From Macrolepiota albuminosa (Eukaryota > Basidiomycota > Agaricomycetes > Agaricales > Agaricaceae): DNA of 64,000 nucleotides. The notes below the pieces were generated by a model, which did no database searches, was not told the DNA's origin, and saw nothing but the letters and a program-made list of their open reading frames with translations. The translations under genes were made by a program, and so were the position numbers. The stretch covers positions 248,001 through 312,000 of the forward strand of contig JAMWFC010000087.1 in assembly GCA_027475525.1 (NCBI GenBank). Direction: 5' to 3'. Numbering within the stretch: the first letter of the stretch is position 1; each line of letters starts with the position of its first letter. Below are positions 1 through 64,000 of this stretch, piece after piece.

Positions 1-725
1 CCTTTAGCCTCAAAATTTCTTCATTTCTGCCCATATGTTTGACATAAGTGGTAGTTTTATACTTGTTGCGACATTTTATTGGGCTAGTGAAATGATTACC
101 TAGGCCACTAGTTGCAATCTGTTTGAGCATGTATGTCACAATTCTCGCAACAAGTCTGAAGACCAAGAAATCTCCTAAAACATATGTCATGTTCTCCTTT
201 TCATTTCTTTTTTTGTTACTTCCCTATTCTATAAATCATTTCTTCAATTTCACAAGTATCATCGTTTCAGAACTTTCTATTTATTTTCTCCTAATTACTA
301 CCCATGTAATCATCTACATTTGTTGTACAATTAACACAGTTGTTCCTCTCTTGTAACTTGTTCTCTCTTGTTCTGAGTTCTTCAAATTCCTGAACTAGTT
401 TCTCTGACAATGTATTGGTTGCTTGGATAGAGACATCGTCATAGACAGTGCTAAAGAAAATCTAAGTCAATGATTACTAAGTATGTTGGGTGGAGCAGAG
501 GTTGGAGAGGAGGTTGAGAGGTACAGAGGTATGAAGGTATGAAGGTATAAAGGTAGACCACGAAGAGGTTGGGCAGTAGATCGGAAATCTCAGAGGTTCT
601 ATTTTTGTAAAAAGAAGCCGGACTGTCCAACCTCCCGCTGTCTTAGGGTACTTTTGACAGCACAAATAACCCCCCTAAGACACCATCAAGAAGCAGGAAG
701 TGTCCTGCCTTGGGTGGCAATTTAC
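1..725. other. No gene recognised; AT-rich start of window
   Basis: I see no credible coding region here. Short open frames have no recognisable domain and no plausible intron structure. The only patterned piece is an imperfect 8-bp tandem repeat (GGTATGAA-like, about 3.5 copies) at 528-556. Confidence 0.6.
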
Positions 726-1420
726 TGTTAGAATTCGGACCTTTAAAAACAAGTGTTAGTTTATTTCCTCAGTCCGGTATAAACGACTATATTAACTGTA
801 CCTAAGAACAAGTTGTTAGCGCTCAGACGCCCACAGATGACGAACGCGCCCTGGATCATGCACCCACCGATGACAACACCATCAACCTCGATCACTCGAT
901 CATACCCTTTCACACTCCTTCACGCTATCACACTATCACACTCGTTAGGGACACTGGCCCTATTGTCACCAGGGACAGTGGCCTCCATTGTTACACAACA
1001 GTATATATATTTCCTTTACTCTACTCATCCCTCAGTCAATTATATCGGACTGAGGGTGAGCCTTACGCGTACTTTTGATATGAACACGACACTAAAACGT
1101 ACCTATAGGAATACTTACAAGCATTGTTATAGGTACACCAATAAAGTCAATTATATCGGACTGAGGGAATACTTACAAGCATTGTTATAGGTACACCAAT
1201 AAAGTCAATTATATCGGACTGAGGGAATACTTACAAGCATTGTTATAGGTACACCAATAAAGTCAATTATATCGGACTGAGGGAATACTTACAAGCATTG
1301 TTATAGGTATCCTGTTCTAACACAAGTGTTAGTTTATTCTACGGGCACAGTCAGTTTCGTGAATGGACTGTATAGTAAGTATGTTGCTCACCCCTCAGTC
1401 CGGTATAAACGACTGAGGGG
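726..1420. repeat. Repeat cluster: 58-bp tandem repeat with palindromic motifs
   Basis: A 58-bp unit is repeated about 3.5 times at 1108-1309. Each full unit carries one arm of a palindromic motif. Complete palindromes occur at 1029-1056 (9-bp arms CCCTCAGTC/GACTGAGGG) and 1391-1420 (perfect 10-bp arms). A 17-bp direct repeat (ACAAGTGTTAGTTTATT) is found at 749-765 and 1322-1338. The motif CCTCAGTCCGGTATAAACGA occurs at 767 and again at 1393. The segment 726-1322 starts TGTTAGAA and ends TTCTAACA, which would suit a small terminal-inverted or LTR-like remnant, but I see no target-site duplication. The element family is unknown. Confidence 0.7.
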
Positions 1421-2149
1421 TTCATCTAATGTAACTGTATATATAAGTATCGTAGAACAATGGGAGTCGGTTAAGAGAAAGGAGAGTGTAGTATAAAGGA
1501 TTAGCGATGGTGTCCAGTGGCCCTGCTTGATGAGGGTGTGATATTGTGAAATGGTGGAATGCCAACATTTACATTAGCAGAGCCAGATAATTTTTGGTAT
1601 TTCCGAGATTGACAGGTCGGATAAATGTGTCTATGTAAGCGACACGACTAACAAAATGTATATCTTTCATTTGGTACAAATACATCTTACTACTAAAAGC
1701 TGTGGCCTGGTGTTGGTCTAAGCCAAGGCCCCCTCAATCCAGACCTACAAACAGCTGTAATTTATTTTTTCTGTATTACTCATACCTCAGTTCATTCCGC
1801 ATTGAGTATGCCACCTAATTTGTTATTGTCATACGCTTTACTTTCATCGCTTTCTACCTCATATTTTGCAACCATGTACTGGTATGACGGAGTCGCCACA
1901 CTCACATGACAGCGTAGTCAATTTTCCACCTCTGGAGTTCCGTGGGCTTAATTCTGAACCTACTGACCTCCAGGTATGTCTATATTCATAGTCCTAATGC
2001 CAATACATTCTGAACCTACGGACCTCCAGTCTAAGGCTATAAGCTCTGCGCATGTCTTGCTGCGACAATTTTCTGGCATTCTCCAGCCGCCTTTCAATCA
2101 CATTCTCTTTCTGCACGACCTTTGAAAGCTTGCACATTCTTATTGAGGA

Positions 2150-3717
2150 TCAATTGATGGCGCCATGGCTTGGAGATAGTCCCTCCGTGTCATTACCAGA
2201 ATGTAATTTTGCTGATGTCCCACTTAAGCGGTTCGCATATTGAGAGGTGTCAGGATATTGCTGAGACTGGCGCACATTGTGCAAGAACGAGACCTGTACG
2301 AGATGGTCATCTGGACTCTGACCACTATCTCCTTGTTGCAAAGGGGCTCCCTGGTGCGTTCCTTGCGCATCGTAAGGAGGCGGAAGGGTCAACTGTGTGT
2401 GTGTCTGATCATCCGAATCTGCGCCCGAGACGGCCGCACTGTACCCTTCCATCTGGGCATAATGCGTTTGCATTTCAGAAAATCTGCGTTCAAGCCGAGT
2501 TACGACTTCTGCAAGTCGGAGGTTGGAAGGTGTTTCGCTGGTAGCAGCCACATCAACCTGTTCCAAGGCAGCCGAAGTTGAAGTCGAAATACCCGGCATT
2601 TGTTTCACCGATTGAGATTGCATAGAAGACGGCATCAGTTCGAAAGGTTGTACTATGAGCACCTGTTTTAGCGTCACTTGTAAAAATCTGTTACGATTAC
2701 TCTACCTGTTCTATTACCTGTAAAAAAGCGCCTAATATTTGAAGCGCTCTCTACACTCTTGATTTCTGGGTTAGAAGTATTTGGCCTTGTGCGCCGTTTA
2801 CACCAAAAGAATAGGACAACCAAAACAAGGGCAAGGGTGCCTAGAACGGCACCGACGATGGCCCCTATAGGTAGGGAACGAGAGGCGTGAAATGATTGTT
2901 GTTTAGCAGATTGGCTTGGTAATACTCTCGACGACGCTCCAGATGTGTCCGTGACCGAGATCGGCGGTGGACTATTCGATACTCCAGACCTGGAGGGAGT
3001 GGTGCGTGTTGTCGTAGCAGTGGTTGACGTCATTGAGGATAAGCTTTCTGACACACCAGTTTGGGAATTTGTGATGTCGGTCTGATGTTGAGATGTTGTG
3101 CTCTGTGTTATATGGGATGAAACTTTTGATGTCTGATCAACGGTTGCAGATGATTCGTCGGAAGTTGAGCTGGCCGTGGTCAGCAAGGAAGTAGTCGTCT
3201 GATTCAGAATCTCCGAAGGCATGTACTGGATGTAATCCAGTATGAAATATTCGTTACCTTGCGAGACGGCATGGTTCATCTGAATCGTAAGGACATGATT
3301 TGCGGGCATGATATCTTCCTTTGAGAACCACGTATGCTTTGATGAAACCCCATCAACACAATTGTCCGAAAGGACAAGGTTCTCTTTTGTACTTAAAGGT
3401 TCACCATCGAGGGTAAATTCCATTGGTGGTCTACAGCCCTTTACTACAAGGCCATGGACGGACACAGAGGTGCCTGTTGTTCTAGAATGAGAAGATCAGA
3501 TCAACGACGAGCCAAGGGTGGACAGACCAGTGAAGGAGAACATAGCTGTTGCTTCAAGGTCGTTAGTCTGATGTACAGTATCGCCTTGCACTATTGAAGG
3601 AGAATCGTCAATATCACCTACATGTCCATTGAATCCAATAGTTCTCCAATTCCCGAAGTAGTGTATTTTTGAAAGATCGTTATCATCCACAATCTCACCA
3701 GACTGGCTGGATTCCAT
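2150..3717 (-). CDS. Ser/Thr-rich single-pass membrane protein with beta-sandwich-like ectodomain
   Basis: Proposed model on the minus strand: exons 3717-3528, 3473-2718 and 2652-2150, with introns of 54 and 65 bp (GT...AG). The spliced length is a multiple of three (482 residues). The N-terminal 150 residues contain patterns such as IHYFGNW and GTSVSVHG that are typical of the carbohydrate-binding-like ectodomain of this agaricomycete family. A long Ser/Thr-rich stalk follows, then one membrane helix near residues 264-287 ending in basic residues. The cytoplasmic tail has a short coiled coil and an LPPPY motif. The first ATG lacks a signal peptide, so an upstream exon (for example within 3740-3900) is likely; the 5' end is uncertain. 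The second donor could also lie 12 bp further downstream. The gene ends with a true TGA stop. The function is unknown; a cell-surface sensor or adhesin role is only inferred from architecture. Confidence 0.75.
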
Positions 3718-3899
3718 GATTTTTGCTGATAGACGTTGCCGGCCACCACAGGAGCTTGCGAGCTAGTGGAGCCGTATTCAAGCGGCGACAGTATAGACAG
3801 TCTTGGTGAGACTTCTTCAGGACGTATCTCGGTTGGAAATAGCGGTATAGACTGGTTGAATAGAAGAAAAGGTCAATACAACATTGGCTGATTGACACA

Positions 3900-5795
3900 G
3901 TGTATCATACCTTCGTATTCAGGCTTGGGGCCAGGTATGACCTAAAGGTATGTGTGCGGTGACTAGTGAAAGATATAGCTGATGAGAAGACGCTAGTTAA
4001 AAGAGAGTATCAACCAACATGATGGATTTTGGAGGTCACTACCGAGTAGGCCATGATCTTATCCCAACAGACAAACGAGGAACGATCATGGAAACGTGGA
4101 CAAGAGCGCGGAACTTTATTGCTGTGGAGTGGAGATGTCATCCAAGGCAACCAGTAGGAACCTGCCTCAGTTCATAGTATGAACCTAGAAAACATCCATG
4201 ATTTCTTCGTCGAAGACTGATGTGATTGATCGTCGATGTTTTACTCTCAATCTGTCGAGAACAAAATATATCAAAACGAACTTGTGAAACATTGAACACA
4301 TCTTGTTCTCGTCCTCCTTACTATACTACGTAGTATGCCCAAGTATTTCATGAATGTGTCATGAGTAGTTGTGGATTAATATATATCTGCGTTTTGTGGT
4401 TGGTCTGCGATGGTAGAGTTTCAATAATATCCGCGCTGATGTCGTTGTTGGTTCGAAAGCGATCACCGCAAACAACTAGATGGATACTTCCGCGCTAGAG
4501 GGTGCCGTGTTCTCGTTGCCACTTCGAACAGGGTTCTATCGATACGAAAGTTGTTCCTCCAAATCCAATGACTAGTAGTTTTCGGATATGAGATGGCGAG
4601 TAATAGTGAGCTGATTAAGCAGCTAGACCGTCCGACGATCATTTTGAAGATAACCTTCCATGCGCAAAACAGAGGCAGAAGCTCTTTTTCAAAGCACTGG
4701 AAGTCTTTGTATGCGAGTTACAGGAACATTGAAGGATCTGAGCATAAAGATTGCAAAAAATTCGAAACGCTGGTTATGTAAAAATCAAGCAGCCTCAATC
4801 GCAAGCGGCAAGTAATAGATCAGGATTTGTGATGGAAGTCATGACAGAATGATTTTAGCAATAAACATGATAGAATGTGTCGACTTACAAGGGTATATGG
4901 ATAATGTCTGCAACACGCTACGTTCAATTACATTGAGATGTCGTATCATTGATTCGTAGCGAGCCGTCTCCTGGATAAGCACATCATAGAAGTTTTCATC
5001 TCCGCTTCAAGTCATGAACCGGGGTCAGACTGATTCTCAAGCGATTCGCTATTAGTCTTGTATTGGTAAGAAGGTCACATTAAGGTAATACTTCAAGTTT
5101 TGCAATGAAAAATGCGGTGGGGGCCGATAAAGCCGAATCCTACAACATTATTCTATCTTGTCTTATGAAATTTGTCAACGAAACACTATCGATATCTATG
5201 TACTCATGAAGATTGTTTCACCATTGAATTCGTGGCATGAGACGCAAGAACTGGAGGTGAGAAACTTGACTTTTTTTGCAGGAATTCTTCGTAAGAACTT
5301 CTGTATCAGCTCTGCCTAATTGCACGAGCGTTGCATTGTGAGATATGAAGGCAACAGAGAGGTTCCGAGATCTAGAATAACCTCAGACAGTTATGATAAT
5401 GTGGAACAAATCAAAGTGATGAGGTGACACGTATATATATGAAGGAGTAGACGAGGGCAAGGGTTACATCATTGGTAAGGAGATGACACAGTTCAAGAAG
5501 TGATGTGTGCTGTGCCATGACAATATCTGAAAACGTTGCGTTGGATGACAAGTAGATCACATGGAAGGTGCCGGTGATCTACAAGTCAAGCTTTAGCCCA
5601 TGGCAAGACAATGTCTATACAGAAAAGTACGCCAAAGCCAGATAAACGGCTGCAGAGAAGTGGCCCCAGTTCAAGGGGTGAGGTATAAGAGAAGGATTCT
5701 CTTCGCAGGTGAAAAGGAACCACAATAAAGATAGGTTAACAACGACAAAGTTACTGAAAGGCAGTTCCAAAACAAGAGGTAACACCATATCGGAA
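3900..5795. other. No gene recognised between two minus-strand genes
   Basis: About 1.9 kb without a frame that I can support. Isolated short frames (for example near 4593-4781) have no domain and no splice context. The part next to 5796 is probably the 3' untranslated and terminator region of the GPI-anchored protein gene. Confidence 0.5.
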
Positions 5796-6768
5796 CTAGA
5801 AAATGGATAGCAGAAGTGGAAAGAGTAGGAGGGCTGCCACCGTTAGAGCTAGCGTTGGAGGTCCGCGGGCCAATGTATCATTTGATGACGTCGTCACTGG
5901 AAGAGCTGGGCTCGCCACTTTCGACACTAACGGGGTTGAGATCGATGAGGAAGACAACTTCGTTGCGAGCATTGTCTGCGACAAGATAGAAGTGGTCAAG
6001 GTAGTGGCGGGGACTGTAGGGAGAGGCGGTAATGACGTCAAAAGGGTGCCGACCGTGATGGTAGAAAGATGCGTTGCTGAATGCGAGAAGGCTGAAGAAG
6101 GAATTGGTATTGTCGAGGTTGCTTCTGGAAGAGGATTGTCAAAAGAGCCTGTCATTTGATCAATGGCGAAGAAAGGCGAGAAGGCTTTGTAGGGTAAACT
6201 GAAGGGGTCGCTAATATTTTCCTTGGAGGTGGTGGATATGATACCGATGTAGCTGGTAGTAAATGTAAGTCGAATTTCTTTACTCCGAGTTAAGGAGACA
6301 TACTATGAGTCTGAGTTCGGTCCAGCAGCAGGATTTGGCTGGAACGTGACTTCGTGAATGATTTCATAGCCGTATGACATCAAAAGGTTACCATGAAGCT
6401 GATTGAGTGAGTCGTTGAGACGTCGGCAGGAGGGATTGCTTGCACGAGTTGCTATGCATGGGATGCACAATCATGAAATGTATTATAGAGTAATATGCAC
6501 GTCCATACCATTGTACCAGTATAAAGGCCAAAGGTGCAAACACCAGCTGCAGCAAGTAGTGGACGGTTGCCGTCGTCAAGCCATTGTATTGTGCATTTCT
6601 GACCTCCATGGCATGTCGATTTCGCTTCAGGCTTGAGGACCTACCATAGAGTTGATTTCAGAAAGTAACGATATATTTCTATCAACGTACGTAAATTCCA
6701 GCATCGGCCATATGACTGAGTTGCAAAAAGAAGCAAGCCAAAGTCAGGGCGAGAATTGTGGAGAACAT
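5796..6768 (-). CDS. GPI-anchored Ser/Thr-rich secreted protein (Kre9/KNH1-like N-terminal region)
   Basis: Five exons on the minus strand: 6768-6691, 6640-6509, 6451-6392, 6338-6304 and 6252-5796. Introns are 50, 57, 53 and 51 bp, all GT...AG. The total is 762 nt, giving 253 residues, and every junction keeps frame. The protein starts with a signal peptide (about residues 1-21). A short domain follows with STCHGGQKCTIQWLDDG, then PNPAAGPNS and AFSPFFAIDQMTGSF, which are the signature blocks of a secreted agaricomycete family related in layout to the Kre9/KNH1 N-terminal domain. A Ser/Thr-rich stalk leads to SSNDTLARG and a hydrophobic C-terminus of about 17 residues ending LLSIF, as expected for a GPI-attachment signal. 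It probably sits in the cell wall or outer plasma membrane. The stop is TAG. A plus-strand open frame over the last exon is a shadow. Confidence 0.88.
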
Positions 6769-7100
6769 GCTGATTAAGGTTGTGATACAAAACAAGTGCG
6801 AGTTGGCTAATGAATGTGAGAGAGATCGTTATGAGTTTAAGCTTTACACTAGGAGTTCAGGTTCGAAGAAGGAGGTTACAGGGAGAAAAGATACATGAGG
6901 GCGCTGCGTCAGGAGTCGCTATGGCCACAAAAGATTGCCTAATGGGGAGATGGCCGTCGGAATTGGCACGTGCTCAATCCATGACGTAGGCGATGTCGCA
7001 TATGGGTACTATGTAGTAGGAATCCTGGTATGCTTCAAATAAGTTCTCAATTATCAAGATTTGCGACTATTGAGGCAAAGTTGCCCAATGGTTATGCACT

Positions 7101-7733
7101 TTATCGCGCTGATTCTTTCTCCCTCGAAGTTATCTCTTTATTTTGTCTACATTCAGCGGGTGACGTACAGAAGATATAGGTTGAAGAATTTGATATACGG
7201 TCATTATCGGGACTTTTCCAGAGTAGAACAAGAGACAGTTGCTCAAGCTTCGCTAAACATAGTGAAGGACGAGGGATGTCTACAAGTCTTCAAATTCTCT
7301 CGTCGACGCCAAATCGTTCAGCCAGACAATGGGGTGAAATTGCAGCTCGCGGGGTTCTTGGAAGTCTAGAACGTTCATGAGTTCTCATTTTCCAAAAGAT
7401 TAACACTCACTTTGACTGTGGTATCACGGACAAAGCTATGGAGTGGTGGTTATGCTCGCTTGACAAATGCCAGGTCTTCGTCAAAGGATCTGAGATTGTA
7501 TAGCCCTCCAACCAAAGGGCAGCAAATGCAATTATGAAGAGGACGGACGGCAACCGAGGCTGGCATATGGTCACGGAAATTGCAGGTGTTCGGACAGTAG
7601 AACGACCTTGACACTATTTCAATAGGAAATAACGACTTGAATAGATGACGCGAACCTCCCGAATTTGCAGCTGTTGGATCAGGCCTTGTACTAACTCGGA
7701 AGATTGTACTATTTCGGAAGAATTGGCGTTCAT
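7101..7733 (-). CDS. Possible multi-exon gene with one membrane helix (uncertain, perhaps broken)
   Basis: The minus strand reads as short coherent pieces. First is an ATG-led piece of about 35 residues from 7733. Next is a piece with a strong hydrophobic helix (LPSVLFIIAFAALW) and HLSSEHNHHS near 7560-7410. After a plausible 45-bp intron (GTGAGT...TCTAG) come further pieces down to a TAA at 7101. One in-frame TGA at 7290-7292 interrupts the last pieces, so either an intron is missed or the gene is damaged. No family is recognised. The spacing and strand match the GPI-anchored gene downstream, but the reading frames are independent. This is a candidate only. Confidence 0.3.
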
Positions 7734-7964
7734 TGACTATCTTAGAGATCTCATGAAGGAAGGCCTTAATGACTGCAGATTACCCGGTGGGCGTGGAGGG
7801 TGATGCTCTAGATGCAGAAAAGGAGATGCATTTCATCATTCCAACAGTCACAACTGATGCACCCTTTCATCCTCTTCAGTAGGATATTTTTGTACAGATT
7901 AATACAGGTCGACGTAGTCCTAAGTACGTACTTCAGCTTCCAATACAATCATATTTTAACACAC

Positions 7965-10609
7965 CTATCCAAGCTGTCGTGTATTGAAAACAATCAGAAG
8001 CGTACACGCAACACAAAGACCCGCACAAAGTGCAAAAAGCGCGTAACAAAATGCATACCTACACCTCTGAATCCACGGATCAAATACCCTCCTCCCACTC
8101 TCTGGTCGTCCCCTAACCTCTCTAAGCTTCACACCATAAAAACAATCAAACAATCTATGCGGTTTTGTAACGATACGCATGATATGCTGACACCAGCGCG
8201 CACGTTGGGCGAGCACTGCAGATGCACTTGTCCGCCGCCATGCAGAGACATGACGTGGCACAAACGGGTACCCGAACGAAATACCGCGCAGAGACCGTTT
8301 GGGGTCTTGTAGCCGCAGTCTGCCCATATCAGAGCTCTGCTTCTCCGTCACCCATCTCGGTACCCTTGGACCCCTTCCCTGTGCATGTTGCTCCTTCTGT
8401 CCGCTCCTCCTCTCCCTCTCCACCCCTTCTTCCTTCTCCTTCCCTTTCCATTTTCCCATCTGTCCCTGCTCCGCATCGCTGTTCACATTTCGCCCCGCCT
8501 TCCTACGCCTTCCACAACACACGCACGCACGCATGCACATGTTCCTCCAAACATACCCCGCATTCCCAAACAAGTAGAACTCCCACATCCCGACTTTCGG
8601 CGGACACTCCCCTACGTTGGTGAAATGCCACCCGCCGACGAACCACACGACTGGGAAGACAAACCCTAGCCAGAAAGCCCAGAACGCAGGTGTGCGGTCT
8701 GCGAGCCACGTCCATGTCGAGGCAGTTTTGGGGCGGAAAGGGAAGGTGACGACGCTCGTCCCGAGTGGGGCATCGAGGTCCCAGCGTAAAGGCACGAATG
8801 AGGATGTGATTGAATGGGAATTGGAGTTAGAATTGGAGTTGGAGTTGGAGTGAGTATATGTGGAGCCGGGAGCAAACGCAGGGTCGGGCGAGGCGTGAAG
8901 AGAGGTGGTAGATTGGTTTTGCGCGTTGTCTCGATCCGGATTGAGACTGTGCGTGCTCTCGCCGTTGATGCTTGCCTGGTATGAAGCATCCTCATTATCT
9001 GCGATATCCATCTCTACTTCCTCCATCTCCCCCACTTCCTCCTCCGCCCTAGACTCCCTCACACGAACATGCACTACCTCTTCACCAGAAGCCGTCACAA
9101 AACTCTCCGCGTGCAACGACTCGTTGTCCTCCTCGCCACCATACACCTCCGACGGCTCATCACCCTCTCCAGGCGCAGACTCCTGGCTCGCAGATATGGT
9201 AGGCATAGGTACACCCACGTACGATCTTCGCCCGTCTCTCGATGTGGATAGATGTTGGTGTAGGTGTGGGCTGGGAAATGGTGCGGTAAGGAAGGTGTCT
9301 GTGCCTAGGGATTTTGGTGGTGCAGTAGAGGATGGAGACGGCCTCGCAACAGACGAAGCTGTCGATCCCTGTGTACGCGAAGACGTCTGGGAAACCGTAC
9401 GGTTGAGTTGGCGCGTGATGAAGGGGTGCGAGTGTGATGTCGAGGGTCCTGTATTCGTCATTTCCACGTTAGTCTTTGGTCAAGCATGGAGAACAATGGA
9501 GAAGACGTACGTGCAGTCTCAGACTTCATCGAGTCGCTCGGATTGTTAGTAGTCCCGCCTCTTCCATTCAAATTTCCATTACTCGCGCCGGAACTAGAGC
9601 CGGACACCGAGCGGGCACTGCTCCCTGACATCGAATACCTTACTGAATCGCCTCCTTGCGACCCACCGTGTCCTGCACCATACCCATACCCATACCCCAA
9701 ACTCCCAACAGACCCAGAACCAGATCTCGACGCTCGCTCCGAGATCGAAGCAGGTGAAAAATAATCTTGCTCTATGATCGGCGAAAGCTGCTTCGCGAGC
9801 GGGTAGTTGTATGCGTGGTTATATACGTCCGTCGAGAATGAACCAGAGCCAGAGCTTGGTCCAAAACCTGTTGGAAGCGTGTATACTGGGTTCGCAAAGG
9901 GATTCATGTTCGCGTATGGGGTCGCAGATGCGTTTGAATATGGTTCGATGTTTGTAGTGGCCGTGGCAGGGCGAGTGACGAGTCTAAGATTTCCCTTGGG
10001 CGAGGAGGAAGACGGAGGCGGTGTAGAAAGAAAAGGCGCAGACGCGGACCGCGAAATTCTCTGCGAGTTGGAATCGGATCGGACGACAGCAGGTTGGGGA
10101 AGCCCCACATAAGCACCTTCAAATTCATCGTGCCCGACTACCCATTCGACATTCGAAGGGCCGGACCTCGTAGCAGTCGTACTTGGCTGCGGGTGTGGAT
10201 GGGAAGTGCTGCTGGGATATGAAAGAGGGTGAGGGTGATTCCATCTCTCAGAACCAGAATCATACCCATAAACAGAACTGGAATCAGGGACAAGAGCGGG
10301 ATGAGCATTTGGAGCAGGAGCAGGAGCACGATTGAGAGGTTCAGGAGCGTCGAGTCCCGTAAGCGACACAGGCGATGAACTGATAGGATGGCTTATGGAA
10401 GCTCCAGAAACGACGCCTTTCCACCTCGACTTGTACTTCGAAGCTGACTTCGATTTCTGTGCCCCAACAGGAAGCGGCAGACCTGTTTCTGCGTTTGTAT
10501 CTGATGTTGCAACGGTGGTCAAAGTAGTACCCCTGCTCCGGTCCTGGTCCTGGTCCTGGTCATCAGAGGACCGAAGCTGCAGCCAGCGAGAGTAGAGCCT
10601 GTCGAGCAT
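7965..10609 (-). CDS. Large Ser-rich protein with two membrane helices
   Basis: Two exons on the minus strand, 10609-9511 and 9448-7965, are joined by a 62-bp intron (GTACGT...ACAG with a GACTAAC branch site). They give 860 residues in one frame. The first 600 residues are polar, low complexity and Ser/Pro-rich, with acidic stretches and a short Ser-Asn repeat near residue 570. A globular C-terminal part follows, with one helix near 621-640 (AFWAFWLGFVFPVVWFVGGW) and a second close to the C-terminus (about 830-853) before the final NTRQLG. This layout, Ser-rich cytosolic head plus two helices, is a conserved but uncharacterised basidiomycete type as far as I can recall. The start ATG is the first in frame. 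Several long open frames on the plus strand across 8222-9549 are mirror images of this biased coding sequence. The stop is TAG. Confidence 0.85.
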
Positions 10610-11810
10610 GATCTAATGGTAGAAATGTTGTGTGCGCATGGGCGCAGCTCAGAGGGAAGGCTAACAGTGGTATGTATCAAGAGGGTCAACGCATACACCC
10701 GACGAGGGAGCTATATAGCAGATGGAATGTTTAATGAAACCGCATGGTTGCATAATGAGATTATGTATTATGGAGAGCCGCTTCGACGGGAGATGAGACC
10801 CAGACTGGAAAAGGCAATTCTTTTGCTGGAAGGGATGATGCAGCCTTCGCTGAGTCTAATTGTATCACACGAGGCGGCAGATGATGCATCATGCACTTTG
10901 CATTATGCCGATCACGATGGCGAGATGAGGGGGAAGTGAGACTCAGATATGCGCAGAGGGCAGGTTATGGGTGCTCCAGGCTAGACCGCCGATACATTTT
11001 TCAGAAGTGTTTGAGTAATCGTTGGGTGCTTGCGTGCATGCGGAACCGGTGATTCTTCAGCTTCTCGATGCGAGCCTGTGGCGATTGTACGTATATTTGT
11101 TCGTCTCTATCGGTCTGCGTGTCCCTAGTCCTGAAGCCGTAAAACAAGGACAAGGACCACCAATACCGGATAAAAAGTTGTCAGGGCCTGCCGATCACGA
11201 CCACGCCTCTTCCTTGAGGCACATCATAGGTACCGCATCCTGCAACGAACAAAGGGGAAAGCGGCCATTAGGCAGCAGTGGATTAATCGTGGGTACCTCA
11301 TTAGTCATCACCAGAGGGTCGAACAGGCGCCAAACGCGTTGGCTGGGACCTTTTGCACTTAAATCGTTTGTATTGCATGTTCAGCATGACAGGCGGATGT
11401 AAGATAGGATGCACAGCGCAGGCGTCATGGGTGCCGTTGAAAGGAGAGATGATTGAAGTAATGCGTCGTGTTATGTGCGGATCCAAGTCTCCCATTGCAT
11501 TCCCAATCCATACGACGTGCTTTCAGATTCAAAAAACGTAACCTCCGCGATAGAATATGTACATGGTATACAACGCAGCGTGAGATGATAAAGATAAGCA
11601 AAAGACTAAGATGGAGACAGCACTGAGAGTGGAGATTGATCATGTAAGTGATAACCAGAGGGCACGATAACGGTATAAACGATAGCGGGTGTGATGTGTA
11701 GCAGATGGACGATACAGAGGGAGTTAGGCAGCTGGCAGAACAACAAGCGGCTAGGTAGAAGTTATCCAAGAGATCCCGAAAGGTCGTCGGTGTTCATGAG
11801 GACTTGTAGG
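10610..11810. other. Intergenic region; no gene recognised
   Basis: This holds the upstream region of the large membrane-protein gene and the downstream region of the Glu/Lys-rich gene. Open frames here (for example 11022-11402 plus) show no domain and no splice logic. No repeats were noticed. Confidence 0.5.
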
Positions 11811-12477
11811 TCAGCGTGCAAGCTCGGCGGGCGCAGTCTCTGTTTTCTTCGTCTCCTTCTCAGCATCCTTCGCCCTCTCCTCCCTAACCTTCTCATCCGC
11901 CTTTACCTCCTGACCCTTTGGCTCTGTCTCCGGTAGTGCGTCGACCTCCTCCTCACTAGTAACCGACGACGAAACATGATCCGACACAGCATTAAGCGGC
12001 GGGGCTGCATCCACATCTTCCTGCAGCTCCTCTGCATCATCCTCCCCAGGCAGTGGCACACTCTCCGGCTTTACTTCCTTCGACGTGGACCGAGATTCAT
12101 TCAACTCAACCTCCTCGACGCCCTTCGTGACCTCCTTGACCTCCTTCTCCTCCTGTTTCTGGTGCTTAGGTTTAGGTTCAGGTTCAGGCTCAGATTCAGG
12201 TTGGGACTCAGGATAGGGCGTCGGCGTCTTCGTTTCGGGCGTGTCGCTCTCCCCTCTGATCTTCTTCGTCCTCATCTCCTCCGCAACTTCGGCATCGGCA
12301 TTACGCTCTAAACGCCTCTTCTTCCCTTTCGTCGGCGCATTGGACGTAGCTAGATACGTGCAACGCGTTTCTCAGTTTTTGTGGGTATATCCGCTGGAAG
12401 TGCTTACCGTCGTCTGCCCAGGGTCGGTCGGGCCTCAAAATGACGCCGTTTGATATCCTGCAGATGAGTTTGAACAT
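11811..12477 (-). CDS. Small Glu/Lys-rich conserved protein, unknown function
   Basis: Two exons, 12477-12408 and 12349-11811, flank a 58-bp GTAAGC...TCTAG intron. The spliced frame is 609 nt (202 residues). The N-terminus is a compact block (MFKLICRISN...LRPDRPWADD) followed by APTKGKKRRLE, which looks like a nuclear-localisation-type basic cluster. The rest is a highly charged, low-complexity Glu/Lys/Pro tail with a short alternating Pro-Glu run (about residues 70-85). I believe the N-terminal block is conserved in agaricomycetes but cannot assign a role. It could be a small nuclear regulatory or chaperone-like protein; that is a guess from composition. Both ends are well defined: the ATG gives the conserved block directly, and the stop follows AELAR. 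Confidence 0.75.
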
Positions 12478-13155
12478 TTCTAATTGAAGTGTAAAGTGAT
12501 TCGACGCGTCGGTCAGGTGGAGATGAGGGTGGACAGGGAGATAGCTGACTGCGCGTGTATTGTTTGGCAGGGATGCATGTGATGCTGGGAGAAAATGCAA
12601 CAAACCCGATTGAGGTAAGGTCAGTCGATACATAGGGACTGTCATTAAGCTTTAAGAAGCTGATTCATTCTCGTGATCTAAGACCCTTTGCCACTGTCAT
12701 ATCAATAGTCGCCTTCTGTATATTTTACTTGCTAACCTGACGTTACTTATCATCTGTCCATATTCTTGCCCTTCACAATATAGGTTGTGCTCCGGTGTAT
12801 CTCTCTATCACGAGTCTTCGTATCAGGACCCAGATGACTGAAAAGTTATTCCCTTGGGGAATCTTATCTGAGTTCATTTCTCTAGACAGCATGTGGGCAC
12901 TACTTCAGCTCCTTCTGGTCTGCTTTTACACTGTTATTCTGACCGCGCCCCGGTATCATCACGTCTCAAAAGAGTAGACGAACATTCCGTCATGGAGCCA
13001 CTTAATATATCCTAACAACGGTCAAGTCTACAAGTGAGCAGTCTCCGCATACACCTGTCGGCTAACACATCACGGGTCCAAGCTGTCGTGGAATGCATGG
13101 TCTATTGCATCCGATTCCTTTTAATTATTCTGAAAAAATCAATCCTTAGAGAGAA
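12478..13155. other. Intergenic region; probable divergent promoter zone
   Basis: This lies between a minus-strand gene (start at 12477) and a plus-strand gene (start at 13156), so it probably holds both promoters. A 60-residue open frame at 12795-12977 has no recognisable features and is not called. Confidence 0.45.
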
Positions 13156-13461
13156 ATGTCAGGTCTCACTCCAGCCAGTCATCTTCTTCATCTCGAGGCG
13201 CAGGAGCTTTCAGTGTTCGCTACTAAAGACCTGTCAACACCGAGGGCGTCAGATTATTTCAAGAAACACCGGCGTGAAACGGATTACCTTATCAGTGTTC
13301 ATCAATGTATGTAATGATTATCTTTCATTCTCTGCCGTCCTCACTATCATCACCATATTAGTGACGTTGCGGTCTTCGAAGCGTTCAATCGGACCGCCCC
13401 CAGTTTCCCGCACTTCCAGGCAATTCAAGTTATGATACAATCACAAAATCGTCCCAAGTAG
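13156..13461 (+). CDS. Small two-exon gene, 84 residues, unknown function
   Basis: Exons 13156-13310 and 13362-13461 are joined by a 51-bp intron (GTAATG...ATTAG). The spliced length is 255 nt in frame. The product is hydrophilic and helical-looking (HLLHLEAQELSVFATKDLS... and ...TDYLISVHQCIDVAVFEAFN). There is no signal peptide and no family I recognise. A longer unspliced open frame (13034-13435) in another frame overlaps it but has no splice support and poorer composition. It ends about 125 bp upstream of the membrane-protein gene on the same strand. An upstream exon cannot be excluded because an in-frame stop lies just before the ATG. Confidence 0.5.
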
Positions 13462-13585
13462 TGCTACAATTCGTGGCAACTGGAATGATATCACTCTATA
13501 AATTAATCGTGATTGTTGCGATAAATCGAGAAATTCGCAGACACTTTGTGCAGCCACTACCCAGTATTCGTCTTCAGTGTCCGAA

Positions 13586-14923
13586 ATGCGGCTTACGTCT
13601 AGCCTTTGTATTCTGTACGAGCAGTTTTCACCAGCACGCATACTCTGACGGTTTAGGCAATGAAAGTGCGATGACAGAGTCCTCGGTTGATATCGTTTTT
13701 GCTTTCTCCTTCACGGGTGTACGATCGATGAATAATGAAGTGTCGGTACGCTGGGACAACAGAAATCGTGACCCGGAAGAATTCGACTTGTGGATTGTAG
13801 ACTGTGGAGGAACTGATAAATCTCCCGGTTTGGTCTCTCGACGAATCGATACTTTCCAACCATCGACTACATTCCGTCTACCATTTCAAGCGAACTCCTA
13901 TCATTCCCCGTGAGCAATGTGTTCAACTTGAACTTACGTTTTATTGATTGTATTCAAGTGTATCATGTAAAATACAAGCTGTACGAGAGTGAGCCCTATC
14001 AATGTTGACTCGATAAATTTTTAATCTGAAGAGTGTGCTCTGGGTTCGCAGAGGGTTTTCTCCGTCGCCTGCAAACATTCTAGGTTCAGCCCCAGTGGTA
14101 ATCCAACTTGCTGTGTCCCCTACATCATCCACGACGAACGATCCGTATGTCGTTCCTTAAATTTTCAGAGAAAATATTCATTGTACTACCAGCCTTTCTT
14201 CTAGCCTCTCTTCTACCTCTCAGAGCAAGTCCACGATCCCAGCGACGAGGATTTCGTTATCATCAGGAATTCAGAGCGGGTCCACGATTCCAACGACGAA
14301 TATTTCGTTATCATCAGGAATGACCATGACCATGGAAACCTCCAACACAACACAAGTCCATACAGGACTTTCCAATCCTGGGTTTGCCCAACCGTCTCCG
14401 TCTCCGAAATTTCCTTCGCAACCAACATCATCGATTACGACCACAACAATTTCAGTCTCGCAAAGCAAGAAACCTCCTGTCGGGGCAATCTTAGGGGGTG
14501 CAATCAGCGGTTCGGTTGTTTTGGCAGCATTGATACTTTTCATCGTCATAATCCTGCGCCGACGACGCCGATTATCACTGCCTACCCTCGTTCCTCTTCC
14601 CTACGATGGGAATCGTGTTGAACCCTTGGACAAGAGAGGTATGTTACCAATCTAGTTAAGGACATATGAATGACTTGTTTTATCCAGGCAAGCTTTTCGA
14701 CATCTCAAGAGAGACAAGAGCGCTCTACCGTAAACAGGACCGACTAAGGGCTCGCGATGCTCCAGTTCAATCGGCTCGCAATCATTCTGAAGATGTGGGT
14801 GTTCGTACAGACCAGGACATCCAAGCTTTACAGATGCGCATTACCAAACTGGAAGAGAAGCAACGACTAGTTGAGAACCAGCAATATAGCTTACAACATC
14901 CTCCTGTTTATTCCACAAGATGA
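13586..14923 (+). CDS. Type-I membrane protein with Ser/Thr-rich stalk and coiled-coil tail
   Basis: Six-exon model: 13586-13614, 13667-13909, 13959-13980, 14032-14144, 14193-14638 and 14688-14923. Introns are 48-52 bp. The sum is 1089 nt (362 residues) and all phases agree, which supports the model although exon 3 is only 22 nt. The N-terminal region has the pattern EVSVRWDNRNRDPEEFDLWI, matching the beta-sandwich (Kre9-like W.....DP..F.L) ectodomain of an agaricomycete membrane family. A Ser/Thr-rich stalk has an imperfect internal repeat (STIPATRISLSSG / STIPTTNISLSSG). One membrane helix lies near residues 231-255 and is followed by RRRRR. The tail is a coiled coil ending in PPVYSTR. The first two exons are the least certain. 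The stop is TGA. The architecture parallels the gene at 2150-3717. Confidence 0.72.
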
Positions 14924-15821
14924 TATATAGCCATTTCTGGATTCACTTTTTTCTTTGATTGCAATTTTCTTTTCTTTTGTGGTTGAAAGTGCAAATCACA
15001 GGAAGGACGGAGATCATATCAATCAAAATCAAAACAAGGTCAGAGGCGCGAAGAAGTTGAACACAGGACTATTACATACAACTGATATAACTTCAGTGTC
15101 AAAGAGACATCGACGATAGGTCTGCCTTCTCTCCGCCTCAGACCACTCGGCAAGTACGCATCCTTGAAATATGCCAAAGAGATATCAGTGAGTGCAATTC
15201 ATGAATTTTCTAGGTCTGTCGCTTGTGCAGAGAAGGAAGAAAGCGTGCCATGTCTTTGATCCACCTCCCTTTTTTTCAATATCGAGCATGAGATGTCCAA
15301 GAGTGATCAACGATGACGACAGCCAACAGACAGCCAACAGAGAGGGAAAGGAAAGGAAGCGCCACTGAGACCCTGAGGAGGCAACTGGAAGCGAGGCTAA
15401 ACTTAGATAGGCAACTCTGGAAGAGAAATAGGAGGTCTAGACGAAGAATTAATCAGGAACTGGTAAAGAGTACATGGAGAGGCCTGCTAATAAACGAGGG
15501 TGGATTGCCGATGGACTGGCCAGGGGCGAGCTGAGGTTTTAGTGGGTATACGTGACCCAAAAGACCCCTGGTACCGACACCTCTCAGACAGATAACACGG
15601 AATTCCACACTATTCCACACCAGGAGTGTGCATAAAGCATTTCCTCATCCTTAGCTATTAACTTAGCGGAGGTAGATAACAAAATAGTAACATAGTCACA
15701 ACAACAATGTAATGCCTCCCCGTCAATAGCCGCCTCTACGATACCACTCTGAAACAATGTCAAGGAGGCTTTGTTTCATAGTAGTCTTCATAGAGTCAAA
15801 AGCGCACAACAGTCTGTCATA
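14924..15821. other. No gene recognised
   Basis: A 73-residue open frame at 15313-15534, very rich in Arg and Glu, has no family and no splice context. The last clear host gene ends at 14923. From here to the right, mobile-element sequence dominates. Confidence 0.45.
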
Positions 15822-16603
15822 TTATCTACCTATGGGCAACATCTTCCCTATCCGCTTCAACCAGAGATCCTGGCGAAAATACGGGCCACAGATAAACGGA
15901 ATTAACAGCTTCCACAACTTGTCGGGTTCCCAGATATTCTGTCTGACCATTGCCAAATACTCAAAATGCGGGGGATAATATCCCGCCCACGCCCAGTCAA
16001 GCATCCAAAGATGACCATCTTCATCTACAATAATATTTTGAAGGTTGATATCTTGATGCGACAGCACCAGAGGTCCTGAATCGTCAAAACGCTCGGTCCT
16101 AAAAGGGTCATCTTGTGGAATAGGTTCAAAATCCAGCGTCATCTGATGACGATCGTTAAAGAAGGCTGAAAGTTCGCGATACGACACAAACGGACCACGG
16201 TCAGGTCTGATCGTGCTAAAGACAGGAGAATGACATTCCTGTGGTTTCGCACTTAGTGGACCTGGTGCCGTCCGTGGCAGACGCTGTCAAGCGACGGAGT
16301 TGACGGACATAACGTCGCAGCGTGAAAGCGATGCAGATCTTTCGCCAAGCGGAAAGCGTTGACCATACTTCATCTAGGGTTGAACCTGGGATCAAGTCCA
16401 TGATGATCCAAACATTTACACTGCTTGCTTTTGACAACGCGGCGGACGCGTGGGACAGGGATAGTCGTCTCTGCAAACAATAGATTGAGAGCATTTGCTT
16501 CTGTTGCATCACAGGTTGAGCATGAGTCCTGGGAAGGCTTTGCGACGGTGTGTCGCAGCATTATAGCGCAACGATGATATTTATATTCGTGTAAAGTAGA
16601 CAA
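15822..16603 (-). pseudogene. APH-like phosphotransferase pseudogene (aminoglycoside phosphotransferase fold)
   Basis: Three minus-strand pieces in three different frames line up in the order of an APH/choline-kinase-like protein. They are 16603 to about 16435 (ALNLLFAETTIPVPRVRRVV), about 16435-16290 (VWIIMDLIPGSTLDEVWSTL) and about 16290-15822. The last piece carries the catalytic-loop block LSHQDINLQNI and the metal-binding block MLDWAWAGYYP, then PFICGPYFR. In this family the HxD...N residues bind ATP-Mg and transfer phosphate, and both blocks are intact here. The changes of frame happen within about 10-15 nt, too little room for introns, so I call two frameshifts and a pseudogene. Fungal APH-like genes of this type are abundant and of unknown substrate; antibiotic resistance should not be assumed. 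Confidence 0.8.
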
Positions 16604-16844
16604 TACAATAATAGGCTGGAGTCAATGCCGAAAGATATAAGTACAAGTAATATGGTGACATAAGGTAGATGGCGTACCTGGAGTCAATGCTGGAAGATGA
16701 CATGACTCCAGGTCTCCACACAATATTTATAGACGTGAATATAAATGTGTTATGTCATAAAAGAATAATAAGTACATCATAGTGAAACAAAGAAAACATA
16801 CGCGTGTATGAAGTAACGATGATGTCATTTGAGAGTGGTCAGTA

Positions 16845-17123
16845 TCAGACGTCATACCCTTCGACACTCCCACTTGACGTTGAAACTGGCAATACGACTC
16901 CCATGTTTTCACGATGTTTTTTGAACGTTTCACGTGGTAAAGCTTTGGTCAATGCGTCTGCAATCATTTCGTGGGTAGAGATATGTCGTAATTGAATATT
17001 ATTGCGAGAAATGTGTTCACATATGAAGTGATAACGAATGTCGATATGCTTGGCTCGGGAATGACCTACAGGATTTTTTGAGAGTGCTATGCTCCCGGTG
17101 CTATCTGTATGAATAATAGTCAC
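16845..17123 (-). mobile_element. Copia retrotransposon fragment: end of RNase H
   Basis: The minus-strand frame carries the end of a Ty1/copia RNase H: SIALSKNPVGHSRAKHIDIR, then HFICEHI and STHEMIADALTKALP. This is the canonical H-x-R-x-KHID...ADxLTK series that ends copia polyproteins. The fragment is cut at its 5' side exactly where the inverted arm of the next element begins (17121). Downstream on its strand a sequence beginning TGTGGAGACC (minus strand from about 16719) may be the start of its 3' LTR; two copies of TGGAGTCAATG lie in it. The other LTR was not found. Confidence 0.85.
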
Positions 17124-17750
17124 ATAGAGACATCACAACAGTACGTGTCATATGTTGTACGGGAGCTTGCTTTGTGCCGTACCATACATGTCCAGCGGAG
17201 TCCGCTACACTGGAGTGGAGCAGTCCCCACAGTGCTGTAGAATACAGAGCCATGGACATGTCACAATGTGCTGTATGAAACGGTCCAGTGGATCGATAAA
17301 AGGTGGGCACACACATGCGCACGCAGGCCCGGCAGATGCCAGCGGACACTAGCAGACATCAATGTGCATCAGCGGCCGCCAGCAGGCATCAGCACGTGAG
17401 TGAAAACCTCCTCCATTGGTGGACTTCATGGCATGAATAAACCCTCCTCGAGGTTCCCCACTTCCCTCCCCTCTCCATTCTTCCCTGCAATAACTCAAGG
17501 CTGCGCATCTCCCCTTCCCTCCTTTTCCCACCCCCGATGCCAGCGTACGTCCACAAAAGGGCCCTGCAAACCTACGCAGGCCTATGCAAGCCACCAGCGG
17601 ACATCCACACAGATGTACGTCGACAGACTCAAACCTACGCGGGCCCACGCAGGCCTGTGCAGGGCACCAGCGGACATCCACAGAGGCCTACGCAGGTCCA
17701 CAGAGTCTGGTTGGACCAAGGAAAAAGGTAACTTTGTCTTGCCCACTGTA

Positions 17751-17830
17751 TGCCTGTGGGGGGGAATCGAACCCCCGGCCTTGGGAAAGCCTCCAGCAAC
17801 AGAACGCACATTTAACCGTTGCACCACAGG
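17751..17830 (-). repeat. tRNA-like module in the left arm
   Basis: Read on the minus strand it begins CCTGTGG and ends CCACAGGCA. The 7-bp acceptor-like stem is perfect, with a T-arm-like GGGGG/CCCCC hairpin around TTCGATT. The A box (TGGTGCAACGG) and B box (GGTTCGATTCC) match pol III consensus. The centre does not fold into a normal anticodon arm, so this is not called as a functional tRNA. Its partner lies at 33020-33099. Confidence 0.75.
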
Positions 17831-17928
17831 TCTGTTACTAACGGATAGATTCAAAGGTCGGATAACACAATGAACGGACGCCCACCTACGTTTCCGCAGG
17901 TTCCCGTATGGATTTTTTGAGGTGGAAG

Positions 17929-18082
17929 GGGGGTGGCATACCTCCCAAAAGAGTTTTCGTGGCTTGAAAGGGGCGTTGGCATCAGCAGCCATCAGCTGGC
18001 CATCAGGGGGTGGCATACCTCCCAAAAGAGTTTTCGTGGCTTGAAAGGGGCGTTGGCATCAGCAGCCATCAGCTGGCCATCA
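17929..18082. repeat. 77-bp perfect tandem duplication (assembly overlap)
   Basis: Copies are 17929-18005 and 18006-18082, identical. This is one of twelve with the same period; see the finding on 77-bp duplications. It lies inside the left inverted arm, and the right arm has only one copy. Confidence 0.9.
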
Positions 18083-18599
18083 GCTGGCATCCGTTGGAGT
18101 TTGTCGGCAGCTGTCGTGACTCGCTAGCATCCGTTGGCATCCGTTGGCATCCGTTGGCATCCGTCATGCATCCGTCGGCATCTGCCAGATATCTGCTGGT
18201 ATCCATCGGCAACTCCCGGCATCGTCCAGCATCAGGGTGGGAGAAAAGAAAACAGGGTGTGTGGGTGTCCGCCGCATGGGGTGGCGTCTCAGAGAGCATG
18301 GGGGGTGGCAGAAGAGGGATGGGAGTGGGGAGAAAGAGGGGGAAGGGGGAAGGGGAGGAGCGTGGGTGTCTGCTAGTATGCCAGCGGACGTAGCAGACAT
18401 CGGACATCAGGTCAGGGGGGAGGAGGGAAGCGGGGTGCATGTGGTGGACGGGGGTGGCGTGTGAGGTAGTGTGGGGAGTGGAGAGGATGGCACTGGGGAG
18501 AAAGAGGGGGAAGGGCGGAAGAGGGTGCATGAGTGTCCACTGTCTGCTGGCATGCCAGCAGATGGTAGCGGACGGTAGCTGATGTCAGCGGTGCAACCA

Positions 18600-18678
18600 G
18601 TCCCAGTGGTTCAGTGGAATATTCATTTATTGATATTCAATATTGTGTACAGTGGTGGGTTCTACTCCCCCTACTCCA
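18600..18678 (+). repeat. tRNA-like module (A/B boxes) in the left arm
   Basis: A-box-like TGGTTCAGTGG and B-box-like GGTTCTACTCC are separated by an AT-rich centre with the shared GGAATATT and TTGATATT blocks. The mirrored copy is at 32265-32327. Confidence 0.65.
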
Positions 18679-18697
18679 CCTTAATGGGGACTAATGG

Positions 18698-18851
18698 TGT
18701 GTTTTTATATGGGTGCATTTTTGCTCTACATATACATCGTACTGACCTGTAGTATGCGCCTGTGGTAGTAGATCTGTGTTTTTATATGGGTGCATTTTTG
18801 CTCTACATATACATCGTACTGACCTGTAGTATGCGCCTGTGGTAGTAGATC
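18698..18851. repeat. 77-bp perfect tandem duplication (assembly overlap)
   Basis: Copies are 18698-18774 and 18775-18851, identical. Same period and interpretation as the other eleven. Confidence 0.9.
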
Positions 18852-19142
18852 TGACCAAAACTCTAGCAATTACTGAAGCGGGATAGGATGGAGGAGTTGA
18901 CACATGAGATCATTCCAGTTCACATGACAAGTGATGATACACCAGGGCTGACTACCTTTGTTACAAAGACCAGCACAAAGGTAGCCAGCCACAGTGTATT
19001 ATCAACTGGTCATGAGCACTGGAATGACCACATGCGCGAACTCATCCATCTTATGCCACTGCAGAAATCTCTGGAGTTTTCAACGGATCAAATTCATGAT
19101 GCTAGCAGACGTCAGCGGCCTGCTGCTATTATATAATGTGAA

Positions 19143-19218
19143 CTAGCGGGAGTCAAACCCACCTCTTGTGCACAATATGAAATATCAATTTATGAATATT
19201 CCATTATACCACAGGCGC
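19143..19218 (-). repeat. tRNA-like module at the inner end of the left arm
   Basis: On the minus strand the A box is TGGTATAATGG and the B box GGTTTGACTCC. The centre matches the copy at 31868-31947 closely, marking the inner limit of the paired arms. Confidence 0.65.
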
Positions 19219-19434
19219 TTACTACAAGTCAGGATGGTGTTCATGTAGTGCACAAACGGACCCATACAGAATTTGAACGGATAGAGATTTTACTGCAACT
19301 GGTGCATCTGTATTGAATTGACAATATTAAACTGATATTTATTTACACCATAGAAGTATACAGGAAAGAGGAAAACCATGGTTTGTAGCGGAATATTAGA
19401 CTGATATTGATTTACACCATAGCATTATACATGA

Positions 19435-19514
19435 AGCATCTGTGGTGTAGTGGAATATTTCCTATTGGTATTCCTTGTATCTTGCATTAGGTGGGTTCGA
19501 CTCTCCCTAGTGCA
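19435..19514 (+). repeat. tRNA-like module 1 of a three-unit array
   Basis: A box TGGTGTAGTGG, B box GGTTCGACTCT, and a T5 run at 19534-19538 about 20 nt downstream, as expected for a pol III terminator. It belongs to an array of imperfect units with module starts at 19435, 19595 and 19807. Confidence 0.7.
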
Positions 19515-19594
19515 TTGACATCGAACTCAAATATTTTTGACCACACACAGAAGAATAGGCTGATGTTTATTTACATCATAGCAATGTACAGTAA

Positions 19595-19673
19595 GCATCA
19601 GTGGTCTAGTGGAATATTATCTATTGGTCTTTATTATGTCTTGCAGTAGACGGGTTCGATTCCTACTAGTGCA
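19595..19673 (+). repeat. tRNA-like module 2 of a three-unit array
   Basis: A box TGGTCTAGTGG and an exact consensus B box GGTTCGATTCC. A T5 run follows at 19695-19699. Upstream shares the ATTTACA.CATAG block with the neighbouring units. Confidence 0.72.
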
Positions 19674-19806
19674 TTTACGTCAAACTGTTTAGAATTTTTG
19701 ACCTGCTTAGCTAATTGTTATTTACTACACAGTATGATAAACAAAGTAAGGTTCTAATTTAAACAGGCTGACACGATATCTATTTAGACTATAGCTGTGT
19801 ACATTA

Positions 19807-19887
19807 AGCTTTGATAGTCTAGTGGAATATTATCCATTGGTGTTCATTGTGTGTTGCAGTAGGTGGGTTCGACTCCTGCTTAGTGCA
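19807..19887 (+). repeat. tRNA-like module 3 of a three-unit array
   Basis: A box TAGTCTAGTGG and B box GGTTCGACTCC; a T5 run is at 19910-19914. The downstream flank (GGCCTGCTTAGCTAATTG) repeats that of module 2. Confidence 0.7.
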
Positions 19888-20080
19888 ATGAACATTAAGA
19901 CGTTTGCTATTTTTGGCCTGCTTAGCTAATTGTTATTTACTAAACTGTAAGATAAACAAGATAAGGTTTTGTCAAGCAATAAATCAAACTTCTTTTGTAA
20001 TTTAAACAGGGTCACATGATATCTATTTTCAGAACTTGCTTCGTGTAAAGTTCTTGTCTGTTTCTTTAATCCTCCATCTG

Positions 20081-21962
20081 CCATGTCTAACGAAGAACTC
20101 CACCAACGGGTTGTTGATGCGGATGTTTGAGTATTATACCTTGCTCTCAGAGGAGACCTGCAACAACTCAAAGCACAGCAGAGGGACCTGGTAAGATACA
20201 AGCACTCCTGTCTAATAGACATGCACTAATAGTCGTCCTGTAGATTGACATGTGGTTCAAGGTTAGGGACGTCAAGGATGACAAGAAACTCCTCCTTGAT
20301 GCCAGGAGAAGTTTCATCAACAAAGTTATCCTGCTCTCTAGAGCAAGCTTTCTGACGAGGATATGACCAGGCGGTTGAAGGACACTGCGAAGAAATGGAC
20401 CCAGAGGAGCAGAAGGGGGGAAGAATCAAGTGGGGGTGAAGAACGACCTGATCTGTCAACCGAGGCCAGTCCGTTGACGGCACCGGCATGAGAAGACCGG
20501 ATAGGTCATAGGCTGGCAGCAGGAGATTTGTCTGGTCCGTCACCGATTCTGAAGAAGAGAAAATGACCAAGTCCTCCAGCGGCAGGAGATTTGTCTGGTC
20601 CGTCGCCAAATCCCAAGAAGCTAAAACGGGTGACCTATATTGGTCAACCTCCTCCTGGTACCTATCGTTGACAGAAGGAGCAGGAGGACAAGGATGAGGA
20701 CAAGGATGAAGAGGAAGAGGAAGAGGAAGAACAAGAGGGCAGGATACCAAAGGGGGAAATTACTGGAGAGATGCTGTTGGGCAGGTATCTGAGGACAGCA
20801 CCTCGTCGCGAGGGTCAGCACATCAACCCCCCTTGCCAATATTGCACAAGTAAGCGGCTACAGTGTGTCAGGACAAAGGGCGGCACCGCATGCGATCCCT
20901 GCCGGCTCATTCGCAAACGAACATGCAGCCTGACGATTGTCAAGAAAACCGTCAAGCCCAGCAACAAGGGAAAGGGGAAAAAACCACTGAGAAAGAAGTC
21001 AGTGACAATTATTGAGAGTGATGACAGTATGAAACTCTTTTCCTGCTCAAATAGCTAACCAATAGTTAGCAGATGAACCAGCCAGTCCAATCACAGGACC
21101 ATCAAAACCGTCCATCCGTCCATCCCAACCGTCGACCTCCAACTGCCCAGCGGATTCTCTTCTGGTCAAGGGAAAGGGCAAGGAGCAGGCAATGGAGTCT
21201 AGTCACAGTGAGGACATTGTGGCTGGTGTAATGGCAGGGGTGGAGAGCCGTTTGGACAGGATGGAGAATGGGTTCCAGGAAGCATTGCGGAATGTTGGAG
21301 AGCAGGTGTGGGACAGGTTTGTCATGGCTGAGGCAAGCTGGTTACCGCATATTGAGGACTTTTTCCGTTGCTACCAGACTCAGGTCGACATGCTCGGTGG
21401 CCGCATGGAAACCCTGCAAACCAATGTTTCTTGTGTGGGTCAGATGCTTGCATCCCACGATGGACGGATCTGTCAGACAGAGGAGCAGATCCGCTATATT
21501 CAGGGTATAGTTGACACTTTGCAGAGTCGACTTCACATCTCCACCTGTCCCTCCAGTCTGTCAGCTTAGGATGATGTGGCAGTGCATCCAACAGGGCACA
21601 GTGGACTTGGACCCATTGTTGAAGAGGAAGAAACCACTCCTGACCCCATTGCTGACCAATCCTCTGCCACTGGTGACACCTCTGCCCTCACCACTGACAA
21701 ATCCCATCACACCGCTGACTTATCCACTCTCACCGTCACTCTGTCCCCACTTCAACAAACATCCTCAGGGATGTCTCCCGCACAAACATCTCCATCACCC
21801 TCTCAACCATCTTCCATTCCTCTGCCAGTCCCTGCCGAGGACCCTCTCCCTGGCCCAAGGGGATGGGCTCGCAGCAACTCCCAAAGTAGTTGGCTGCCAA
21901 TGCAACGGACCCGATCATCCAGTTGGCTTACTGAGAGACAGAAGGCAACAGAAGACAAGTGA
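20081..21962 (+). pseudogene. KDZ-unit gene 1: zinc-cluster-like and coiled-coil protein, frame broken by stops
   Basis: This reads as one gene from ATG 20081. A first exon is followed by a 54-bp intron ending near 20243. A long frame then contains an acidic run and a Cys-rich motif of the type C-x2-C...C...C-x2-C...C (PCQYCTSKRLQCV, then CDPCRLIRKRTC) at about 20830-20930. A coiled-coil segment follows (21192-21530), then a Pro/Ser-rich tail ending at 21962. The frame is interrupted by TGA at 20128, 20489, 20564 and 20669 and by TAG at 21567-21569. The contexts fit lost Arg (CGA) or Gln (CAG) codons, for example KKRK-stop-PSP. Such Cys-cluster proteins commonly accompany KDZ transposons in agaricomycetes in my recollection; DNA binding is inferred, not shown. 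It lies just inside the left arm and reads toward the transposase. Confidence 0.65.
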
Positions 21963-22085
21963 AGATGGATGGTTTAAGATGGACGGTTTGTTATTGTACA
22001 ATATTTTTTGAGAGACAGAAGGCAACAGAAGACAAGTGAAGATGGATGGTTTAAGATGGACGGTTTGTTATTGTACAATATTTTT
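21932..22085. repeat. 77-bp perfect tandem duplication (assembly overlap)
   Basis: Copies are 21932-22008 and 22009-22085. The first overlaps the 3' end of KDZ-unit gene 1. Confidence 0.9.
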
Positions 22086-22775
22086 TTTCATTATGATAGA
22101 CATTGCAGACATTGCTACATTTTTGTAACACTATAGTTTACAAAAATGTAATGTAACATTTCCCCCTTCCCCACATCAATGACGGTGGACTGGTCGAATG
22201 ACCTTAGTGCGGCTGCTACTCCTTTTTGCTGGTGTAGACATATCAATGTATTGAGCTGCATCTTCCTGTAGCATTTGTGCTTGAGACTTGCGGGGTTGCT
22301 TGAAATTTGTTGACAATTGGTTAGGCAATGCCTTGTGCTTCTTTTGGTTTTGTAATGCTGGTCTTCCCTCACCTTCAAATTGGTCATTGTCCTCATCTTG
22401 AAGAATGTCGAGCACCCTTCTTGACACTCTATATCTAGGGAAACCATTACTAGAGCCATTAATTGGAGGGTCTGGATAGCTCCATCCTCTTTGTTGTAAG
22501 AGATGGATGGTAGTGGCATCTACCACTGCTGTATCATCACCACATCCATCATGAACGGATTCATCAAGAGCGGACTCGTTGTGAGCGGAAGCTGATACAT
22601 TTGGTCAGGATTCGTTGTGAACCGTGAATCTGTTGTGGCGCTGAGGCTGGGGAGTGTGCGGTGAGCGCAAGACAGGAGGTTCCTCCTGTAAGTCAGGCAG
22701 TGGTGTGTGTGGTATGCTAGGTGACAGGGGAAGTGTAGGCCCCAGTTGCCACTCCAAGTTGGCTGCAGATCCGGT

Positions 22776-22910
22776 GACTAAAGCGGATCTGCTATCAGTG
22801 GCTCCATCATTAGCAATGGTCCTACTGTTGCCATCGACTACCGCAGATCCGCCATCAGTGGCTCCATCATTAGCAATGGTCCTACTGTTGCCATCAACTA
22901 CCGCTGATGG
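22776..22910. repeat. 60-bp coding minisatellite, two diverged copies
   Basis: Two copies of a 60-bp unit encode TIANDGATD-type repeats on the minus strand within KDZ-unit gene 2. The copies differ at several bases and keep frame, unlike the 77-bp duplications. Confidence 0.75.
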
Positions 22911-23994
22911 TGTTGGCCTCTGTTTCTGATTTTTCCCTCTATTTTTGCGTGTAGCCTTACGTGCTGCTGCTGCTGCTGCATTTTTTTCACAATCAGCTCG
23001 GATGCCGTACTCGGCAGCTACTGGCTGCTTGTGACGGTTGAGATAAACTGTCCAGCGGAAGGTGTCACTGGATCCATACTGTCCTTGACAGTCTCTCCAG
23101 AAGTTCAGCAGATGCAATAGCTCAGGCTGACCAAGATTATGGGGATCTTGAAATATCAGACCCTCTGGAAGATACCTTGAATGTATGAATTGCTGATCAT
23201 TGGTCCTCACTGCCTTGTAAGGAGCAGATTCATACCAGTAACCAGACACAATTTCTGACAGAGTGATCAGATGATGAGCAAAGGTGAAGAAAACTAGCAT
23301 TCACTGTAATGAGTATTTAGATAGTTCCGGACAAGCATTTCTAATTCTGCCTGAGTTTGAAATATATTTGATCCTGGATCTGCTGGTAATATTGGGAATC
23401 CATCCCTATTCAGATCAAGGATGAGGTCATGGCATGTAAGGATAGGAGGAGTCAAATCATAGGGTGATTGCATGTTGAACGGCATGTTTCTACCAAGAAG
23501 AGCAGACATGTAATCCATCATCTTCTTGTTGAGGTCACTAACAAGGTCAGGAAAGGAGTCTTGAAAGGTAGGTTGGTTAGCATGGGTCAAGTATGACATA
23601 ATGTCATGACTATAATTGGTGTCAAAATTGTTTAAAAAATGATGGCACCACATACATTCTAATAGTCATGCCTTCATCTGCATACCAACCAACAACAGTC
23701 CAACTCAACATGTCCATCTCTCTAAATCAAAGCACATCTGCATTGTCCACACGCTTCAAACCGTGCTTTCGGGCCTCCCTGGAGAGACAACGATTAGAAA
23801 GCGGAATCAAGCGGATGGATGTACAATGAATAGAGGATGGATGGGGGACAGAAGGAGTACCAACTTGCGCTGAATTTCTGGTGGATTTCCTTTTTCGCTC
23901 CATTCTGCCGCCATCTTCCATAAATAACTTTCCTCCTGCGGTGTGAGTTGATGCATAACATTTTTGACAGCCACATTATATTGTGCAAATGCAT

Positions 23995-24148
23995 CCAATC
24001 CCGAGGCATTGTGATCCTTACCCCTCAACAAGTTCTGGATCTCCTCGTTTATCTCCTTTGCCATTGTCTGCCCAATCCCGAGGCATTGTGATCCTTACCC
24101 CTCAACAAGTTCTGGATCTCCTCGTTTATCTCCTTTGCCATTGTCTGC
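23995..24148. repeat. 77-bp perfect tandem duplication (assembly overlap)
   Basis: Copies are 23995-24071 and 24072-24148, identical. It splits KDZ-unit gene 2; removing one copy restores the frame between the VVQQTMAKEINEE and LRGKDHNASG parts. Confidence 0.92.
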
Positions 24149-24771
24149 TGGACAACATCTCGCAGTGAAGTTTTCAGGAGCACCTTTGGATCTTTATGCT
24201 GGTAATAAGGGCGCCAGCAATTCTTGATATACTGGACAACCTTCTATTCAAGCAAATGATGTCTAGTTCTTTGCAATTTGTTGCTGTACCTACTTTGATT
24301 CTCTCTGCCCACTCTTCCCCTGTCTTTGGCTCTGTCCTCTTAGTGGCCCAGTAGTTGAAGATATCCATTAGGATTTTATCCTTCAAGATAGCAGTCTGAG
24401 CTTGAGGAGTAGTTGAGGAGCGGTAGAGTTCCTTGTATGGTTCAAAGATAGATCTTTCTTCCGCTGTAAATATCAGTTCCACTCGTCTTTTCTTTGGTGA
24501 AAATATTGGTTCAGGCAGTTGCAGGAGGGCAGACATGTTTGTAGACAATATAATTTTCTGCAACCACACAGTTCTCAACTGAAGGATCACATGATAAAAT
24601 ATAGATTTTCCGTTCAGTGTCCATTTGTCTTCGATGGATAGGGTCCGCTGTCTGCTGGTATCTGGCCTGTCCAAATTGGGGCATATTGCTGATATCGATG
24701 AGCGGTCTCATTAAATATCCCATACAATGGCTAGGTCCTGGCCATAGATATTTTGATCATGAACCTGAACT

Positions 24772-24925
24772 CTCTAAAGAAACGCAAGCGACCAAAAACA
24801 ACAGTCATCAGACAAAGGGACCTCATCCTGTTTGCTGAGGAAAGGACACTCTAAAGAAACGCAAGCGACCAAAAACAACAGTCATCAGACAAAGGGACCT
24901 CATCCTGTTTGCTGAGGAAAGGACA
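24772..24925. repeat. 77-bp perfect tandem duplication (assembly overlap)
   Basis: Copies are 24772-24848 and 24849-24925. It lies near the start of the KDZ transposase frame and breaks it. Confidence 0.92.
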
Positions 24926-25015
24926 CAATTCACTCAGAACACACGAGGGTTGCCAGTCCTCATAACACAACGGCTACCACTGGGTCCCGCTCCCATTGTA
25001 ACTGGTGCACCACCT

Positions 25016-25169
25016 GCGGCATTTGCAGATGATGATAACTTTGCACACTTGGACAATAATCCAACGGTAGATGATGTAGATGATACAATGCCGCGGCATT
25101 TGCAGATGATGATAACTTTGCACACTTGGACAATAATCCAACGGTAGATGATGTAGATGATACAATGCC
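25016..25169. repeat. 77-bp perfect tandem duplication (assembly overlap)
   Basis: Copies are 25016-25092 and 25093-25169, identical, in the KDZ transposase N-terminal region. Collapsing it rejoins the frame through VDDVDDTMP. Confidence 0.92.
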
Positions 25170-25568
25170 TGTATCTATAAGGCATGTAAAGGTGATTTGA
25201 ATGTATGCTATTATTGAGAGCGAATTATTCAAGTTCATACATAGACACAGGCAGATTATCTTAACGACTTCATCAACCATGTTCCACAGTTGCTCAATGG
25301 ATTGCTTGGTCATGAATCAATGGATGACGTTACTGATTGCCTTGCTTGTCCTGACCATTACCTCGCATGATGGCAATGCCGTGATTGCGTTGGGTCAAGA
25401 ATATTCTGTCGCGGATGTTTCCGCCGCATGCACGACTCCAACCTGTTTCACTGACCTGAAGTATGGAATGGTAGGTATTTCCAACCAATGAATATGTCAG
25501 ATACTGTAGGGTATTTTTATATCCAACACAATTCATTGCATGCAAACTGTCATCAAGGGAAGGTTAGG

Positions 25569-25722
25569 GTCAGGGCTCTTGAGGACTACGAGCGGAAAAA
25601 GGACATTCAGGAGCAAGAGTTTCTATGACTTGAATATCAACTGGAGTCAGGGCTCTTGAGGACTACGAGCGGAAAAAGGACATTCAGGAGCAAGAGTTTC
25701 TATGACTTGAATATCAACTGGA
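25569..25722. repeat. 77-bp perfect tandem duplication (assembly overlap)
   Basis: Copies are 25569-25645 and 25646-25722, identical, within the KDZ transposase gene. Confidence 0.92.
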
Positions 25723-28629
25723 TGTTGAACTTCTATCAGCGGATAGCGACCCAGGACATCCGGCAGCACATCCATCCATGACTTCAGATTTCCTGAGCAG
25801 ACTTCAGGATGCCAGCCTTGATCAAATCATGGAAGAGGAAGAGCAAGAGGACCCAGAGAATAATGTGCCAATAGAAGATATTCCAGAAGATCGGCCAGCC
25901 ACGAACGGGTTCCGTATGGACAGATATGATTGCTTTGGGAATCCAATACAATGAATTGTTCACACAACTGGAGTACACTACATCACTGTCATTTCATGTG
26001 AGTGTTCTGGGATGGATGTCTTGGTGGAGGATACCATCTGCTCGCAGCTGGTCCCCAGTACATTTGATTGGACACAAACATATTTTACAATGGCTGTGCT
26101 GGACGACTTCTGTCTGACAAATCTAGAGTGCAAAGCATCCGCCTACCAGTACTGGCAGAAAATTGCAAGAATAACTTCCCCGATTGCATCTTCTGGTGAG
26201 GTGGATAACCTTTACCGCGAGCTACAACAAATTTCTCGTTCATGGCAGTGGCTGAAGAAGTTGAAGTGGGCAGGCTTTGGTCATGATGAATCAAGGCATC
26301 CCATGGTGCCAGACTATGGTGAACTTGCAATATTCTGTCCAACTTGTCCTCAACTGGGAGTCAATCTTCCATCCAACTGGGAAGAAGATCCCGTCTGGTG
26401 GAAGTTCAATCGTTCTTTAATGATGAATGGCAACTTCAAGATGGATCACGTCCGACATTCTAATCCTGCTCATGATGTATGACATTCAGAAGGCGGTGGT
26501 ATGATGGCCAGGAGGGATGAGCTCACTCACTATCTCAAGTGTGCAAAGTAATAGCCAACAGTGAGTGACATTTTTTAACTCTACCTGTCCGCCATCTGCT
26601 TATCAATTTAATCCTGTCCATTGGCCGTCTGCTAGACCTCCGTCTGTCCAGGAAGCCGCCTGTGAAAACACATTCAAAGCTATTGAAAAGGCCCTGATGA
26701 TGAACAAGTCATGCGACATTACTGGTATTGTTGCAACGGCATGTACACGGCACGGCTGCTTTGCTCCTAATAGTGTAACAAACTTGACCCGTGGTGAAGG
26801 CCAGGTTTACACAGACTTTTCCATCACATGGGCAGTTAAGACAACCAACATGGATGGGATTCAGCATCTCCTACTGGTATATGACATAGCATGCCAGTGG
26901 TGTGTCAAATTTTCTGAATGGCTTGCCGAGGCCGGAGAAGTCCTGCCAGATAATCTACTCGTGGACTTTGCAATAGGACTTCTTCATGTCCATGGGCATA
27001 AGGAGGATTGTTTTTTCCGCTTTGCCCCGTCCTTCATTCCTGGGGCCGGTCATTTGGCTGGGGAGATAATTGAAAGTCTCTGGTCTACACTAAATGAAGT
27101 CTCACAGATGGCCTGTACGGCTACCTTGGCACATCGGGCAGAAATCCTTGATGATCACATGTGTGACTCAAACTGGAAGAAGCTGCTTGACATGGTTCCA
27201 TTCCTATGTCGAAAGTACAGGACTGCTGTTGAGATGAGAGATGCAGCCGTTCAATATTTCACCGAGCGATCCGTCGGAATATCAACGGATTTACTAACAA
27301 GCTGGGAAGCTGGAATAGCTAAGGCAGAAAGGCTCAGAGAGGAGGGAAACCATAAAGCAATGGATATTCTGAAAGCTCATACAATGACCTTCAATAGTGC
27401 AAGTGAAGACCAAATAGCAGCAGACAGTGGAAACTACTCAACGGATGTTGCAGTGATGGATATTCATTCCTTCTGGATTCAACTTGCCCTTGACATTGAG
27501 GAGCAGCAGTAAGGTGTATTGCTGATGGCCCAAACTATTTCACTAATTGGAAGCTCAGAATTGCAATTCAGGACCAGGTTCGCCGTTTGAATCGGCATGC
27601 AAGCAATGATGATCAGCAAAAGATCGAGGCGGAAAGAGAAATATTAAGGGTTTGACTCAATGTCCTTGCTGCTTCTCAGGACAGGAGCAGGTTCATTGCT
27701 GGTGGAAGGCGGACTGCCCCCCTGGAACCGGATGAAGTTCCCGGAGCCTTTGACGACAATGAAATGGCGGAAGATGGACAACCAGCGGATCCGCTGGTAC
27801 CGCTGGCGGATAACCTTGAACCAACGGATGTAGTTGTTCCAGAAGATTTTGAAATCTCCTTTCCATCTATGATCATGGGTAATGTCTCACCATTAACAAT
27901 GATAGAGCGCAATCTGCGCTTGATTCAAATTGAAAGGCTCCTGCAAGCCCTTTGGGAATTCATTGCAGAGAAATCATTTCTATATTCTCACATCGTCCGG
28001 GTCGCCCCAAGCAAGAATGTGAAAACTCGAGCTCACGCATCTCTTCAAAGAATTCAGGCCTCAATCCTAGTGAAGGCTCGTGCCTATGCACGATGCCGCA
28101 GTGCTCTGCTGTGACTGGGATCGGACCCCAGCATTCAGAGAAAGTATCCAGTTCTACAGAAAGCGGATTTGAATGCAAGCACAGCTATATGAGATCCCAA
28201 CATTCCTGGTTCATCAAGGATCAAGGTATCTTGGATATGGCACTCTAATTCTGATGCAGAAAATGAATCTGCAACTATTTCTGAATGTGAGTCCTCTTGT
28301 TAACATTTCCGTTATCATTACATCCATTCGTGAACATATCTCTTTAGTTAATTGTGTTCATTATCTACATGCTAGAGCACAACACAACAGATGGACAGAG
28401 GAATGTCAGCTTGTCACGAGTGAAATGGAGTGAACAGTTTGGTATTTCTTCAACCAGGCAGATATTTGGTCGAAGCATGGTATGTCAGTGAAGAAAAGAG
28501 GTCTCCAGTCATATGCCCACAAAAAGGTGGCCATGTGGCAAGAATTGGCCTCAATGACAATTGATAAATCTAGGCGGGTGCTTCCTGATTTTATTCCCCC
28601 CCAAACTGCAAGAGATCCGCTGTGAAAAT

Positions 28630-28752
28630 GGTGGATGCAGAGACAGATTGATATGATGGATGCAGAGATAGATTGATGTGATGGATGCAGAGACCAATTG
28701 ATGTGACAGATGCAGAGACGGATTGATGTGACAGATTCAGAGACGGATTGAA
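28630..28752. repeat. Minisatellite, about 25-bp unit
   Basis: Four to five imperfect copies of a GGATGCAGAGA..GATTGATGTGA unit lie directly downstream of the transposase gene. Confidence 0.75.
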
Positions 28753-28898
28753 CTGATGAATGCAGCTTGCTGCCATCAGCAGATGATCAGAACAGATTTG
28801 TGACAGTCACATGCAATGGAATTGTTGAAAATCACTTTTGTTTACAAGGCACAAAAATCTGATACATAGCAGTATCCGCTTCTACAAGCAAGAGTGCA

Positions 28899-31047
28899 AT
28901 GGTGTCTACCTCTGTACCACACAATGTCATGTCCCAAGCTACTGTACTAGAAAATTTGCAAGAGGTTGTTGACTACATTGAGTCACGCCTCATTGCAGCA
29001 CTTTCCATATTTGGCAATCTTGCACCAAGTCTTGAAGCAGAAGAGGCATGGATTATCCAGCATCTAGACAAGGAGTTGGTAAGATAACTTCAAAATGTAT
29101 AAATATATTAGGATCTGACTGTGTGCCATAAAACTTTGTATTGTCATATCTGGGGGCTGCATCACTGAATAATGTGGTCTGCAATGTCCCAGACATTATC
29201 AAAAGCATGAGCCGATTTTTCCCTCTCCAAAATCAGCAAACTTTGCCCACAGAGATCCTGGAGTTTGTTGATGGCTGTCAAGGTCTTATCAGGAATCTGT
29301 ATGGCTGTGATTGGTGGAACCACATTGGCTGAGAGGATGTTCAGGTCTTAAGCAATGAAACGCTGGAGCATTGCCTTCTCGTACATCAGCAAGGCTTCCA
29401 CTCTCTTGAAAGCTTCTTGGCATGCAACCGCCGGCCACCCATGACATTGCCATCCGATGGATTGGTGTCCGTCCCAGCACCAGACGATTTGCTCCGTGTG
29501 TTTGCAGGTAGTGGATCCACCAGGGGCCACCAGCGGACGCTTCTAGCCCTAGACAAGTGGCGGTCACTGGATAAGATGAAACATATGCCAACGGCCAACG
29601 ATATGATCCGCCTGTTTGCTAGCAGCAAGTCCATTGCTGCTTCCGTTGTCAGTTCCATTGCCAGGTCTATGGATCCTGCTCGGACGGGCCAATTGACAGG
29701 CATCGAGTCCCATACCAACAGTATTGATGGTGAGCAGCCTGATCCTCAAGACTGCCTCTCCATGGCCCATCCTACCACTCTCCCTGATGTCAACTCTCTC
29801 CAATGGCCATCCTTGACACATATCGAACCCTTGAATGCACAACATCCATTCCACCACCTCTACAGTCAGAGTAAACCTGGACTGGTGTATGGCCCTACAA
29901 TGGAAAACTCTCACATTGTGGTTCAACTGGCATCCCAACTTCCTTCCGCCCCAGCAGCTCATGTCCGTGGGACATTCAGGGAGCTGGGGGAAACTGACGA
30001 CGACCAGGTGGATATCCCTAATCCATCCATTAGTGACCCTGACTTAGAGGGTATCCCTTCTTTGTTCATTCCTGCGGAAGAGGAGACAGAAGACAAATCT
30101 TTGCCACCTTTGTTCATTTCTGCGGAAGAGGAGACGGAAGACGAATCTTTGCCACCTTTGTTCATTTCTGCGGAAGAGGAGATGGAAGAGGATTCTTTGC
30201 CTCCTTTGTTCATTCCTGCGGAAGAGGAGACCGAAGACAATGATTTGCCTCCTTTGTTTATTCCTGCGGAAGAGGAGACCAAAGACAATGATTTGCCCCC
30301 TTTGTTCATTCCTGCAGAAGAGGAGATGGACGATGATTCTTTGCCACCTTTATTCATTGTTGGTGAAGGAGCAGAAGGACTAACAGCGATGGAGACCATG
30401 GTGGCCGGTGATGGCGGACAAACGGAAGTCCAGAGCAGTGGACGTATGGCGACTAAGGACAAAGAAAACCTTCCGCCACTATTTCTTGTGATGGCAGAAG
30501 AGACAGATGGAGGCATGGCAGCCAATGACAAAGAAAATCTTTCACTGCTTTTTGATGTAACGGCTCTTCAAATCCCGTCTTCCCCCTTCCAACAATCTCC
30601 TTCTCCAACCCTACCTACTGGTAACAATGTCTGGGAGTGGGAGGAATATGAGGCACATATGACTTGATGTGAGGATCAGAGAAGAATTAACGAATTGTAT
30701 CAACAACGTGAGTATAATTTGGCACTGGTAATCATAGTTAATTTATTTCAACAGAACAAGAATTTCGCGCTAGAGCAAAACATGGTCGATGTAGGCCCAT
30801 TGGCCCTTTCAATCAAGCTGGTCGTACTGATGATGTGTCTGTTGATATGTCAGAGTCACCCTCACCATCTTCATCATCAGGCCTGATAGCAAACTATGAA
30901 GACATCACACTTCCCAGACCTCAGGGGCCATATACACCAGACAACTTTGCATTTTTGACAGCAGACTACCTACTTGATGAGGATTTGTTCTATTCAGATG
31001 CATTACATGAATCTAATGAAGAGGAGGAATACACATTGGACGAGTAA
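28899..31047 (+). pseudogene. KDZ-unit gene 4: acidic protein with LPPLF repeats
   Basis: A first exon starts at ATG 28899 (LENLQEVVDYIESRL, coiled-coil-like). An intron near 29083-29130 is followed by a long frame to 30667, then a 46-bp intron and a last exon ending at 31047. Residues encoded by about 30050-30370 form six copies of a 16-residue acidic unit LPPLFI(P/S)AEEE.(E/D)., a 48-bp DNA repeat. Two in-frame TGA codons interrupt it, at 29330-29332 and 30665-30667. Otherwise the coding frame is long and clean, so decay is recent or mild. No domain is recognised. The repeat resembles a short linear motif array that could bind a partner protein; that is inference. It lies between the transposase and the right arm. 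Confidence 0.6.
30052..30372 (+). repeat. 48-bp coding minisatellite, about six units
   Basis: The tandem array inside KDZ-unit gene 4 encodes LPPLF-acidic units. Substitutions are mostly conservative and the frame is kept, so it evolved under coding constraint. Confidence 0.85.
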
Positions 31048-31525
31048 TTTAATCCTTAGTTACTATAATTCTTGGCTTTTCCGTTGGTTATTTTTTGTCA
31101 AGATTAACTGTCCCATTGTGCCGCTGATATTTTTCGTCAAGATTAACCGTCCCGTTGTGCTGCTGAGAAATCTATTATAAATCCATTTGATCCGTTACCT
31201 CCAGTTGTGTACTAGAAGAAACATAAACTGACAATATTCTGCTAGACCACAGGACATTCTGTGGATTATACATAAATATCACTCTAGTATTGTGTACTAG
31301 GCTACAGCACTTTACTACAGACATTTCAATTAGTTTGGACAGGACTCAGGTCCACTAAGATTAACCATCCCATTGTTTTGTTCTGTTATGCCACTCATGA
31401 ACGCAAAAAACAACACACTTTTCAAGGATTACACAAGAGGGACTCGAACTCTCAAATTGGGCAGTAGAAAGAATATAGATGTAAATAACAATTAGTAAAA
31501 CAAAGTTACGTCATGTCTAATGATG

Positions 31526-31608
31526 TGCACTAGTGGGATTCGAACCCGGCTCTTGTGCACAATATGAAATATCAATGTATCAATATTCCATTCAACCATA
31601 GGTCTTTA
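31526..31608 (-). repeat. tRNA-like module
   Basis: On the minus strand: A box TGGTTGAATGG and an exact consensus B box GGTTCGAATCC. The centre is shared with the copies at 19143 and 31868. Confidence 0.7.
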
Positions 31609-31701
31609 CCAAAAATCAGTACAGTTTACATCTAGTGCAAAAATGCAGCAGTATAAAAAGACAACATTATATGTCATTATGGTGGACTAGGGAAGTCTGG
31701 A

Positions 31702-31772
31702 CTAGGGGAGTCGAACCTGCCACTCCACACAATACTGAAAATTGAGTGGGTCAGATCAACTACCACAGGCCA
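31702..31772 (-). repeat. Degenerate tRNA-like module
   Basis: Good B box (GGTTCGACTCC on the minus strand), but the A box region (TGGTAGTTGATC) has decayed. A further B-box-only piece follows at about 31784-31803. Confidence 0.5.
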
Positions 31773-31867
31773 CTGACAGGCAGGTTTGACTCCCGCTAGT
31801 GCACATTATATAATAGCAGCAGGCCACTGACGTCTGCTAGCATGAACACTGTCCTGACTTCTAAGTA

Positions 31868-31947
31868 AGCGCCTGTGGTACAATGGAATATTGATAAATT
31901 GATATTTCATATTGTGCACAAGAGGTGGGTTTGACTCCTGCTAGTGC
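31868..31947 (+). repeat. tRNA-like module at the inner end of the right arm
   Basis: A box TGGTACAATGG and B box GGTTTGACTCC; mirror partner of 19143-19218. Confidence 0.65.
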
Positions 31948-32264
31948 ATATTAGAGCAGCAGGCTGCTGATGTCCGCTAGCATCATTAATGTGATCCGTT
32001 TAAAACTCCAGAGATTTCTGCAGTGGCATGGGTTGGTCATCTTTGTGCATGTGATCATTCCAGATCTCATGACTATGCGCAACTTTGTCCAACCCATATC
32101 CGCTTCAGTAATTTCTAGCATTTTTAACGGATTAACTTGATGATGCTAGTGAGTGATGAACGGATATTTTATTAGGGCTTACAGGCCCTATTAAAATATT
32201 TGTCACTAGCAGGAGTCCAACTCACCTCTCAATATTCCATTGTCACCATTAGACCCCATTAAAG

Positions 32265-32327
32265 TGGAGTAGGGGGAGTAGAACCCACCGATATCAATAA
32301 ACAAATATTCCACTGAACCACTGGGAC
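32265..32327 (-). repeat. tRNA-like module in the right arm
   Basis: Partner of 18600-18678. The A-box side is kept (TGGTTCAGTGG on the minus strand); the centre is shorter than in the left copy. Confidence 0.6.
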
Positions 32328-33019
32328 TGGTTGCACCGCTGACATCAGCTAGCTCACATGCCGACGTCAGCTACCATCCGCTACCGTCCACTGGCATGCC
32401 AGCGGACAGCAGACACTCACGCACCCTCTTCCGCCCTTCTCCCTCTTTCTCCCCAGTGCCATCCTCTCCACTCCCCACACTACCTCACACGCCACCCCCG
32501 TCCACCACATGCACCCCGCTTCCCTCCTCCCCCCTGACCTGACATCTGACATCTGCTACGTCCGCTGGCATACCAGCAGACACCCACGCTCCTCCCCTTC
32601 CCCCTTCCCCCTCTTTCTCCCTACCCCCATCCCTCTTCCGCCACCCCCCTGCTCTTCAGGATGCCACCCCATGCGGTGGACACTCATGCACCCCATTTCC
32701 TTCTCTCCTGCCCTGATGCCGGATGATGCCGGGGGTTGCTGACAGATTCTTATGGATGCTGACGGATACCAGCAGATATCTGGTGGATGCTGACGGATGC
32801 ACGACGGATGCCAGCAGGTCACGACGGCTGCCGACAAACTCCGACGGATGCCAGCTGATGGCTGCTGATGCCAACGCCCCTTTCAAGCCATGAAAACTCT
32901 TTTGAGAGGTATGCCACCCCCTTTCCACCTCAAAAAATCCATATGGGAACCTGCGGAAATGTAAGTGGGCATCCGTTCATTGTGTTATCCAATCTTTGAA
33001 TCTATCCGTTAGTAACGGA

Positions 33020-33099
33020 CCTGTGGTGCAACGGTTAAATGTGTGTTCCATTGCTGGAGGCTTTCCCAAGGCCGGAGGTTCGATTCCCCCCCACAGGCA
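33020..33099 (+). repeat. tRNA-like module with intact acceptor-like stem
   Basis: Begins CCTGTGG and ends CCACAGGCA; A box TGGTGCAACGG and B box GGTTCGATTCC. It differs from the left-arm partner at a few bases only, while the surrounding arm is more diverged. Confidence 0.75.
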
Positions 33100-33740
33100 T
33101 ACGGCAGGCAAGACAATGTTTCTTTTTCTTTGGTCCAACCAGCCCCTGTGGACCTGCATAGGCCTCTGCAGATGTCCGCTGGTGCCCTGCGCAGGCCTGG
33201 GAGGGCCTGCGTAGGTTTGAGTGGGTCGATATAGGTCTGCGTGGATGTCCGCTGGTGGCTTGCATAGGCCTGCGTAGGTCTGCGGGGCCCTTTTGTGGAC
33301 ATATGCTGGTATCGGGGGTGGAAAAAGGAGGGAACGGGAGACGTGCAGCCTTGAGTTATTGCGGGGAGGAATGGAGAGGGGAGGGAAGTGGGAAACCTTG
33401 AGGAGGGCTTATTTATGCCATGAAGTCCGCCAATGGAGGAGGTTTTCACTCGTGTGCTAATGCCTGCCGGTGGCCGCTGATGCACATTGATGTCTGCTAG
33501 TGTCCGCTGGCATCCGCCGGGCCTGTGTGCGCATGTGTGTGCCCACCTTTTATTCGATCCACTGGACCGTGTCATACAGCACATTGTGACACGTCCGCGG
33601 CTCTGTATTCTATGGCACTGTGGGGACTGCTCCACTCCAGTGTAGCAGACTCTGCTAGACACGTATGGTATGGCACAAAGCAAGCTCCTGTACAATGTAT
33701 GACACATACTGTTGTGATGTCTCTATGTGAAAATCTGATT

Positions 33741-36525
33741 TAAGGTTAATACATGCTGAAGAAGAACTAAATACAATCAAATATACAGATAGATCCAACA
33801 TCAAGTCACATTTTAAGGCAATGCATACTGCATGCTCAAAAGTAAACAATCAGGGGGCAGGGATTACTGATGAATAGTTTAAAACATACATCATTGAATC
33901 CATGCCAAGTTTCTGGGTGGCAGTGACTGGCACATTGATAATGGAGGAAAAGTCAGCAAAAGTAATATCAAGACTCACTATGCATGCTCTGTTGCTCCAT
34001 GGACTGAATGCAATAGCTCCATTAAAATCGGTTTAGGCATTGTCAATGCAAACAGGCAGACAATGAGGAGACAAAGATAAGCCAATGTGTGAGAACTGTA
34101 AGCAAACAGGACATATCAAGGAGAAATGTTTTAGAAAAGGTGGCAGATTAGAAGAACAGTTTCCCGACTGGTGGAAGAAGAACAATAAGACCACTCAAAG
34201 CACGACAACAACAATAACAACAACACTTCAGTTAAACTCTACATCCACTGCTGCAACAAATGCAAATGGTTTACTACAGGCCAGCATGACAGTAGTATTG
34301 GCTAACAATGCAAACAATAGTCACTGTCTGGCATTCACGGCATCCACTGCATCAGAGTCAGGAGTGACATGGAATATTACTACATATGCCAATTCCACAG
34401 CGAGTTGTCATTTCTTCATGAATAAAGCAGATTTTGTGACATATAATGCACCATCACTTGGGATAATAGTAGGATTGACTGTAAAAGGGGGCGAGTTCAA
34501 AACGCATGGCTGTAGAAAGGTTCGGAAATGGGTTCAGTATAATAGTGAGGTAATTGAGCTCACGTTTGACAATGCATTACACACATCAGATCTAACTTAT
34601 AACCTAATATCCATGGGATCTTTGGTACAAAAAGGAGTTCAAATAGAGATTGGTGGAGATGAAGCAACCCTTTTTACAATAGACAGGACACCTTTTTTAC
34701 ATTGTCCAATCAATGGAACTATGTTCACAGTTGAGTTTGTGGCCCTATCGCCTACAGCTATGGCAACAATGTTGTTATATCACCCAGTTGATTTCGAGAC
34801 CTGGCACCAACAGTTAGGACATGTGGGGGAGAGTACATTACAACGAATGACTTGCAAGGGGGTAGTCAATAGTTTAGACATAACAAAGATGTCAGTAACA
34901 GAGAAATGTGAAGACTGTATAATGGGGAAACACGTATGATGACCTTTTGACACCATCATTGAACCTGAGCATACACCATATGAGTGCATGGCTTTTGAAA
35001 TATGGGGACCTGCATAAGTTTTAACAACTGGTGATAAGCTCTCATGCTCATTGTTGTTGACCAAGGAGGAGCAGAATGCGATGCATGGTATCTTTCACAC
35101 AAGATGAAAAAAGCAATGGTGGAATGCTTGGAGGTCTTTGATAAGCATGTGAAAACACAAACTGGGTACAGGATCAAATGTGTGAGGACAGATGGCGGAA
35201 TGGAATTCATGAACGAGTTATGGAGCATGTACTGTGGGAAATGAGGTATAATTTATGAGATGACCCCACCACATTTATTGGCAGCCAATGGAGTTGTTGA
35301 AAGAAGGAACAAGACAATTCTTGACTTAGCTTGGAGTATGTTGCATGACTCACAACTCCCTGCTCATTACTGAGGAGAAGCTACATCAACTGCCATCTAT
35401 ATACTCGATGTGATCCCAAGCTCCAGGCACCCAGACAAGATGTCTTTTGAAATAAGAATAGGGAAAAAATCTAATGTTTCACACTTACAGCCATTTGGGT
35501 GTATGACATATGCAAAGGTGCTGAAGGCAGACGGTGGAAGTAAACTTGAAGTCCAATCAGTGAAGACCGTCTTGTTCAGGTATTTTGGAGTAGGAGACTA
35601 TAAGCTACTCAAACGACCTACTGGGCGCATATTCCAATTCTAAGATATCATTTTTGAGGAGGGGAGTGCAAATCGCACAACAAGGGATGAGCATCAGAAG
35701 AAGCCAGTAGACTTGATAGATGTCTTGGGAGTAACTACTAGAACAACACTCCTTGACAGCACAAACAGTGTTAATACCATCACTCCAGATCCACCACCGA
35801 TTATGATCACTAGTGGAGAAAACAATTAGCTGACAGAACTGAGGAGGTCAGCACAACTTGCTACCAAGGTAGCACATGACCCTGAGGAAAGTCATAGTGA
35901 CATGTCAGAGGGGAACTTGTTTGACCTGGAGAGTAAAGAAGAGACATTTCGAGCCATTCCAGATGCACTGTCAGCCACAGTTACAGAGACAGATGAGATG
36001 TGGGTTCCAAAGTTGTACTTAGAAGCAATGAAAAGACCAGACCTTTGACAAGGACCAATGGACAAGGAGATACAATGGATGCATGATCAAAAGATTTGAA
36101 GGCTAATTGAGCGACCTGCTGGTGTGAGGACAATGAAGAATAGATGGACTTTTGCACTTAAGTATGATGCCAACAGAAAAATCATTGGATGCAAGGCACA
36201 GCTGGTAGCAAAAGGTTTTTCTCAGATACTAGGAGTCAATTATTTTGCAATGTACATATTGGTGGTCAAGTACAAATCATTATAAATCAATCTTGCTGTA
36301 GGCATAGTACTCAATTATGAGATATGGCAGATTGATTATACTAGTGCTTACTTGAATGTCTCCACTCAAGTCCTAATATTGATAGAGCAACCTGAAGGAT
36401 ATGAGGTGCAACTGAGTGATGTTATTTGAGTCAACATCAACATAGGCCGTATGAGTTTGGAGGAGTATGGATGATACAAATGACAAAAAGAGTTCAGTAT
36501 CCTTGGTGGACAAAGCTATATATGG
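33741..36525 (+). mobile_element. Copia (Ty1) gag-pol remnant
   Basis: The plus-strand order is gag helices (about 33760-34030), then a CCHC zinc knuckle (CENCKQTGHIKEKC, 34088). Next are a protease-like region and the GAG-pre-integrase block (WHQQLGHVGESTL...CEDCIMGKH, 34800-34936). The integrase core has VVDQGG, DGGMEF and NGVVERRN (35040-35310). Reverse transcriptase follows (NRWTFALKYDAN, KAQLVAKGFSQ, IDYTSAYLN, 36120-36350), up to an LVDKAIYGT block where the next inverted repeat begins. Stops interrupt it at 34937 and 34940 (two TGA where RR precedes PFD), 35242, 35371 (Trp expected before GEAT) and 36046 (Trp expected before QGP), so it is inactive. The RNase H and LTRs are missing. 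Confidence 0.9.
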
Positions 36526-37404
36526 TACAAGGAATCAATCAGTTGGGAGGTCTGTTAGCGGTGCACTGATGCAGGAACATGGTGACATCAGAAACTTGGA
36601 TGGAAGTGGCAGCAGACACTGGCCAGCTCATGCCGACATGGAATGAAATAATTGCGATGGTGGTATTAACTTTAGAAGAAGAAATGATGACAGCAGAGGT
36701 GGGTGAAGCCACAGTAATAGCAGCAATGACAGGCAGAGCGGCAGTGGCAACAGCAGCAGCAGCAGCAATGACAATCATGGGAGAGACAGAGGAGGAAGAT
36801 GAGGTTGGGAGGAGGCCCCTATCGTAATTTCTTGCTTGCAAACCTAAATGTTGTACATTGTATATGTCGTATTGTATATGGTTGAACTTTGTATATAGTG
36901 TATGACAGATGTAGATAGTGTACTATAGATGTAGATAGCGTACTACATTGGACTAACAGGCTATACATCAGGACAGTGTGATACCAATAATGTTTCATTG
37001 CAGATGTTATAAGTGATTGGATAACTTGGACATGCTAATAATCAATTGTATTTAACATTTATTATATAAGCCTACGTTTCACAATCAGAAACTTGAAGTA
37101 TTAAACAGTGTAGGGGAATAACAAATCATAATACTATGCTACCGATTAAGGTGTTTTGGTAATCCTTTTACCTACTGGCAATAAAGTTCAGTTAGCTGAA
37201 CATTGACGATACAGGTTGGCATAAAGACATTATATACAAAAATATGAATGGTTGAGGTTGACTAGTAGTAAGCACTACTGGCACCCAATTGTGTTTCCTT
37301 GGAAAAAGGTAAAAAGGAAACCTGTTATGCCATTTCCAATGTATTAATTTCTGATAGAAAAAGTCTTCAGACAAAGGAAATTTGCCAGTTTCTATTGTAA
37401 AATA

Positions 37405-37558
37405 TAGCTACAAAACAGGCAACAGGTTTCTTTGACCTTTTTTTCATCAGAAACAGATTATGGCCTCAGTAGTGAAGTATTTAGCTACAAAACAGGCAAC
37501 AGGTTTCTTTGACCTTTTTTTCATCAGAAACAGATTATGGCCTCAGTAGTGAAGTATT
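37405..37558. repeat. 77-bp perfect tandem duplication (assembly overlap)
   Basis: Copies are 37405-37481 and 37482-37558, identical; the right inverted-repeat arm has a single copy. Confidence 0.92.
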
Positions 37559-37892
37559 AATGTAATTATTAGCTGCACCAATACCAATGATTAATAAAGG
37601 ATCTTCTACTATTATTATGAAACCATTCCACTAAAGATGTTTAATTGATCAGAGCTTTACTGACAATAGAGCAAAGACAACGTACCATTCAATGTTCCTT
37701 ATGAGAAGTGCGCCTAAGGCTCCAATGATGGAGGACACTGATCACTGCATAAACCCAGCAGCATGTGTTTAGTCTTGACGTCCAGCTACAGGTATAGAAT
37801 GTATATATAGATATTCTACTAACTACAATAAAAAGAACTAGAAATATAACATTTAATATGAGGATTTCAATATGCAGAAAGTGAACATACCT

Positions 37893-39151
37893 CTAGTCAA
37901 GCATGAAAATATTGGCCTTGACTATGCTCAGATCTACTTGATGAGGTATCGTTATGTTGCCGCACTGTGCATAACATTGAGCAAGTTCAAACATCAAGAA
38001 CACTTCACATACCAAATCCTTTCCACATGAAGTGAAATCAGGCTTGTTAGGCTCACAGCGTAGTATATGTTTGGCAACAATGAGCTTTGCATTCCACTCA
38101 ACCTCTTTCGAAGCATCTGAGTAAGTCCAAACTTCATCAAGCTGTTGATTTTTGTGAGTATGGAACACGGCAACAAGAATTCCTCATCCATCAAAAGCTT
38201 TCATTGTGAGATGTTTCCGTTTGTTACAATGCGTATAGCTCCTGACTCAAGGTCAATGAACGAGCAAACTAAGAGGTCAAAACATACAGAAAAATGAGAT
38301 GAGTGGGTCTGATACAATACAGCACATCTGAGTACCTCTCCGTCACCTGGAGAATCCCCTGATGAGACATGGCACACATCTTAATTCCAGAGGGGTGGTG
38401 GGAGGATGTGTAAGGGCGCCACAATAGGATATTGTGGTAGTGCTCCATGTGATAGTAAATTGAGGATGAAAGAACATGTTAGATGTCTTTGAACGTATGT
38501 CTTGCTAGTGCAAACAACAAAACCTCAGTCCGTAACAGCATTTAAAAATGCTAAAGTCTGTAACATCATTATACAAGCATCCCAGGAGCACTCTAGATTA
38601 TAGCTTGTCGACGCACAACGGCCGCTTAAACAGTGAATGTCTTGCTGGTAAGGGTCGTAGCATGCTGAGTTGTCTCTGCCATCATACTTAGAGGGAGAAG
38701 CACCATGAAGGGGCACACAAGGGAGCGGAGAAGGACATAAAGAAAAAAATAAGGGGACAACGTAGAAAAGCTCGGATTGGAGAAGATATCAAATCGAGTA
38801 GTACATGCCTTGGTTTGGAGGAACGAAGCATATAAATACCTCTGCTTAGATGAGGAGATACTTAGAATCATGATGTCAATAATACGGTGGTGGCAACCTG
38901 TATTCATCACAAACACATCAATAAGGGATATAGAAACAGCAATGGCGAATGACCATGAGAAAACGCATACAATTCGGAGTAGAGTCTGAAGTAAGTAGTA
39001 TGGAATCCAAATCACTGTCAGAAGAGTCTGAATAAGAATATTTAACTTTGAGCATAGCCTGTTGTGGCTCCATGTTAAGCCATGGCACATTAATAATTGG
39101 TCGTAATGATAGCTTGTCGTATGGCAGACTGTCAAAATTAGTAATTGCCAT
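37893..39151 (-). pseudogene. Gene-like region in the left arm, unknown function
   Basis: Minus-strand pieces start at ATG 39151 (MAITNFDSL...NVPWLN, then YSDSSDSDLDS). They continue through SLIDVFVMNTGCHHRIIDIM and HGASPSKYDGRDNSACYD, ending with a piece containing EVWTYSDASKEVEWNAKLIV and CGKDLVCEVF (about 38160-37893). The same order of pieces occurs in the right arm on the opposite strand. The pieces are in different frames and I could not build a full spliced model. No known domain is recognised. Conservation between the two arms at protein level suggests it was once coding. Confidence 0.35.
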
Positions 39152-39639
39152 GATCTAGTAAATCAATAATTTGTTGTTATATATCTATTGTGCTGGATAA
39201 CAGACCTCTCAAGTAACAATAGGTGTTCATTAGATAGTGGCAATATGCCGAATGTTTTGGGGGGTATCTCAGCCCTAGTATTCAAGGATCTCTCTCCACA
39301 GAAGTCAGCCAAGAAAATGAGTCATAATGCATGTGTCTGCTCCAATATATGATTTTTGCGTGGCAGCTATTGTCTGCAATCTAATATTGTGTTCTGTCGT
39401 GCCTGTACTAGGCAGGACATAGAAAGACTTGCAAATAGTCAACAAAAATAGGTCTATTTTTCAGAGACCGCTGGATCTATGGGTTGACTGGACATCCAAT
39501 ACATCTGGCAAGGAAAGAACGTCAGCCAAATAAAACATTGTTTGATTGGAACATTATGGACCAAGTGGGTGTAGAGAATGTGTTAAAACAGACCCAATCG
39601 TAGCTACATTCTGGCGTATATAGATATCAAATATTAACA

Positions 39640-40930
39640 TAGTAAAGCTACAGAACAAATGATGTTAAAAAGGGAAGACATTATTCCCACACATATATGT
39701 AACCATACAGACAAATGGTAGTATCACATGACATTAAAAATTGAAGACATTGTAGTACTTGGTTGCAAGTAGTACTGATAGTTCTGGGGCTTTCTTGAAG
39801 TCTTAGAAAGTGACCTCTAATCCACACTGGTGCTTGATGATAAGGTTGATGTATTGGGTGCTTCACAGAATATCAAATATCCTGATGGGCAGAAGAAGGT
39901 TCTCAATAAACTCCAGCCTAAGTAGTTCACTCCCTGGAAACTACCGAGCCTTTGTCTATCAATAGACTTCCAATAAGAGGTGTTCAATAAACTCTAGCCT
40001 AAGTGATTCACTCCCTGGGAACCACCGAGCCTTTGCCTATCAATTGCCTGTCTATTCTCTACTAAACTTGGGCTATTTATACTGTTTTTCTGGTGCACAG
40101 ACCACTATCTACACATGACTCTTTTGTTGTCAACTCCCCAGCCTCCAGAACATATTTGATAGTCCAATTTCCCTTTTGGGAGGCATGTTTTGGTGCCACC
40201 AGTTCCACCATTCCTCCAGATGTCTCTGATTGCCACTTCCCCATTTGCTTCAGCTCCATTTAGCATGATCCCATTCATAGATCCTTCTTTCCCCTTTTAG
40301 CGCTTCCCTGCATTCCATGCTTCTTTTGACATCCCTCCATGCTTCTTTTCCTTTCCCCTTTCAGTCATGTCAAATCGGGCATTGTCAGATCTGATCTTGA
40401 TCTAAATCATCACAAATTGATCCCATTTTGTCACTTCTGCCAGCTCTCATGCTTCCCCTCCCCATTACAGTGGTTGGACTATTGTTGAGTAGATAGCTTG
40501 AGTTGGTCCCTGCCCTTTGTTCTGTACTGTCTGTGTATTTATTGGGGTGTTTTTGGAGATATAATTTGTTGAGACTGCTACCAGGAGGCTTACAGTTTTC
40601 AGCCCATAATTAAATGTTTATTTTGACTTCTGGTGCATGTTGTGTCCCTGACTGCTAGTACAGCATCGTATCAACATTATTCCCACACATCTCTGTAACC
40701 GTACAGACAAACGGTAGTATCAATAACGTTAAAAATTGAAGACATTATTTCTATGCATCTCTGTAACTATACAGACGTACAGTAGTATCACATGACATTA
40801 AAAAGTGAAGACATTACTCCCACGCGTACCTAGTCTACTGCTGACTAAGTAACCATACAGATGAACATATATCACATGATGTTAAAAATCAAAGACATTA
40901 TTCCCATGCTTACCTAAAGGAAGTAATGGC
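39640..40930. repeat. Minisatellite array, left, interrupted by a solo LTR
   Basis: Units of about 57-85 bp carry TTAAAAATTGAAGACATTAT, CCCACACAT and a CTGTAACC.TACAGAC block. They are seen at 39640-39750 and resume at 40674-40930. The orientation is opposite to the right array. Confidence 0.8.
39751..40673. mobile_element. Solo LTR nested in the minisatellite array
   Basis: A 923-bp segment begins TGTAGTACTTGG and ends GCATCGTATCA. It is flanked by ACAT (39747-39750 and 40674-40677). Removing it and one ACAT rejoins the minisatellite motif GAAGACATTATTCCCACAC exactly, which is the expected signature of an LTR insertion followed by LTR-LTR recombination. The TG...CA ends support an LTR. A perfect 4-bp target repeat is seen; a fifth base does not match. 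Inside, an 81-bp direct repeat (diverged) lies at 39904-40060. No coding sequence is present. Confidence 0.8.
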
Positions 40931-42734
40931 AATAAGAACAAACACAGTCACATGGTGGCAAAAATTGAAGACATTTTTCCCACACATAGTCCGCTGCACA
41001 GAAAAACGGGGCCCACACTTGTCTGAATGATAGCTAAAGAACAAGAGCACCTCAAAGGTTGAGAATAGTATTAACAGATAGTGTTGAGAGAATAGAAACA
41101 GCAAAATAAGAGAATGATAGAAGAAATAAGGAAATGAATGAAAGGAGATAACAGATAGTGTTGAGAGAATAGAAACAGCAAAATAAGAGAATGATAGAAG
41201 AAATAAGGAAATGAATGAAAGGAGAGTGAAGGAATAAGGAGTGAAAGAAGGAAGAAATGAGGAGTCCCCTGACAGCTAGATGTTCTTACTAATGTACCCA
41301 GTATTGTACAAGGGCTTGTCAACTCAATTAAAAGGTTAACCAGACCTCATCTAGTACTCAGAGATAGTGCAAGGCAGCGCTTTTGCACATAGCACCCCAT
41401 TTTAGACTGCTCCAACTGAGCAGCATTTAGAGTTTGTAGTAGACAATACTGCTGGACCAGGACAGTCATTATTGATGACAACTCAGCATCAGCAAGGACT
41501 GGTAGTACAGGTTAGTGGTGAGAACAATGAGGTCATACAGACAGAACAGGTGCCACCAGCACCTAAGAAACAGGAGTTGCACCTCAGGAAAGTTCTGGAC
41601 TTAGAGTCAGAACTGGAATCCTCAGATGATAAGGAGAGTAAAAAGTTGCTTTTGAGCTTGTCTATCCAGTTACAACTAGTTTTTTTGGACCAATATGAAA
41701 GCATCTGCAGCTTTATATAGTAAAGCATTTACAATTGTTGGCTGCTAGAAGCCATGATGCACCTTAGCCAGATTCAACTGAATATATTGAATTGTTTATA
41801 TGCATTTTTGAACTCAAAGAATTAAGTGTCTCAAGCATAAGGCAGCCTGAGGATCAGCAATCTCAACAGCCACACTGGCCAACTTAGTGGAATGCAAAAT
41901 AATTGTGTGCTGATGAGTGCCAGTAATTGCAGATGCAATGAATCTATTGAATGCATCTTGTCAGGCAAATGAATCACAGCAAGACTATATTTGGCATCAG
42001 AATGCTGGAAACCATCAATGCAGTGTTAGTGGAGTGTCTCAACAAGTGTTATCTGAGGTTGAGACTGTGATAACTACTCTATCTAAACAGATGAGCCAAT
42101 TGTAGCTTAGGAGGTTAACACACCTTAGAAGCAAGTCACTATCAAGGAAGGAGTGGATGAATTTCATGCTTTGGAGGAACATGTTAGACCTTGTTGCATA
42201 GTATGACATGTCCACCTGGTGGACAATTGGCAAAAATATGTTAATTATCAGATAATGTGCAATCAGGACTTGTGCAACCATGAAAAGTTGCTCATTAGCA
42301 ACCAGAAGATAGTATTACACCTGTCAATGATATGCAGCAACAGTTTGCTGCTCAAACTGCTGAACTAGATAGAAATCTGAATAGTAGTGATGAGAATAGG
42401 GGGCATAATCATTGCAACAATGATTATGTAGGCTATGATTGTAGTAGAAATAACAATTGAGATGACAGAGATTGTTGTGGCAGTAGTAGACACTCTAGTG
42501 CACCACCAGTGTACCAAGATGTGAGGTAGCAGCCTGTATCATGGCCAGAACAAGCAGGCAATAAGTACTTGTATTGCAGCTCTCAGATATTCTCAATGTC
42601 TGCTCCTCATGAGTTGTGTTCCGAGATCTAGAATAGATCAAGGTTTTTCTGTGCAGTGGACTATGTGTGAGAAAAATGTCTTTGATTTTTGCTGTCATGT
42701 AACTGTGTTTGTTCTCATTACTTCCTTCAGGTAA
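40931..42734. other. Centre of the second inverted repeat; retrotransposon-like remnants
   Basis: This unpaired spacer contains a frame at 41472-41720 (VPPAPKKQELHLRKVLDLES) that recalls the acidic N-terminal part of basidiomycete gypsy gag proteins. Further short broken pieces lie downstream to about 42650 with many stops. I cannot assign a family with confidence. A 77-bp duplication lies at 41072-41225. Confidence 0.35.
41072..41225. repeat. 77-bp perfect tandem duplication (assembly overlap)
   Basis: Copies are 41072-41148 and 41149-41225, identical. Confidence 0.92.
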
Positions 42735-43640
42735 GCATGGGAATAATGTCTTCAATTTTTAACGTCATGTGATACTACCGTTTGTCTGTATGGTTACTTA
42801 GTCAGCAGTAGACTATGTATGTGTAAAAGTAATGTCTTCACTTTTTAATGTCATGTGATACTACCGTACGTCTGTACAGTTACAGAGATGCGTGAAAATA
42901 ATGTCTTCGATTTTTAATGTCATGTGATACTACCATACTACATGGTTACAGAGATGTGTGGGAATAATGTCTTCAATTTTTAACGTCATGTGATACTACC
43001 GTTTGTCTGTACGGTTACTTAGTCAGCAGTAGACTATGTACATGTGGGAGTAATGTCTTCACTTTTTAATGTCATGTAATACTACCGTTCGTCTGTATGG
43101 TTACAGAGATGCATGGGAATAATGTCTTCAATTTTTAACGTCATGTGATACTACCATTTGTCTGTACGGTTACTTAGTCAGCAGTAGACTATGTATGCAT
43201 GGGAGTAATGTCTTCACTTTTTAACGTCATGTGATACTACCGTATGTCTGTACGGTTACAGAGATGCGTGGAAATAATGTCTTCGATTTTTAACATCATG
43301 TGATACTACTGTACTACATGGTTACAGAGATGTATAGGAATAATGTCTTCCATTTTTAACGTTATGTGATACTACCATTTGTCTGTACGGTTACTTAGTC
43401 AGCAGTAGACTATGTACACGTGGGAGTAATATCTTTACTTTTTAACATCATGTGATACTACCATTTGTCTGTACGGTTACAGAGATGCATGGGAATAATG
43501 TCTTCACTTTTTAACATCATGTGATACTACCGTACTATGTGGTTACAGAGATGCATGGGAATAAGGTCTTCAATTTTTAATGTCATGTGATACTAGTATG
43601 GTTACATATATGTGTGGGAATAGTGTCTTCCTTTTTAACG
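42735..43640. repeat. Minisatellite array, right, with higher-order structure
   Basis: About 13 units share AATGTCTTC..TTTTTAA.GTCATG and GTGATACTACC. Three subtypes are interleaved: one with TTAGTCAGCAGTAGACTATG, one with a CTGTACGGTTACAGAGATG block, and one shortened with ACTACATGGTTAC. Neighbouring units differ by point changes. The array is in inverted orientation to 39640-40930. Confidence 0.85.
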
Positions 43641-46600
43641 TCATTTGTTCCATAGCTTTACTATGTTAATATTTGATATCTACATTTGCCAGAATGTAGC
43701 CATGGTTGGGTCTGTTTTAACACATTCTCTACACCCACTCAGTCCGTAATGTTCCAATCAAACAATGTTTTATTTGGCTGATGTTCTTTCCTTGCCAGAT
43801 GTATTGGATGTCCAGTCGACCCATAGATCCAGTGGTCTCTGCAAAATAGGCCTATTTTGATGACTAATTGTGAGTCTTTCTATGTCCTGCCTAGTACAGG
43901 CATGACAGGACACGATATTAGATCACATACAATAGCCGCCACGTGAAAATCATATATTGGAGCAGACACATGCATTATGAGTTATTTCCTTGGCTGCCTT
44001 CTGTGGAAAGCGATCCCTGAATATCAGGGCTGAGATACCCCCCGAAAGATTTGGCATATCGCCACTATCTAATGAACACCTATTGTCATTTGAGAGGTCT
44101 GTTATCCAGTGCAATAGATATATGACAACAAATCATTGATTTACTAGATCATGGCAATTACTGATTTCGACAGTCTGCCATGCGACAAGCCGTCATTACG
44201 ACTAATTATTAATGTGCCACACCTTAACATGGAGCAACAACAGGCTATGCTCAAATTTAAATGTTCTTATTCAGACTCTTCCGACAGTGATTTGGATTTC
44301 CATACTACTTACTTCAGACTCTACTCCAAATCGTATGTGTTTTCTCATGGTTGTTCACCATCGCTGTTTCTATATCCCTTATTGATGTGTTGGTGACAAA
44401 TACAGGTTGCCACCACCGTATCATTGACATCATGATTCCAAGTATCTCCTCGCCTAAGCAGAGGTATTTATATGTTTTGTTCCCCAAAACCAAGACACGT
44501 ACTACTCGATTTGATGTCTTCTCCAATCCGAGCTTCTCTACGTTATCCCCTTATCTTTTCCTTTATGTCCTTCTCTGCTTCCTCATGTGCCCTTTCATGG
44601 TGCTTCTCCCTCTAAGTATGATGGCAGAGACAACTCAGCATGCTACGACTCTTACCAGCAAGACATTTGCTGTTTAAGTGGCTGTTGTGTGTTGACGAGC
44701 CATAATCTAGAGTGCTCCCAGGATGCTCGTATAATGATGTTACAGACTTCAGCATTTTCAAATGCTATTATGGACTGAGGTTTTGTTGTTTGCACTAGCA
44801 AGACATACGTTCAAAGACATCTAACATGTTCTTTCATCCTCAATTTACTACCACATGGAGCACTACCACAATATCCTATTGTGGCGCCCTTACACATCCT
44901 CCCACCACCCCTCTGGAATTAAGATGCGCGCCATGTCTTGTCAGGGGATTTTCCAGGTGACGGAGAGGTATTCAGATGTGCTGTATTATATTAGACCTGC
45001 TCATCTCATTTTTCTGTATGTTTTGACCTCTTGGTTTGCTTGTTCATTGACCTTGAGTCAGGAGCTATACACATCGTGACAAACGGACCCATCTCACAAC
45101 AAAAGCTTTCGATAGATGAGGAATTCTTGTTGCCACATTCCATACTCACAAAAATCAATGGCTTGATGAAGTTTGGACTTACTCAGATGCTTCAAAAGAG
45201 GTCAAGTGGAATGCAAAGCTTATCATTGCCAAACAGATAGTATGCTGCGAGCCTAATGAGCCTGATTTCACTTCATGTGGAAAGGATTTGGTATGTGAAG
45301 TGTTCTTGACATTCGAACTTGCTCAATGTTATGCGCAGTGCGGCAAAGTAATGATACCTCATTAAGTAGATTTGGGCATAGTCAAGGCCAATATTTTCAT
45401 GCTTGACTAGAGGTATGTTCACTTTCTGCATATTGAAATCCTCATATTAAATGTTATATTTCTAGTTCTTTTTATTGTAGTTAGTAGAATATCTATATAT
45501 ACATTCTATACCTGTAGCTGGACGTCAAGACTAAACACATGCTGCTGGGTTTATGCAGTGATCAGTGTCCTCCATCATTGGAGCCTTAGGCGCACTTCTC
45601 ATAAGGAACATTGAATGGTACGTTGTCTTTGCTCTATTGTCAGTAAAGCTCTTATTGATTAAACGTCTTTAGTGGAATGGTTTCATAATAATAGTAGAAG
45701 ACCCTTTATTAATCATTGGTATAGGTGCAGCTAATTATTACATTAATACTTCACTACTGAGGCCATAATTTGTTTCTTATCAAAAAAGGGGCAAAGAAAC
45801 CTGTTGCCTGTTCCGTAGGTAGGTTTTACAATAGAAACCGGCAAATTTCCTTTGTCTGAAGACTTTTTCGATTGGAAATTGATACATTGGAAATGGCATA
45901 ACAGGTTTTCTTTTCACTTTTTTTTTCAAGGAAACACAATTGGGTGCCATTAGTGCTTACTACTAGTGTCAGGGGACTCCTCGCTCTTGTCTGGTCACAA
46001 TTTCCTTTTCCAGAGTTTCCGGAGAACTCCAGAGCATTTCCCGTGCCCCGGAGTTCTCCCGGCCTCCCAGAGCTAGCCGTTGGATACTGTACAGTCGTTC
46101 CCACACCCGTCTGCCCCCGTACTGATGTGCCGCACTGGCAGAGGAATCCTTAGACTTGTTCTCTTTGGATTTCCCTCTGCCAGGTGATTAGTTATTGATT
46201 GTACTGTCGTTACTGGCTCTAATATACTTTGGATTTCCCTCTGCCAGTTGTGTGATAGTGCCGCAACCTCCAGAGGTCGCCCTTACAACTAGTTAACCGT
46301 TCATATTTTTGTATATAATGTCTTTATGCCAACCTGGATCGTCAACGTTCAGCTAACTGAGCTTTATTGCCAGTAGGTAAAAGGATTACCAAAACACCTT
46401 AATCGGTATCATAGTATCATGATTTGTTATTCCCCTACACTGTTTAATACTTCAAGTTTCTGATTGTGATAACGTAGGCTTGTTAAATACAATTGATTAT
46501 TAGCATGTACAAGTCACCTGATCACTTATAATGTCCACAATGAAATATTGTCGGTATCACACCGTCCTGATGTATAGCCCGTTAGTCCAATGTAGTACAC

Positions 46601-47030
46601 TATCTACATCTATAGTACACTATCTACATCTGTAGTACACTATATACAACGTTCAACGATATACAGTACAACATATAAAATGTACAACATTTAGGGTTGT
46701 GAGCAAGAAATTACGATGGGGGCCTCCTCCCAACCTCATCTTCCTCCTCTGTCTCTCTCACGGTCATCGTCGCTGCTGCTGCCGCTTCAACCATTGCCGC
46801 TGTTGCTACTGTCCCTCTGCCTGTCATTGCTGCCATCACTGCGGCTTCACCCGCCTCCGCTGTTGTCATTTCTTCTTCTAAAGTTGATACCAACATTGCA
46901 ATTATTTCATTCCGTGTTGGCATAGGCTGGCCAGCGTCCGCTGCCACTTACATCCATCCAAGTTTCCGGTGTCACTGCGTTCCTGCATCAGTGCGCTACT
47001 AACAGACCTCCCAACTGATCGATTCCTTGC
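43641..47030. repeat. Right arm of the second long inverted repeat
   Basis: Partner of 36526-39750 in reverse complement. Homology reaches GATTCCTTG at about 47023, which also covers the last codons of the minus-strand zinc-cluster-like gene, so the arm may extend into that gene and the left arm may be truncated. A segment at about 45966-46280 (TTCCAGAGTTTCC region) is unique to this arm and may be an insertion. Confidence 0.8.
44151..45412 (+). pseudogene. Gene-like region in the right arm, unknown function
   Basis: Plus-strand counterpart of 37893-39151. It starts at ATG 44151 (MAITDFDSL...NVPHLN), then SLIDVLVTNTGCHHRIIDIM and HGASPSKYDGRDNSACYD. The end pieces near 45110-45400 include the CGKDLVCEVF block in a shifted frame. 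The pieces lie in several frames; no complete model and no known domain. Confidence 0.35.
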
Positions 47031-48628
47031 ATAATCTCTGGTAGGATCTGCTGGGGCAGCCCTTGCTGGATGAGGACGAACACCGAGGAACTACCATCCA
47101 ATAACAGTCAGTACTCGTGCACCACTCCTGGGTGTGAAGATGTATCAGGTATATAGTATGGGACATAGGGTCACTTACGCATAACATCTTCATGCCGACA
47201 CCAACGCGTTCAACAGCCAGTTCCTCCTCCTTAAAATCTGTGGCTGTGCCACCTCCACTTGCCATATTGCCTGTCGTACCTCCTCTATCTCCGATGCCCT
47301 GGGTGCCGCATTGTCCGACCCTTGATTCTTGATATGCTCTACTCGTGCTCGCAAACCAGCCAACTCATCTTTGATAGCCACGTGTGCCACTAAAGTGGCA
47401 TCTCTGTCTCCAAATGCTCTGTCCCTGTCACAAATAGCCATATTCCTCTCTTCCCACATGGCCTCCCAAGCGCGTTGTTTCCGCTGAAGATCCTCTCATG
47501 TGTGGTGCAGCTGTAAGGTTACCCAGTACTCATTTGCCAGGGCCTCCTGCAAATGCTGGCGTGTTTCCTCATTAATAGACGATTGGGCAGGTATTGGGGG
47601 GATTTCATGGATATCCAACATGTCCAAGCTTGGGGACCTTTGCACATGCTTGTACCCTACTATCTCCACCGACTCGGTCAAAGCTTGGCGCTTCCCCTTG
47701 TCCTGTTGCGGAGACGACGCTTCCACCCTTCCTCCTTGTGAAGAACCCTCAGTCTGCGCCTCAACCGACCCCACATCCTTTGATGAACTCTCAGGCCGCA
47801 CTCCACTTGACTCCTCGCCCTTTGACCTGGGCACATTATCCGCACTCGATGACTTTGTATTCACATGTCTGCGCATGTGATTAAATAATATCGAACCCGA
47901 ATTCATTGCCTCCCCAAAGTACGGCTCCGGCAATGCTCAGCACTTTCCCTTATCCTCCCAAGCCATCGGCGCTTCCTCCGTTGACACAGGTGAGGCTCTG
48001 CACTTCCCCTTATCCTGCCGTGTAGTCGACGCCTTCGCCTTCCTTCCTCTCAATGAACTCCTAGCCAGTGCCCCACCCGACTCCTCAGCCCTTGATCTGG
48101 ATGCACTAGCCAACTGGCTCAGCACCCAGGTCATGTCCCACCCCTGTTCTTTGCTCATGCAAGATGCCTTCCATGCCTGAGCCACAGAGCATCGCTTGTG
48201 CCAGGCTCGACAGGAAACACAAACGGAATTATCTCTGCGAGATTTTGCCACCGGCGCCTCGAACTCACATAGTTCACCTCGACATGAGCATAACGAGCAC
48301 TGGTGATGGTTAGGACGTGCAGCCGGGCTAGGAGAACACTCACAGAACCCTTGTTCTGACACCACTTGAGGGTGGGAGGGCCACGGTGCCAGTTTTGGGC
48401 TGCAGCAAATTGCTCTGGTGTCACATCGGCTTGAGGGATCTGCTTTGTTGCCAGAACTAGCTGTACCTGACCGGGGCCGAGAACAGGCTGTTCAGTATGT
48501 GTCGACGAGCTTGCAGCAGGTGCTGATTGGACTGAGCTGCTCAGGCCAGCCATCTGTGTGCTCCTCTCTGGTGCCAATGGGCTGGATGTCAGTGTTGATG
48601 AACTTGACCCCATAGACCGGCCTGCCAT
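46990..48628 (-). pseudogene. Zinc-cluster-like, Ser-rich gene with in-frame stops
   Basis: The minus-strand start is ATG 48628 (MAGRSMGSSSSTL...). After one frame change near 48350 the frame continues HQCSLCSCRGELCEFEAP, SVCVSCRAWHKRCSVAQAWK and EQGWDMTWVLSQL. This is a C-x2-C...C...C-x2-C...C block typical of an abundant agaricomycete gene family. A Ser/Lys-rich linker with repeated DKGK motifs follows, then a coiled-coil region (WEERNMAICDRDRAF, 47459 down) and a C-terminus reading QQILPEIMQGIDQLGG near 47030. In-frame TGA codons at 47937-47939 (after DKGKC) and 47496-47498 (before EDLQRK) sit where Arg is expected; the same linker has the sense version KGKCRA a few codons earlier. DNA binding is inferred only from the Cys pattern. 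Confidence 0.65.
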
Positions 48629-49564
48629 CTCTGGGGGGGGGCATGCCTGGTAAGTACACAGACATGCCAGGAAACTACTTACACTGCTGGAAAAGGTCTG
48701 CTATCCGCCGCTCATCTAGACGGCGCTCATATATTTCTCAGCGCTCCTTGTAGCGTAGCTATGAAGCAGTTGAGTTATCACCAGGCAGGGGTGGCATAGG
48801 CGAACAGTTAGGGGTAGAGTGGCATGACATAGTCAAAGAAGGATGGATGGTCAACATGTTTTTCTTATCTACCCTTTTGTTATGATGGCATCAAGCTTCT
48901 ACTTCTATTACCGCTATGAATACATAGCCACTGCCACATTGCTTAGATAAATAAATAAAAATAAACCCCGAGTTTGTACGTAAGTAACGATAAGAGTGTT
49001 GTGTCCATACAGATAGTTTTGAGTCCTCTGCAAAGTTCATGTATTTTTAACTAATCTTTTCAAGTGCGTTTTCGTCATTTATTGTTTCATATGTCGTGAA
49101 TGGCATATGCACCGCTTATACAAAATAAAGGTCGTAAAAAATGAACATAAAGGATGTATAGGAATGTCATTACTCACTTAGACTCCTTGCCGGTTGCATA
49201 AGACTTACACAGTGTGTCGTTCCAAAGCCTCAAATGGTACAATAGATCACCAATCACATACAGGGTCAATTCTAAGATGCTCGGCATTTAGCGGATCCAC
49301 ATGGAATGTGATCGCCGAATAGACTGCCGAATATTGGATGCTCAGCATCAGCGGATCCACATGGAATATGATCGCCGAATAGACTGTTGATTAATGGCAA
49401 GTGTGACCTTCATTTTGCAAAAGTGATCGCAGAATAGACTGCTGATTATCAGCAAGCGTGACTTTGTTTCACTATCCTAGTACATTGTTTTGGTCCCAGG
49501 TATGCAGTCATCCGGGTGAAGAGGCGCATAGGACGTCGGCCTCCTCAGAAGTATTTACTCATTC

Positions 49565-49565
49565 A

Positions 49566-49596
<31 letters not shown>

Positions 49597-49602
49597 ATAT
49601 AA
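49565..49602. repeat. (AAAT)n microsatellite
   Basis: About nine perfect tetranucleotide copies. Confidence 0.9.
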
Positions 49603-49617
49603 AATCTATTTGTTGTT

Positions 49618-50135
49618 GTGGCTGTGTACCATTCGAGTATGCAACTGTTGCACAGCCACTATAATCATGAACATATATTTTATATTATATATTTAATTAT
49701 TTATTGTCAATATAGTAATAGCGTGTAATTTCATGCATATAGTGGCTGTGTATCAATCGTATATTCGACTGATATACAGCCACCAGGGGTCGGGTCCAAC
49801 GCTTGCTTGCTGGCTTAGTCACATCCTAACAAGCCCTTTCTATCATAATAGCCTTATCCTTCAAACTCTTCCTTTATGTAAATAGTAGATTTTGCTCGCA
49901 GTGGTAGCAAGCTTTCTTCACTGGGTTTTTGATGCTACCCCAATTGCACTCTTTTAGTTATGCCTATACTGTTCAGCTGTGGGTCTACTGAGGCATTTCC
50001 TACCCGATATATCCTTAGCTACCATGTAGCAGAAGTAGATAGCATTGTAGATGTATGGCTGTATTTAATTATTTATTCCAATTGTGTTATTGTGGCTGTG
50101 CATTGTTTGAGTCTACTATTGATGCACAGCCACAA
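49618..50135. repeat. Three related hairpins with a GTGGCTGTG stem
   Basis: Inverted repeats lie at 49618-49659 (9-bp arms GTGGCTGTG/CACAGCCAC), 49742-49783 (13-bp arms with one mismatch) and 50090-50135 (perfect 14-bp arms). Loops of about 16-24 nt resemble each other around a TCGA/TTGAGT core. They could be terminal hairpins of small elements or Helitron-like 3' ends, but no CTRR end was identified. Confidence 0.75.
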
Positions 50136-50780
50136 GTTCTGTGATTGCTACATGTATTCCATATTATTACATTCTTTCGAGTGCAAAACCATCTAATTGA
50201 ATATAAAATGCATAATATTGCTTTTATGTTCACATATTGTTTGAGGCAATATAACTATTTATCCATCAATGTCGTATTTAATCTTTCTTGGTCTGTGGTT
50301 TATAAAAGTATCATACTTAGATAATCCATTGATCAAGCATTAAGGCAGAACAAAAAAAATTATATACATATAATTTCCTTTGATAGGTATTGCCAAACTG
50401 TTCGTCCATACGGTCAATTATATAATTGAGGTATTATTTTGATGCAATGATACTTATTATGATATGTTGTTTTGATGATGACACTTATTTATTACTATAT
50501 TAACTGGGAAAAATACAAAAAAAAACAAAAAAAAAACAAACGACACAATATGATATAGACAGTAGTATATTGTATGTTAGGTGCTATGGACAGTGGTATA
50601 TGTGGGTGCTCGGTACTTGGGTTTATATAGAAAGGCAATGAGGAAACAGCGATGAGAGCTTGCGGAACAATTCAGGGATAACTGATTGACCAGATGTGAG
50701 AAATAGGATAACTCAGTGAAAATATAATGGACCATGTTGGGTAAAAATATCTCAAGAGGTAGTATCGCCATCGTAAGATA

Positions 50781-52378
50781 TCAGTCGTCAATGTTCATGT
50801 AATTCAACATTTGTTGCTTGAAATTGCTGGTACTGACCACTTTGCCGGCCCTCTGTTGGGTTTCTTTGTCGCCTTTGTACATTTGAAGCTTCCTTTTCAC
50901 CAGCTCGTAGTCTTTGCATTTGAGCAGTTGCCCCTTCCTCTTCTTGGTAATTGTTAGAGTGAGAATAATACATTCATTGTTTATATGGCTGCTCACTAGT
51001 GTAAATGTTTCATCCAGCAGCGTTATCGATTTCAAAACTGTTAACATCTTGTACTTCCCTCCCCTCAATGGAATGACTGCGAAGGATACCTGCGCCACAA
51101 CTATATTGCCAATTCGGAAGGTCTGCAGTTTGATCCTCTTGAATCTTTGATTTGTGTGAGCATCTATATTTTATGGTTGTTGTCTATATATTCTTATGTT
51201 TTATCTTCTTCCAGTGTTATCCTTGCTTGCGCATACTCAACGACATTGTCTGATGTCCTCTTGAATCCCCCTCATGCAATTTTTTCAAGCAATCTGTTGG
51301 GGTCAGTATCCTTTTCGAATGGAATGTGAACTTCTCATTTGTCCAAGTCCTTTGCAGGTGTAAACACTCTATTGTTTGCATACAATATCTTGTTTCCTTT
51401 ATCTGACATTTCTTCCGACCATTCTTCTAGTTTGCCCTCTTTGAACTCTGGTCAAATGCTTTGTATACTGTTTTTGCCACAGCCATGGCGTCGTCAAACT
51501 GCTGTGTGCCAAGCCCGTTCAGTTTTATTGACTGTTTGAGGTATTTACACTTCCAATTGAATTCACTACATACCTATCAGTCATCTTCAATATGTGTAAC
51601 ATCATTGAACGCTCACTTTATAGATCCTCCTATCTTAAATGGGGGCAGATCTATGTCTGATATTGCACCGTACACCGTGAATGTTGCTTCCTCATTTGTC
51701 ACCTTGCCGTCCTGGTCTGCTAGTAGGATTCTCTATATTTTTGGGCTTTTGTACTGCCATACGACTACCGTACTTTTCCATTCTGGGTTTTTCACAAGAC
51801 ATTAACTCTATGTGTGGATGCGATACATATATATTTTCATTTCACCTGAAGAATGTCATGGAGTCATGCTTCCTCCCAATGCTCATCATACTTGACATGT
51901 CGTTCCAAGGTACTTCCTATGTTAATGTCTGTTTAAATATCTTTTTATAATTCTAAAAGGCTTCATTCAGTACGCACTTGCATTGCTTTTGTCGTACTTG
52001 TTGTCCATTTTTGTATATGTGTATGCAATGATAAGATAGGCTACAGAATGTCTGGTGAGCTGATACTGTCTTGTGTCACATTGCAGCTGTCTATTATAAG
52101 CAACTTTTCAGGGTCAACTATCTGTATCGCTTCTTATTCTCATGTTGCGTTGCATCGGTCTGATGCAGGCAACGTTTACAGGTCGACTGTCTGTCTGGCT
52201 TCTTAGTGATTTGGACATATTTTATTCTTCCTATTCAACGTGTTTGGAAACAATAAGATCAACCCGATTTATTGGATCTCCCTATATGCTAATCCTCCAA
52301 CTGTCTCACAGACAACTTCTTTCCCATAGATTCTCCCATCCCATAGGACTGTGTTCTTTTCCTTTTAGTTCGAAGCAT
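50781..52378 (-). pseudogene. Element-associated conserved protein, decayed, unknown function
   Basis: A minus-strand ATG at 52378 gives MLRTKRKRTQSYGMGESMGK. Interrupted exons follow. The best are EVHIPFEKDTDPNRLLEKIA and FKRTSDNVVEYAQARITLEE (about 51340-51200), then AQVSFAVIPLRGGKYKM and a coiled-coil-like C-terminus ending at 50781. TGA codons replace expected Trp before EVHIP and Arg before GGFKRT. I recall closely similar blocks in agaricomycete genes near transposons, without known function. A single-stranded-DNA-binding role has been a guess only. Exon limits in 51400-52300 could not be fixed. Confidence 0.5.
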
Positions 52379-54345
52379 GTACATTTCCGCATCGATATAT
52401 TTATTCCGCTGTATCATTTTATTTGATTTTGGCTTATAGATTGTCTGTTCCCTGGATACTGAGTGGGTTACTTTGCTTCTAACATCTTTTAGGATTGAAA
52501 TAGGTTAATTCAAACTGACTGATTGGTTTGCCTACATATTACCTATGTATTACTCTGTTATTACTACGGGATTGAACAAGGCTAATTCAAATTGACAATT
52601 TGGCTTGCCTATTGGTATCCCTTACTTCTTACACCGTTATGGCTACATTTCTCATAGTATCTGAATGTTTCTGCCTTTTCGTCTTTCTATGTCCAGACTC
52701 GCTGGTCTGGCGCATGTAGAGCTTGTGTAAAGTGGCGGTTTCTTACACAGGCGTTATCATTTGATTTGTATTGATTTATTTGTCTAAGCGTGTATTAATG
52801 GTTCTTTATCCGTCTCCCGAATAGCTGGCTCAAAGCTTCTAAACCATCTTTCTTTTTATTTTTTATATATTTGTTTTAAACGTTTTTTACCCTATATTTG
52901 GCTTGTATATTCAGTTTATTATACAACCATGGGTACTTGTACTAATATATTTGGTTTATTCGACCTTCGTTGCTTTTAACGTTTACATGTCCGTTAGTCT
53001 GCTGGGATACCATAAAACCTGCATGCTGCAGGCTTCCTTATCCTCAAATCTTTTGCTCTATCTATCTGTCCCTATATTTGTTTATACATTGTTATACTTG
53101 GTACTACCATGCCCCCATGCAAAAAATCAAAGAAATCCACAGATAACCTGGAAGATATGATGTGTCCTTTGTACGAACAGCTGCAAGCTTTGTAAATTTA
53201 TATCTACCTGCCTACGTCTCATTATTATACTGATATATTTGACTAAGGAATGCAGACCAATTGAATGCATGCGTTATTTGACATGTGCTATCAGTATATT
53301 TGCAGCTGTGTTAGCTGGCAACTCACTTGTCGATGCCAATTCTGCATCTTCCTCTTCAGTCAAGTGCAAAATTGGTGTCGCCTGTGATGTGTACATCCTT
53401 GTATATCGTGTTGATGTCAATGATTGCTTATCATTTGTAGTGATAGTATGCCCTGTATGCCTTCGCCAAAGAAAAAGAGGTCTGGTGGCTCTTCAAGTGT
53501 TGAGTCTCCGGTTATGTGCGTACTAATGTTATGTTATTGACCTTCGGTTGACTGCATACTGTTTATTTAGATGTGCCTTGGAGAAGCTTTCAGCTGGTAC
53601 AGGTGATACACTGTCCACTCCAACTGGGCGAACTATGTTAGTCGGATTACACTATTTGTAGTATGACCCACCTGAAAATGTTATTTCTCGTATATCTTCA
53701 GGCGCAGTCACACTCTTTCAGTTAAACCTCAGGTTGCAGGGGTCACAAAATCGACTACATGTATCCTTCCCAACATAAAGGCTGATTCAGACAATAACTT
53801 GGTGTCTGACAATTTTCTGGATAACAGAAATAGCATCATATCTCTTGCAGAAAGCGACGGTTTGCTGGAAGTGTCAGTATTTTATTTTCAAATTTATTGT
53901 AAATACTGCTCATGCATTGTGTCTTTTTTATTTGTGGTATCGGTACATCTTGCATTTATAAACTGCCTGCCCATTCATTGGACAACAAATTCTATGCCAC
54001 TAGTGAATTTATTGTTGATAAAGACGCATCCAACAATAGAGTCAATGGGAGTAGCTTTGAGTCATTGAGATTACCCAATAATAAAGCTGATATGGCAGAC
54101 TTCGTTTTCTCAGACAGTGCGCCGATTGCATGTGTCAATTCTGATAACAAATCCTTGGTGTTTGCTGCCTTCGCCGACAAACAAGAGTGTGCTGATGATA
54201 ACGAAGATTGTCGTGTTATAGAAGATGCTAGTACTTATGTACATGGTGTCATTACTAAACACAATGATCCTATCAATGTTGGTGCTGGTGAATACTATGA
54301 TATTGAAGAGTGCGTCTTATTATTTGCTTGATTGATTTCTGTATT

Positions 54346-54348
54346 CTG

Positions 54349-54379
<31 letters not shown>

Positions 54380-54381
54380 TT
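54346..54381. repeat. AT/poly-T low-complexity tract
   Basis: (AT)n followed by a run of more than 20 T within an intron-like gap of the JmjC-like gene. Confidence 0.85.
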
Positions 54382-56097
54382 GGTTAGATTTGACAGTGCT
54401 ACTGATCCGACTGTTATAGTTACTAATCCTCCGGTTATGCAGCTGGACGTACAGGATCCTATGTTCTCCTCTACATACAGTATGCTTCTTTATCTTCCGT
54501 ATATCTGTTTATAGTATTTGCATCACAATATGTACCAGTCTGTTTCTATTTATTGACATATTTTTTGCACAGTCACGTGTTCAATATTATACCGTATGGA
54601 TATGATAAACAAATCAGTGATGGATCAGTGCGATTTGCATGTATATCGGCCATGACATCAAAGATGACCGAAGAAAACACAGAGTAAGTGCCTATGTTGT
54701 CTTGTTCATGTGCATTGTCATTACACACATGTATAGGTCTTTGATTCGAGGCCTATTGTGGGTCAAACATGGCTTATATGTGCATTCAGCTCGCATACAT
54801 CCTGATAATCTTACTGCCAAATCTCGTCGCCTTGCTTTAAATCATGGGGGTAATGCCTTTTGCATTGACGTCATGTTCGGCGTCGTATCTGCTTCTCATC
54901 TCTTCGATTCTGGCGTAGAAGTCAGCAGTTACTTGTCCTCTTATAAACAGAAACGTTTGATGATTGTGCCATTCCAGCAAGAATTCCTACATTCTATGGC
55001 CAATGTTAGAAATGCGTTGGGTTTGTGTTCTGATCCCATGGGCTCTTATTCAAGCTATGGGATGGCCTTTGTAACCAGAGGCGAAGGGAAGAGTGTGTCC
55101 TTCAAAAACTGTAAATTTTCAACTTGCGTGTAGCATACCTTCATGTTGACATCATTTTGTAGCGGGTGGCTACTCAGTGCCTGCCCTTTTGAAGCCTCCT
55201 GTACTTACAGACGATTCAATGTTTTTTGTCAAATCTGCTTCTATCGTACCGACCCAGAAATTCAAGAATTCTATGGAAGCGGTAATAAATTATGAATCGA
55301 CAGGTGTGTCTTCCGTGTCATTATTCGTCGACTTCTCTATTTATTTATTTCCAGTGCCTGTATATGACGGTTGTTCGGAAACTGGACCTGCCTTTTGATT
55401 TGTGGCTGCTGACTTCAATGCTATTGCTAGTTGGTGCTCATACAATGGTAACCATTTTCTGTCTTATCTGTGTCCAGTGATTGGTTCATGTAGTTGCAAG
55501 TAAATGGTCAATCCTCATACTGCAACTCCTCCAACTATTATCCAATATCTGACATGCAGTGGGCAATAGCATCGACCAGATCTGCCCATCATTACTGGCA
55601 CATTGGTTCTAACGGGTATGGCACTTTCTTATAGGTGGAAACAGGATTCAAGTTACTGTACGTTGCATGACCAAAGTCGGGGTCTTTTGAGAATTTCGCT
55701 ACCGTATTTATTTTTACAGATAAATACGTCATGCATGAGGCGAACGCTGACTTGTGGGATACCAAAGTGGTTGTATTGGAACCTGGTGACGTTTTGTGAG
55801 TGGTGCCCTTATATTGCTGCATAGACAATATAACTGTTCCCGTAGTATCGTGCGCTCTAACGTGCCACTTTGTGTCGTGACACCGGTACCTTCCATATGT
55901 GTTGGAGATCATTATTATCTAGCGACCACTCTTGCTGATTCTGTTATTGGGATATATCACCATTTCGTGAGTAGTCAAACCCTTGCAAACGCTGATCACG
56001 GAATGGCATCTCATTCTATACTGGTTTGCATGCTCACGCATTACTACCGCTATACAAATAAACTTTTTGAGGGCGACCTAGGTAAGCATACCTGACG

Positions 56098-56192
56098 TTG
56101 ACTTCTAATTTTTAGTTTATTAAATTTATTTTTATTTAATTTTTAATTTTTTTTAATTTTGTTTATTTATTCATTTATTTTTAGACCAGGAG
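56098..56192. repeat. T-rich low-complexity tract
   Basis: TTTATT/TTTAATT-type simple sequence in another intron-like gap of the JmjC-like gene. Confidence 0.8.
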
Positions 56193-57132
56193 TATTATCA
56201 TGTGCCAGATTGGGATACCTGGGAAGGCGCCTTGTCTATTTTCTCACTATGCAATTATTTCGAATTGCATAGTGCTCTTATTAATTGGAACTACCCATTC
56301 CATATGGACGTCCACGTGTTTGAGTCATCTATCAAAAACCGCTTGAGGGCCCACAAAATTGTGTACTGGTATTTCCTGTGTCATACCTTTTGCAGGCCTG
56401 GTGATACTCTGAATGGTTACGACACATTCCAGGCTATTTACTCCTTGTTTTTGGCTCATCATGCTCATGTGCTTATACTACTTAAGAGAGCTGCTCGTGT
56501 GTTGGGAATACAAGGTGAGATTGAAGGGCTAGATACATCTTCAGTTCAGATGGCAGTTTGCAAATGTATACACGACGGGCCTGCATGGGATGATTTCAAA
56601 AATATGACAGCCAGTTCTTCTGACCAATCGTTTTATTGGGATGGACCATCATACACCGTTAAGAAATCTACTTGTGATGCATATGATGCGCTATAGTCTT
56701 GTTGCGTCAGTCTTCTATTATTATTGGTTTATTCATTTGTATTTACTAGATTGTCCTTACCTCGATGGTCTGGTGTACAGAGATAAGGAAACGGCATATG
56801 AACTCGGGTACTCTCTATCGCATATATCACCTCGCCTAGATCACAACAATCCTAAAGATGATGACGTTTACAAAACCCTTGCATACAGCGATGGAGACAA
56901 TTTTGATGATAACTTTGAATCTCCTAATGAGGCTATAACTGAACCATATTCACGTCGGTCTTTGGACCCTGAATCCTCGCCAGAGGAAACTGTTTCGCCA
57001 TCTAATCGTTGTTTGCAATGGAAAGGATTGCCAATCTGTCTGACTGCAGGATCTGCTCGAAATATTTGCAAATGGGATCGTCCATCTTCGACTGCATCGG
57101 AACACACTCGTTGCCAAGATACGTATTTATAA

Positions 57133-58264
57133 TCGGAACACATCCGTATTATCAGGTGGTTAATCAATTATTCGTTGTAGTCTATTCCCGAATTACATTA
57201 TCTGACCCCTGACCCTATATTATTGTCATACGTTGTGTTTATATTTGATGTATCAAAAAAAAAAATCGTGTTTGTATCTGTATACTAATGTAAATATTTG
57301 TGTGTTTTGCTAATACATTGATGTAATATGAATCGTACTTATACTCAGCGGTCGTCTATACAAATGATTATGTAACAACAAATTACATGTCTTACCAAAG
57401 GATTGTCTGTCTTGATGCTTGTATAACAAATACCACCTTTCAAGTTATTAGTATGCGACTCATCACCTTTTTTGTCAAGCGATGGGCTAGTGTCTATCTG
57501 CTCGTCATGTGCGGATTATACATCCTTGTTGTATCTGCAAATGCATATAATATTGGATCAGTTATACCCTATTAATCGATGTTTCACCTACATATTAAAC
57601 TGAACTGAATGCAAACCAGACCCTCTTTACACGATGTAAAGCCTGTTGAACCACACTATGTGGTACACAACATTTCAAACACAACCTGCATGCATTCAGA
57701 ACGCAATGTATCATGCATGCAAATTGACCGTGGTGGTTCTGCACCTCTTATAGGTTTATGCACCCACCATATCAACTAATGTGATTATGCTGAAGTAAAT
57801 CAGCACCACTCTCATGTTGCTCTTTTACGTTACATGCATTTGCATCTATACGCATTCTTACATCTTTCACAGTGTTTGTGTATTGAACTAGACATTGCGT
57901 CAATTAAATGGTGGTTTGTTTATCTGGATAGACGAATGTACAATCAATGGTCTCCTCATAGTTACATCGACCTATACAATTTGCTATACCCTTGGGTACA
58001 TGTTTGCCAATTTTGGACCAGTATGCACACTACAAGGACGTGTTGTGTTTTACAAGTTCTATCAACCAGAGGACATATTCTATGGCACAATTTTGCAATT
58101 TTCTTGAGGGACTGTGTGTCCGGCACCAGTATATTTTGACTTGCTGTAAAATACGGCTCATGTAATGCTGCAGTAATTGCACGTTTAATTGAGAGGATGT
58201 TGACCTTCCTGATGGCTGGCCACTCTTTGTTTATGTACTTGCACTCAGGCATGTAATACTCACT
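57133..58264. other. Spacer between JmjC-like gene and Helitron frames
   Basis: Open frames at 57834-58139 and 57895-58107 are not recognised. The latter (INGLLIVTSTYTICY..., PEDIFYGTILQF) has protein-like composition and could be an upstream part of the following frame, but there is no firm support. Confidence 0.35.
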
Positions 58265-58930
58265 ATGGAGCGTGCGAGTTGTCTCTATGCATATAATGTA
58301 CTCTGTCCATCGATCGTCTTACAAAACCATGTTCGTACACTTCACTACTCGAAGAGATACATATCAAGTTGTGTACTTTACTTTGATGGTGGCAAGTTCT
58401 ATTCATTTCCTGTAGAGGCAGTTAGTCCGTATGTGTCTGCCAGTCATGATCATGTCCTGGTAGGGCAGGTGTTCAAATATGTTAATCACATAGATGCCAG
58501 TGGTCTTGCATCATATCCTGTGACAAAAGGCTTTGTGCATGTGCAAATACCTGTACGAGAGTTAATCAACCACTTGTCTATAAAAAATATCCGTCTGGTT
58601 GCCCGCATGCATAGCATCAGTATGAGTAGTTCTATACTGAAGGAAGAATTACCCTTTAAGTTTGATGGTCACAGTCGCCCATTGTGCGTCATCAACACTA
58701 TGGTGTTATGGTCTGAACCAGATAAACGAACCAAAGATGCAGCATGGCAGGCAATCACCCATTGCACACGTAAACAGAGACAATCCTCATATCCTTGTCA
58801 TCACAGTACTCGTAGACATACCCGTAAATCCACATGCATTGAACAAAGCATCGCCATACCTCTTGAACAAGAATATCTGGATCTAGATGAAAGTGTAGTA
58901 TTTCCACCACATCCGCTTAGTAAGTCGTGA
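58265..58930 (+). CDS. Frame preceding the Helitron protein (possible N-terminal part)
   Basis: A clean 221-residue frame runs from ATG 58265 to the stop at 58930. The middle part (FVHVQIPVRELINHLSIKNI, then RLVARMHSISM and FKFDGH) resembles the short helical region and histidine motif that precede the Cys-rich block in agaricomycete Helitron proteins. The last 60 residues are basic and low quality. It may be the N-terminal exon of the Helitron gene or a separate passenger. It has no in-frame stops, unlike its neighbours. Confidence 0.45.
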   Translation: MERASCLYAYNVLCPSIVLQNHVRTLHYSKRYISSCVLYFDGGKFYSFPVEAVSPYVSASHDHVLVGQVFKYVNHIDASGLASYPVTKGFVHVQIPVRELINHLSIKNIRLVARMHSISMSSSILKEELPFKFDGHSRPLCVINTMVLWSEPDKRTKDAAWQAITHCTRKQRQSSYPCHHSTRRHTRKSTCIEQSIAIPLEQEYLDLDESVVFPPHPLSKS

Positions 58931-61900
58931 ACCATGGATATTGTAGGAAATTTTTGTTCTGGCACAGGACAGAGATATGTGGAGGAAGCAAGTTGTGCGG
59001 TGTGTGGTCTCCTACATCCTGTAGCCGATATGAATCCTTTTAAGAGTATGAAAGGTTATCTAGATGTACCCTGCGTTCCAGGAGTCATCAAAATAGAATG
59101 ATTATCTGATACGGATCGTGTTAGGGAGCTGAGAGGACCGGTAATTGATCACTCATGTAAACACGTTTGTTGATTGTGCAGACAGCAATTGTTCAATGGG
59201 CTCGTTCCAAAAAACGCGCTAGCCAATGGCTTTTGGATTGGCCCTATACCTGATGTGTTAAAACGCCTTAATTGGATTGAACAGATATTAGTTGCTAGGG
59301 TAAGAAAGTCCTTGTGTTACGCTCATGTTTCAGCCTCCGGTCTGAGCAAGATGAAGGCGCATCTTATTGCTTTTGAGTCACCTATTCAGAAGGTATATCA
59401 AGTCCTTCCACCTCCTGTAACCGACCTCGATGATGTGATCGCAATTTTATTTTCTGGTCCTTGCAAGCCATCTGCTAAGGAGTTACAGAGGCTACCTCTG
59501 CTTGTGAGCAGATGGAATGTTCAGCGTGCATTAAAATGGCTCAAACTTAATCATTCTTCATATAGCGATCTGGAAATATCATACAGCAACTTAGAGGGAT
59601 ATCCTGAAGATGTTCCTCCTGTGTCCATTGTTCATCGCCAAAGCGCTGACGAGGCTGGTACGATAGACCCACCAGTATATGAAGATAATAAGGAGTCTGG
59701 TGTCAATGTGGGCGATTGCCCCTTTGTTGTCCACGGCCTCACCGGTGATGCTTTATCAGCCAAGACTACGGATGAACTTAAAGGCCTTGCAATGCAACAT
59801 TGGATGTCTAACGGAAAGGCTCTGCATATTGGTCACTCTGCATACCCCAAGAATATATTCAGCGATCCGGATTTGTATCCGCAAATGTTTCCTTGGCTGT
59901 TCCCCTATGGTCTGGGTGGCATAGACAGTAACAAGTGCGGTGTATCAGTGCGCGCTCATAAAGCCAACTTGCTTATGTATCATGATAAATGCTTTCAAAC
60001 AGATACTGGATTCCCGTTCGCTGCTTTTAGCCATGAACAGGTAAAGGCTGCTACTAGTGGAGGCTATCTAGCAACAGAACATGCAAACTTTAACGACATA
60101 TCTGACCGTCTTACAACTGTCAATCCAAAAGTGTTTTCTGACCTTTCACAAAGAATGGCAGCTGGAGATATAGTGAAGCCGGTTACAGAGGATGAAAAAG
60201 CTTGTTTCCGTGTAATAGATGACTTGGATGTAATTTCTGGTGATGTCGAAGGGTCTGCTGTTTCCAAAAAACACATGCGGAATGAGATCTGGTCCCTTGT
60301 CATAAGCAAAGGTGCTCCTTCTTGGTATATCACCTTATTGCCTGCCGATGTAAAACACCCTATATGTCTTTATTATGCAGATAGCAAGACGTCCTTCACG
60401 CCATCTGTATTTCCTCAAATCAACACCGTTGAACCTATGAATGAAGAACGTAACTCTTCTTACTGGAAAGCTGTTGTTACAGTGAAGCGGGATGAGGTGC
60501 TGAAGAGCTGAAATTCCAGCATACCTGCATGCAGTGGTAAGTTACCAGGCAGCGTACCAGAACTACCGGGACATGTCGACATAGTAGATAGAAAGTATCT
60601 TCAGAAGATATATGTGGACGATAAATGGGAACCTACTATCGTTATTATATCTTCAGACTATGGGCTGAACAAAGAACAGCTGAGAGTGTTCTGCATTGTG
60701 GCTAATCACGCAACGTCATATATGCCTGAGCAACTTAAATTGTATATGGGAGGAATAGGAGGCACCGGAAAAACCCAGGTGCTCCGAGCCCTCATCAAGT
60801 ATTTTGAAGCTAGAGGAGAGGCATATTGTCTGGCTGTGGTTGCACCTACCGGCACTGCTGCATTGCTTATAGGTGGCTCAACAATCATTTGATGTTTGGC
60901 ATTAATGACATGGTTGGTGTATTGAAGAAACAACTCACTCAAATTAAAACTCATTTACTAGGTGTCGAATACATATTTTTTGACGAAGTATTTATGTTAT
61001 CGTGTTGAGACTTGTATAAGATTTCCACAAGACTGGCTCAGCTATCCGGTAGACTAGATATCCCTTTCGGTGGTATGAACATGGTATTTGCAGGTGATTT
61101 CACTCAGTTGCCCCCTGTCGCTGGGCATGAAGGATCGGCGTTATATAGTAGAACTGTAGGTTTAAATACCAAAATGTTGAAGGATCAGGGGTCTGCCATA
61201 GGCAAGGCTGTATGGCATCAGGTAACGACCGTTGTCATATTGCATAAAACCATGAGGCAGAAAACTCAGTCTATGGAGGACGCAGCTTTGCATACCACGC
61301 TCAAAAACATGAGGTATAGAGCATGCACCAAAGAAGACGTGAAGTTTCTTAAAAGCAGATCATTGGCCGTCTCTAATAGTTGCCCATCTATATCCAATAA
61401 ACAGTTCAGAAACGTTTCTATAATCACTGCACAAAATGTAGACAAAGATGCTATTAATATTATAGGAATTACTCGATTTGCAAGCAAGAGCCGTCAGGAA
61501 CTAGTGCATTTCTACAGCAAAGATAGTCCGTCATCCAGAGATGGCAATGCAACAAAAACCCATTCATCTAACTACACGCGCTCTAAAGAAACCACAAGAT
61601 TTTCTCCAACTATACAGCGTGCATTGTGGGACCAACCTCCATCATCTTGCAGTGTTCAAGTTGCGGAAAAGCTGTCGTTGTGTGTAGGCTTGCCTGTTAT
61701 AATCAAGAATAATGTGGCTACAGAATTATGCATCACCAACGGACAGGAAGGTTTTGTGTATGGTTGGAAAAGTTGCATCGGATTGGCCAGACAAATTATG
61801 CTGGATACGTTATTCGTACTACTCAACAATCCTCTGCAAAGAGTAAAAATCAATGGACTTCCCGGTAATGTGGTTCTGATTGTACATACAAGCGTGCATC

Positions 61901-62072
61901 TTAAATGTAGACTCCCTAGCAACGACAGCGTGTCTTTGTCTCGATCACAGGTAGAGGTATTGGTAAACTACGCCATGATGGATTACGCGAGTCAAGGAAA
62001 AACTAGACCTTACAATCCAGTAGACTTAACCAAGTGTCAATCGCACCAAGCCTACTACACTGCACTATCCCA

Positions 62073-62226
62073 CAGTGCTACTGCTGCAGGAACGCTCATC
62101 ATATGAGGATTTGATGCTAACAAAATACAAGGCAAAGCGAGTGGCGCATCAGTGCTACTGCTGCAGGAACGCTCATCATATGAGGATTTGATGCTAACAA
62201 AATACAAGGCAAAGCGAGTGGCGCAT
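62073..62226. repeat. 77-bp perfect tandem duplication (assembly overlap)
   Basis: Copies are 62073-62149 and 62150-62226, identical. Collapsing it joins the helicase end to the KASGALHREFRDLELL block. Confidence 0.93.
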
Positions 62227-62487
62227 TGCACAGGGAATTTCGTGACTTGGAACTGCTCAATGAAATAACCAAACTCAGATATATGAACCAGCTCCCTAAA
62301 AGTTTTGTCGATTCACCTAGACAATCTGATCTAATTCATTCATTTAGACAATGCAAACGAAAAGGTTACATGCCCCCTAACCTTCATACGGCCTTACATT
62401 GAAGTAACAAGGACCCTTACGATGATGCATCATTCCTGGATATCAAATGGCAGGTTGCTAGTGAAGATAGACCTATTAAGCTACCGC

Positions 62488-62641
62488 AGTCCCCTAAAAG
62501 CAGATTTATTCCAGCTAAGGGCACTCAGCCCATAGTGCATCCTCAACCAATACACAGCAAAATAAGTCCCCTAAAAGCAGATTTATTCTAGCTAAGGGCA
62601 CTCAGCCCATAGTGCATTCTCAACCAATACACAGCAAAATA
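62488..62641. repeat. 77-bp tandem duplication with two C/T differences
   Basis: Copies are 62488-62564 and 62565-62641. They differ at two positions (C in the first, T in the second). This is the only imperfect one of the twelve; it could reflect two alleles or copies joined together. Confidence 0.9.
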
Positions 62642-62879
62642 AACCGGAACCGCGATGATAGTTCACCCAACTTGAAAATTTTAAAAAATCTTATAAGCAG
62701 TAAACAGGAATTAAATTTGGACAGATGTGGAGGACTGGTTGGAACTAAGTGGAATGCCAACAGTTGTGTGTACGATGCAGTGATAACTATATTGTACAAT
62801 ATGTGGCAAGATGACATGTCACTATGGTCGACGACTTTCCGATCATTTGGGACATCAATTATGCAAAGCATGGAAAGCA

Positions 62880-63033
62880 ACTTCTTATCAACACACAAAA
62901 GTAAAATCACACTGGAGGACGCAAGAGAGGATTTGAGAAATTGTATGAACAATCCAACTTCTTATCAACACACAAAAGTAAAATCACACTGGAGGACGCA
63001 AGAGAGGATTTGAGAAATTGTATGAACAATCAC
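62880..63033. repeat. 77-bp perfect tandem duplication (assembly overlap)
   Basis: Copies are 62880-62956 and 62957-63033, identical over the unit, inside the C-terminal domain of the Helitron protein. Confidence 0.93.
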
Positions 63034-63376
63034 AATCTGAGAAACTTTTTGTATGGTGAACTAACGAGTTTTCATGCTGTGATTTAAGAGTTGCTTACAT
63101 ACAAGCAAAATGTATACACATCATACATGCACTGTCCACACGGTCATGCAGTTAACAGAAGAGCTGTTACGTTGAATTTGTGTCAGATTGGCAAGTGACA
63201 GTACACCTGGAATGAATAAGGCAGTCAGGATCTATATGGATCATATGCATGACTGCCTCACTTGACTAATTGATGACTCTCTTGGAGTCAGATTCAAGTT
63301 TTCTGCAGGGGCGAGTCCCAGCAAATCTGATGGCAAGCATATCCAAGCATATCCTAGAGGACACAGATTCTCCTAG

Positions 63377-64000
63377 GTGGAAGACTGGGCCATGGACATC
63401 TGCTACTACCTAGCAGCATGCTGCTATGGTGATGACAACATGGATCAAGAGAGAGCATTTGTGCTACATTACTTTATAAATAAAGAAGTGCAGAGCTGGT
63501 TCTACTGTAATGTTTTCTATATCAACCACAATAAGCAGCATTGGACATTTAAAGAAGTCATTATAGGATTCTATAATTGATTTGTGAATGCTGCAACACT
63601 GCAAGAAGCTTACAATGCCTTCAGAAAGGCAGTCTATAATCCTAAGACTAGCATTCAAACTCTATCTAGACAAGTATACAATTTATAAGACATTTCTAGA
63701 CATAATACCAGCAGATATGGAGAGAGCATTGATATGCAATGACAATTTGTCTCCTGAGGTCAATAAAGTGACCAAGTTCTTGGCTTATACCATTAGATAT
63801 GAGCAGTCAACTTGAACTGCAAATCATTATGAGCAGCATAGTTCACATCAAGAAATGGTTAATTGTCAAGCAGTGAAAATGGAAACCTTTCTGGCCAAAT
63901 AGTCAGAGATAGAGAGGAATTGAAATCCATGATTTGTTGTGCTTAAGACAATTCCTGTAAGCCAACAGCCTAGAACAAAATCTGCTAGAAATTTACCAGT
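63377..64000 (+). mobile_element. Gypsy (Ty3) gag fragment, runs off the window
   Basis: Plus-strand pieces in two frames read WTFKEVIIGFYN, then FVNAATLQEAYNAFRKAVYN, then DKYTIYKTFLDIIPADMERA and NLSPEVNKVTKFLAYTIRYEQ. This is the order of the capsid region of basidiomycete gypsy gag proteins. TGA at 63578-63580 and a frame change near 63650 break it. The element continues beyond the window; no LTR is visible. Confidence 0.7.

Follow-up and report, generated by a model that had tools for sequence, protein, structure and literature searches.

The twelve tandem pairs with a 77-base period found between positions 17929 and 63031 of the window (the whole 64-kb stretch analysed, G000:C72:248001-312000, from an assembly of 100,137,612 bases in 129 contigs) are, we conclude with high confidence, assembly seams at which contigs with a 77-base overlap were most likely joined end to end untrimmed. 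As such they are no biological feature and almost certainly not real DNA. The first-pass annotation of this DNA had proposed untrimmed joins of contig ends overlapping by k=77, and three lines of evidence now support that proposal: a sharp spike at 77 among the perfect tandem duplications sampled across the assembly (39 of 40), the coincidence of unit edges with branch points of the corresponding graph (in 15 of the 17 pairs that could be examined, where matched draws average 1.6), and the independent breakpoints of pairs in related elements.

Tandem pairs of the window

A re-scan of the window recovered all twelve pairs listed by the annotation, each arranged head to tail with a period of exactly 77 (12 of 12 sites) and with zero bases between first and second unit, and found no thirteenth period-77 pair at 85% identity or more over the full unit. 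Eleven pairs are perfect, as had been described, and the remaining one, at 62488..62641, carries two C/T differences (C in the first copy, T in the second). The start positions were likewise correct for eleven sites, but the last pair occupies 62878..63031 and begins two bases before the 62880 originally assigned to it. None of the pairs is assigned a strand. The host-gene part of the window (1-17 kb) had been said to be spared, and the scan at 85% identity or more indeed finds it free of period-77 pairs; a scan for other perfect arrays in the window, with units of 20-2000 and a matching run of 0.9 unit or more, yields a single one, the 58-bp minisatellite at 1108. One stretch of the host part, searched genome-wide, occurs in two places, itself and one other at 99%. 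No tRNA was found in the window.

As also claimed before, the units have no sequence in common, apart from short words: the longest word shared by any two of the twelve, considering both strands, is 11 bases, on which ground a motif-driven enzyme was rejected. Transposon target-site duplication was rejected as well, since it needs an element between the copies and these copies abut.

The pairs are scattered among KDZ, copia-like and Helitron open reading frames (ORFs), all on the forward strand and recognised by Pfam. A KDZ transposase ORF (26565..27512; PF18758, E 1.4e-38) and a copia-like gag-pre-integrase/Pol_BBD ORF (34085..34939) mark repeat context, and two Helitron ORFs, one with DUF6570 and Helitron_like_N (59174-60511) and one with a PIF1-like helicase (61012-62106), form the context of the 62-63 kb sites. 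In three ORF sets, 9 of 9, 6 of 10 and 4 of 7 ORFs gave no Pfam match. The transposons, together with the size of the assembly, suggest a eukaryotic genome.

Where pairs fall in genes, removal of one copy had been said to restore the reading frame, and stop codons counted in the flanking sequence of eight sites, taken unedited, bear this out in part. A move of the most open phase by 77 mod 3 = 2 is clear at 62073 and 62488; the counts at 23995 and 25016 agree with it but are ambiguous, those at 24772 do not fit, and the other sites of the eight show no distinct shift. At 62073..62226 the upstream ORF (61012-62106) ends inside the first copy, so that a single copy would contain that stop too.

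Unit lengths across the assembly

The length spectrum was compiled from 20 stretches (L009-L028) of 10 kb on 20 contigs, comprising 197,044 non-N bases; this sample is non-random, with round coordinates and with 19 of the 20 contigs (all but C1) known from transposon matches. Among its 40 perfect tandem duplications with units of 20-2000, 39 have a unit of exactly 77 and the remaining one a unit of 25, and at least one unit-77 duplication is present in 10 of the 20 stretches. The annotation had held that a broad distribution of unit lengths would speak against assembly joins; the sample displays the opposite. When the count is widened to imperfect duplications (identity of at least 85%, units of 30-300), 77 accounts for 46 matches, 126 for nine, and five other units for one each. 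Of the 46 sampled 77-unit pairs, 39 are perfect and seven mismatched (five with one mismatch, one with five and one with seven).

The matching runs at unit 77 (n=39) measure exactly 77 in 20 cases, 78 in 13 and 79 in six. Copying of 77 bases combined with chance matches of the flank at a rate of 1/4 would yield approximately 22, 11 and 4 of 39, respectively, and the closeness of the observed runs to this expectation indicates that exactly 77 bases are copied each time, with no variation in length.

Repeats hold 14 of the 39 sampled pairs and 26% of the sampled bases, a comparison based on a weak proxy in which only the compared loci, 0.3 Mb for 100 Mb, served to recognise repeats. Several stretches of the sample deserve separate mention. 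L010 and L022 contain large repeats without any perfect pair, a point against the seam reading. In L021, whose first 2,756 positions are N, 15 pieces totalling 7.4 kb match the window at 96%, and ten perfect pairs are present that belong to L021 itself. L009, with 63% GC and Gypsy-like ORFs, has seven. Contaminating bacterial DNA was considered for this GC-rich stretch and rejected, two of its ORFs being pieces of Gypsy-like retrotransposon pol and a third matching gag; one of the pol ORFs had no relative in prokaryote genomes, and 3 kb of L009 had no match in plasmids. L011 and L026 contain stretches of 100 N that resemble scaffold gaps, but masked sequence reads as N here too.

Unit edges and branch points

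A unit that represents a vertex in a graph built with k=77 should have its identical 77 bases elsewhere, next to another neighbouring base. This idea was applied to 336,714 bases of compared sequence (loci L001, L030 and L002, which overlap the window or L029, and all loci after L041 being omitted), in which 85 pairs have a run of at least 77. Seventeen of these are testable, their unit occurring elsewhere in the compared sequence, and the other 68 have no second unit copy there. In 15 of the 17 testable pairs the copies part at the first base beyond the unit on one side or the other, exactly at its edge; the two non-branching pairs are located in L021 at 5674 and in L035 at 1589. By comparison, draws matched for locus and register number (n=5000) averaged 1.63 of 17 and never exceeded 7 of 17, and of the 24,433 other 77-mers with an exact copy elsewhere, 1368 (5.6%) branch. 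This recount disregards neighbours created by a relative's own pair, and the same 15 of 17 is obtained without that rule. Among runs of exactly 77, eight of 10 branch.

Six window sites were looked up individually, and four of them branch. The 77-mer of the pair at 18698..18851 (run 79) occurs also once in contig C74, where the left neighbour is C against G here (register 0) and the right neighbour A against G (register 1). That of 23995..24148 occurs six times elsewhere in the genome, the next base on the right being C in all six copies and T here; the unit at 25016..25169 has five exact copies among the compared loci, again with C as right neighbour in five of five against T in the window; and the unit at 37405..37558, found also once in C95, has a left neighbour C there against A here. 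At 62073 there is no branch at the edge of the unit: its other copy, found once in C100, has equal neighbouring bases and first differs 4 bases downstream. For 21932..22085 (run 78), a search of the genome at register 0 returned no second exact copy of the 77-mer. These last two sites count against the seam reading; the sister sequence may there have been collapsed or may be absent from the assembly. Five of the remaining six window sites have no second copy in the compared 336,714 bases, and 62488, an imperfect pair, was excluded from the test.

Proposed origin of the pairs

The seams would have arisen in a de Bruijn assembler run with a shared-word length of 77. Repeat copies, or alleles, that are common over 77 bases and then diverge would create a branching vertex; contigs would stop at this vertex, leaving the same 77 bases on both neighbouring contigs; and a later joining step, either scaffolding by long reads, a map or Hi-C or else part of a hybrid pipeline, would have kept the overlap, with the vertex written twice as a result. 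The tendency of graphs to branch where repeats diverge would also explain why the host part of the window is spared. An untrimmed overlap should be perfect, and the mismatches at 62488 and in seven of the 46 sampled pairs tell against it to the extent that later polishing must be assumed; such mismatches would result if the joined contigs were polished with short reads derived from sister copies.

As to the exact software and the joining step, we infer a SPAdes-type graph. In such graphs neighbouring edges overlap by K itself, and the usual K list includes 77; the odd overlap observed here fits a graph whose neighbouring edges have K bases in common. Any fixed 77-base overlap would leave an identical length spectrum, so the seams could also have been made by a program of another type: an assembler whose overlap is k-1, run at k=78, or a tool for gap filling or merging that anchors on a fixed 77 bases. 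Even values of k are unusual in assemblers, however, and the branch-point result points to the vertex of a graph rather than to an arbitrary anchor. We consider this variant, whose odds are contained in those of the seam reading itself, to be unlikely. Among the literature matches listed (titles and abstract openings), there was no account of such 77-base seams.

The pairs could instead be real tandem duplications generated by a cellular process, for instance where paired nicks or staggered breaks are filled in and joined, with a frequency of approximately 200 per Mb of the sample. Small tandem duplications formed at staggered breaks are head to tail and share no common motif, and those arising by break repair usually show a spread of lengths. 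That small break-induced tandem duplications are real is supported by PMC8355091. The mismatches in seven of the 46 sampled pairs are also what ageing copies would show. Against this, 39 of 40 perfect duplications are exactly 77 without any length spread, which is not the behaviour of the break-repair class, and in 15 of 17 testable pairs the unit edge coincides with the first base at which another copy diverges. No end-joining process known to us yields a single exact length in sequences that are unrelated, or places its edges at the base of divergence, and we judge a cellular origin of this kind to be very improbable.

Related elements elsewhere in the genome

Genome searches, in which the best 40 candidates were scored, bear on the two further readings that treat the pairs as genuine. 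For 62488, 37 of 39 scored relatives have a single unit and two align through both; for 25016, the corresponding figures are 35 of 39 and four (recounts used 77 of 149 rows and 75 of 110 rows, respectively). Where relatives do have a pair, 26 of 29 such pairs do not begin at the position of the window site but at offsets between -93 and +52 from it. These 29 were placed out of 31 relatives named, a run of at least 60 being needed; L045 was dropped for a run broken by a mismatch, one further relative was not among the compared loci, and L035-L041 (site 25016) are not included. The pair at 17929..18082 (run 78) illustrates the pattern, with seven related loci having their own pairs at offsets of -5 to +21. 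The pairs at 24772..24925 (run 78) and 25569..25722 lie in one repeat, present in multiple copies and situated upstream of the ORF for the KDZ transposase. The pair at 41072..41225 lies in a short high-copy repeat with 2194 candidates genome-wide. Of ten copies of this repeat examined, the choice resting on the best 40 of the 2194 candidates and thus biased toward copies also having a pair, all have a pair, perfect in eight and imperfect in two; the pairs begin at various positions along the repeat, and the own SNPs of each copy recur in its second unit.

If KDZ, Helitron or copia-like elements produced a 77-bp duplication, either of the target site or within themselves, this would agree with the location of several window sites in or near such elements and with the presence of a pair nearby in some relatives. 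Yet one and the same length recurs in the KDZ and Helitron regions, in the repeats at 37405 and 41072 and in the Gypsy-like L009 with its 63% GC; the two copies abut; breakpoints vary among copies of one repeat; and the scored relatives are mostly single-unit. We find this reading scarcely credible.

An inherited tandem duplication that arose inside ancestral transposons and was spread by transposition would account for pairs at identical positions, and there are three of these among the 29 placed: L057 and L058 share the position of 18698, and L043 that of 41072. The units of L043, L057 and L058, however, differ from the window unit by 6, 2 and 2 SNPs, respectively, and in each locus both copies carry these SNPs. 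Private SNPs present in both copies argue against one old inherited duplication, as do the other breakpoints of the 26 remaining placed pairs. In its simple form inheritance is already contradicted, and overall we attach hardly any weight to it. The same negligible credence is due to a genome-wide process making exactly 77-bp duplications at approximately 200 per Mb and preferring edges where repeat copies diverge, as if a fixed-length recombination intermediate were filled in.

Implications and comparison with known systems

If the sampled rate (39 in 197 kb, from a non-random sample) were general, the 100-Mb assembly would contain seams of the kind proposed here in numbers of the order of 20,000. 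These would disrupt the reading frames of transposons, skew repeat annotation, and mimic recent duplications or frameshifts, and the 77-base pairs should be masked before the genome is studied. The analysis also suggests a quality check that requires no reads, in which the unit lengths of perfect tandem duplications are plotted and the units at any spike are tested for being branching k-mers.

Among known systems, the small tandem duplications of staggered breaks are head to tail and without a common motif like the present pairs, which differ in having no length spread and in placing their edges at branch points. The overlap at contig ends of de Bruijn assemblies of the SPAdes type has a fixed length, as do the pairs studied here; unlike in that system, the overlap has apparently been left untrimmed. 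False duplications in assemblies likewise consist of extra copies that are present in the assembly only. They are usually described for haplotype copies of kilobases, whereas the seams of this assembly measure tens of bases and are constant in length.

Inverted and tandem repeats in the window

Two 20-bp tandem repeats, at 36890-36947 and 46593-46648, are reverse complements of one another, share an exact inverted match of 34 bases and lie about 9.7 kb apart; they are possible subterminal inverted repeats of a single element. Tandem arrays are also found on either side of the 77-bp duplication that starts at 41072 within a short high-copy repeat, one at 40674-40823 and the other at 42735-43595, together described by units of about 66-69 bp and higher-order periods of 155, 221 and 376. 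These arrays are linked by an exact inverted match of 37 bases and stand in opposite orientation.

The open reading frame at 29417-30667 contains about 6 copies of a 48-bp repeat (30060-30358) and perhaps encodes a repetitive protein.

Within the host part, a perfect minisatellite with 3.5 copies of a 58-bp unit occupies 1108-1309; its period is other than 77, and it is outside what is explained by reading the 77-base head-to-tail duplications as untrimmed assembly seams. Positions 9000-9600 of the same part have a second genomic location on another contig (C122:245555-246155, 99% identity), which would be either an allele that was left unmerged or the product of segmental duplication.

Sampled stretches elsewhere in the assembly

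Among the 20 sampled 10-kb stretches, the one from C1 (100001-110000) has a GC content of 63%, the remaining 19 ranging from 37 to 52%, and carries Gypsy-like open reading frames, one with a chromodomain. The stretches L010 and L022, from C6 and C78, were both scanned for perfect 77-base pairs and contained none, L022 having one with 5 mismatches; the 7.0 kb common to them at 89% identity is a large repeat that was assembled almost free of such seams.
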